This document shows, piece by piece, positions 1 to 64,000 of a stretch of 64,000 bases of DNA. Under the pieces are notes generated by a model. The model was not told the origin of the DNA and ran no database searches. It saw nothing but the letters and a program-made list of their open reading frames with translations. The position numbers were made by a program, and so were the translations under genes. This stretch comes from Zygnema cylindricum. Its lineage: Eukaryota > Streptophyta > Zygnematophyceae > Zygnematales > Zygnemataceae. Location: NCBI GenBank assembly GCA_037447655.1, contig JBBHKE010003039.1, positions 1 through 64,000 on the forward strand, given 5' to 3'. Position 1 is the stretch's first letter, and each line of letters begins with the position of its first letter.

Positions 1-38
1 CCTCCCTCGTCTCATTTTCTCTCCCCTTTTATATGCAG

Positions 39-2743
39 TTGGCCGAGCGACACGATATTGTGGAGTGCAATGACAGGTGTCCATGTGGCACCCGATGCCT
101 CAATCGCCAGTATCAAAAAGGTCTTCAGATTCGTTTGGAAGTCTTCAAGACTCAAAAAAAAGGATGGGGTGTTCGGAATCTAGCACGTATCTATCGGTAA
201 ATATTTTTTCCCATTGAAATACTGGCAACGCATTTTGTGCTAATTTATGAAACATTCTCAAAAGTGAATAAAAAGCGGGAAAGCTGAAATGTGTTTTGAA
301 TTTTGTCCCTTAAATAACATGTTATTTACCCTTACTGAATCAGGTATGGCGTTAGATTCACGTAACTTTATACACCAATTTGTATCCAATTTATTGAGAA
401 AAAAATATAAATTTCCTATAGTCGTACAACAGAACCTAGTTTAGTTGAAAGCTTTGTCAGATTGTAACGGAGGAAAATGCACTTGCATATCGTTTTCACG
501 ACCATCTACAAAATCTATTTGCTGTGCAGATGATGTGTTTTGATTATGTTGTAACCTCATTTTTGAAGTCTTCGTTAACCCGGCCCTTTTCCCTTCAAAT
601 TTAGGCTCTAATAAGTTTGTCTGTTTCTACAAAGCTTTGCGTAATGCCAAAAGTCAAATGTAGAGGTATGTCCTTTAGGGGGGGGGGGGGAATGGGGAGG
701 GAAAACGCAGAGGGCAATTTGTGGTACCTTATGTGGGCGAGGTTCTGGATGATCTTGAGGCACGAAAACGAGGAGAGGAGCAGGACAAAAAGAGGCTCAG
801 GTCTGAAACTGATGTTTCTAATACGAATATTGTATTCTTAAAACAGCAGTATTAATGAGAAATTGACACATGGTTAAGGCATGTAAAAGATGAGGAACCA
901 AAGATGGATAGTACCAGTAGATGTCTGCAAAATTCATGGAATTTCATGGTTCCCACCTCCATTGCCTCAACCAATCATATTGTAATTTACACAGCTTTCA
1001 ACTAGTGTTGTGTATTGGGAGCCCTTTGCCGATAATCGATGGTACCTTTTTTGGACCCACCAATAATCATTAAATCTGTCCCGTATATTTGTAAGGCAAT
1101 TATTGCTCTAAATTACCGATATATCGCGATCAATTATCGAGCCAATAATTATCGCGGTAACTCCATACAGTGGAATCGAATGTATTGGGAAAAGGAAAAA
1201 AAAACCCTCCCCCCTTATTACGATTTTGGTATTTTTTTCCGTACTGTTGTTCGGAACTGTGGGATGGGCCCCCCCTCCCCAACAAATGTATCAATTATCG
1301 AGCCGATAATTATCGCAATAACTCATACTGTGGAACCAAATGTATTGGGAAAAAAACTATTACCCTCCCCCCTATTACGATTTTGGTACTTTTTTCCGTA
1401 CAGCTCAAAACTGTGGTATGGGCCCCCCCTCCCCAACAAATGTATCACGATAATTTTTGTCGGTCTTGGTGCAATATGTCTAATAATGATAATATCGATA
1501 TTGCATTTATCGCGATAGAAAACTACCCGATACACAACACTAATAAGAACATTAAGTCAAGACAATGGCACCAATATGTCTAGCAAATAAAATCATCTAG
1601 GGAAACCTTGCTCTTAGATTGACGAGGACATACGAAAAGCTTAATGTTTAATGTTAAAGCTGATGCCATATAGTAGGTTGTTTGGGATTAGTTCTTCAAA
1701 AGTGGGTCTGTGTTTGGTGATTACCATATAGGAATCGTCCTCAGCTGTGATTTTCACATTGCTAATGTTAGTTGAACGGTGACCAGTCAGGCCAAAAAGT
1801 TTTACACGGACCATCTCGTTGCTTTACTTTGTTTATTTTCCAACACGAATGTTCTAATGCGTTAGTTTTTCCTCTCTCGAGTTGTACGAGAGTCTCATGT
1901 CCAGTTCTCATTTTTCATGAGGTAAATTATGTTTGTTTGCAGTTGTTTATTCAATGTGGATGCGCCAGAAGTTAAAGAAGCGGACATGTTTGTCATTGAC
2001 GGGTATACTGCATCCAATGTGGCGCGGTTTATCAATCATAGGTATAATAATGTTATTATTACTCTTTTTTTTTGTTGTTATTTTGCTAAAATTCCACATC
2101 CCATAGCAACATTTTCTTAACCTCTAACGATTTACTGAAGAAAACATTTACTGAAGAAAGAGGCTGCAATCGCAGTGCAGATAAATAGGTTGACCTTATG
2201 AACCTAAGATATGAACCAGCTCATATATGCGAGGAAAACAAAGTTTTAAAATCTTGAGATTTCCTCGAAATATACTTTCTCAGCCCGGATAACTCAAAGC
2301 TCTAATTCAGCTCAAATTCCTGGCTTATGTGATATGACTATATTGATACATTGATACATATCGCCATTGCCCATGTGATTTTATTTGGCCCTGTTGTAAG
2401 TCTTCAACGCATTTTCCAGCAAAATATAATATACTGTTTATTATGTTAATACAGATTAATACAGGTAGTAATGATTAATATTGATTGTTTTGCTATTTGC
2501 CCTTGCAGCTGTGATGGAAATCTGGCGGTGTATCGAATTTATGTCGACACTCTAGAGGCACGATATGCTCAACTCGGAATGTATGCCAAACGTGACATTG
2601 AAGCTGGGACGGAACTGACATATAATTATGAATATAACATTCCGGAAGAGGCAAAAAACGGTCATCAGTTTTCAATTCCATGCTTCTGTGGTGCTGAAAA
2701 GTGTCAGACATTGTTGTGGGCCCAAACACCGGATGCATTATAA
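39..2743 (+). CDS. SET-domain histone H3 lysine methyltransferase, SUV39/SUVR type (3' part, 4 exons)
   Basis: Role (family knowledge): transfers methyl groups from SAM to a histone H3 lysine, typically K9, in heterochromatin. Exons: 39-196, 711-800, 1943-2041, 2509-2743; the 5' end lies outside the window. All three introns are GT-AG and the phases join (CG|A, AG|T, AG|C). Exon 1 carries a cysteine-rich pre-SET end (ECNDRCPCGTRC) and the SET start (KGWGVRNLARI). Exon 2 gives FVVPYVGEVLDDLEARKRGE. Exons 3-4 give the SAM-binding VARFINHSCDGNL, with NHSC split by the intron, and the catalytic-tyrosine segment ELTYNYEY. A post-SET zinc motif CFCGAEKC precedes the stop. Exon 2 is visible only in a frame hidden behind a longer spurious ORF. 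Odd points: Gly replaces the usual Pro after NHSCD, and intron 2 contains a 536-bp TIR element. Substrate lysine is inferred from the family, not seen. Confidence 0.9.
1005..1540. mobile_element. TIR element (MITE family 1) in SET-gene intron 2
   Basis: Ends are inverted repeats (GTGTTGTGTATTGGG on the left, CCCGATACACAACAC on the right) and TA lies on both sides (1003-1004, 1541-1542). The interior is rich in CGATA/TATCG words and contains an internal direct duplication of about 165 bp (around 1160-1445), each copy with a C-rich run. There is no transposase ORF. TA duplication plus TIRs suggests a Tc1/mariner-like origin (inference). Related pieces start at 17929, 48683, 53578 and 63414. Confidence 0.7.
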
Positions 2744-2827
2744 CAATAGTGATAGTAAAATAGTTATTAAATATTAGTTAAGAGATAATGTCCCACCAAA
2801 CAAAGATGTTTCAACACACACTTTCAG

Positions 2828-3868
2828 GGACAAATGCACAAGACAATTACAGAAAGATCATAGAATTTGCCTAGAACTCATGTTTATATTCGTCTTTGGA
2901 AATAGATTACGTTTTATTTGCCTTAAAAGTAGGTTTGTTGTCCAATAGCAAAAAGCATTGTTTCAACTCATTGGGATACAAGCATTTGTATCCCCAAAAT
3001 TCTGTAAATGGTACTTGCTTGACGGTGTAAGCTAGGTTCATAGCCAAGTTTAAAAATGGGAGCAACTTTTGATTTTTAAATAGGGCAAAGTTGGTGTCTT
3101 ATGATTTTCTATGGTTTAATCTAAAACACCCAAGTTGTCAACTGTTAGATATTCTTAAATACAATACATTTGAACGCAATAATTCAGGTTTGCACAATTT
3201 TGTATAAATCATCTTGGCGCTTCCAGTTGTTTGGGATGATTTTTTGGATTTTTCTAGATATCATAGTTGCTTTTTAGGGTCCAGTCTTACACAGCAACTT
3301 ACCAACATAAACCAGGTTTTTGACTTTCCGACCTTCGCGCCTATTCATTAGGTGAGAACATAAATAGGAGCGAAGTCAAAAAGTCAGAAACGTGGTTTAT
3401 GTTAGTAAGTTGCTGTGTAAGATCGGTTGCTGAAAAGCAGCTATGATATCTGAGAGAACCCATTAAATCATCCCAAACAGCTAGAAGCGCCAAAATGATT
3501 TGTGCAAGCTTCAACGTTTGCGTTCACATGTATTGTATTCAAAAATATCTAACAGTTGACAACCTGGGTGTTTTAGATTAAACCATATAAAATCATAAGA
3601 CACCAACTTTGCCCTCTTTAAAAATCAAAAGTTGCTCCAATTTTCAAACTTGGCTATGAACCTAGCTTACACCGTCAAGCAAGTACCATTTACAGATTTT
3701 TGGGGATACAAATGTTTGTATCTAATGAGTTGAAACAATGCCTTTTGCAATTGGACAACAAACCTACTTCTAAGGCTAATAAAACGTAAACTATTTCCAG
3801 AGACGGGTATGAGCATGAGTTCTAGGCAAACTCCATGATCTTTTTCTAATTGTCTAGTGCATTTGTCC
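2828..3868. repeat. 1.04-kb long inverted repeat (foldback)
   Basis: Two arms of roughly 500 bp are reverse complements of each other. For example GGACAAATGCAC at 2828 pairs with GTGCATTTGTCC ending at 3868, GACGGTGTAAGCTAGGTTC near 3020 with its complement near 3660, and GCAACTTACCAACATAAACC near 3294 with the complement near 3400. The centre is near 3348 with only a short loop. Arms differ by scattered substitutions and small indels. No ORF is evident. It begins 85 bp after the SET stop codon, so it could lie in the 3' UTR or just beyond it. Confidence 0.85.
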
Positions 3869-3884
3869 TTCGAGATATTTGGAA

Positions 3885-4060
3885 CGCAATTTTATATCAT
3901 TTGAATCACTGTTTTATACATTTGTATTGCAATTTTATAACATTGTAAACGCAGTTTCCAACATCTCAATCCCATTTTTGTAACATTTAAATTGCAATTT
4001 TGTAACATTTGAATCCTATTATTGTAACATTTGAATCGCAATTTTATAACATTTGGAAGC
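3885..4060. repeat. Degenerate 22-bp minisatellite
   Basis: About seven imperfect copies of a unit close to GCAATTTTGTAACATTTGAATC run in tandem. The array produces a spurious repetitive ORF on the minus strand (3892-4083). Confidence 0.65.
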
Positions 4061-4867
4061 TGGGGGAATAGTGAAACTAACATTAGTTTCGGTTTTCACA
4101 GTTCTAATTTTAGTTTTTGTTCAATATATTCATGCTTGGTTTCCGATTCTGTTACTTTTTTTTTCTCCTTTTCAATAACTGAACATTGACGATTAGCCTT
4201 TTAATTTCCACTGAAATTTTAAACACCAAAACTATCCATTTTTTTTTGTTTGCAAAAAATTGTATTTTATAAAGCCCACAAAGCTGACCTTGCTTTGATT
4301 ATTATTTTTCAAAAAAAAAAAAAATTAAACAAGCAGGTGAATTTTGAATTTATGCAAGTCGAGGCTTTCATCCGGAAGAAGCGTATCGCTGCCAGGTATC
4401 ACAAAATTGGAGTAGATGTCTTTTTCCGGGCAGTTCCAAAAAAAACTATTTTCAACCGTCGCAATAATTTTTTGCCCAAAATGTAACTCTTTTTTGCGAT
4501 CAGGAGGCCAATTTGCAAAAAATCCTTCGTGTGCATACAAATGGGGGGAAACGGAATTTTCGTGTTCCGTTGTCGATGTGAAAAAGGGAAAGAGGAAGAG
4601 ATCAAAAGTGTGCGGCATTTAGTGTTGTTTTTTTTCTAATTTTTCTGTTTTTTTTTTTTTTACTGTATATATTTATGTTTTGCTCGGGCTGCACTTGAAA
4701 TAGTGTGGACCACAGGAGTTTTTGGGAAAGGCTTTATCTGGGTATAATTGTTTGTAAATATATATTTGTGTTATCGATTGAAAATTACGGTATTGTCCAA
4801 ATTTAGATGTATTAATAGAAATTTGAATTTGAACTTTGGTATAAAGTTATGTTCTAACGTAATATCT
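4061..4867. other. Intergenic stretch; possible small exon remnants near 4325-4622 (+)
   Basis: Mostly AT-rich, with poly-A and poly-T runs. Two overlapping frames at 4325-4622 look slightly gene-like: one gives a basic segment (FIRKKRIAARYHKIG), the other a CPKC pair followed by a lysine-rich tail and a stop at 4622. A splice-like AG (near 4336) and GT (near 4397) bracket the first. I do not recognise a family and cannot show that either piece is expressed. Confidence 0.2.
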
Positions 4868-5126
4868 TAAGAACTAAAAGTCCAGGTTTTTTACTCCATA
4901 GCCAATCATGACTAATGTTCTAAATGCGTACTAGTCTGTGATTGCTCACATTTGCAAGCTTTGAGGTTAGAACTTGTCAAACACATCCATGCTGTAATAT
5001 TCCGTGTTAGGTGGTCATTCAGAGCATCTCTCACAGGAAACAAAACAATGAAACATCCAAGCTTTGTGAACTTTGTGAATGACCGAATAAATTTCATTGC
5101 ATAATGTTACATTTCAACAACTAATG
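4868..5126. repeat. 259-bp direct repeat, copy 1
   Basis: Nearly identical to 6560-6819 in the same orientation, with a few substitutions and a 1-bp indel. Both copies start TAAGAACTAAAAGTC(C/T)AGG and end CAACAACTAATG. No TIR, TSD or ORF is evident. The pair brackets 1.43 kb of unrelated sequence. Confidence 0.8.
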
Positions 5127-6559
5127 GAGTATCTGTGCAATTTTGGGAACCTTCCTTCTCTTCCTCCTTCTCTTTGTTCTCCTCTCCTCCTCCCCTCCCC
5201 TCCTCCACCTCCCCTCCTCCTCTCCTCCTCCTCCTCGCCATCCTCCTCCTCCTCCCCTGAGTAATGGTCATAGTGCATTAACTAAATACATTAGAAACAT
5301 CTATGTGACTAATTTTTTCTTGAAGAACATTCACAGAAGAGAAAGAGCTCTTATACTGAAGCTATAATTGAAACCAAATAATGTGTAGTCTTACGTTATT
5401 TTAGTTGTCCATACAAAAACCCATTTATACATAGAAGACAGAGACTTTTTCTTTCCTCCACATGAAAAAGTAATAGAAATCCATCATCGACAAGATGCTA
5501 GCGAAACATGAAAAAACACACCATTAAATGTGTGGCTTGTTTACATTCTTTATTTCACTATTATACTTTCTTTTTGTGCCTTCTTTCATTTGTGAGTTTA
5601 ATACCTTATCTACTATCATTACCAAAAGTTTTCCCAAGATCCAAAATGTTTTTCGATTGATATCCATACTGTTGCTTACTGCGATGCGACATGATGATTT
5701 TTGAAAGGTGGCAAAATGGGCCTGTGATGTTCGTATAGTTCACATGTGAAGAAAACTATTGGAAATGATATTTGTGACTACCTCGTAGTATACGCGTATT
5801 ATAGTATCGGTTTCTTGGGTATAATAAGCGTATAGTACAAAGACACTGCGTTGCCCATTGTTATGTGCGTTAAGGAATTATTAATGGTAATGCGAAATTA
5901 GAGCATACAACACTAATTTAGTGCAAGGAGTTTTGGCAAATTGTAGTTGTTAACACTATTTTATGATTTTCGGCCAAAGACAGTCGCGACTGAATTAGCG
6001 TTACTAACTCTAATAGGCATGGGCAGTGTATTATATTCGAGCTATGGGTATACCATAACATTGGCAACGCTATTTGTGATAACCACTTACTACACCTGTA
6101 TTATACCGCTTTTCTCAGGTACAGTAAGCGTATAGTACAGGGACTCTACCTATATTCGAAGATGGTTTTACCATCGCAATTTCTGCAATAAAAATTTCCT
6201 TTTCATATTCGAACAATGGGTATATTAATATGGCCAAAATAGTCAAGTGTCGCGATGCGGCGATATCATGGCGATAGAAATCAGAAAAAAAAAATATGTT
6301 CAGTTTAGTAAAGTCAATGTAGGAAAAGAACAAAGGCGTCTAATGTACAAAAGACAAAATGTAAAGAAAAACAAAAATTGTACAAAAATCAAAAACCATA
6401 GAGAAAGGAGAATGAGGTCATGAACACAAATAATTAGACGTAGGTCATGTTTTCCGTTACATATAAAAAACAAAAATTGTTAAAAAAAAAAGAGCGTAAT
6501 TTGATCTATAAATTGAATTATTTTACGAATTCAGAATTCAACGTGAAGAATTCAAAATC
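5127..6559. other. Intergenic stretch with a CT-rich microsatellite
   Basis: 5150-5262 is a pyrimidine tract dominated by CTC and TCC repeats. The remainder (5263-6559) is AT-rich with short partly repeated pieces: GGGTATAATAAGCGTATAGT near 5818 resembles a segment near 6118, both with short palindromic words. I see no gene. Confidence 0.5.
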
Positions 6560-6819
6560 TAAGAACTAAAAGTCTAGGCTTTCTACTCCATAGCCAATCA
6601 TGACTAATGTTCCAACTGCTTACTAGTCTGTGATTGCTCTCATTTGCAAGCTTTGATGTTAGAACTTGTCAAGCACATTCATGCTGTAATATTCCGTGTT
6701 AGGTGGTCATTCAGAGCATCTCTCACAGGAAACAAAACAATGAAACATCCAAGCTTTGTGCAACTTTGTGAATGACCGAATAAATTTCATTGCATAATGT
6801 TACATTTCAACAACTAATG
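6560..6819. repeat. 260-bp direct repeat, copy 2
   Basis: Second copy of the repeat at 4868-5126. Its right end overlaps the last 13 bases of the proposed terminal exon of the minus-strand hydrolase gene, so the stop codon and the last few codons would be repeat-derived. Confidence 0.8.
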
Positions 6820-9800
6820 AGCTTTTGGCCTGCCCGCGGGCGATTTGCTCTATAGACCTTCTGCACCCTTTGGCGCACAGCTGATGTCAACATGCCCAAC
6901 AGCCGCAAGAAACTAAGTATAAACAGTGCCACGGTGATAATAAAATATAGGATGTAGTCAAGCAGTGACAGTTGGAGTGCGGCAACACGCAGTGAGACAT
7001 TTAGGAGATTTCTTAGTCCTGCGCTTTTGGTGTCTTGTATTCGATCCTGCACCTGTACATGAATTTTCCCCTCAATTAGTCAACAACTTCAGACAGGGAA
7101 TTACTGATTTACGATCCATGAACAAAACATTACCTAGAAAATATATAACTAGTGCTAGCCTCAGAACAAGCTTTGGGTTAGGATGTAAATACCAATTTCC
7201 AATATGGCACACAAAACATCGCCGGTTGTTATTAAACATAATGCCCTTCTACACGTGCCCTTCTACACGGGAAGCCATTAAGACCAATAACTCAAGTGGC
7301 ACAGCATTTGACTGCTATGAGAAAACGAATGACGGCATAGCTCATCAAAAAAATAATAGAGTTAGGACCTTAGTGAGACATTCAAACTAGCCATTAAAAG
7401 TAATCAGGGCAGGCCTCAGTAGCCAGCCACAAAAACATTTAGTGAAATGTTGCCAATGGGCCAGCTTAATTTGTTTGAAAACTTTGAAAGAAATAAAATA
7501 AGAAATAGTAATAAAAAAGTGGAAATCGTGAAACCGAAGATATAATATTCTCGTGCACTCGTGTAATAAAGTTGAAATAACCTCTTGCTCATGCTTAAAC
7601 TATCAACTTTACCGGTAGCCTAGCTCATGTTCGCTTTATTTCTAAAATACTGGGTGGTAACAAGTCCTTTGTCCTAACAGACATTCCTAGAGAAGAAAGC
7701 AACATATCTCCCTCACTCGGGTTTGGGCTACTATGTCGTACAGTTGCCCCAAAACATTGAACACAGGCGACTCTTGTGGATAGCATTAATAGTCGGATGA
7801 CAGAAAGTGTGGGCCAAATGCAGGAAATCATGAGAGTTTGACTAATATCTACGACGAGCATGGACAAAAGACCCTCCTCTACCTTCCTGGTTAATGAAGG
7901 GCAAGTATAATAGCAACAGCAAAAGACCTCTGAGTATTCGGCCTCACCCACCCCCGCTCGTTCAATATGCTCTGCGAGGCTACTGCCCTTGGTCCACTCC
8001 AAAGGATTAACTCCTCTTTCAGCGGCCTCAATGAGGCTCCGTACAGCGTCACCGACCTGCAATGTTCCCAAGACAAGATAAGAAAAAATAACGACAAAGA
8101 TAATAAAGATAAAGATACAGAAAAAATATATATAAAAAAGATAAAAATAAAGATATAAATAAAGAAGATAAAGACGAAGACAATAAAGAAGAAGAATAAA
8201 GAAAAAGAAAAAAAAAAAAAAGTAATAAAGAGTAAAGCGTAAAGAGTAAAGAGGAAAGAGTGAAGAGTAAAGAGGAAAGAGTGAAGAGTAAAGAGCAAAG
8301 AGTCGAGAGTCAAGGGTAAAAAGTAAAGAGTAAAGAATAAAGAAAAAAGATAAGGATGATACCTCTTTTGGTTTCTCAAGAGGCATCATGTGTCCTCCAG
8401 GAAGATGTACCATTCTACTGAGACGGCGAAGTCTTAATGCCATGAGCTCACCAGCTCTCACATGTGCAATAATGTCGTGCCTGGGTTCAGTAAAATAAAG
8501 AAGGAGAGAAATTCAGTCATACTTATTTTTACCTATGCAATCATACTTACTGATACGGTAATGACATAAGAGAAATTTACCACATGCACGCTGTTTTATA
8601 AGTAACCGCGTACATTTACTCACAAAACTAAACGAACAGTGCGATTTGCGCACAAAACGAGGATAGGCATAGTTACCCTATGGTTCAAAGCCTAGTTCTG
8701 CAGTGGCACCGATGCAGCTCACTTTCCAACATGTACCACAATAAAGCATAGTTTCCCAATTCTTATATTACATCGTACCTCCCATGGATGACAGACACCA
8801 GTATTTTCCCTGACTCCAACGTCTTGACATCACTTTTGGTGATACTATGTTTCCAGCATGCGTTGAGGTGGCCGTCGACACCATGGTTGGTTTGCATCCC
8901 AGTGTTTGATAAGTTTTTTACATATTCCTGGTACAACAGTACCCTGTGAATTGCTATTAGCTTTGATAACATTAATTTCGTCAAGGTTTTTTTTGCTCTT
9001 AGTACACAAATAGTTCTGTCAATACTAATTGTCATTTCTTAACATTGACTCTTTTTGCGGTTCACAATCGTCCACATTGCTGGGACCAGAAATAAAATTA
9101 TTAACAGTAAAACAGCCCTCATACTGATTATTTTGTACCGCTTATAACAATTCACCGCGTCCTTCCAAACTTGTCAATTGTCCACTACAAGCAAAATCGT
9201 CCATCATTCACAAGAAGTACTTAACATGGGCTGCTTCACCTAAAGCATCACAGGCATACCATGAACAGAACATCTCGCCGTGCTTTCCCTTCCACAATCT
9301 CTTCCAAGTGGTCCTGCAAAGTTAACAGAATCGGTTTTTTATTCTGTCTGGGTCTGTATCGAACACACATAACTAACAGCCAAATTCAAAACCACGACAA
9401 CTAAAATCCTGAATGTAATCTCTATATCCTTTCCTCCTCAGAACTGGTAAATGTCTCCCTGGAAAAAACATTTCCTGAGACTAGCTCCACATTCAGGCTG
9501 GTAGCTGCAGTGGCTTCCAAGTCAGAGCATGTTCACCCCATGCACGTCTCTACTGCATACCCTTAACATTATTTACACACCATAATTTTGTTATCTTACA
9601 GTATATCAACATGGTTTACACACCATACTTATTGTTAACTTATCATATCTTGTTGACCAAAAGGTTTTAGGCCTCCCTTAGACGAGCCTAGGAAGAATAA
9701 CCTCATTGTACAACAAACTGTTGATGCCCATTGCTAACACACTTAACATGCCAAGAAGCATTCCCTCTGCATAAATGGCTGTGATACAAAATTGAAAGAT

Positions 9801-12755
9801 AATGCATTTACAGACTCATGAAAGCTGCTGATTACTCTTCCACATGCACAATGTCGAACGTAAAAATTAAGTTCTACGACACTGAAAGGATTGTCTACTA
9901 GTACATAAAAATCAGGCTAAGTTGAATTTCACCTTGCTATAATGAGTGTCGAGATCAACCCATGCTCGCTGTTCAATTGTCCTTGCTTTCAAAAGCCGAT
10001 ACATAACATCAAGTGATCTCAAAGTAAGCTGCAAATGCACCATTTTTAAAGTCGTTAATTAAAATACAGTACGCAACTCTTGTCTTGTAGGCAACTCTTC
10101 TATCGTCATTGCAAAAACTACTTTCATCTCCATTCGTCATGATATCAATTGGCACCCACTACCCCGGAGAGGAAGTCATCCATATTTCCACTAAACAGTG
10201 TTTCTTCCAATGACATTGTGCATTTACGGCCAGCTCGGTTGCTCGTTGAAATTGCCGCATAAAGCAACTCGTAACCCCAACAGAACTGTCAAGCAAACAG
10301 CAAGCATTCAAGAGGGTCCTAATGGGCTTAAAAAAAAAAAAGACACAGAACATACAATTCACGGGGTGAGCAAGAAAACATTGGCATATAAGCATGAGGC
10401 AAAAGGCCATAAACACACTGTAATCTTGCATACAAAAGCTGTGCCTGAGGAGGTTGAAAATGACAAGGAGAAAGAGAGAATGGATTACCCAAGTGCTCAA
10501 ACGAGATCACAGATAGGACCAAAAGTCATAGCCAAAGCATATTCCCAGCAGCTAAGAAATTTGTGCAAAAGATAAGGAACAACTGCGTCCCAAGTTCCCA
10601 CGTGGAATTGACATTATCTCTGACAGTCTTCTAAGAGTATACAGAATAAGTATACATAAAATGAACACCCAGATTAGTCATTGAAAGCCTACATGTGTAA
10701 AAAATCTAATCCCAGAAATTCTACCTGATTAATGTGTCTAAGACTCGTGTTTGGAGCAGACATCACCAGTGGGCAAGCCACATTATGTGCCGTACAGTTC
10801 TCCGGTATCTAGTCGTATAAGCCTTTAAGTATAGGACATCAATATCAACGATGATGGAACGGTAACCATATTCCAAACGGTGTTCTTTCAACGAGGATAA
10901 ACTCAGCAAGTGCAACATTCCAGCAACTTAAAAAGGTGTTCATCTTCACAAATATGAACATAATTAATTGATAAAAAAACAATTGAGCGAAATTCACACG
11001 ATGCGAGCAATTGCAACCTTGCGTATAAAATTTCCAAAGAGGGAGCATCCATCAGAAGTTCCCAAAATAATTGGCGTCCAATTGTGGAACTTTTATCGAC
11101 ACCATACTCAAAAGGTCACCAAATGAAAGCTCCTTTGAAGAAGAAAATGATTCAGAGTGACATAAGCAGACAACAACCATCCAGAAATGAAATAAACCTC
11201 AGCCTAACAAAGCGCTTCAAGTTGCAGAAACTCACCTTGGGCACTGCGTGGTATCCTCCACAGCTTACACTCACTAGCGCCAACGAGGCTACTCGATCAG
11301 GTGCTATGACTGCCAGCTTACTAGCTATCATGCCACCTGCATAGAGGAAACCAAAAAGGATTGAGCCCTACTGAAACGAGTTCCTTGCTCCATAAGATGA
11401 CTGCATAACATGGGAAGACATTTAAAACAGATCAGAAGCACCAACTTACCCATAGAGTGCCCAACTATGTGCCCTTTCTCCCAGCCTAAATGGCTCATCA
11501 AATCCAGGGCATCTTTTGCCATTATCTTAGTTCTGCATGTCCACAGGACACCAACTATGCCAGATGTTAAAGGAATTGCTTCGAGTTTCCATTGCATGAG
11601 TGCGAAGCTACTTTACCAGGAAGGAAATTGAGAAACATAAAAATCTTAAACATCCCTGTGTACACCACGTCACATCGCACTGATACTGCCATTAACAATC
11701 AAAATTATCCATCCTCTTGTGGTGCATTCAGATGGATGGAACCCTTTCTCATTCAATTAACTTACGTGTACCGGCTTTTGTCCTTTGGAATACTGCTTCG
11801 TCCAACACCTCGGTTATCGAATGCCACACACGTAACACTGTTCATCAATGAATCAACTTTATTAGTTCCATTGCTAGAACTATCGACCACATTGTCTTCA
11901 TCTGCCACTGGATTACCATCTTCGTCTTCATTTGGACGATTTGTTCCCACAAGTTCTAGCAGTTGAGGACCCCAAGCTCCAAGACCAGCTGCAAATCCTG
12001 CAAAACTCAAGACAAGTTGGTCAAGGTTAATCAATGTCATAGGCCATTCTGAGACTGACGACATAGTTCAAAGCACCCCGACATGCCATACAGTATCGTG
12101 AATAAAATACGATAACTTTTTCCTAGAGCTTCCCTTGCATGAGTTGAGACCTTCGCAAGAGAAAACAACAACAAGGCAAAGAGCTCCAGCACAAAGTCAC
12201 TTATCCAACCCTTTTTCTTTTCTATTTGTTTTCTTCCCATAACCTGAAAGCTCTAACAATGAATCGAGTTGAAAGGAGGAAAAGTTCAGCAACACGTTCC
12301 ATCAACAGTTAAAATCAACATTAAACAACAATCAAAATCAACACTAGTCAACGTTTGTCAACCGTTAATGATTGGCATACAAATGACAGCTGATGACGTG
12401 GAAACTGGAAGAAATGCTGATGTGGCGAAACCGACATACTGATGTGTGCTTCAATATCTTTTTCTGACTGGACAGTGCATTATGCGTCCGTACATAAAAA
12501 CAAAAAAAGAAAAAAAATGCTGCAGAAAACTGCACATTGTGTATAAGCAAGTTTGAAGCATGAATTATTATAATTTACAAAACTGCCACTTTTCTCTGCG
12601 GGAACCATGGGTGGGTCAACAGATGTACCCATTATAAGCAACACCTTGATATTCCCCTTTCCGTACGTATGATAATAGAGCCGAACTGGCTCTTTTTCTT
12701 CTTGTACGGAACCACTGCCATCTTCATCTTCGTGACAAACTGTCACATACGGCAT
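6807..12755 (-). CDS. Alpha/beta-hydrolase fold protein, 10 exons
   Basis: Proposed exons (minus strand): 12755-12629, 11997-11766, 11532-11450, 11336-11236, 10028-9933, 9313-9260, 8927-8779, 8480-8363, 8056-7883, 7052-6807. All splice sites are GT-AG and the phases join, giving about 459 residues. The start is the ATG of MPYVTVCHEDEDG. An oxyanion-side segment MGFAAGLGAW follows the first intron, then VAFDNRGVGRSSIPKDKSRY. The nucleophile elbow is GHSMGG (Ser), the acid lies in VIHGRHD (Asp) and the base in LPGGHMMPLEKP (His), so the triad is intact. This matches a plant alpha/beta-hydrolase family; substrate unknown. An acidic Asn/Asp/Ser-rich insert lies between LLELVG and CVAFDNRG. The last exon encodes a hydrophobic span (LLDYILYFIITVALFILSF) and a basic tail, suggesting membrane anchoring. 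Less certain alternative: reading through the last donor to a stop at 7625, giving about 463 residues without the membrane span. Confidence 0.85.
8229..8345. repeat. Heptamer minisatellite (AGTAAAG)n in hydrolase intron
   Basis: About sixteen 7-bp units (AGTAAAG, AGGAAAG, AGTGAAG, AGTCGAG) run in phase. A looser purine-rich AAGATAAAG tract precedes it at 8080-8220. On the transcribed sense strand this is a long pyrimidine tract inside the intron 8062-8362. Confidence 0.8.
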
Positions 12756-15491
12756 CGTGTTTACAGCATTACAAGGGACACTCCTTTGGGATTAAGAGTA
12801 CTTTCTTAGTGAAACGAGCACTTTATTAGTGTGGAACAAAAAATAATAAATTCAGGACAGGGCGACAAAGGATAAACGTCTACAATAGTGATGGAGAACC
12901 AGTAATATTCGTAAATCGTTTGCACTACAAGATTGCTTAACTTAAAGAGGAAGCGGAAGAAGGGAAGGATACATATGCAACAAAAATGTAACTTTTGCCC
13001 GACTTGAAGCAGATAAGAAAAAGAAAGGAGAAAGAGTTTTCGAAAGAAATCAAAATCCTGTTAGCACGAATTATTGTCGAAGGAACGTCTGTGGATATTC
13101 ACTCACAGCTATTGATGCCGACTTGCAGCCAAGCGTCCTTCGTGGAAAGCTTTAAAGGAAGCACATGTTGACTTCAACGAACACCATCTCAGAATCTACG
13201 ACGACTGCCGTACACGGCCGGCCGACTGCGGTACGTCAGCTGCCATAAAGGAAAGCGACAATCGAAACCCTTCTACTGTAATGTACTGTAGTCGTCAACA
13301 AAACAGGACATGAAGTACAGTCGTACAGGATACGCATGAAACATGCCACCCTGGGGTACGGTATGACAAACGACTTTGTTTTGTAAGATTGTACGTGACT
13401 GTTTATGATTCAAAAGTACGATGCTACAGTACATAGCTTACCGGTCAACAGTTCAACGCAAGCCCTTCCATGCTGTTTCTTTTCAAATCTTTTCTTCAAA
13501 TACGTCTTTGTTGACAAAAAACGTCGGTAGAAATATACAAAATTTTGCAAAACACGCGATTGAAAAAACACAAAGGGAAGACAAAATGGGCTAAGTCAAA
13601 AAAATTAAACAAATAATAAAACTTCATCAAAACAAGCATCTACAATTCTACCTAAAATAACTCTTCATTAACGATTGAAGATAACTACCCACAAAAAGAA
13701 TAAACCTACACTAGATAACTATGAGTTGAGGTCCCCAACAGCGAAGGTCGTGGATGCCGACCGCGTCCCAGGTAGGAAGATTTAGAAGGCCCATCTAAAG
13801 TTTTAAAATCTCAAACGCAATTGGAAAAAATGATCCGTCGAGTATAGGTGACCGTAATCTCGCTCCTTTTTAGCATATGTGTATCAAGCCACCATGCCCT
13901 TATACAATGCCTTGTGAGAAGAACATGTCTCCCAATCGGATCCACGAGGAACGCATCACCAGCACGTTAAAGGAAAACCAAGTCAACTTGAAGGCTTTGA
14001 AGAACTCTAATATGGGGAAACGAGGGAGTATGTGAGAAACCTCTCGTTTGACGATGTACCTTCTTTCGGCGCCAACTCCTTCAATTGCATCTCTCACCAA
14101 ATCATGCGCAATATTAGAGTCGGAAGTAATTTGTGTTTCATTCACTGAATAGTATGGAATATTGATCACCCTTATAGATGCCCCTTTCACAAGTAAACTT
14201 TTGGGAAATTTTATAGTGAAAGAGGCGAGGGATGTTTGGCGGGCGAGATTTAGCAGCAACACGTCCGATCAATTTGAAAAAAGTTTTATTTGTTCGCTTC
14301 CCATAGTGGGGTCTTGTAGTTCCCAATATGTTCCCCCAATGTGAAGCCTTCGTTACAAAAAGTGCGATGGTAAAACCATTTGTGTAGAAAAGGTGTAAAA
14401 TTTAAAAAACATTTAAAGACTAAAAGAGTCAAAAAAAGTAAGCTACAAAACGTATAAAAATGGAAACCAGACAAACCATTTTAAGTCCCAAGAAGTGCCT
14501 TTCGGGAATATTGCAATTGTCTTGTTTTAAGCCAACATTTTGGTATGGCGTCGATTTTGCTTCTGGTAAACGCACGGACGAAAGGAATTAACTACATTGC
14601 AATACAATAGATCCAGTACAAGGCTTCACATGTTAATTTATGTTGCTGGATCGGTGAGTTTTCTGGTTTTCAGAGTTAGGGTGCGTCCCCATGTGTTTGA
14701 ATCTTAACGAATTTACTTTGTTTTTTAGCAAAGATCTAGCGTACCCAGATTTCAGGTTTCTTTATGTGTAACAAAATCATTGTTACTTAAGGATGCGATG
14801 GTTGTAAAAGTTGACAATGCCCGTGACAGTTATCAACGTCTACAGTCTACAATGGCGCACTGCATTGTTCAAAATTGTTTGTAATATCAGATAATTTTTT
14901 GACATTTGTAGACGTTTCCCTTTTCAACCCTTTGTCCATGGATGCTGCTCAATGGTTGAAGAAGTGTCGTTTCAACTGCCTTCCCTGTACAGTTGCCTTT
15001 TTGGCAATTTCCATGCGCTTTGAAACTCTATTTCCACGCGTTTTTTTTCATTTGTGTAAATAATAAACATAATAAATAAAAATAAATAAAAATAATAATA
15101 GTAATCATAACAATAATAATTTGGTTTTAGAATAACCTATTTGCACAGTTGATTAAGTATGACCTAAGAAAACAAATATCAAGCGCAATAATTAGAATTT
15201 AGAGAAATGGCATCGTAACTTTTGGACCCCTGAAATGAAATTTTCCATACTGAACGAAACATGACAAAACCATAGTTCAAAAGTAGGCGAAAGTAGGTCT
15301 ATATACTATGCCTATTGTATGCAAAACATACAATATGACCTTAAGACTCATATTGTATTTGGACCTATTCGAGTATTCGGACTAATAAAAACATTCGGAC
15401 CAAAAAAATTTATTTACACCGTCAGATTCGGACGATCGGACAATCGCCGATCAAAGTAGCGATCTAAGAAGATCACATGAAAAGCCCATAT
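12756..15491. other. Intergenic region, no supported gene
   Basis: Upstream of the hydrolase start. A GTAC- and palindrome-rich segment lies at 13190-13450. The minus strand holds an open frame of 120 codons at 13900-14262 that I do not recognise. At 14679 there is an isolated end of the inverted-repeat family AGGGTGCGTCCCCATGTG. 15063-15125 is an AATAAATAA-type simple repeat. The rest is AT-rich and featureless to my eye. Confidence 0.4.
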
Positions 15492-16241
15492 GTCATGCCG
15501 CATCTCGTCGGCCATTTTAATTTTTTATAATTAGGTATTAGGATGGGCGGTCGCCACACTAATATGTGTTTGTTTGTTATTTGGGTTTCACAAGACCGTA
15601 CATACTTACATTTCGCGGTCGCGCCGACCGTACATATTTACGTTGCCCGTAATTTCCGTCGACGACGAGTTGGACCGTATATACTCACGTTGCCCGTAAT
15701 TTCTGCCGACGACTTTTTTTCACGTTCGCGTCCGTACATGTAATCTTACCGTACCTGCATCTCCGGAATTTCTGCCGACGACGAATTCGATTGTTTTGCG
15801 TGAGGGAGCATCTCGGCCGTCGACGCGGATTTATACTTAGGGTAAGGTTCCATTAGGGGAAAAATGTCGTTATCTACTGAAAGCCGTACTATTTTGTACA
15901 GTACTGTACTAAAAAAAAAATGTCAGAAAAACAAGCCTACAGAATGAGGGATTTGATTCTCCATGTTTATGGGCGTAAACTTGGACCGTCGGATGCATAA
16001 TCGAATACTCCATTGTCTGACACTTTCAGTTCGCAACAAGTGACCCGGAGTAGGTCAATTCTTAGCGCCTGAACGAAAAACATCGTGCCTCGTGGAAAAG
16101 TGAACAAATATCTACGACGACCGCGCGACCAGGTTGGTAAACGTCGCATATGACATGTGCCTTCCGCCAACGAGGATGCGAGGCCACCGGAAGACGCAAA
16201 AAAATCTTTGACGGAGGATATTGTTTCACGCGATCCACTAA

Positions 16242-16948
16242 GGGCGTGTCCCCATGTGTTCAAGTAAGGGTTTTTTTCCGTCGTTTACACAGAAAATGGG
16301 ACTTCCTACTTGAAAATATCACGCCGTACGAAAAATGGGCAAAAACTCAAATACATGTTGCGTCATCTTGGAACTTGAAAGGTACGGCGATTTGGCAGTA
16401 TTATCATCGCGACCCACTTCCAGCTCATCTTCACACTTGCACTGAAATCGAATCGCGACCTGCTTTTAATCAAAATACTACCCTATTGACGAATAGAAAG
16501 CCTGGGTTGCACGCGTCAAAAGTTTTCATTTGTTTTTTTGCATTTGGGAGAACACACGAAAAAAATTTGTTTGTCCGTTTGCTTATGTTGTCCACTTGTG
16601 GGCGTCTACAAATGTCATTTTGTAGACGTATGCGATTGGTTATGTCGTTCACGTGTGGGCGTCAACAAATGACAGTTGGCGTCGACAATTGTCCCAGTAT
16701 GTCAAGAGCTCTTTGCGGCGTACAAATGTCCGCAGTTTGTTCCGAGATCGTTGGCGTCTACAAACGTTAGAAGTTTGTTGGCGTCTACAGGTGTCGCAAG
16801 TATTGGCGACGTGTACAACTGCCACATATTCAAAATAATGAACGCGCAAGTAACGATTGACATAGGCACACTTTGAAAAGTACATCGTAAAATTAGCGCT
16901 AAATTCCAAAATAACGTTTCAAAACATCGGTTACATGGGGACACGCCC
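16242..16948. mobile_element. TIR element with GTAGACG-word repeats
   Basis: Ends are GGGCGTGTCCCCATGTG (left) and ACATGGGGACACGCCC (right), close inverted repeats, with TAA on the left (16239-16241) but AAA on the right. The right half (16590-16830) holds degenerate copies of GGCGTCTACAAATGTC. The same words recur inverted at 16960-17140 and again at 47660-47800. Related ends occur at 14679 and 44737-44757. Confidence 0.55.
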
Positions 16949-17581
16949 AAAGTGTTCCTATATCAATCGTTACTTGCGCCTTCACTACTTCAAATATGTG
17001 ACAATTGTAGACGTCTACCAAATGTGCGACAGAGTACGAAACGAAATGTAGACGACTACGAAACTTCGAAAAATTGGTGACGTCTAAGAAAACGACGACG
17101 GTTGTAGACGTCGAGGTTTTTGTAACATTGTAGATGCTTAGGGCTTTGTGACATAGCGAAGTCATGCTACCTTGTGACGTCATCAGTACGTAGATTTTCC
17201 GCCATGGCTTCCCGATTACTTTTTTTTATGTATTATTATTCGATATGGTATCAAAATAAGACCCAAAATATATATAAAAAAAAATGACTTTCATGTGATA
17301 TTATTATTTTTGCATTTCAAAGAAAGAGGAGCGGTCGAGTGAGAAAGACGGAGAGAGATAAGGACAACGTAAACTTTTGCATAGGACCCATGAATAAAAG
17401 TGGAGGTACGAGACCTCAACAATTTTTTTTCCGTACATGCTTGTCATTTTGGTACGTACATGCGCGTGACGAGCATGGAAAAAAATAGCGTGCTTTCTCC
17501 CTCGTTCAAAATTTTTCAAAGACATTTCACGCATGTAATACCGTTTTGCTATTCGTCAATAGGGTGTTATTTTAATTAAAA

Positions 17582-17609
17582 CTAGTAAATCAACGCCCGT
17601 TACACGGGC
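17582..17609 (-). mobile_element. Helitron-like 3' terminus
   Basis: On the minus strand a GC-rich hairpin (GCCCGTGTAACGGGC) is followed by nine bases and CTAG, and the next base is T. This is the classic Helitron 3' end (hairpin, short spacer, CTRR, insertion before T). The 5' TC end was not located, so the element's extent is unknown; it would run to the right. Confidence 0.5.
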
Positions 17610-17649
17610 ATGTACCTGTCCAATTTATCATGCTCGTACTGCGGATGAA

Positions 17650-17800
17650 CGACAACGTCACATTGTGCCAGCGGTACGGCGGTCTATACCGCTAACACAC
17701 GGCAACGTCACGTTGTGCCAGCAGTACGACGGTCTGTACCACTGACGCACGGCAACGTCACGTTGTGCTAGCGGTAGGGCGGTCCGTACTGCGGATGATC
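17650..17800. repeat. Tandem repeat of about 58 bp, nearly three copies
   Basis: Units begin near CGGCAACGTCACGTTGTGCC and carry a GCGGTACGGCGGTCTGTACCGC palindrome-like core. It lies just inside the Helitron-like terminus. Confidence 0.65.
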
Positions 17801-17928
17801 GCACGACAACATTACACCACGAATCGTTATTAGTGTCAAAGTTTAAATATTGTTGAAGGTAATTTACCGTAATTAATGCTAATTAAGAATTTGTTTTTTT
17901 TTTTTAGAAATGTGTATTGTAATTTCTA

Positions 17929-18090
17929 GTGTTGTGTATCGGTAAGGATTTGCCGATAACCGACATGGGCCTTTTTTCGGGTATCCGATAATCGATATAT
18001 TGGTACGATATATCGACATCGGTCTTATCGCCGATAAGTAGCCGATAATATCGGGTACTTATCGGCGATAATGCCGATAACGATAATTAT
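17929..18090. mobile_element. MITE family 1 fragment
   Basis: Starts with the family's terminal sequence (TA then GTGTTGTGTATCGG) and has the CGATA/TATCG-rich interior. No matching right terminal repeat is present. Confidence 0.55.
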
Positions 18091-19118
18091 CATGTGCCAC
18101 GGAAAACAAATGTCGGTTACTCACCCGACACAATGTAACGATCGCTTCAGTAAACGAATTTTTGATGTTTACTGAGAGCCCTTAATGGAACAACGCTGTT
18201 AGTTCGAAATATGGTATTCGAACCGTTGACACGACGTATAAACAAGTCGACTGTCATTTTTGACAATGCAACGCGATTGGACAAATTTAAGTCGTGAACC
18301 ATTTGGAGGTTCACGCATTCACATGTAGATAGGAAGGCTTTTAATCCGTAGGTTATAGATTTAGTAACGTAGGGTATGGAATCTCGGCTGCCTATCGGCT
18401 GAATCCAAACTAGACTCAATATCTACATAGCACGCTGCAATCCTATTGGTTCGTTTTCGCTAGGCGTAGACGTTGGTACTTAGTAGATTTTAAATTATTT
18501 CCTGCAAACAATTTCCAAGTGCAGGAATTATATTTTCAATATTGAAGATTTTCTGCAGCCATTTTTTTCTTTGTAAAATTTTCCGGACAACTTAGAGGAG
18601 ATTTTTTGCCTTAGCGTGAAGCGTCTAGTTTCTATTACATTATCAATCTCTTGTAAAGCCTTACATATTAATCTATACGGCTTCGGCCAAGACCTGCACG
18701 ATTTCCCTTTTTTTCGTCCGTTTGAGTGGATTTCGATCGCGTCTTCATAACACAAACTCCTTTTCTCGACTGTGGGTGAACTTTAATAAGGGTGGAAATT
18801 GCATGTTGGGAATATCATTTTGTTGTTTTTATTTCTTATGATTGTGTATTTATTCCTATTTGGCTTATGCGTATCTTTTGAGTTTGGTTATCTCAAACCT
18901 CACAACTGTTTTGCATATGGTCATTTTAAGTTTTTGTTTTTTGTCTCGCTTGTTTCTAGTTTGATTTATTTTCTTTAAGTCTAAATTCATATTGTCTTTG
19001 ATAGGATAACTCCTACAATGAATATTAATAGACCGTTGGGCCTAGTAACCATCCATCGGCTTAGTATTCTTACACTTGAAAATTGTCGTCTTTTCCTCTC
19101 TTTTTTTTTTTTTTTTTT

Positions 19119-19167
<49 letters not shown>

Positions 19168-20290
19168 AGATATATATAGTAGTCACATTTTCTCGACATT
19201 GGTCAACATTGTCGCACATTTGGCACAATTGATGCAATTTTCGAAACATATATTCACATTTTCATCCTTAGTTACTAACATTCTATCACATTCATCATAC
19301 ATTGTTGGACATTGGGAAATTTCTGCACATTTCTTGCAATTTCTGCACATTTTGGCACATTTCTGCATAATTTCTGCACATTTCCAACAGATTGCTGCAC
19401 ATTGCTTCCAAGTTGTGCACATTTAGTCGAAATTGTAACACATTTCTTCCGATTTCTAAATACTTCTTTCAATTTCACACTTGTCCAATCAATTTTCAAC
19501 ATTTCTTAAGATTGTTGCCAAATTATTCGATATTCAGTTATTTTGGTGTACTATTTTCCACCCTAAATTATCTCGTGTTGGTGTGCGTTGCTTTTCTCGC
19601 CCGTACCCGTCTTTATATACGAGCTCACTAGCCGACTTCTGTATTTCGCGAGGAGCGTAAAAAGGGAACTAGATTCGATTAGAAGTGTTGCAAAACTCCA
19701 GTTGTAGCGATCAACTGCAGTTCACTTTTGAAAATCATCAGATTGTTAAAAGTGTTAAATAAGTATCACAATGCCCAGTCGATGCTAGAGCGTGTTCGGA
19801 TAGTTGGCTGATCGTCAGAGGGAATGAGATTGAAGTGGATTTGTTCAAATCCACTCATATTGAGCATTGTATTTTTCGAAATTTCCATGCTTGTTATCTT
19901 GACTTGAGTGGCCTTGGCTAAGTTTGCTTTGTTTGATGTGAGATTTCTTCCTTAGATCTTGCTATTGATGGCATTGATTAGTTCCCTTTTGGATTATGTC
20001 GTTATAGATCTGCACTTGTGAGTGTTTGGATAGTAAGTTATTTGCCTTTATAGATATGGCCGTTCGGCCTTGTCCCCTTATTCGCAGGGCACAAGGTTTC
20101 GGTAATACGGCTCTCCGATAGATATAGCCATCGAGGCCCAGTTAGAGATTGATTGGCTGATTGGACAAGAGAGTGGTGTGGCCTATCATTTGAAGCATCT
20201 CGTATAGATCGATTTTGCTATCAGACGTCATTTGGTTTTATCATTTTTTATGCCCACCGATTCGGATAATCTCGATTATCTTTTTGGAAA

Positions 20291-20579
20291 TACCCGATCA
20301 TATTGGGCTCTAGCTTTTCACTCAAGCTTGGTCTAACTCCAAACAAGCTTCAGCCCACTGCGACTCGCTTGTTAACATCAGCAGGTACAACTGAGCCAGT
20401 CATAGGAATCACTAACGAACCGCTCGTCTTCTGGTTCCAGAATGGAACGGCCATGGACTTTGTAAAGATCTTGGTACACGTTGTGGTCACTAAATGTAGT
20501 GAAAATGAATGCCAGTGGGACAATACGTTATATTTCGTATAGGGGGTGGAGTTGACATGCATGATCAGACATTTTCTTA
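20291..20579 (+). pseudogene. Gypsy retropepsin (protease) remnant
   Basis: Reads LGSSFSLKLGLTPNKLQP, then PVIGITNEPLVFWFQNG, and in a shifted frame GGVDMHDQTFSY. This is the layout of the aspartic protease that precedes RT in Ty3/gypsy polyproteins. The catalytic D-T/S-G is not preserved (ILGSS where D(T/S)GSS is expected), and a stop plus frameshift follow. It sits immediately upstream of the methyltransferase on the same strand. Confidence 0.6.
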
Positions 20580-20616
20580 TTAGCCCACTAACTTCATAGA
20601 ACACAAAATCTGCATT

Positions 20617-22957
20617 TTGATAATTTCTGCTAGGAAACCCAGGCTTGTTATGGCGCATTCAGCCACCTTGATACCTGAATTTTCAAAAAATTATGTGGGG
20701 GCAGAAATACTTCATTCATTGTCTGCAGAAGAAATTTTGCTTGATAGTTCTTACTTGCCAAAAATTTTCACTGACCCAGGATTTCTTATAGATACGAGGG
20801 AATTTGATTGCATCTATAACCAAACCTTGTCAATTCCACTTTCTCCAGTCTCTCCTCCAATCCCAATCCCTACATACTCGTCTGGGTTTCTTCCCATTAA
20901 TTGGAATCTGCTCCAATTAAGACCTCTTCCAAATGGATTGGTGATTTTGGACCTCTTCGGTGGAATGGGCACTTCCGTTCTTTCTTGTCTGCAAAATGAA
21001 TTATTAATTCAATTTTATTATTTTGTCGAGGTTGATCCTTTAGCGCGAAAAGCACAAGTACATTATTCTAATCTGTTGCATTCCGAATACCTGCATTTCT
21101 TACCAAAATCTGCATACGAGCATATGCATACGGCCCTCCCACAAGACATCTGGATTGTGGGTAACCATCACTTACTAGAGATTGGGCCGGTTGATCTAGT
21201 TTTTGGCGGATGGGAATGTGAAGGTGTTGAAATCTGTGAAGTATTTTCTAGGTCTGAATTGCTGAGTAGAAAAACAAAAAACGCAAGCAATCTGCCTCCA
21301 CCCCTCTCTCTATCCCCCTTACTTGTTGTAGTCATTGAAGGAGAGAGAGAGAGTAGTGGAGCCATGGGTGCCTCAGCTTTATTAAGCATGACTGAAGAGT
21401 GACTTTAAGTCACTACTAACCAAAGGTTGATTTCGGTCGGTGTCGAACCTCCGACCTGTAGAGCGTGGCGTAGCCGTCTGCTCTAACCAGTTTGTCGTAG
21501 AAATTCACTAGAATATATAGGGTGTGATTACTACTTGAAGTGTGTTACGTCCTCTAAACCGACTAACGGAAATATGAATATAAGGACATATAACTAATAA
21601 AATACAGTGCGAACATGATTCCGCACAAAACAAATGAATCGGACATTTGTTTGGACGGCTAAGATTACATTTTAGGTTTTATCCAACAACGCACATCATC
21701 GTCGAGATCGCGGAGTGATCACTTTGGCTTTTTGTGACGTGGCATGACCTGGCGCCACGTGGAGAGATAACATTTGGTCGCGGGAATTCTAAAGAACCTA
21801 CGGACGAGTAAAAAGGGGGCGCGCGTCCATGTAATAGCCTTGTTGTACATTAGTCGTACAAAAGGTACACCGGAAGTTGTACTTTTTGGTACGGTACAGT
21901 AATATCATTGGTCCGCACTTTGAGTAGATAAGAGTTATTAGAGTGAATTAGGACTTAGTGAATTTTGGGAAAACAATCACCTCTCCCATTGAGGGTTTGT
22001 ACAAAATAGGCATCTTTGCCACCCCATAACTTATCAGCTGGTTGGCCGTTTTCAGTGATTCTTTTTTCTACAGGCTCAAAGGAGTCCAGGCTGCACAGGA
22101 GTGCAGTTAGATTGTTAGTTTTCTCTCTAAGGCAGCAGTGGTTGTGGCTTCAAGTGGGTTAGCGAAAATCTATTTAGAGGTTTCCTAAATTCTGTAGTCC
22201 AATGGAGGACATAAAATTGCATAGGAAATGTCTCGGGTCGGGAAAGGCCTTGGATTAGCAGATCCCCCTACCAAATTATTTTTTGAATTGGTCCGCATCC
22301 TCCATTTTCTGCAAACTTTAGAGCATCGAAAGGGGTATATCTTGGAAAATGTTGAAGCTTATAATGATCCAAGACCTACGATCCTGACTGATTATCAACA
22401 GATCGAACGATTTATTGGTCTGCCCCTTATTATTGATGGCGCTCGCCATGGTTCACTAGCACACCGGGTTCCCTCCAAATTGACAAACCTGATTGATATT
22501 TGTCGACTCCGTGAGGCTAACCAATCAGATTATCCTCCTCATACAGACATTCAGGCTGCCATTCTTCCTTTCTATAAGGTGCAGCCTTACATTCAAAAGG
22601 ACTGTCCCCCTAATTTCAATATCAATGTCCCCAGTCAACCTCTCAAGGTTTATTCCTACCTTAGTTTCTTAACCACATTCGTATGCATTCTGTAATGACG
22701 TTCCTGGCATAATCCGAAACATTCATACCGGTGAGCTCGAAGAGCCTACCTCTACGGAGCAAGAACACTTCTTGCATTTCATCCCTGGCACTACAGCAAC
22801 TTTTGGTCTTACAGAACATCAAAGATGCACTCTATTAGGTCGTGTCATGGACCCTCAGTCTTTGTTTTTTTTTTTCGGTCTTGGGTTTGCTGCTGGTCGC
22901 CACTCTCAGGCACATTCTTCTCAACCAGCTGGGGGGGGGGAATTCATCACTAAGTAA
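20617..22957 (+). pseudogene. C5 cytosine DNA methyltransferase inside the gypsy element, split by a solo LTR
   Basis: Role (family): SAM-dependent methylation of cytosine C5 in DNA. N-terminal half 20617-21224: motif I LDLFGGMGTS, motif II/III FVEVDPLARKA, and VDLVFGGWECEG, where the PC catalytic motif IV of most family members reads EC but the cysteine remains. After a 997-bp solo LTR (21225-22221) the frame resumes with SRVGKGLGLADPPTKLFFEL and motif VI ILENVEAY. The C-terminal part (from about 22684, different frame) has the motif IX/X-like HQRCTLLGRVMDP and a stop at 22955-22957. Domain order is the normal I to X, closest by eye to DNMT3-type enzymes. A frameshift lies near 22690. It lies between gypsy protease and RT, so it is retrotransposon-borne, not a host gene. 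Confidence 0.8.
21225..22221 (+). mobile_element. Copia-family solo LTR within the methyltransferase
   Basis: Starts TGTTGAAATCTG and ends AAAATTGCA, aligning over its length with the LTRs of copia-1. No internal domain. Flanks GAAGG and TAGGA are an imperfect 5-bp duplication. Removing the LTR and one flank copy keeps the methyltransferase in frame across the join. Confidence 0.75.
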
Positions 22958-22981
22958 ATCGTTGCGTCCCACTCTGAAAGG

Positions 22982-23973
22982 TGTTGAAAATCACTAGATT
23001 TATGGGAGATATTTACTAGGTCTTAATTAAAATAAAAATGAAAAGCAAAGGCAGTCTGCCTCCACCTTCTCCCTCTAGCCCCCATACTTGTTGCAGTCAC
23101 TGAAGGAGAGAGAGGGCGGTGGAGCCATGGTTGCCTTAGCTCCATAGGCAGGGCTTAAGAGTGACCTAAGTCACTCTCAACCAAAAGGGTTGAGGCCGAC
23201 AGGACGCGAACCTCCGACCGGTAATGCGAGGCATAGCCGTCAACCCTTACCAGTCTGTCGTAGTAGTCCGTTAGGATACATAGGGCTCGACAGCTATTTA
23301 AGCAAAAGATAGACGACTAATCCGAATAACAGAATTACAAATAGGATACATAGAAACAAGTTGGGGAATTAAGTGCGCACGAAACAAATGTACCGGACAT
23401 TTGTTTTTGAACGGCTGGGAATTAAAGCCGGTTTGGATCCAACGGCCTGCACCATCGCCGGAATCCCTGAATAGCCGTTTTGGCGGTTTGCCGATGTAAC
23501 ATGACCTATCGATATAGGGCACGATATCATTGAGAAGCAGGAATCTCGGGAGCATAAGGGCAAGTCCAAAAGAGACAGACGTCCACTCCATGGCATTGTC
23601 GTACACTAGCCGTACATAAAGTATATCGGCCATAGTACTTGTCTGTACTGAACAGTCTTCTGATTGGTTCGTACATCAGTAGATAGGGGTTGTGAGAGGG
23701 GTTTAGAACTTAGAGGATTGAGGAGGTAGCCGCCTCTCTCCAACAAGCTTGTATATATATTGGCATCTTTGCCACTTGATAATTAATCGTCTGGTAAGGC
23801 GTTTTCAGTGATTCTTTTTGCTGTGGACTCAGGGGAGTCCAATATGCACAGGGGTGCAGACAAGTAACCTATTTGTCTGTTAGGGTAACAGTTGCTCTCG
23901 TTGAAAGTGGGTTAGTCAAAAACTACCTAGAGGCTTCCTCATTCTTGGTCTAAATGGAGGACACAGAATTGCA
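22982..23973 (+). repeat. 5' LTR of copia-1
   Basis: 992 bp, TG...CA. Contains an antisense tRNA-like sequence at about 23189-23263 (minus strand: GGTTCG-containing B-box-like segment) and CT-rich and GA-rich blocks. Pair of 29423-30416. Confidence 0.88.
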
Positions 23974-23988
23974 AGTTATGGGCCCACC
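23974..23988 (+). promoter_or_regulatory. Primer-binding site matching the anticodon half of initiator tRNA-Met
   Basis: AGTTATGGGCCCACC directly follows the 5' LTR. GTTATGGGCCCA is complementary to the anticodon stem-loop of initiator tRNA-Met, not to a tRNA 3' end. Drosophila copia and yeast Ty5 are known to prime this way. The inverted copia-2 has the equivalent site at 38289-38303. The ATG in this site is in frame with gag. Confidence 0.7.
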
Positions 23989-24903
23989 CTCTAGGGTGCC
24001 CATTTTCAACGGATCTGGATTCATTTACTGGGAAGCTATGATGACAGGGGCATTATGTGAGAAACGATACTGGGGTATTGTTAGTTGACAAGTGAAACGT
24101 CCATCAGAAGGAACTCCACCAAGGTTTGGAGGAGTGAGGTTTTCTGCAGCAGGATCTGCTCCAACAGAGGAGACAGATGATGGGGACAACAGTGTGTCTG
24201 AAAAAGGGAAAGGAAAGGAGACACCTCTCACTCTTATTGCCATGGCATCCAGAGTGGTGGCCGTGAAGACCGAGGAAAACGACATTCAGATGTAAGAGTA
24301 CACCAATATGAATGCAAGGCACTTCATTCTAAGGCACCTCACCCAAGCGTTGGCAACTTCTCACCTTCAAATCTTCAAGGCTGAGGAGTTGTGGATGACC
24401 TTAGTGGAGATCTATAGAGCTGGCACTATTCAAGAGCTTCAGCTGGCTGAGCAAAGGCTGATCAGTTACACTTTCAAAGGGGGAAGATGTTGGACTATTG
24501 CACCGATCTCTCTTGTCTATACATGGAGATGGAGAGTGCCGGATGGACAGACACTATGAAGATGAAACTTAACACTCTCATCATGACGTTGCCGGAGGAG
24601 TATGAAAATATAGTGTACCAAGTGCAACAAATGGATGATAGTGCTTGGAAGTGGAGCACCGTGGTTCAAATGATACTCGTACAGGAAAACACTATTGAGA
24701 TCCGAAGAGGAGGAAAGAGCATACAAGCTCTAGCTGCCGGAACTAACCGGTGGAGGAAGGATCCGAAGAAGCCATACCACAGCCTCAAAGGGGAGAAAGA
24801 TGAATTTGGAGAACCGAGGACTCCAAAGGGCCTTTGTCATTTCTGCAAAAAGTCGGGGCACTTTATAGCTGATTGCATCAAGCTATCGGAGCTCAGGCTC
24901 TAA
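23978..24903 (+). pseudogene. Copia-1 gag
   Basis: Begins at the ATG inside the primer site (MGPPSRVPIFNGSGFIYWEA). Internal stops (TGA near 24086, TAA at about 24293) and a frame change break it. A UBN2/DUF4219-like gag region includes WMTLVEIYRAGTIQEL, and the nucleocapsid zinc knuckle CHFCKKSGHFIADC (CX2CX4HX4C) lies near 24837-24878. The capsid protein would package the element RNA; this copy cannot make it intact. Confidence 0.8.
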
Positions 24904-27290
24904 GAAAATCGTGGAGGTGGTTTTTTCGGAGGAAAGAAAAAAGCACTTGTGGTCACACAAGTGAAAAGAGAGACTGAGGAGTACGAGTCCTCCGAGGAGG
25001 AGGATGGGGAGCTTCTTCTTGACGAGAATCTAGAGGAGAAGGAGATCCCTCAAAAACAGAAGTGTGACCTTGGAGCCATTCGAGAAGCACCAGAGGAGGG
25101 ATGGATCATCGACTCAGGTGCATCCATGCATATGTGTCGTGACAGGCACCTCTTCACTAAGCTAAGAAAGATCCCTACTATGGAAATAGAGTATGGGGAT
25201 GGGAGAGTAGTTACCACAGATCTAGTGGGATCAATAGATATGAAAGTCTTAGTGGAGGGTAAGACTTCTATTCTCACCTTGTCACATGTGCTCTACATTC
25301 CTCAGTTGAGTAAGAATCTTCTGTCTACTTCTGTATTAGATGACAAGGATTTTGATACCTTCACTAGAAAGGGAGTCTTTACAGCTAAGTATGGAGATGA
25401 AGTCTACTTCACAGCTGATAAGGGTAGCCAAGGAATGTTTAGGCTTAACTTGAGTAATGAAAAGAAGAGTGCTTACTATGGTGGTGTTCCAAGCTTGATG
25501 ATCTGGCATAAGCGTTTGGGACATGTGCATTTTGATATATTGAGGGAAATGAAGAAGCTGGGTGTAGTAGAGGGCATTCAGTTTGGGGATAATGAGATGA
25601 TGGATGATTGTAGTGGCTGTGCCCAAGGTAAGGCTCACAGACTTCCTTTTCCCAAAACTGCCACATATAGAGGTGAGAAAGTATTAGATCTGGTCCACAC
25701 AGATATCTGGGGACCAGCTAGGGTGCCTTCAGTTGGGGGGAAAAGGTATATGTTGACAATTACGGATGATTGGTCCAGATATTCCAAAGTCTACTTCCTG
25801 AAAAAAAGTCTGAAACACCAAAATACTTTAAAGAATACAAAGCCTGGAGTGAGAAATTGCACGGAACCCCATTAAGAGAATAAGGAGTGATAATGGGGGA
25901 GAGTACACCTCTAACCAGTTTGAAGATTACTTGAGAGATGAGGGAGTTCAACAACAGAAAAAACTGTACGAAATAATCCAGAACAAAATGGGGTAGCTGA
26001 GAGGTTAAACCAAACTTTGGGATATAGTGTGTGCAGCATGTTGGCAGATAAGAAAATAGGAAGAAGATTTTGGGCAGAGGCCATGAACTGTGCTAACTAC
26101 ATTAAGAATAGAGTCCTCACAACAGCTGTTAAAGGAATGACCCCTTATGAGAGATGGGTTGAAAAGAAACCGAATGTTTCTCACTTGAAAGTATTCGGTA
26201 GTCAAGTTTACAGTCTTGACACAGATAAGAAAAACTGGAAACTAGATGCTAAAGGGAAACCGAGATATTTTGTGGGATATGATGAGGATGTCAAAGGATA
26301 TAGAGTCTATGACTTAGCTAAACAAGATATCATCCTGGTAAAACATCTAGTTGTAATGGATGAATGGAAGTCTTTTGATCCCTTCAAATACACTAAGAAA
26401 ATCAGAATCAGCTTTGAGTCCGAGAGTGAGGAAGACTTAGATCTTCCCAAAAGGGACACTAGTGAAAACATGATTGCAGATCTAGGGGAGATAAAATATG
26501 GGGGAGATATACCAAAATCTCCTTATATTCCTAAACCCTTTGAGGAGAGAGAGGAGGAGGAGTCAGAACCGGTTCCCATGGATAGGGGAGCTGCTGAGAG
26601 AGTTCGCAGGAATCCAAGGCTTCCCTCTATTCCAGCTTCGGACTTTGAGGGAGGACAGGGGAGCAGCAAAAGGCTTCATGGAAAACAGGCTGCTTGCAAG
26701 GTAACAAAGCTTTCTCATCCAGATGAGCCTCAGTTATACTCGGAGGCAATGGACAGTCCGGAGAAAGAAAGGTGGGTCAGAGCCATAAATGATGAGATGG
26801 CTTCAATCAGGGATGCAAATACTTGGGAGCTAGTGGACTGTCCACCAGATAGAAAACCCATTGGGTGTAAATGGGTATTTAAACTGAAACTGAATCCAGA
26901 TAACACCATTGAGAGATTTAAAGCTTGGCTGGTGGCAAAAGGGTTCACTCAAAAAGAGGGTATAGACTATGAGGAGACCTTTGCTCCCGTAGTTCGATTC
27001 CCATCTCTAAGGATTCTCCTTAGTCTAGCAGCAGCGGAAGACATGGAAATTCACCAGATGGATATCAAAACCGCCTTCCTCAACGGTGAACTAGAGGAAG
27101 AAATCTTCATGCGGCAACCAGAAGGTTTTGTACAGGAAGGAGAGGAAAGCAAAGTCTGCACACTTATAAAGTCCTTATATGGACTATGTTGGATTGGCAC
27201 GTGAAGCCGGTCCAATACGGGGTAGAATATAGAATATCCATACTCGAGCCGCCCGTAAGAAAAGGGTACGGACCCGCCAGTCTCTACATC

Positions 27291-27361
27291 GAGCTGGTGG
27301 CACAGTGGTAGTGCGTTCGCAGCTGAAGTGAAAGGTCCCAGGTTCGAACCCTGGCCGGCTC
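27291..27361 (+). other. tRNA-like gene in TRIM LTR 1
   Basis: Full cloverleaf by eye: acceptor GAGCTGG/CCGGCTC (7 bp, one G-U), D stem GCAC/GTGC with loop AGTGGTA, anticodon stem TTCGC/GTGAA with loop AGCTGAA, T stem CCAGG/CCTGG with loop TTCGAAC. A-box-like TGGCACAGTGG and perfect B-box GGTTCGAACCC. A T4 run follows within a few bases, a Pol III terminator. Position 33 is G rather than T, so decoding function is doubtful. Confidence 0.8.
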
Positions 27362-27576
27362 AATTTTCCCAAGTGTGGGACATGCCGAATCTCGGATTTC
27401 TAAGAAATCTAACATGGTATCAAAGCCAGCGGGATTGCGGATGGTTTGACCGGCTTTCCCGTGAGGGGGGGTGTTGGATTGGCACGTGAAGCCGGTCCAA
27501 TACGGGGTAGAATATGGAAATATCCATACTCGAGCCGCCCGTAATAAATGGGTACGGACCCGCTAGTCTCAACATC

Positions 27577-27647
27577 GAGCTGGTGGCACAGTGGTAGTGC
27601 GTTCGCAGCAGAAGTGAAAGGTCCCAGGTTCGAACCCTGGCCGGCTC
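27577..27647 (+). other. tRNA-like gene in TRIM LTR 2
   Basis: Same cloverleaf as LTR 1 except the anticodon loop reads AGCAGAA. All four stems are retained although the surrounding LTR is the most diverged of the four. Confidence 0.8.
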
Positions 27648-27861
27648 AATTTTCCCAAGTGTGGGACATGCCGAATCCCGGATTTCTAGGAAATCTAACA
27701 TGGTATCGGAGCCAGCGGGATTGCGGATGGTTTGACCGACTTTCCCGTGAGGTGGGGTGTTGGATTGGCACGTGAAGCCGGTCCAATACGGGGTAGAATA
27801 TGGAATATCCATACTCGAGCCGCCCGTAAGAAAAGGGTACGGACCTGCCAGTCTCTACATC

Positions 27862-27932
27862 GAGCTGGTGGCACAGTGGTAGTGCGTTCGCAGCTGAAGT
27901 GAAAGGTCCCAGGTTCGAACCCTGGCCGGCTC
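27862..27932 (+). other. tRNA-like gene in TRIM LTR 3
   Basis: Identical by eye to the LTR 1 copy, with the same T4 run downstream. Confidence 0.8.
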
Positions 27933-28146
27933 AATTTTCCCAAGTGTGGGACATGCCGAATCCTGGATTTCTACGAAATCTAACATGGTATCGGAGCCAG
28001 CGGGATTGCGGATGGTTTGACCGACTTTCCCGTGAGGTGGGGTGTTGGATTGGCACGTGAAGCCGGTCCAATACGGGGTAGAATATGGAATATCCATACT
28101 CGAGCCGCCCGTAAGAAAAGGGTACGGACCCGCCAGTCTCTACATC

Positions 28147-28217
28147 GAGCTGGTGGCACAGTGGTAGTGCGTTCGCAGCTGAAGTGAAAGGTCCCAGGTT
28201 CGAACCCTGGCCGGCTC
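28147..28217 (+). other. tRNA-like gene in TRIM LTR 4
   Basis: Identical by eye to the LTR 1 copy, with the same T4 run downstream. Confidence 0.8.
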
Positions 28218-29422
28218 AATTTTCCCAAGTGTGGGACATGCCGAATCCCGGATTTCTAGGAAATCTAACAGACTAAAGCAGGCCCCTAGACAGTGGAATA
28301 AGAAACTAGATGAGTTTCTTACCAGTCTAGGGTATATATTCGGATCAGTTCTGACCACTCTATTTACATGTTTCAGGATGAAAATAGTGTAATTTCTATT
28401 GCAATTTATGTGGATGATTTGCTCGTATTGAGTATGTCTATGGAGAAGATAAATAGGTTAAAGAAAGATCTGGGAAGTAGATTTGACATGAAGGATTTAG
28501 GAGAGGCTAAATATGTTTTGAAAATTCAAATGGAAAGAGATAGGGAGAAGAGGATCATCAGACTTACACAAAAAGAGGCTATAGGAAATATGCTAGAGAA
28601 ATTTCACATTGAGAATGCAAACAGTTGTACCACTCCCATGGACCTAAAGAAAGTCAGTGATGGGAATGTAGAAGGAGATGTGATAATGCTAGATGATCAG
28701 ATAAGTCCAGAGGAGAGGCAGTTAATGAAATCTATTCCTTACAGACAGGTTGTAGGAAGTCTGATTTACTTTATGAATTGTACCAGGCCTGACATAGCTG
28801 CAGCAGTTCGAGTCGTTAGTAGGAGTCTTAATGATCCTAGAAACAAAGACTGGGAGGCAGCCAAGAGGGTAATGGGATACCTGGTGGGAACTAGGGATCT
28901 ATGGTTGCATTTGGGAGGAGAGCACACTGTGATCACTACTTGGAGTGATGCCAGTTATGAGGATGCACCTATGAGAAGATGCACTTCTGGGTATGTATTG
29001 TATGTGGGGGAAGGTGCTTGTTGTTGGAGTAGCAAGCAACAAAAGGTTGTTGCTCAGTCCACTATGGAGGCTGAGTACATGGCCTCTTGTTCTGCTGTGA
29101 AAGAGTTGATGTGGGTGAAGTCCTTGTTGCAAGAATTGGGGTACATGAAGAAGGGAGTACATGAAGTGTTTTGTGATAATCGGGTTGCAATTGCAATTGC
29201 AGCTAATCCAAAACATCATTTCAAAGCTAAGCATATGGATATAAGATTGAGCTTTGTGAGGGGAAAAGTGGAAAATAAAATTGTGAAGTTGGTGTATAGG
29301 AGTGAAAGGGGAAATGGTGGCTGATATGATGACAAAGCCTGTGCCATCTCCCAAACTAAAGTATTGTAGAGAAAAATTAGGATTAAAACAAAAAATAAAA
29401 TTAGACTAGAAAATAAAGGGAG

Positions 29423-30416
29423 TGTTGAAAATCACTAGATTTATGGGAGATATTTTTTAGGTCTTAATTAAAATAAAAATGAAAAGCAAAGGCAGTCTGC
29501 CTCCACCTTCTCCCTCTAGCCCCCATACTTGTTGCAGTCACTGAAGGAGAGAGAGGGCGGTGGAGCCATGGTTGCCTTAGCTCCATAGGCAGGGCTTAAG
29601 AGTGACCTAAGTCACTCTCAACCAAAAGGGTTGAGTCCGGCAGAACTCGAACCTCCGACCGGTAGGGCGAGGCATAACCGTCAACCCTTACCAGTCTGTC
29701 GTAGTAGTCCGTTAGGGTACATAGGGCTCGACAGCTATTTAAGCAATAGATAGACGACTAATCCGATTAACAGAATTACAAATAGGATACATAGAAACCA
29801 GTTGGGGAATTAAGTGCGCACGAAACAAATGTACCGGACATTTGTTTTTGAACGGCTGGGAATTAAAGCGGGTTTGGATCCAACGGCCCGCACCATTGCC
29901 GGAATCCCTGAATGGCCGTTTTGGCGGTTTGTGGATGTAACATGACCTATCGACACAGGGTAGGATATCATTGAGAAGCAGGAATCTCGGGGAGCATAAG
30001 GGCAAGTCCAAAGGAGACAGACGTCCACTCCATGGCCTTGTCGTACACTAGCCGTACATAAAGTACATCGGCCATAGTACTTGTCTGTACTGAACAGTCT
30101 TCTAACTGGTTCGTACATCAGTAGATAAGGGTTGTGAGAGGGGTTTAGAACTTAGAGGATTGAGGAGGTAGCCGCCTCTCTCCCAACAAGCTTGTATATA
30201 TATTGGCATCTTTGCCACTTGATAATTAATTGCCTGGTAAGGCGTTTTCAGTGATTCTTTTTGCTGTGGACTCAGGGGAGTCCAATCTGCACAGGGTTGC
30301 AGTCAAGTAACCTATTTGTCGGTTAGGGTAGCAGTTGCTCTCGTTGAAAGTGGGTTAGTCAAAAACTACCTAGAGGCTTCCTCATTCTTGGTCTAAATGG
30401 AGGACACATAATTGCA
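29423..30416 (+). repeat. 3' LTR of copia-1
   Basis: 994 bp, pair of 22982-23973, followed by the AAAGG target duplication. Carries the antisense tRNA-like segment at about 29629-29703. Confidence 0.9.
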
Positions 30417-30421
30417 AAAGG

Positions 30422-32278
30422 GACCACATTTCAATGTTTCCTCTTTCTTCTCCAATTCCACCAGTTCCGGATTCTCTATCAACGATTTCCTCAATCCTAG
30501 CCATATGTCCTGGTCTATCCTTGCAGTCACGGCTGTCCAGTCTGCAAGTTCCATGGATAATCCACCCACTCCTCATTCGACTGTTGCTTTTCCAACACGC
30601 AGCTACAATCATTCGTTTAATTCCCTTAAACAAACACCTGTAGCTTACGAGTTTGGGCAAACGCTTATCGTAGATGAGCAGTTGGCCTTTGCTTAAGCTA
30701 TGCGGCGATGACAAGTGAGAATCCTGATGCTCCAAAATGGAAATTGGGCACCAATATAACAAATGCTCAACAAGAGTTATTGAACTACGTAGTTTTACGG
30801 AATGTCGATGCCTTTGTTTTTTCAATGAACGATTTGGGTTGTCACACCGCTTTTAAGATGTCGATAGATCTCGAAGATGACCGCCCAATATTTAAACCAA
30901 AACATCGTCTGTCAGAAACCGAATGGGAAATGGTAGACAAGCGATGTGTTGAGCTAGAAGAAGTTCGCCAAATCTATCGGTTTGACTGCACATTTGCAGC
31001 TCCCACTGTCATGCCTCGGAAAAAAGATTCCGAAGGTAATTTTACTACATGTCGAATGTGCGGTGATTATCGTGAACTAAATGCTAGGATCGTTCAAGAT
31101 CGTCATCCCATGCCCCTCGCCGAGGATGTATTTGACCATGTAGGCGGGGCGAAGTATTTTAGTATCTTTGACCTCTGTCAAGGATTCAATCAAATTGAGA
31201 TAGAGGAAAAGGACCGGCATTAACATCCTTTTGGGGTAGTGACTACCAATGGGAATGGGCCGTAATGCCGTTCGGACTGAAAAATGCTCCCGCGATATTT
31301 CAAAAATTCATGGACTCAGTTCTCGGAGGTTATAAGTTTGCTAGGTGTTACATCGATGACCTCATCATTGCCTCCGCTACTATCGAAAAGCACGGGGCTC
31401 ACATCGAATGGGTATTGAATTCATTAAAAAATGTTGGATTAACGTGTCATTCCGCAAAATGCACCTTTGGATCCAAGGGAGTGCCTTACCTTTGCCATTT
31501 TATCTCAGCTGAGGGGATCACTCCTCTCGAAGCAAAGGTAGAGGTAATCAGTAAATTGCCGGCTCCCACAGACTTGATAAATTTGCGAGCGCTTCTCGGG
31601 CTTGCTAATTGTTATCGCAGGTTGGTACCTAATTTTAGTAGAATTGCATCTCCTTTAAACGACCTTCTCAAGAAAGAAGTGTCCTTCATATGGGGTCGCG
31701 ATCAGATTCCCGCATTTCAAAAATTTAAAACCGCCTTATCAAGTGCTCCCATTCTCCGCCCCCCCAATCACAAACTCATTTTTTGTCTCCAGACAGATTT
31801 TGGATAACCGGGAATGGCTGTCTTTTTGACACAAATGGAGTTGAGCCGAGAGGAATATGTAATTGCTTACGCCGGTAGAAGCAAAAATCCTGCTGAATCG
31901 AATTATAGTAGTTACGAAGGGGAATGTCTAGCCGCGGTTTGGGGAGTCGTCCACTTCCGTCATTATTTGTACAAAAAGCCTCTCACCCTTCTAACTGACC
32001 ATCAGCCCTTACATTGGTTGATGATTAACGATAAGCTTTCCGTGAAGCTAGCCCGATGAGCTTTAATTTTGCAAGGATATGACGTTGAAATAATTCACCG
32101 ACCTGGTCTGCTTAGTCTAAACGCGGACGACATTTCCCGAAATCCTTTGCCCCGAACGACGGATAACGGAGTTCGACAGGATTTCGATGACAACGATATT
32201 CCCGTGATATCAGTGGGTTCTTTTCTTACTTACTCTTTGACCGCTATTCCGAACCCTCGTCCTGCCTCGGATCCTTAG
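30422..32278 (+). pseudogene. Gypsy reverse transcriptase and RNase H
   Basis: Continuation of the gypsy element after copia-1. A linker (30422-30694) precedes RT. RT shows APTVMPRKKDSEGNFTTCRM, MCGDYRELNARIVQDRHPMP, FSIFDLCQGFNQIEIEEKDR, MPFGLKNAPAIFQKFMD and the catalytic CYIDDLIIAS near 31348, then GLANCYRRLVPNFSRIASPL. RNase H shows YSSYEGECLAAVWGVVHFRH and LLTDHQPLHWLM; its first catalytic Asp is in FCLQTDFG. Stops and frameshifts occur near 31221, 31805 and 32057. This is the Ty3/gypsy order (RT-RNase H before integrase). Confidence 0.9.
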
Positions 32279-32404
32279 CTGGATGGGCCTCTCATTCTTT
32301 TCCTCTCCTCCCAGACCTTTCAGGTCCGACCCTACCTCAAACGAATAACACAGAGTGAAAAAGAGAGTCAAAATTACCTTTGGCTCGAAGGATCTGAAGT
32401 TCAA

Positions 32405-33445
32405 TTGCTGGCAAATGGAAGCTATAGACACGTCCCTTGTCCTACCGAGCGGCTTTCTCTTATTGAGCAAATTAACACCGAGCTTGGTCACTACGGCACC
32501 AAGCGGACGTTAAGCATAGTTCAGGCACGGTATCGGTGGTTAGGATTGCAAGCCGTTGTTGCTGCCATTCCACACAAGTGTGCCACCTGCGACTGTCTCC
32601 AAACTTCTTTCTCTAATCGGCAGACTACGTTCCAACCTCTACCAATTAGGGGTTTATCTTATCGGTGGTCAGTCGATCTGGCCGGACTTTTTCCCATCTC
32701 ACGTAGAGGAAAACAAAACATCATGATTATGATTGAAAATTTCACTAAGTGGGTTGAAGTCCTGGCTCTACCTCAGAAGACAACAAAGTTAACCACCGCA
32801 AACTTTTAAGGAACATGTCCTTATGAGATACAGTGCCCAAGCCAAGGTCGTTACGGATCAAGGTACAGAATTTCCGAGGGAATTTCAAGAGATGCTTGAT
32901 GAGGCTCTCATCCATCATCGTCGTACTAATCGCGATCACCCTTAGGCCGATGGCCTTGTTGAATGGGCAGTCCAGACATTTAAGCGTAACTTGCGTAAGC
33001 ATTGCTTAGAAAAACACATTTCAGTTTGGGACGAGTCCCTCGGCTACATTACCATGGGATATCGCATGTTAGTTCAAGCTAGTTTGGCTACTTTCAGCCT
33101 ATATTATGTTTTATTTGGGCGACAACCGCTACTCGGGCGCACTATGCAGAAAGCTGCAAGTTTTCCGCTTCCGCTGATGTCTAGCACTATTTTTTTGGGA
33201 GAACTCCCCCGTCGTGCTTTGCTTTTTGCCCGTGAAATGCCCATGGCTTTTGATAATCTGCAGATTGCCCAGCATCAAGACACACTTCGGTTTGCCACCA
33301 CTCGAAGCAACAGTTATAGGCCCCAACAGAAGCCCTATCGGGTAAGAGACTATGTGTATTTTTGCAAGGAATCTTTTGACACGTTGGACACGGATGTTTC
33401 AGCACATTTCCTACGTATTATCGAGGTGGATCCGAAGGAAATGTT
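32405..33445 (+). pseudogene. Gypsy integrase
   Basis: N-terminal zinc segment with CATCDCLQT. The core begins near YRWSVDLAGLFPISRRGKQN (first Asp), then VVTDQGTEFPREFQ near 32850 (second Asp) and, after a TAG stop near 32944, ADGLVEWAVQTFKRN (Glu). The C-terminal part has VRDYVYFCKESF. A frame break occurs near 32810. The frame runs into the copia-2 insertion at 33446, and the sequence continuing it lies at 40301. Confidence 0.88.
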
Positions 33446-34434
33446 TGCAATTCCAATTTAGGAAGCCTCTTGATAGTTGTTAAATAACCCACTTTCAATG
33501 GCAACCACTGCTCCCCAAGGAAACAAGCCGACAATCTAATTGCACCCCTCTGCAGCCAGGACTCCCTTGAGTCAGTAAAAAAAAGAATCTCTAAAAACGC
33601 CCAACCAGGCGATAAGTTATCGGGTAGCAGAGATGCGAATTTTATACAAACTCTCAAAGATAGAGAGGACCATCTACCTAATTTTTCCTAAGTCCTAGTT
33701 CCCTCTCACAACCCCTATCTACTGAATGTACGAACCAATGCGAACACTATATAGTACCAAAAAGTACTATTGCCGATGTACTTTCTGTACGGCCTCCGTA
33801 CGACAAGGCCATTAAGCAGACTCCTGTCCACTTTTCAATCGTCCGTACGTTCTTTGGAATTCTCGTGACCGAATGTTATCTCTCCACGTGGCGCCAGGTC
33901 ATGCCATGTCACAAAATGCCAAAGTGACCATTCCGTGATCTCGATGATGATGTGCCCCGTCAGATAGAATTTAGTATCTCATCTCAACCGTTAAAATACA
34001 TGTCTTTCTAACTTCTTTCGTGCGGAATCATATCCGCACTGTATTGAACTTGTTCCATGCATCTATGTTTATATTTCCGTTAATCTGAATTTCTACCGTA
34101 ACATTGTTTAATTATATGTCAAACCGTATATACCCTAGCGAACTACTACGACAGACCGGTTAGAGCGAATGGCTACGCCATGCTCTACCGGTCGGAGGTT
34201 CGAGTCCTGCCGGACTCAACCTTTTTGTTGAGAGTGACTTAGGTCACTCTTCAGTCCTACATTCGTGGAGCCGAGGCAGCCATGGCTCCACTATTCTCTC
34301 TCTCTCCCCTTCAGTGACCACAACAAGTATGGGGGATGGAGAGAGAAAGTGGAGGCAGACTGCCTGCGCTTGTTTTTCTTTTCTATCTATTTAGACCTAG
34401 AAAATACTATAAACACCTTTAGTTAATTTCAACA
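33446..34434 (-). repeat. 3' LTR of copia-2
   Basis: About 989 bp; on the minus strand it starts TGTTGAAATTAACT and ends AATTGCA. At 34148-34221 the plus strand (antisense to the LTR) holds a tRNA-like segment with A-box-like GGTTAGAGC and perfect B-box GGTTCGAGTCC, the best preserved among the copia LTRs. Confidence 0.85.
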
Positions 34435-34449
34435 CTCCCCTTATTTTCT

Positions 34450-37380
34450 AGTCTAGTTTTACTTTTTCTTTCAACCCGCATTTTTCCCTACAATACTTTT
34501 ATTTGGGAAAGGGCACAGGTTTGGTCATCATGTCTGCAACTATTTCTTCATCAGGTGTATACACAAGATTCAAAATTTTGTTTTCAACTTTTTGTCTTAC
34601 GAAGCTCAATCTTAATTCCATATGTTTATCACAAAAGACTTCATGCACTCCCTCCTTCATATACCCCAATTCTTGCAACAAGGATTTCACCCACATCAAC
34701 TCTTTCACAGCAGAGCAAGAGGCCATATACTCAGCCTCCATAGTAGACTGAGCAACCACAATTGTTGCTTACTGCTCCAACAACAAGCACCTTCCCCCAA
34801 ATACAACACATACCCAGAAGTGCATCTTCTCATGGGTGCATCCCATAACTGGCATCACTCCAAGTAGTGACATCAGTGTGCTCCCCTCCCCAATGCAACC
34901 ATAACTCTCTAGTTCCTACTATATACTGAAACTCTGAGACCTCCATAAGTCCTCAGAGTGGACAGCTTCCAAGAAGCCTCTAGGATAATCCTGACCCCTT
35001 TGTGTTTAAGCAAAAATAACTGCCACCCTGGCAGACAAAAACTTTGACCAAGTATATTAGACTTCCAACAACCTTTTTGTAAGGGATAGACTTCATAAAC
35101 TCTCTCTCCTCTGGACTCATCTAATCATCTAAGATTATCACTCCTCCTTCTACACTCTCATCACTTACTTTCTTCAAGTCCATGGGAGTGGTACAAATGT
35201 TTGCTTTCTCCATCTAGAATTTCTCAAGCATATTTCCTATTGCTTCTTTCTGAGTGAGTCTAATGATCCTTTTCCCCCTATCTCTTTCAAATTGAATTCC
35301 CAAAATATATCTTGCCTCCCCTAAATTCTTCATATCAAATATGCTTCTAAGATCTTTATTCAACTTATTGATCTTTTCTAAAGACTTACTTAACACCAGC
35401 AGATCATCCACATAATCACACCATCCTCGTTTTCAAACATATAGATAGAATGGTCAGAGCTGATCCAGATATATCTTAGTCGAGTAAGAAAATTATGGCT
35501 CTAATCTATCTGTCATTTTTTGGGCTATTCACTGTCTCCAAGTATGTCTGAGTCTCATCAAGATGAGATAGCTTAGTTACCTTATAAGCAGCTTGTTTCT
35601 CTTGTATGCTTTTGCTGCTCCTTCTTCCTCCCTTAAACTCTGAAGCTGGAATAGAGGGATTTCTTGGGTTTCTCCTTAGTGTCTCATCGTCTCCCCTATC
35701 TATGGAAGTCGGGTCTGGTTCCTCCACTTCTGTCTCCTCGAAGTCTATACGAATATGTGAGGTATCCGGTAGCTCTCCTGTATCTTGGATCTCCCTTGAA
35801 TCTGCAATCACAATCTCACTCATGTCCCTTTCGGGAAAAACAACGTTTTCCTCACTTTCAGACTCAAACCTGATTCTTATCTTTTTAGTATATTCGAAGG
35901 GATCAATTGACTTTCCTTCATCCATGATAATTAGGTGTTTGACCAGAATGATATCTTGCTTTGCTAAGTCATAGACTCTATATCCCTTCACATCCTCATC
36001 ATATCCCAAAAAATATCCGGGTTTTCCCTTAGCATCTAGTTTCCAGTTCTTCCTATCTGTGTAAAGACTGTAAATTTGGCTACCGAATACTTAAAGGTGT
36101 GAGTTATCTGGATTCCTTCCAACCCATCTCTCATAAGGTGTCACTCCATTTACACCTGAGGTAAGGACTCTATTCTTAATGTAGTTGGCTTAATTCATGG
36201 CTTCTGCCCAAAATCTCTTTCCAATTTTCTTGTCAGCCAACATACTTCATACATTATCTCCAAGTGTTCGGTTTAACCTATCACCTACTCCATTTTGTTC
36301 CGGATTATGTGGTTAAGTTTTCTGGTGCTGAACTCCCTCATCTCTTAGGTATTCCTCAAACTGGTTAGAGGTATATTCTCCCCAATTATCACTCCTTATT
36401 CTATAATGGGGGTTCCATGCAACTTCTCACTCTAAGCTTTATATTCTTTGAATTAAACTGGTGTTTCATACTTTGTTTTTAGGAAGTAGACTCTAGAATA
36501 TCTGGACCAGTCATCAATAATTGTCAACATATACCTCTTCCCTCCAACTGAGGGTACTCTTGCTAGTCCTTAGATATCTGTGGATTAAATCAAGTACCTT
36601 CTCCCCTCTATATGTGGCGGCTTTAGGAAAAGGAAGTCTGTGAGCCTTTCCTTGGGCACAGCCACAACAATCATCCACCATTTCATTTTCACTAAACTTA
36701 ATGCCTTCCACTACACAAAGCTTCTTCATTTCCCTCGACCTATCAAAATGCACATGCCCCAACAGCTTATGCCAAATCATCAACTTTGGGACACCAATAT
36801 AATAAGTATTCTTCTTTTCATTACTAAGGTTAAGCCTAAACATTCCTTGGCTACCCTTATCTGCTGTGAAGTAAACTTCATTCCCATACTTAGTTCTAAA
36901 GAATCCTTTTCTAGTGAAGGTATCAAATTCTTTTTCATCTAACAGAGATGTAGAGACAAGATTTTTACTCAGTTGAGGAATATAGAGCACATCTGAGAAA
37001 GTGAGTATAGAAGTCTTACCCTCCACTAAGACTTTCAGATCTAGTGATCCCACTAGATCTGTAGTAACCACTCTCCCATCCCCATACTCTATTTCTACAG
37101 TAGGGATTTTCCTTAGCTTAATGAAGAGGTCCGTATCACGACACATATGCATGGATGCACCTGAGTCGATGATCCATCCTTCCTGTGGAGCTTCTTGAAT
37201 TGCTCCAAGGGCACACTTTTGTCTTTGAGTGATCTCCTTCTCCTCCAAACTCTCTTCAAAAAAGAGCTCCCCGTCCTCCTCAAAGGACTCGTCCTCGGTG
37301 TCTCCTATCACCTTTATGACCAAAAGTGCCTTTTTCTTCCCTCCGGAAGAACCCCCTCCACGGTTCTCTTGGTACCTCAT
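34450..37380 (-). pseudogene. Copia-2 pol
   Basis: From 37380 downward: protease WIIDSGASMHMC, pre-integrase segment WHKLLGHVHFD and CCGCAQGKAH, integrase core broken around 36500-36000, variable linker with ERDMSEIVIADS (35506-36009), RT fragment with MDDLLVLSKSLEKIN (35214-35411) and RNase H STMEAEYMASC (34499-34759). Much of the RT front half is missing. A foreign LTR-end segment (34928-35040) interrupts the RT/RNase H junction. Non-functional. Confidence 0.85.
34928..35040 (-). repeat. Copia LTR 3'-end segment embedded in copia-2 pol
   Basis: Nearly identical to the terminal part of the divergent LTR at 41302-42351 (shared TGAAACTCTGAGACCTCC and GGATAATCCTGACCCCTTTG on the plus strand). 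It replaces sequence that in copia-1 encodes the RT/RNase H connection. Confidence 0.65.
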
Positions 37381-37399
37381 CTTCGACAGCTTGACAAAA

Positions 37400-38300
37400 T
37401 CTGTGATAAAGTGTCACGGATTTTTGCACAAATAACATAGGCCCTTTCGGGGCCTTGGTCCTTTAGGCTGAACTATTTCTCCTTTGTATGGTTTTTTCGG
37501 ATCTAGTCTCCACCAGTCCCCTCCCCTGTTAGAGCTCGAACATTCTTTCCTCCTCTCCTGATCTCAATCGTATCCTGATCTCCTGCATAAGTATCATGCG
37601 GACCACTGTATTCCACTTCCATGAACTATCAGTCATTTCCTGTACTCGGTACACTATATTCTCATACTCGTCAGGTAACTTCATGATAAGAGTGTTAACC
37701 TTCATTTTCATTGTACCTGTCCATCCGGCACTTTCCATGTCCATATACAAGCAAGAAAGATCATTACAGTAGTCTAACATCTTTCCCCCTTTGTAAGTAT
37801 AATTTCCCAACTTTTGCTCTGCCAACTGGAGTCCCTGGATCGTACCTGCTCTATAGATCTCTATCAAACTCACCCACTACTCCTCGGCCTTGTAAACGTG
37901 AAGGTGGGGAGTTGCCAAAGCTTGTGTGAGGTGTCTCAAAATGAAGTTCTTGGCAGCCATGTTGGTGTCTTCCCACATTTGAGTGTCAGTCTCCACGGTC
38001 TTTACGATCGCCGCTCCAGGATTCGTCGGAATAGGAGCAATAAGAGCACGAGGTATCTCTTTTTTTTTCCCTTTTTCGGACACAATGTTGTCCCTATCAT
38101 CTTCCTCCTCTGTTGCAGCAGATGTTGCTACAAAAAACCTTATTCCACCAAATCCCGAAGGTGTTCCCTGAGATGGATGTTTCACCAGTCCAATAACAAT
38201 ACCCCAATATCGTTTTTCACACAAAGCCCCTATCATCATGGCTTCCCAATAGATAAATCTTGATCCATTGGAGATGGGCACCCTAAAGGGTGGGCCCATA
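37400..38300 (-). pseudogene. Copia-2 gag
   Basis: Starts MGPPFRVPISNGSRFIYWEA from the ATG within the primer site, followed by ALCEKRYWGIVIGLVKHPSQ (the copia-1 copy has a stop in this stretch). The second half (37529-37873) reads MSLIEIYRAGTIQGLQLAEQ in another frame. The zinc knuckle is decayed near 37410-37440. Confidence 0.75.
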
Positions 38301-38303
38301 AGC

Positions 38304-40295
38304 TGGAATTTTGTGTCCTCTATTCAACTACAGAATTCATGAAGCCTCTAGATAGTTGTTAACTAACCCACTTTCAATGGAAACCACAGCTGCCCAAGAA
38401 AATAAGTAGACAATTTGATTGTATCTCTGTACAGCTTGGACTCCCCTGAATCCGTAGGAAAAAGAATCTCTGAAAACGCCCAACTAGGCAATAAGTTATA
38501 GGGTGGCAAAGATGGCAATTTTATACAAACTCTCAAAGAGAGAGAGGACCATCTTCTTGATTTTTCCTAAGTCCTAGTTCCCTCTCACAACCCCTATCTA
38601 CTGACTGTACGAACTAATCACAACACTGTAGGGTACCAGAAATTACTACTGTCGATGTACTTTCTGTATGACCTCTATACGACAAGGCCATTAAGCAGAC
38701 GCGTGGCCACTTTTCACTCCTCCGTACGTTCCTCGGAATTCTCGTGACCGAATGTTATCTCTCCACGTACCACCAGGTCATGCCATGTCACAAAATGTTG
38801 TTCTACAACCATAGTTGCACGTGAAGGTCCACCAGTAGTAGTGGATGTAGACATAGACTTCAGCAAAAGCTACCAGAAATCCTATCAAACAACCAACTTT
38901 GATATAACACAGAAAGTGCTCACAATTTCCAATTATCACAAAAATCTACAATAATACAGTATCACATGCACTCTGCCAATTCCCAAAATTGCAGCCCAAT
39001 TGAACTAGTATACCATAAGAAACAACACTTGGAAGTTTCCCAAAAATTGTCCCTTAGAGAGCTAGATCTCAATACTGGATTGATTACAATTTTGGCTAAG
39101 TCCTAACTTTATACTCACAGGGAGTATCTACTAAAAACTAACTAATCCAATGTCTACACCTGGAAGAATAGTACTGTACTACACTATGACAAGGTACCGA
39201 ATCAATACACTATTTGTACTGAGAGTACGTCCAAACCATATTTGGCTACTAAACAAAAATATACTTAGTGGAACACTACATTCTAATCCGCTAAGTTAAA
39301 ACTACTGTGTTTTAGATATGCAAATAGATTCGCGTACAGTAGTGTCAAGGTGCTTAGTCAGCAGTGGATGCTAGCGTCCAGCGGACTGTTGATGAAGTGC
39401 TCCAAGTCACTTGAGATCGTACAAAGTGATGAGTCACTTGTGGTCCCACGTGAATCTCGTCCGTTCACTCGATTCACATCTACGGTCGTCGTTGAATGTT
39501 GTACCACTATCTTCGCGGACAATCGGTTGAGTCTCCGCCCGTCCGATTCTTCAACATTATTCGTTCGATGTGTGACGCGTGGTGAACTGTGTCGGCGCTT
39601 TCCCGAAAAACCCGTAGGATGTTCATTTTCTAACGCGTGTCCCTGCAGAAGTAGAATACACTCAAAAGTACTACTTTTACTGTCACACTAAATGAGGTAA
39701 GTATTACAACTTACCTAGATCAAAAATATTCTAAGTACTTGGTCTCTCCTCACAGCTTTGTTTACTGAGTATTAAGATTTGTTATTTCAACACAAAATAC
39801 CAAAGTGACCATTCCGTGATCTTGGCGATAATGTGCGCCGTCAGATAGAATTTACTATCTCATCTCAACCGTAATTTGTTTTGTGCGAAATCCTATCCGC
39901 ATTGTATTTAACTTGTTCCATGTATCTATGTTTACATTTCCGTTAATCGGAATTACTAGTGTAACATAGTTAAATGATATGTCAAACCCTATATACCCTA
40001 GCGAACTACTACGACAGACCGGTTAAAGCAAATGGCTACGCCATGCTCTGCTGGTCGGAGGTTCAAGTCCTGTCGAACTCAACCTTTTTGTTGAGAGTGA
40101 CTTAGGTCACTCTTCAGTCCTACATTGGTGGAGCTGAGGCAGCCATGGCTCCACTATTCTCTCGCTCTCCTTCAGTGACTACAACAAGTATGGGGGGTGG
40201 AGAGAGAAGGTGGAGGCAGACTGCCTGCGCTTGTCATTCTTTTCTATCTATTTAGATTTAGAAAATACTATGAAAACCTTTAGTTAATTTCAACA
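38304..40295 (-). repeat. 5' LTR of copia-2 interrupted by a solo LTR
   Basis: LTR halves 38304-38795 and 39793-40295 align with 33446-34434. A degraded antisense tRNA-like segment is at about 40009-40083. Confidence 0.82.
38796..39792. mobile_element. 997-bp solo LTR of a third family inside the copia-2 LTR
   Basis: TGTTGTTCTACAACC...TTATTTCAACA with perfect CAAAA target duplication (38791-38795, 39793-39797). The uninterrupted site is visible in the sister LTR near 33912. No ORF of note. Sequence is unlike the copia-1/2 LTRs. Confidence 0.78.
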
Positions 40296-40300
40296 ATGTT

Positions 40301-40620
40301 ACGATTACAAGGAGCACACACACGGACTTTCCGAGAGCCCTCCAAGAATTGTGCGCCATGTTGTTTACCAGATTTGTCGCAGGATATGGATCCCTTGCGG
40401 ATACCAATTACGGAGGCGACAACATATACCTTTTGCCATCGACCGGACGGGGAAAATACCATGTTACTTTGTGATCATTACAATCAGGGGTTTCACAAGA
40501 AGTGTTTGGTGCCACCATTATTGGTCGTTCATTATGGTCACTAGTTTTGTCACGGATGTCGCGAGCTTTCAGTCGTGTTGGCCAACTCCTCTGCCGGCTA
40601 AAGAGCTAGGGGGGGGGAAT
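40301..40620 (+). pseudogene. PHD-like finger at the C-terminal end of gypsy pol
   Basis: Continues the integrase frame after copia-2. Reads CHRPDGENTMLLCDHYNQGF, then HKKCLVPPL and, past a TAG, FCHGC. This is a PHD finger framework (Cys4-His-Cys3, with MLLCD and the PPL turn). Three key positions look mutated: Tyr where the first Cys is expected, Tyr in DHYNQG where Cys is expected, and TAG where the conserved Trp (TGG) is expected. All are explained by G-to-A changes. PHD fingers read histone tails; here it would take the place of the chromodomain of chromoviruses (inference). A G8 run follows near 40610. Confidence 0.72.
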
Positions 40621-40812
40621 AAACCAACCTGACCATAACCAGCTAAGTCATTGACCTTTCTTATTCTCCCACCTTGCCTGTAGTTTTATTTATCTATTTT
40701 TCACTTTTATGTCTTATTTCATTCACAATAGCTTGTCATCATTTAGGTTAAAGTGGAGCACAATTGATGATATGGCATGCATCTTCATGTTATTTAACGT
40801 ATGCACGATAGC

Positions 40813-41301
40813 TGTCATGCCGCATCTCGTCGGCAATTTTAATTGTTTATAATTAGGTGTTATGATAGGCGGTCGCCGCCCTAATTTGTGTTTGTATGTT
40901 ATTTGGGTTTCGTTGGACTATACATACTTACATTCCACAGTCGCGCCGACTATACATATTTATGTTTCCCGTAATTTTCTTTGACAACGAGTTGCACCCT
41001 GCATACTTACATTGTCCGTAATTTCCGTCGACGACTTATTTTCGCGTTCGCGTCTGTACATGTAATCTTAACGTACCTGCATCGCCGGAATTTCCGCCGA
41101 CGACGAATTCGATTGTTTTGCGTGAGGGAGCATCTCGACCGTCGACGCGGATTTATACTTAGTTCGAAATATGGCATTCGGACCGTTGACACAACGTATA
41201 GACAAGTCGACTATCAGTTTTGACAATGCAGCGCGATTGGACAAATTTAAGTCGTGAACTATTTGGAGGTTCACGCATTCACATGTAGATAGGAAGGCTT
41301 T
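40813..41301 (+). repeat. Truncated 3' LTR of the gypsy element
   Basis: Starts TGTCATGCCGCATCTCGTCG; matches 15492-15839 and 18202-18323. Cut at 41301, where copia-derived sequence begins. Confidence 0.8.
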
Positions 41302-42434
41302 TGAAACTCTGAGACCTCCATAAGTCCTCAGAGTGGACAGCTTCCAAGAAGCCTCTAGGATAATCCTGACCCCTTTGTGTTTAAGCAAAAATAACTGCCA
41401 CCCTGGCAGACAAATACTCTGACCACCTTCACCCCTGTGAAGGCAAGACTCCCCTGAGTCGATAGCAAAAAGAATCTCTGAATTTGCTCCCCTGAGCAGT
41501 AAGTTATGGAGGGTCAAAGTTTCAGGTTATGTATAGAAGCTCTCTGGGAGAGAGGGTCATATCTTCTAATATTTCTAAGTCCTATCTCTCTCACAGACTC
41601 TATCTACTGATGTACGGAACCAATCAAAATATAGTTCTGTATGCAAAAGTACAGCTGTCGGTGTACTTTATGTACGGACATTGTACGACATGGCCTAAAT
41701 GTTCACAATTGGAATATTCGGATTCGCTTCTTTAATCCTCGAAGATGCCGCGCTCCAATGTACCATCGCCACGTTTCATCCGATGTGGCGATGCCCACAA
41801 ACCGCCGAATTTTTCTTTCGCGATCTCGGCGCTAATTCCGGCCGTCCGATTAAACTCGCATTTGATCGTAGCCGTAATAAATACATGCGCGGTATTTGTT
41901 TCGCTTACGAAATCAATGTGCTTTATTGATTTCTTATCCGTACCGCAATTCGTACTTTTACACTACCATATCTATGTATCCCCTTAACACTTATAGTTAT
42001 ATGATTTATCCTACGTGTACATGTTTAAATCATTATCGTACTATATACTAGGTAAGACTACTTCTACACTTAACGGCTAAGGCTACCGGCTATCGACTCT
42101 CTGACGGCCGGCAGGTACCAGGATCAAATCTTGTCGCCGGCACATACCTTTTAGTAATTAATCCCTTGACTAATATAAATTTCCCCTAAACCTCAGGATA
42201 GCCTAGGTAGCCATGGCTCTAGCTTCCTCTCCAATTTCTCAGTGACTGCGACAAGTTTGAGAGTTGGAGAGAGAAGTTAGAGGTAGACTGCCTCGGCTTC
42301 TTTATTTCTATTCAGACCTAGAAAATACTTAAAAACCATTAATTTCTACACTAAGATTATGACTCCTTCTTCCTCACTCCCCTCACTTCCCTTCTTCAAC
42401 TCCATTAGAGTTGTACAACTATTAGCTTTATCCA
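41302..42434 (-). mobile_element. Divergent copia LTR joined to an RT fragment
   Basis: 42351 down to 41302 (minus) is an LTR-like unit starting TGTAGAAATTAATGG and ending CAGAGTTTCA, related to the copia-1 LTR, including the GACTCAGGGGAGTC block. 42434-42352 encodes a short RT piece (CTTLMELKKG) similar to copia pol. The flanks are not a target duplication, so this is a rearranged fragment rather than a simple insertion. Confidence 0.6.
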
Positions 42435-42681
42435 TTTGTCGCAGGATATGGATCCCTTGCGGATGCCAATTACGGAGGCGACAACATATACCTTTTGCCA
42501 TCGACCGGACGGGGAAAATACCATGTTACTTTGTGATCATTACAATCAGGGGTTTCACAAGAAGTGTTTGGTGCCACCATTATTGGTCGTTCATTATGGT
42601 CACTAGTTTTGTCACGGATGTCGCGAGCTTTCAGTCGTGTTGGCCAACTCCTCTGCCGGCTAAAGAGCTAGGGGGGGGGAA
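42435..42681 (+). pseudogene. Second copy of the gypsy PHD-like segment
   Basis: Matches 40371-40617 almost base for base, including the same TAG and Cys-to-Tyr changes, so it duplicates the already decayed copy rather than being an independent insertion. Confidence 0.75.
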
Positions 42682-42874
42682 TAAACCAACCTGACCATAA
42701 CCAGCTAAGTCATTGACCTTTCTTATTCTCCCACCTTGCCTGTAGTTTTATTTATCTATTTTTCACTTTTATGTCTTATTTCATTCACAATAGCTTGTCA
42801 TCATTTAGGTTAAAGTGGAGCACAATTGATGATATGGCATGCATCTTCATGTTATTTAACGTATGCACGATAGC

Positions 42875-44092
42875 TGTCATGCCGCATCTCGTCGGCAATT
42901 TTAATTGTTTATAATTAGGTGTTATGATAGGCGGTCGCCACACTAATTTGTGTTTGTATGTTATTTGGGTTTCGTGGGACTATACATACTTACATTTCAC
43001 AGTCGCGCCGACTATACATATTTATGTTTCCCGTAATTTTCGTTGACGACGAGTTGCACCGTGCATACTTACATTGCCCGTAATTTCCGCCGACAACTTA
43101 TTTTCGCTTTCGCGTCTGTACATGTAATCTTAACGTACCTGCATCGTCGGAATTTCTGCCGATGACGAATTCGATTGTTTTGCGTGAGGGAGCATCTCGA
43201 CCGTCGACGTGGATTTATACTTAGTTCGAAATATGGCATTCGGACCGTTGACACAACGTATAGACAAGTCGACTGTCAATTTTGACAATGCAGCGCGATT
43301 GGACAAATTTAAGTCGTGAACCATTTGGAGGTTCACGCATTCACATGTAGATAGGAAGGCTTTTAATCCGTAGGTTATAGATTCAGTAACGTAGGGCATG
43401 GAATCTCGGTTGCCTATCGGCTGAATCCAAACTAGACGCAATATCTACATAGCACGCTGCAATCCTATTGGTTCGTTTTCGCTAGGCGTAGACGTTGGTA
43501 CTTAGTAGATTTTAGATTATTTCCTGCAAACAATTTCCAAGTGCAGGAATTATATTTTCTATACTGAAGATTTTTTGCAGCCATCTTTTTCTTTGTAAAA
43601 TTGTCCGGACAACTTAGAGGAGATTTTATGCCTTAGCGTGAAGCGTCTAGTTTCTATTACATTATCAATCTCTTGTAAAGCCTTACATATTAATCTATAC
43701 GGCTTCGGCCAAGACCTGCACGGTTTCCCTTCAACTCTTTTCGTCCGTTTGAGTGGATTTCGATCGCGTCTTCATAACACAAACTCCTTTTCTCGACTGT
43801 GGCTGAACTTTAATTAGTGTGGAAGTTGCATGTTGGGAATATCATTTTGTTGTTTTTATTTCTTATGATTGTGTATTTATTCCTATTTGGCTTATGCGTA
43901 TCTTTTGAGTTTGGTTATCTCAAACCTCAAAAGTGTTTTGCATATTGTCATTTTCATTTTTTGTTTTCCGTCTCGGTTGTTTCTATTTTGATTTATTCTC
44001 TTTAAGTCTAAATTCAGATTGTCTTCGATAGGATAAATCCTACAAGGAATATAAATAGACCGTGGGGCCTAGTGGCCATCCATCGGCTTAGT
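42875..44092 (+). repeat. Second gypsy LTR copy (longest uninterrupted)
   Basis: TGTCATGCCGC start. Continues uninterrupted through ACTTAGTTCG (the empty site for the 15840 insertion) to CATCGGCTTAGT, then abruptly joins a copy of the pre-LTR region. Confidence 0.75.
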
Positions 44093-44290
44093 GGGGAATA
44101 AACCGACCTCACCATAACTAGCTAAGTCGTTGACCTTTTTTTTTCTCCCACCTTGCCTGTTGTTGTATTTATCCATTTTTCACTTTTATGTCTTATTTCA
44201 TTCACAATAGCTTGTCATTATTTGGGTTTAAGTGGAGCACAGGTGATGATATTGCATGCATCTTCACGTTATTTAACGCATGCACGACAC
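44093..44290 (+). repeat. Third copy of the gypsy 3' untranslated segment
   Basis: GGGGAATAAACCGACC onward matches 40614-40805 with about 10 percent differences by eye, and ends just before where an LTR would start. Confidence 0.7.
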
Positions 44291-44902
44291 ATAACACAAT
44301 TTACGAAAAAGGCGCCGACCAAAGGCCTACCATAAAAACGCCTACTTTTGAACTATGGACAAAACAAAACAAATTGTGTACTTTGATGGACATAAACGGA
44401 CAAAACATAACGAATAGTCAAATAGTGCACCTTTTGTTGTCGCTTGATTTCGTTTGAAATATTAAAAAAAAAAATACACTTGCAAATACGTGTTACCATT
44501 TGTTTTTTGAAATGCTTTGTTTTAAAACACATTATCCATGTGTTTTAAAGAAAAGTTTGAAGATGATGTTTTTTGGCGTGGCCGCGGGTCGAAGAACACA
44601 GGACGACAACATGTAGTAAATCCTAAATTTGACGATGACGCAAAATGTACTTCTCATTTTTTCTATTTTTTTTACGGTTGAAACTTACGCGGAACGGCTT
44701 TAAGTTTTACAGGAAAACGACAGAGAAAAACCCTTACTTTGGCACATGGAGACGCACCCTTACAGACGATCGATTGCTCCTGTCATAAAAAGCAACGACA
44801 AGGAGGTGTACTGTACTTTACTGTGCGGTACTTTAGTGTAGTGTACTGTACTTTGCCACCGGACCCCGAGCCTTGGCTCCCTCATGGTCCACACGTAAAG
44901 TA
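44291..44902. other. Unassigned AT-rich stretch with a TIR-family end
   Basis: 44550-44757 resembles the right end of the element at about 48240-48462 and closes with CACATGGAGACGCACCC, an end of the GGGTGCGTCCCCATGTG family. GTAC-rich short repeats lie at 44805-44850. No gene seen. Confidence 0.4.
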
Positions 44903-45274
44903 ATGGGAAGGTTGCGGGCGTTTTCCGGAGTACGGCCTGTTGTTGCTTCTGGTACCAGAAAGTCAGAAACAGAGCTAGAAGGGGTTTTGCGCTCACACGT
45001 GGCTGTGGTACCACTGTACAGTTGTACGACATCGTTAAAAACGACGCGGTCGGCGGATGAAAATATTCGGAGTGTGGAAGTTGGAGGTTGTGAAGATTGG
45101 TCACACTATTTATGTACAGCGTACGATTGTCATGTACGTTTTGGCCTTTTGGGTGCTGGAAATCTCGGGCATGGGAAAAGGTACGTCCGTACTATTACAA
45201 GAAACCGACCCTCCTAGGATGTCGGTGCAAGGCGAAAAATCGCTTGACGCCCTTCTAACAAAATGATACTACAT
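44903..45274. repeat. Segmental duplication, copy 1 (372 bp)
   Basis: ATGGGAAGGTTGCGGGCG to GATACTACAT; nearly identical to 45890-46008 plus 46550-46800. It contains an open frame of about 100 codons that I do not recognise. Confidence 0.8.
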
Positions 45275-45275
45275 A

Positions 45276-45749
45276 GTTGTTCACAGCGTTTAGTGTGAAC
45301 GATTTAATCGCGACGAATTATACGTAACAAACGCTTTGAACCTTTTGAAAAAATCGTAAAAATCGTTAATGAATTTTCGTCCGTACTATTCCGTAAATAT
45401 AAACAAAAATAAATTTCACATATACCGCAATTTGTACATTTTTCGTACATTTTACGTATCTTTTTGATTTAGTCCGTACATTTTTGGAAAAATTTCGTAT
45501 ATTTCCGTAAAATTTATGTTCAGTTCACCGGACAGAAAGTACGACGAAGTGTAACGTATCTTTTCACCAAATTCCGTACATTTACCGTACAAAACCGTAC
45601 AGCCATCGTAAAACACCGTACAGTTTCCGTAAATTAGCCGTTCAGTTTTCCGGACTGAAAGTACATCGCGTTTTTTTTGATTTATTCAAATGTCACGAAT
45701 TATACGTTTTAATCGGAAAAAAGGAAAAAAATCGCGCGATTTGAACAAC
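45276..45749. mobile_element. TIR element (MITE family 3)
   Basis: GTTGTTCA...TGAACAAC ends with TA on both sides (45274-45275, 45750-45751). The interior is full of spaced CCGTACA/CGTACATTT words. No ORF. Confidence 0.55.
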
Positions 45750-45889
45750 TATGAATAAATTATTGTAAACTTCATAGTTGAAACAACTCTATCACATAAA
45801 TTAGCGTTTCATTACTCTATTTGTTTTTTCTAGTTTTTGTACTCTATTTTTTTTTTCATTACTCTAATTACGATTCGCGGTGTAGAGTT

Positions 45890-46800
45890 ATGGGAAGGTT
45901 GCGGGCGTTTTCCGGAGTACGGCCTGTTGTTGCTTCTGGTACCAGAAAGTCAGAAACAGAGCTAGAAGGGGTTTTGCGCTCACACGTGGCTGTGGTACCG
46001 CATTACAGTACACCGCCAATCGTTATTAGCGTTGTGTACACTAATTCCGTCCCGCTTTTTTTTTTTATTCTCCATTAGCGTAGTTCATTCTATTTTTTTC
46101 TTTATTCTATTTAGGGTTATTTTCAGTACGTTGTCTCTTAAATAGAGTGGTGTACGGTCAGTGTCAAATCGTACATAAATGTACCTTTTTAAGTTAAAAA
46201 GTACAATGAATTAGTTTTAGTAACCGCGGACGCATGATAATGTGCGTTCTAAAATGGAAAAAAAACCAGGTCGTGAAAAACCCCGCTCGCACATATTCGT
46301 CCGACAGCCGCGTTTCGACCGTGTGAATGTACGATATGTGTACGATTTGTCAGATTTTGTACGGAGACCTATATTAGTGTAAGCATGTTTGCGACCGACA
46401 TTTTTTTTTTCAAAGATCCAAATTACCATAACCAAACAATTAGAATGTATGATTTTTTCTAAAATTTTCAAATTCTTAAATAGCGTACACCACGGTAATT
46501 TTTTTTATACACTAAAAAAACGTACACGCTAACAACAATTGGCGGTGTAGTACGACATCGTTAAAAACGACGCGGTCGGCGGATGAAAATATTCGGAGTG
46601 TGGAAGTTGGAGGTTGTGAAGATTGGGCACACTATTTCTGTACGGCGTACGATTGTCATGTACGTTTTGGCCTTTTGGGTGCTGGAAATCTCGGGCATGG
46701 GAAAAGGTACGTCCGTACTATTACAAGAAACCGACCCTCCTAGGATGTCGGTGCAAGGCGAAAAATCGCTTGACGCCCTTCTAACAAAATGATACTACAT
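45890..46800. repeat. Segmental duplication, copy 2, split by a MITE
   Basis: Same sequence as 44903-45274 but interrupted at 46009-46549 by the family 2 element. Confidence 0.8.
46011..46547. mobile_element. TIR element (MITE family 2), 537 bp
   Basis: CACCGCCAATCG...CAATTGGCGGTG with TA flanks (46009-46010, 46548-46549). Copy 1 of the duplication (around 45023) provides the empty site CAG-TT-GTACG versus CAG-TA-[element]-TA-GTACG. Relatives: 63195-63411 and end fragments near 45863-45883 and 63170-63190. Confidence 0.75.
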
Positions 46801-48682
46801 GATTTCCCAAAGTTATTAAACGATTTTTTGCAGTTTATTCCTTTAAACTACATAAAGAACCGTTTTTAGAGGTTTAACTAGCCATTCCTCATCGTAAAAT
46901 ATCCTACGGATTTCACGTAGATGTTACATGAAATGATTTGTTAAACTTCTTTCTATTTTTTTTGTATTTTTCGCACATGATGTCAAAATTAATAATGTTG
47001 CATGGTCCATGGCGAGATGTGTAGGTCACACAAGTCACGAAATGTCACGAAAAACATTTTCAGATAGTTTATGACTTTCTTTTCGGGAGGGCCCGATTTC
47101 CATGTTTTTTCTGAAGGTGACCCTCAGCACCATGGTGATAAAACTTTACCCGCATGACAGAATGTACGGACTAACTGCACTGGACAGCAATTCTAACTGC
47201 CCTGTTTTAAGAAAAAATCAAGCTGCGGTTCAAGCTAGCCAAACGTTTGCCCGCAATACTGATTCTAGGGAACTTCTGGGAGCCTACGGGGAAAAAATAC
47301 AGTATAATATACATTTTTCACAATTATTGGCCGTACCGCCGCCCGCTGTTCACCCTGTACCCTCGTTGAAAACCTTTCAAAAACTGCTACACGTGTGAAG
47401 GGGCACATACGACTTTTTCAAGAAAGCGCAATGGTCAACCATCAAAGTACAAGGGCACCAAAAAAAGAAAGTGTACGGCAAAGCCGAAACTGCAAAACTG
47501 AACGCGGAGGGCAGCAATCTGACAGGAAAAACGACACGAAAGAAATCAAGGGCACTTACCCATGTAACCGAAACTTTAGTTTTGTAACTTTGTCTTTAGC
47601 GAAGATTCTCCGTACTACTTTCAGAGCATTCCTATGTAAAGATATGAAATCGTTACTTTAAAAGTGACAGATGTAGACGTATGTGTAATTAGTGACAGTT
47701 GTAGACGAATACAAAACTTGCGACGACGTTTACAAAATAGCGACGGCTGTAGGCGTGTACTGCACTGTAGTTTCTTGTGACATTGTAGATTTTTAGGGTT
47801 TGTGATATTTTGACGTCACGCCCACTTATGATAGTGTCGACGTCAATAATTATAAAACTTTCAGCCTTGGTTTTCCGATTTTGTTTTTTCGTTCTTTCTC
47901 ACTCTACTTGCCGTCAAAATACGCTTAATAGTAATATTTTTCAGAGATCTTTCATTTGATACCATTCTTGCCGTTTCTCATTGCAAAAATTGTGAGATAG
48001 ACGCGGTAATGGGAGAGGGAGGGAAAAAAAGGCGCCTTCACGGACTTCACTTTTGACGAAATGGCGTCCGTCGGTCGAGATCCCTCCACGGCCCGTGTAC
48101 GGAAAACAGTGCACGGAAAAAAATACGCACAGGCGGGAAACGTGCAGTGGATTTTCTTTTTGGTTCTTCGCGCAAAAATGTTTTAAAAACCTACGACGCG
48201 TGCGACATCGTCTGCCTATTCGTTGACATCATGGAACATTAGTTAAAATCACATCGTGAGGTGATTTAAGGAGAAGTTTGAAGTTGAGCTGGAGGGACGT
48301 GAAAGTGGGTCGAAGCACGCTTGACGACAAACTCAAGTACATTTAAAGTTTCAAAGTGACGCAAATTGTACTGTGGTAATTTCATTTTTTTGGGACGACT
48401 GCGGATTTCTCGTTGATGGCTAAGTTTTGTGGGAAAACGACAGATCACATGGGAAAGTGCCCTAACACGCAGACAAAGCGCACGCCTATCAGAGACATCC
48501 AAAGCAAGAACAATAGGATAGTATATCCAAACTAGTACTGTACTGTACTAACTAACCAAATCTCGACATAGCTAAAGATATACCAAAAGCAACCCTAAAA
48601 GTCCCCCAACTTGGGGGAAACACATTGAGGGAGTCTTGGAACATGCCATAGCGGGCCGAGAGAGGATAGGAACACATTTTAC
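46801..48682. other. Gene-poor stretch; probable old TIR element 47089-48462
   Basis: 47089 (GGGCCCGATTTCCATGT) and 48462 (reverse strand GGGCACTTTCCCATGTG) look like degenerate inverted ends. GTAGACG-type words recur at 47660-47800, as in the 16242 element. Small frames at 47102-47661 are not recognisable proteins. Confidence 0.35.
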
Positions 48683-48850
48683 TAGTGTTGTGTATCGGCA
48701 AGAAATTTATCGCGATAACACCGATACCGATAGCTATCGGTTATTGAACGGTCAGGCGTTCCGATATATCGCTCCAAGACCAACAAAGTCCTTATCGGCG
48801 ATAAGTGGAACAAATATAGTACGCGATATAATAGTACTTTATAATATATT
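48683..48850. mobile_element. MITE family 1 fragment
   Basis: TA-GTGTTGTGTATCGGCAAG followed by CGATA-rich sequence. No right terminus found. Confidence 0.5.
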
Positions 48851-50050
48851 GTATGATATTTTCATTGTATATAGCGTGGCATGCCACGCGTAACAATCTG
48901 TTCCGTACTCTGTTTAACGGGATAACGGCGGCTCACTGCATTATGATATGGGTTAATTTGGTTTTTTTCTGTCAAGGTTTCTACTTATCTGTTGTTTTTG
49001 TGATAATCGCTTGTCATATGCTTCTAACCGCAGATTTTTTTCAGAGCATTGTACACCCGAATAGACACAGGAAGCTTTGCTATGAAAGTGCTGCTTAAAT
49101 GGTGTGTGTCATTCTTTATACCGGCTTGGCGCATCAAAATATGCACCACATTTCTCAAGAATTAATCAGTAACAGCATTACACCCATGTTATTGGAGTAA
49201 AAAAGAAAACTCAAATAGTAAAAAGTTGTTTTGACTCTGTGAGCGAGGTTTCTATAGTTGATTTTTGTACTGAGGCAAACAATCAGAAGGTTATAGTTTT
49301 ACCCTTCAGTCGTGATATCATAAGTGAAAATCAGAAAACGAGGCGGTGAGAGAAACGTACTCCAGAAAACTGGACAAAGATTATACTCTAAAATCAACAG
49401 TCAGTGCACCATGCAGTGTCTAAACACCATACTCAAAAAAGACACTACATAAAACATAGTTTGTTAACAGGTAAGTTAACAACTATTACGCAGTTCAACA
49501 ACCATGCTACAAAACATCTCAAATCGTCCTCTAGGGTCTTAAAACACATGAAAGTATTCACTCAACTCAATGAAATACATAAATAGGCATGCCCCGAGAT
49601 TCACAAAACCAGTCATTTCCTTTCATATGCCCTACTAGGACCCCAATCTCCTGAATTCAATGACAGGATTTCCGAGAAATCCAAAGCAGAAGGACAGCCG
49701 GAACTCAGGCCAGCACAACATAGTCAATTCACAACAATTTGACACAGTTTGCGAAAAAAAGTCCTTTAAATGAAAGGCAAAGAATGTGCACGGAGGTTTT
49801 TATCCAGGAAACAGTTCACAGCCCTAGGGTGGAAACAATACGGAGCTTTTGCCTACCACGGTAATCACCTCATTACCTGAATCAATATGGAGTTGATGCC
49901 TCTGACCAATAAAAAAAAAGGCTTCAAGAAAATGGCTGAAGCCAAAGAACCAATTGCGTCAATGCAAAATTGCCAATTACTACTGCTCTCTACCTAAAGA
50001 CCCAAGTTTCCCACTTCGTAGGATCTCTACACGCCTTCCCCCTCCCCCAA
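48851..50050. other. Intergenic, 3' of the Ca2+-ATPase
   Basis: No gene seen. The part near 50050 should hold the ATPase 3' UTR; no clear polyadenylation element stood out. Confidence 0.4.
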
Positions 50051-60700
<10,650 letters not shown>

Positions 60701-61148
60701 CGCTAAAACCTAAAACGGTATCCACAAAGTTTTGAAGCCCTCGGAGGCAATGAAAGTTTAAAGGTTACAGTTGAAAACTGCACAGAGATATGTGAAAGAT
60801 GATGACATGAGCGGATGATTCTCCTCAAACTCAACCTCTCGCAGTTTGAGGCCTCAGGCGTGAACTCGCGGTGTCTGCGAGGCAAGAGGGTGTAGATGAC
60901 AGTCGGCAAAGTATTTCACAAAGAGAACCTTCGACTTCGAATCGCCTAACACTCGCCACGTGGAGGAAAAGGCAGTTACGTCACGTACTATCTGCCGTAC
61001 TATAAAAGACTGGAAAATTCATTGGAACTTCACATAGGGTGTATCATCTACAAGGGTGCAATCTGCTAAAGCACACCCACCAGATCTAGGAACTTGGGAT
61101 CCTATTTTCAGTACGGTGTATTTGTAATTTCAAGTGTTGCGTAGCGTA
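60701..61148 (-). promoter_or_regulatory. Upstream region of the Ca2+-ATPase
   Basis: Within 300 bp of the start codon lie a palindromic G-box (CCACGTGG, 60956-60963) and a TTACGTCA (TGACGTAA) bZIP-type site (60976-60983). Pairing of G-box and ACGT elements is common in plant promoters; no TATA box was recognised on the minus strand. Function is inferred. Confidence 0.4.
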
Positions 61149-61150
61149 TA

Positions 61151-61840
61151 AGGGTGGCGTTCCATCAGGAAATCCTGTAATCGTACAAACAACATTACAG
61201 AATGCTACACTTTGAACGCTGTTCTCTCGTGAAGAGTCTGTAATCCACGTGCTCAGAAATGAGTGGTACCACGTAAGATAAGATCGTATATTGAAAATCG
61301 TCAAATATTTTTTACACCGACCAACATCCACTCGAAATTGTCATTTGCATACCATGTACATGCGGACCAGGGCATCGTACCACACACATTTTGTACTCTT
61401 TGCAAACGCTTGTCAGGTTTCTGCTTTTTCGCGTGACGAATGAGCGCTTCCATAAATAGTGTGACGAATGGCCGGTAACAAAAATAGCGCGACGAAAGCT
61501 CGTTACGAGATCACTTTCGTGATTTCCGTTTAATTTTTTAATGCATATATCATGTGCGAAATTTTTCGATTTCCGTTGGTTTGCAGTCGTGACACGTACA
61601 TTCATTATCCAGCGTGTCGCGGCTCAAAAGGTACATCACCATTTACAGAAACTTTCGAAGCGAATGCTTCGCGAAAAAACATCCAACGGTCATTGTTACC
61701 TCCCAGACGTTTGGAGAAAATTGGCAAGATTCTCTGTAATGTTGTTCGCCTATAAAAACAAAATAAGAGGTACGGCACAATACGGATAGGTCCGGATTTC
61801 TGTAAACAACCTCACTTTTCGTCTGATGGAACGCCACCCT
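61151..61840. mobile_element. 690-bp TIR element upstream of the ATPase
   Basis: AGGGTGGCGTTCCATCAGG at the left and CTGATGGAACGCCACCCT at the right, flanked by TA. The GTTCCATYAG core is shared with the PIF/Harbinger-like ends at 15840 and 62454. No transposase. Confidence 0.75.
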
Positions 61841-62032
61841 TAAGGTAACCTCAAATCGGAAAGAAGTCGGCTTTTCCGTTCGCTAACACAAAATCTAAGA
61901 CAGGAATGCCGGTTCGAACGACTTCTCGCTACGCGGTACGCGACTACGCGTTCTTGGGAAGCCCTTTCCTTATATAAAGTATAAACTAAGCATTGGTGAC
62001 GCGATGTTGGAGGGCCTCTTCCACTTTTAAAA

Positions 62033-62450
62033 CTACACCGTGTATCGCTATTATTGTTTATATTTTTTTTGCCACTTAAAACATCTTTTCCCCGGTACAC
62101 ACATGTCGGATTGTGGATCGACGGTTACGATTGACATTTAAGCTTTCCAGCTTCCGATTGGCGGTCTCAAGTTGACAATCGGACATGTGTGTACGGAGAA
62201 AAAATGTTTTAGTGGCAACAAAATTATTAACACTAATAGAAATACAAGGTGTACACTACACAGTGTATCGCTATTAGTGTTAATAACTTTTTCGCCCGCT
62301 TAAAACATATTTTTGCCGTACACACTTGTCCGATTTTCAGTTTGAGGCTATATCGGAAGCTGAGAATGTTACTTTTCACTCGCCACCGTCAGATCCACAA
62401 TCCGACAAGCGTGTACGGAGAAAATATGTTTTAAGTGTCAAAAAAAACAT
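62033..62450. repeat. Two tandem foldback units
   Basis: Each unit (about 62033-62220 and 62262-62450) contains inverted AAAACAT...CGTACACAC...GTCCGAT arms around a short spacer, preceded by TGTATCGCTATTA. Confidence 0.6.
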
Positions 62451-62453
62451 TAA

Positions 62454-63158
62454 GGGCAAGGTTCCATTAGGGAAAAAATGACGTTGTCTACTGAAAGCCG
62501 TACTGTTTCGTACAGTGCCGTACCAAAAAAAATAAAATGTCAGAAAAACAAGGCTACTGAATGAGGGATTTGATTCTCCATGTTTATGGGCGTTAATGTG
62601 GACCGTCGGATGCATAATCGGATATGACATCGTCTGACACTTTCAGTTCGCAACAAGTGACCCCGAGTAGGTCAATTCTCAGCGCCTGAACGAATTGCAT
62701 CGTGCCTCGTGGAAAAGTGAACAAATATCTACGATGACCGCGCGACCAGGTGGGTACACGTCGCACATGACATGTGCCTTCCGCCAGGGAGGATTCGAGG
62801 CCACCAGAAGCCGCAAGAAAATCTTTGACGGAGGATATTGTTTCACGCGTCTGTCGCCATCCACTAACCATTCTGACATTTTCGTACGTTTTTACAAATC
62901 CTAAGTTTCGTCCGCCCGTACAAATTTTATTCAATACGTCGTACGAGTCACTTTTTACCTTCGTTGATAAAAATATGTGGTCGCAACTTGCTTTCAAAGA
63001 TTCTGTAAAGATTACCAGAATCACGTTCATCTACGACGTGGACCAATAAAACTGTGCTACGCAAATAAAATGTCGGTTACTGACCCGACACAATGGAACG
63101 GTCGCTTCAGTAAACGAATTTTCGACGTTTACTGAGATCGCCTAATGGAACAACGCTC
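62454..63158. mobile_element. PIF/Harbinger-like non-autonomous element, 705 bp
   Basis: GGGCAAGGTTCCATTAGGG...CCTAATGGAACAACGCTC flanked by TAA (62451-62453, 63159-63161). Sequence closely matches the outer parts of the element at 15840-18198. Confidence 0.75.
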
Positions 63159-63194
63159 TAACACTAATAGCGATTCGCGGTGTAGTGTACAGTA

Positions 63195-63411
63195 CACCGC
63201 CAATCGCTATTAGCGTGTAGGTTTGATTAGCGTATACTATTATTTAGCGTGGTGTACGCTAATTGGGAATTTGGAAATTTTGGAAGAAATCGATTACTCT
63301 AATTAGGAATTAGGGCTTTTTTTAAATAGTGTGGATAATTCTATTTGAGAATAAAAACAAAAAAAAGCGGGACGGGATTAGCGTACACAACGCTAATAGC
63401 GATTGGCGGTG
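63195..63411. mobile_element. MITE family 2 copy, 217 bp
   Basis: CACCGCCAATCGCTATTAGCG...CGCTAATAGCGATTGGCGGTG with TA flanks (63193-63194, 63412-63413); near-perfect long TIRs. Confidence 0.75.
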
Positions 63412-63413
63412 TA

Positions 63414-63545
63414 GTGTTGGGTATCGAGGACCACTTGCCGATATTCGATATGTACCGAATTTTAGGTATCCGATAATCGATATATCGCCCCGATATATCG
63501 ATTATCGAAATATCGCGATGTTTAGCCGATATATCGAGGCATTTA
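63414..63545. mobile_element. MITE family 1 fragment abutting family 2
   Basis: GTGTTGGGTATCG begins directly after the shared TA at 63412-63413, followed by ATATATCGATTATCG-type words. Confidence 0.55.
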
Positions 63546-64000
63546 AAATGAACAAAAAATGAAAATTTTCACGTCTCCAAAGTCACTTGCCTTCGGACAA
63601 GGTGACCGTAAAATCTTTGCCGAAAATAAATACGGTTTTTTCCTGAAAGTCAGCATAGTGAAGGAGATCTGTGAGGTACATTTGACGCGGTACACTTGCA
63701 AAGTACACGTACATAATACGCAAGCACGGATTTACACACGAAAATGGTCGGTTCTCAAATCTTTGACGATTTTAGAGATTTGATCGTCAGCTTACAAGGA
63801 ACCACTCAAATCAAAACACGTATGTAAAAACTTGTTTACAGAAGATACGCGATGTTAATCGAGGCCTATGTAATACAGAAAGTTTGCTGTCCGTACTATT
63901 ACAGAGACCTTCTCATGTAACTATACCCCAAATAAGTAATCATATGAATTACAGAATTTGTACTTTTTTGTCGGTTACATTTTGCGGCGTCTACCTTTAA
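63546..64000. other. Window end, no supported gene
   Basis: A 74-codon plus frame (63559-63783) shows no recognisable domain. GTACA words recur. Confidence 0.3.

Follow-up and report, generated by a model that had tools for sequence, protein, structure and literature searches.

A gypsy-type retrotransposon family of Zygnema cylindricum that probably combines a DNMT3-like methyltransferase with a PHD-ended integrase

The window analysed here is a stretch of 64,000 nucleotides of Zygnema cylindricum DNA. The region 15491-44289, inserts included, is a single decayed gypsy-type element on the + strand, very probably an old member of a large family. The family carries a Gag zinc knuckle, protease (PR), DNMT3-like methyltransferase (MTase), RT, RNase H, DDE integrase (IN) and PHD finger, in this order, between split direct repeats; we infer the roles of the MTase, PHD finger and integrase.

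In the window copy the order is protease remnant, C5 MTase, RT, RNase H, integrase and PHD finger, interrupted by two copia elements and a solo LTR. The first-pass annotation placed a gypsy element at 20291..40620. Its domain set stands, while its extent does not, as the ends fall at 15491 and 44289. The series of domains that it read on one strand is borne out by Pfam, by a C5-MTase profile and by identity to sister copies, and the target-site duplications (TSDs) that it gave for the nested copia elements, AAAGG and ATGTT, were both verified in sequence. The features are listed below, where lineage I is one of two lineages of the family.

15487..15490, + strand: 5' TSD, CATA (from sequence)
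15491..15840, + strand: repeat A1, left part, starting TGTC (88-89% to 40813-41162 and 42875-43224)
15841..18198, no strand: DNA-transposon-like insert within A1 (TTAG at either edge, short inverted ends, missing from A2)
18199..19065, + strand: repeat A1, right part (95.3% to 43221-44092)
20294..20580, + strand: protease remnant (57-69% to the PR region of L018, L022 and L025; no Pfam match in the scanned frames)
20644..21240, + strand: MTase piece 1 (profile 3-78, E 0.011; 54-79% to three lineage-I copies)
21225..22221, + strand: solo copia-type LTR within the MTase (69-76% to the window copia LTRs; TG...CA ends)
22225..22692, + strand: MTase piece 2 (profile 78-137, E 1.4e-9; 68-80% to three lineage-I copies)
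22691..22945, + strand: MTase piece 3, in a different frame (motifs IX-X by eye; 72-84% to three lineage-I copies)
22982..30416, + strand: nested copia element 1, TSD AAAGG (LTRs 96.1%)
30678..31804, + strand: gypsy-type RT, two frames (RVT_1; 73-86% to three lineage-I copies)
31691..32080, + strand: RNase H (RT_RNaseH E 3.1e-25, RT_RNaseH_2 E 4.1e-24)
32279..33440, + strand: integrase (H2C2, rve, C-terminal region), two frames (69-86% to lineage-I copies)
33446..40295, - strand: nested copia element 2, TSD ATGTT (from sequence)
40305..40600, + strand: integrase C-terminus and PHD finger, the latter at about 40428-40562 (67-82% to three lineage-I copies)
40600..40617, + strand: purine-rich tract with nine G at its end (from sequence)
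40614..40810, + strand: repeat B1, then GC (90% to B2)
40813..41302, + strand: repeat A2, first copy, truncated (repeat comparison)
42406..42874, + strand: PHD end and B1, second copy, a partial duplication (99.8% over 441 bp)
42875..44092, + strand: repeat A2, second copy, complete (repeat comparison)
44093..44289, + strand: repeat B2, with GACA at its end (repeat comparison)
44290..44293, + strand: 3' TSD, CATA (from sequence)

The window integrase matches Integrase_H2C2 (E 1.5e-7) and, weakly, rve (E 0.018), and no Gag was found by Pfam in the window copy. The 5-mers that flank the solo LTR differ (GAAGG/TAGGA), and the final few codons of MTase piece 1 fall inside this LTR. The duplicate PHD end is also among the PHD matches listed from the genome.

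The window is heavily nested and its gypsy pieces are broken, as would be seen if MTase, gypsy pol and PHD were unrelated fragments joined by nested insertions. Sister copies, sought in the window's own genome (353 Mb), refute such a collage and leave it a negligible probability. Twelve loci of 9.9 kb were fetched, picked for strong matches or long frames and thus not random, and the eight of these that belong to lineage I all keep the order PR-MTase-RT-IN-PHD, with some domains partial in L024 and L026. In one of them, L018, a single open frame of 2395 aa holds MTase, RT, RNase H, integrase and PHD; Pfam finds DNA_methylase at 942-1078 (E 2e-11), RVT_1, RNase H, H2C2, rve, and PHD at 2338-2382 (E 1.5e-9). 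The zinc knuckle (zf-CCHC) is weak in L018 (449-464, E 0.0086) and above cut-off in L027 and L023. Asp_protease_2 lies 5' of the MTase in L022, L025, L027, L023 and L026, slightly under cut-off (E 2.2e-4 to 1.5e-3); in lineage II, PR was not found using a lineage-I query. Across the genome there are 1093 MTase and 905 PHD candidates, of which the best 150 each were scored (worst E 4.4e-52 and 1.6e-40). For at least 57 of the best 150 MTase matches, one of the best 150 PHD matches is found on the same strand, 2.5-6.5 kb further downstream; the two controls, a PHD match on the wrong side or on the opposite strand, gave 1 case each. The earlier proposal of one element with an MTase between gypsy protease and RT and a PHD closing the integrase end is therefore supported by other genomic copies, at 8/8 lineage-I loci for either placement.

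Neither viral contigs, searched with RT, integrase and MTase piece 1, nor prokaryote genomes, searched with RT, yielded a relative. One viral contig, L001, has the gene list of a T4-like phage and matched through the common word ENVEAYND; it was set aside as a coincidence.

The window pieces are collinear with L018, L022 and L025. The first-pass annotation proposed checking for collinearity between matching LTRs; the repeats around the pieces are instead split direct repeats. The window element reads A1 - internal - B1-GC-A2-B2, with TG...CA ends and the 4-bp TSD CATA. It does not have a full-length LTR at each end: A1 lacks B, and the 3' end is B1-A2-B2. The complete A-coding-B-A-B plan is seen in the window and in four of the seven sister copies fetched with both flanks. 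The split repeats of one of these four are identical over 931 bp; in the other three the identity is 99.5% (1475 bp), 97.8% (1186 bp) and 80%. The copy with identical repeats shows that the family has moved recently. All five copies with both ends located start with TGTC, and three end in GACA with an exact 4-bp TSD (TTGG, CCCT, CATA); of the other two, C449 matches at 3/4 bases and C1374 at none, and in both the B2 end is uncertain by 1-2 bases. The G run before B1 is also present in C1344, C1374, C1915 and C449. A CpG-rich A repeat was considered as a family-wide trait and dropped (1.39-1.64 in C1915/C449, 0.87 in C1344 and 0.76 in C1374).

By these features the family is Ty3/gypsy: PR, RT, RNase H and DDE integrase occur in order in lineage I, with the gypsy assignment coming from Pfam, and the elements have TG...CA ends with a short TSD (TG start in 5/5, clear CA with exact TSD in 3/5). 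A DIRS element would have a tyrosine recombinase and no TSD; here an rve + H2C2 integrase and TSDs are present, and PF00589 gave no match at E <= 0.01 in the scanned sister frames.

The MTase of the family is DNMT3-like, judging from its best PDB match, which is DNMT3A for one copy from each lineage (E 8.9e-11 and 1.3e-14), and from its motifs, which by eye are in canonical order. Pfam is weak on the window MTase (piece 2, E 0.047; piece 1, no match). Pieces 1 and 2 match successive stretches of the C5-MTase profile (3-78 and 78-137, E 0.011 and 1.4e-9; the remainder of 813 window frames with 40 aa or more scored E 3.4 or worse), a test that is partly circular, because the profile was made from phage enzymes picked for matching the same pieces. 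Piece 1 contains motifs I (DLFGGMGTS) and IV (GGWECEG), and piece 2 contains GKGLGLADPP, ENVEAYND and GSLAHRV. Compared with phage motif X alone, piece 3 was not significant (154/2000 shuffles equally good), and a separate phage-enzyme match for motifs IX-X was dropped, though piece 3 matches sister copies.

Motif IV is Glu-Cys rather than the usual Pro-Cys in the window copy and in all eight 9.9-kb lineage-I loci; in L013, a lineage-I locus of 3.4 kb, neither form was matched. Lineage II has Pro-Cys in 6/6 distinct loci (L015 and L019 are one locus, and lineage-II dN/dS was computed without L015). A DNA word for W-E-C-Q-G with a middle-T codon has 190 exact matches in the genome, against 0 for its reversed control, and one for W-P-C-Q-G with a middle-A codon has 244, against 3. 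The change is not simple decay, because going from any Pro codon to GAA/GAG needs at least two changes, none of them C-to-T. Glu-Cys at this position could mean altered or lost catalysis. The lineage split, the word counts and the codon changes would all fit a lineage-I MTase that has ceased to be an ordinary methylating enzyme and has become a DNA- or cDNA-binding module, or an enzyme of altered chemistry, retained to help packaging or to block methylation by the host. We regard this as rather unlikely, as L018 still has its SAM and AHR motifs, together with the catalytic Cys and the ENV/ENI Glu, and none of the 7 usable pairs reaches a dN/dS of 0.5.

Median dN/dS in lineage I is 0.19 for MTase (7/21 pairs usable), 0.11 for PHD (8/21) and 0.11 for RT (3/21), with 13-17 of the 21 pairs per domain saturated at silent sites. 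Restricted to pairs with dS < 1, the medians are 0.34 for MTase (4 pairs), 0.28 for PHD (4), 0.11 for RT (3) and 0.70 for IN (3). These few usable pairs suggest that MTase and PHD are under constraint. CpG decay was also considered as a trace of methylation and rejected: the transitions that separate A1 from A2 show no enrichment at CpG (7 comparisons, Fisher p 0.15-1.0), so that decay gives no sign of self-methylation.

The window PHD has one in-frame stop inside it and a Pfam match (E 2.8e-4, 21.3 bits) under the curated cut-off of 24; its match to PDB PHD fingers has E 8.5e-7. Pfam PHD, with the C4HC3 frame, is above cut-off in all six scanned lineage-I frames (L018, L020, L022, L023, L025 and L027). 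The nearest solved relatives are PHF12, KDM5/Lid, BAZ2B, WSTF and PHF21A, several of which, to judge by their names, bind the unmodified H3 N-terminus, and for this reason the ligand is probably the same here. PHD fingers can also be general protein-binding modules, and the PHD of lineage II is weak and divergent (E 0.0044 and 2.4e-4, under cut-off in 2/2 frames). Both points would suit a finger that does not select the integration site and has another role, such as assembly of particles, retention in the nucleus or protection against silencing. Such a role appears somewhat improbable given where the finger lies, at the integrase C-terminus, which in chromoviruses, a group of gypsy elements, is the place of the chromodomain, and given a dN/dS of 0.09-0.28 across the 8 usable pairs. 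The family thus resembles chromoviruses in ending its integrase with a module of histone-reader type, PHD in place of chromodomain; no chromodomain was found at E <= 0.01 in L018, L019, L021, L022, L020, L023, L025 or L027. CR1-like LINEs are also retroelements with a captured PHD, but they are non-LTR elements and are not known to carry an integrase or MTase, both of which the Zygnema family has.

It is unlikely that the family is simply the ordinary KnitGypsy-Dnmt3 element already described, with a PHD that may already stand in a published figure. The Klebsormidium genome is smaller and G+C-richer than that of the Zygnema host, which counts against it. KnitGypsy-Dnmt3 of Klebsormidium nitens is nevertheless the closest known system, and what speaks for the identity is that it has, by description in the main text, the gypsy domain set, a DNMT3 inside Pol and the same DIRS-like A-coding-B-A-B repeat plan (de Mendoza et al., 2018; PMC5890265). 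Its MTase is likewise under purifying selection (Ka/Ks < 0.2 in K. nitens); in yeast it gave no methylation, in a test that the authors term inconclusive (PMC5890265). The Zygnema family may differ in its PHD-ended integrase, the lineage-I Glu-Cys and TGTC...GACA ends with 4-bp TSDs (three copies). The main text of PMC5890265 nowhere uses the terms PHD, plant homeodomain or chromodomain, which also argues against the element being an ordinary KnitGypsy-Dnmt3, and no mention of the Glu-Cys change at motif IV was found in passages of that text. SymbioDIRS-Dnmt3 of dinoflagellates similarly has a DNMT3 in Pol and split direct repeats, with de novo CG methylation demonstrated in yeast, but it carries a tyrosine recombinase where the Zygnema family has a DDE integrase and PHD (PMC5890265). 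The retrotransposon methyltransferases that the first-pass annotation named from Klebsormidium and Symbiodinium are thus in print. As to the combination of writer and PHD, which that annotation did not know to be described, an MTase-bearing gypsy with this repeat plan is already published, and the PHD is absent from the main text of PMC5890265.

The presence of a DNA-methylating enzyme and a finger of histone-reading type, in a layout that recurs in relatives, means that the element may be able to mark its copies or to direct where they go. The integrase would join the A start and the B end to host DNA, while the PHD fused to it would bind histone H3 tails, probably at the unmodified N-terminus, and so place the integration complex on chosen chromatin. 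MTase from the same polyprotein would methylate the new cDNA or the landing site, and copies would thereby carry a mark of the element's own making. In animal DNMT3, the ADD domain reads H3. Tentatively, the family may therefore be a retrotransposon with a full chromatin read-and-write kit, an H3-reading PHD and a DNMT3-like enzyme following a logic like that of animal DNMT3, with a motif IV in one lineage, Glu-Cys, that is unlike other C5 enzymes compared.

The family shows split repeats, a plan known elsewhere from elements with a tyrosine recombinase, in an element that bears an integrase and makes TSDs. With its large size, recent copies, Glu-Cys and Pro-Cys lineages and integrase PHD, it offers natural comparisons for a testable question, namely whether MTase-bearing transposons set, and do not merely suffer, the chromatin state of their new insertions.

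A single decayed gypsy-type element lies on the plus strand of the window. As proposed in the first-pass annotation, a protease (PR) remnant, a C5 methyltransferase (MTase), RT, RNase H, integrase (IN) and a PHD finger were all placed on this one strand, between 20294 and 40600, and the two nested copia elements it described were both located together with their target-site duplications (TSDs). The coding parts and inserts are as follows.

20294-20580, plus strand: PR remnant
20644-21240, 22225-22692 and 22691-22945, plus strand: C5 MTase, in three pieces
21225-22221: solo copia-type LTR, interrupting the gypsy element
22982-30416: nested full copia element 1, TSD AAAGG
30678-31804, plus strand: RT (RNase H was also recognised)
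32279-33440, plus strand: IN
33446-40295, minus strand: nested full copia element 2, TSD ATGTT
40305-40600, plus strand: IN C-terminus with PHD finger

The MTase stretches flanking the solo LTR are consecutive: they match positions 3-78 (E 0.011) and 78-137 (E 1.4e-9) of a C5-MTase profile, against E 3.4 for the next best of the 813 window frames searched, although these E-values are somewhat flattering because the eight phage enzymes in the profile were chosen for matching these pieces. By Pfam alone the window MTase is weak (piece 2 E 0.047, piece 1 no match), and the window PHD scores under the curated cut-off. This doubt is removed by sister copies, which show both domains.

Sister copies were sought in the genome to which the window belongs (352,776,454 bases, 2689 contigs). 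Pfam DNA_methylase gave 782 candidates, a count that may take in ordinary host methyltransferases such as L016, a locus which fits neither element lineage and whose motif reads GGPPCQG; 123 were scored, all above the curated cut-off. Searches with window MTase piece 2 and with the window IN-PHD piece gave 1093 and 905 candidates respectively, and the worst of the best 150 scored in each had E-values of 4.4e-52 and 1.6e-40. For at least 57 of the best 150 MTase matches, a same-strand PHD match lies 2.5-6.5 kb further downstream, at least 49 of them at 3.5-4.5 kb, these being lower bounds since they cover the best 150 of 1093 MTase and the best 150 of 905 PHD candidates. The controls within the same best 150 of each search gave 1 pairing on the wrong side and 1 on the opposite strand. 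Among the 25 best MTase matches at least 16 were paired; the window is one of the 25 and is not counted as paired, because inserts place its PHD 18 kb from its MTase.

Twelve 9.9-kb loci, picked for strong matches or long frames and not a random sample, were compared. Eight belong to the window's own MTase lineage (lineage I) and four to a sister lineage (lineage II). The suggestion that the MTase sits between PR and RT, with a PHD closing the integrase end, was borne out: the order PR-MTase-RT-IN-PHD, with at least part of each, occurs in all eight lineage-I loci (IN and PHD are partial in L024, PR and IN in L026). In L018 the whole series forms a single open frame of 2395 aa, in which Pfam recognises DNA_methylase (E 2e-11), PHD (E 1.5e-9) and, weakly, a zinc knuckle of Gag (E 0.0086), the PR being known by likeness to other copies and not by Pfam. 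In two of the four lineage-II loci, MTase, RT, IN and a weak PHD (E 0.0044 and 2.4e-4) share one frame of 1520-1525 aa; the other two have the MTase alone, or with a piece of RT. No PR was found in lineage-II loci using a lineage-I query. The window pieces are collinear with L018, L022 and L025 at 54-86% identity, and all except PR are 28-48% identical to lineage II.

The nearest solved relatives of the MTase, for the one copy tested per lineage, are DNMT3A and DNMT3B (DNMT3A E 8.9e-11 for L018 of lineage I and 1.3e-14 for L019 of lineage II), while HhaI matches at E 0.0019 and 3.8e-5 respectively. Motifs I, IV, VI and VIII, judged by eye, are in canonical order. Motif IV reads G-W-E-C-Q-G or G-S-E-C-Q-G in all eight 9.9-kb lineage-I loci, GGWECEG in the decayed window copy, and G-W-P-C-Q-G in 6/6 distinct lineage-II loci; a shorter lineage-I stretch, L013, gave no match to the motif IV pattern. 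Across the genome, a DNA word encoding W-E-C-Q-G and a middle-T codon was counted 190 times (reversed control 0); for a word encoding W-P-C-Q-G and a middle-A codon the count was 244 (reversed control 3). The two words do not share their final codon, and the W-P-C-Q-G count may include other genes. Judged on these sequences, the change from Pro to Glu is inherited and not a product of decay, because at least two base changes are needed from any Pro codon.

The PHD exceeds the Pfam cut-off in all six lineage-I frames scanned. Among solved structures, the L018 PHD is closest to PHF12 (3.6e-17), KDM5/Lid (1e-12), BAZ2B, WSTF and PHF21A, several of which bind the unmodified H3 tail. In H3K4me3 readers a Trp precedes the zinc-binding His, and L018 has Gly-Phe where these carry Trp. 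Because of the ligands of its relatives and this replacement, the likeliest predicted ligand is unmodified H3.

Selection was estimated from seven lineage-I loci, giving 21 pairs per domain, of which 13 to 17 were saturated at silent sites. Median dN/dS in the usable pairs was 0.19 for MTase (7 pairs, 0.05-0.49), 0.11 for PHD (8, 0.09-0.28), and 0.11 for RT (3); IN and PR both had a median of 0.09 (5 pairs reaching 0.75 and 7 pairs reaching 0.68, respectively). Restricted to dS < 1, the medians were 0.34 (4 pairs), 0.28 (4), 0.11 (3), 0.70 (3) and 0.34 (3) in the same order. L018 compared with L026 gave 0.19 for MTase, 0.05 for RT, 0.09 for IN and 0.09 for PHD, and the lineage-II MTase gave 0.26 (9 pairs). 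In this small sample, the values fit constraint on both MTase and PHD.

Instead of the matching LTRs expected at both ends, the element has direct repeats (A and B), arranged as A1 ... B1-GC-A2-B2; an ordinary LTR pair is absent.

15491-15840 and 18199-19065: repeat A, 5' copy, split by an insert
15841-18198: DNA-transposon-like insert, TTAG at both edges, short inverted ends
40614-40810: B1, followed by GC and then A2
44093-44289: B2

Parts of the 15841-18198 insert are found again near 62453-63536. At the 3' end, PHD, B1 and part of A2 are duplicated (42406-43364 and 40372-41302), with 99.8% identity over 441 bp (PHD-B1), falling to 95.7% in the left part of A; a copia-like remnant separates the two copies. 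Repeat A is CpG-rich (observed/expected 2.03 at 15491-15840 and 1.43 at 42875-44092, compared with 0.52-0.53 in the window copias and 0.74-0.75 in the flanks), as it is in the sister copies C1915 and C449 and not in C1344 or C1374.

The flanks of seven sister copies were examined, and four have the complete plan.

Sister copies with the complete plan, and identity of their A and B repeats
C1344: A 100% over 931 bp, B 99.6%
C1915: A 99.5% over 1475 bp, B 99.5%
C1374 (lineage II): A 97.8% over 1186 bp, B 99.5%
C449: A 80%, B 95.7%

The other three depart from it in the flanks searched: a B pair alone was seen in C1407, no clear repeat could be made out in C544, and C2577 has neither pair as its own, its A and B1 being of the window type. 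C1374 (L035) has an extra B-like copy at 31308-31632, upstream of its B1-A2-B2 block. The identical repeats of C1344, together with the L018 and L020 MTases, which agree at 1063 of 1065 nt, indicate recent movement of the family.

The window and the four sister copies with the complete plan all begin A with TGTC and have GC separating B1 from A2; B1 ends GACA in each of them but the window (GATA). An exact TSD directly follows a terminal GACA of B2 in C1344 (TTGG), C1915 (CCCT) and the window, where CATA adjoins both outer ends (two random window 4-mers agree with probability 0.0048). The likeness of B2 to B1 extends past GACA by two bases in C449 and one in C1374; counted from GACA, the TSD agrees at 3/4 bases in C449 and is absent in C1374. 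Because of these termini and TSDs, the integrase appears to join TG...CA ends although the repeats follow a DIRS-like plan.

Elsewhere in the window, four ~285-bp tandem units at 27187-28342, within the RT region of nested copia 1, each carry a tRNA gene (three Gln CTG and one Leu CAG, 53.6-53.7 bits). Nested copia 2 (33446-40295) must be younger than the enclosing gypsy element, yet its LTR divergence is equal or greater (8-14% between LTR parts, compared with 5-12% for the A and B repeats). A SERCA/ECA-type calcium-pump gene, presumably resembling the plant ECA1 type, occupies separate exons at about 48000-62000 on the minus strand. The host probably belongs to the green-plant lineage, as either an alga or a land plant.

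A mechanism can be proposed in which the integrase links the start of A and the end of B to host DNA, as the termini and TSDs support; the PHD at its C-terminus would probably tether the complex to histone H3 in a particular state, and the MTase, from the same polyprotein, would probably methylate the new cDNA or its surroundings. That an element-encoded MTase might methylate new copies is an idea put forward in PMC5890265. Two observations count against this step: the same paper reports that the enzyme of KnitGypsy-Dnmt3, a Klebsormidium gypsy element, was inactive in yeast, which its authors do not take as decisive since human DNMT3B was inactive too, and a CpG decay signal looked for here was not found.

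KnitGypsy-Dnmt3 is the closest known system, and as described there it resembles the window element in having a DNMT3 inside the Pol frame and DIRS-like repeats (PMC5890265). PMC12344493 reports that DNMT3s occur within retrotransposons in dinoflagellates and streptophytes, and it names the Copia and DIRS families; PMC6338049 describes methylase-bearing transposons as absent from land plants. A gypsy element with a DNMT3 in Pol and DIRS-like repeats is already known. Among the titles and abstract openings retrieved for PHD together with gypsy elements, retrotransposons or integrases, in a literature set with few subscription papers and no preprints, none describes an MTase and a PHD on one gypsy element, so a variant that combines the two may be new.
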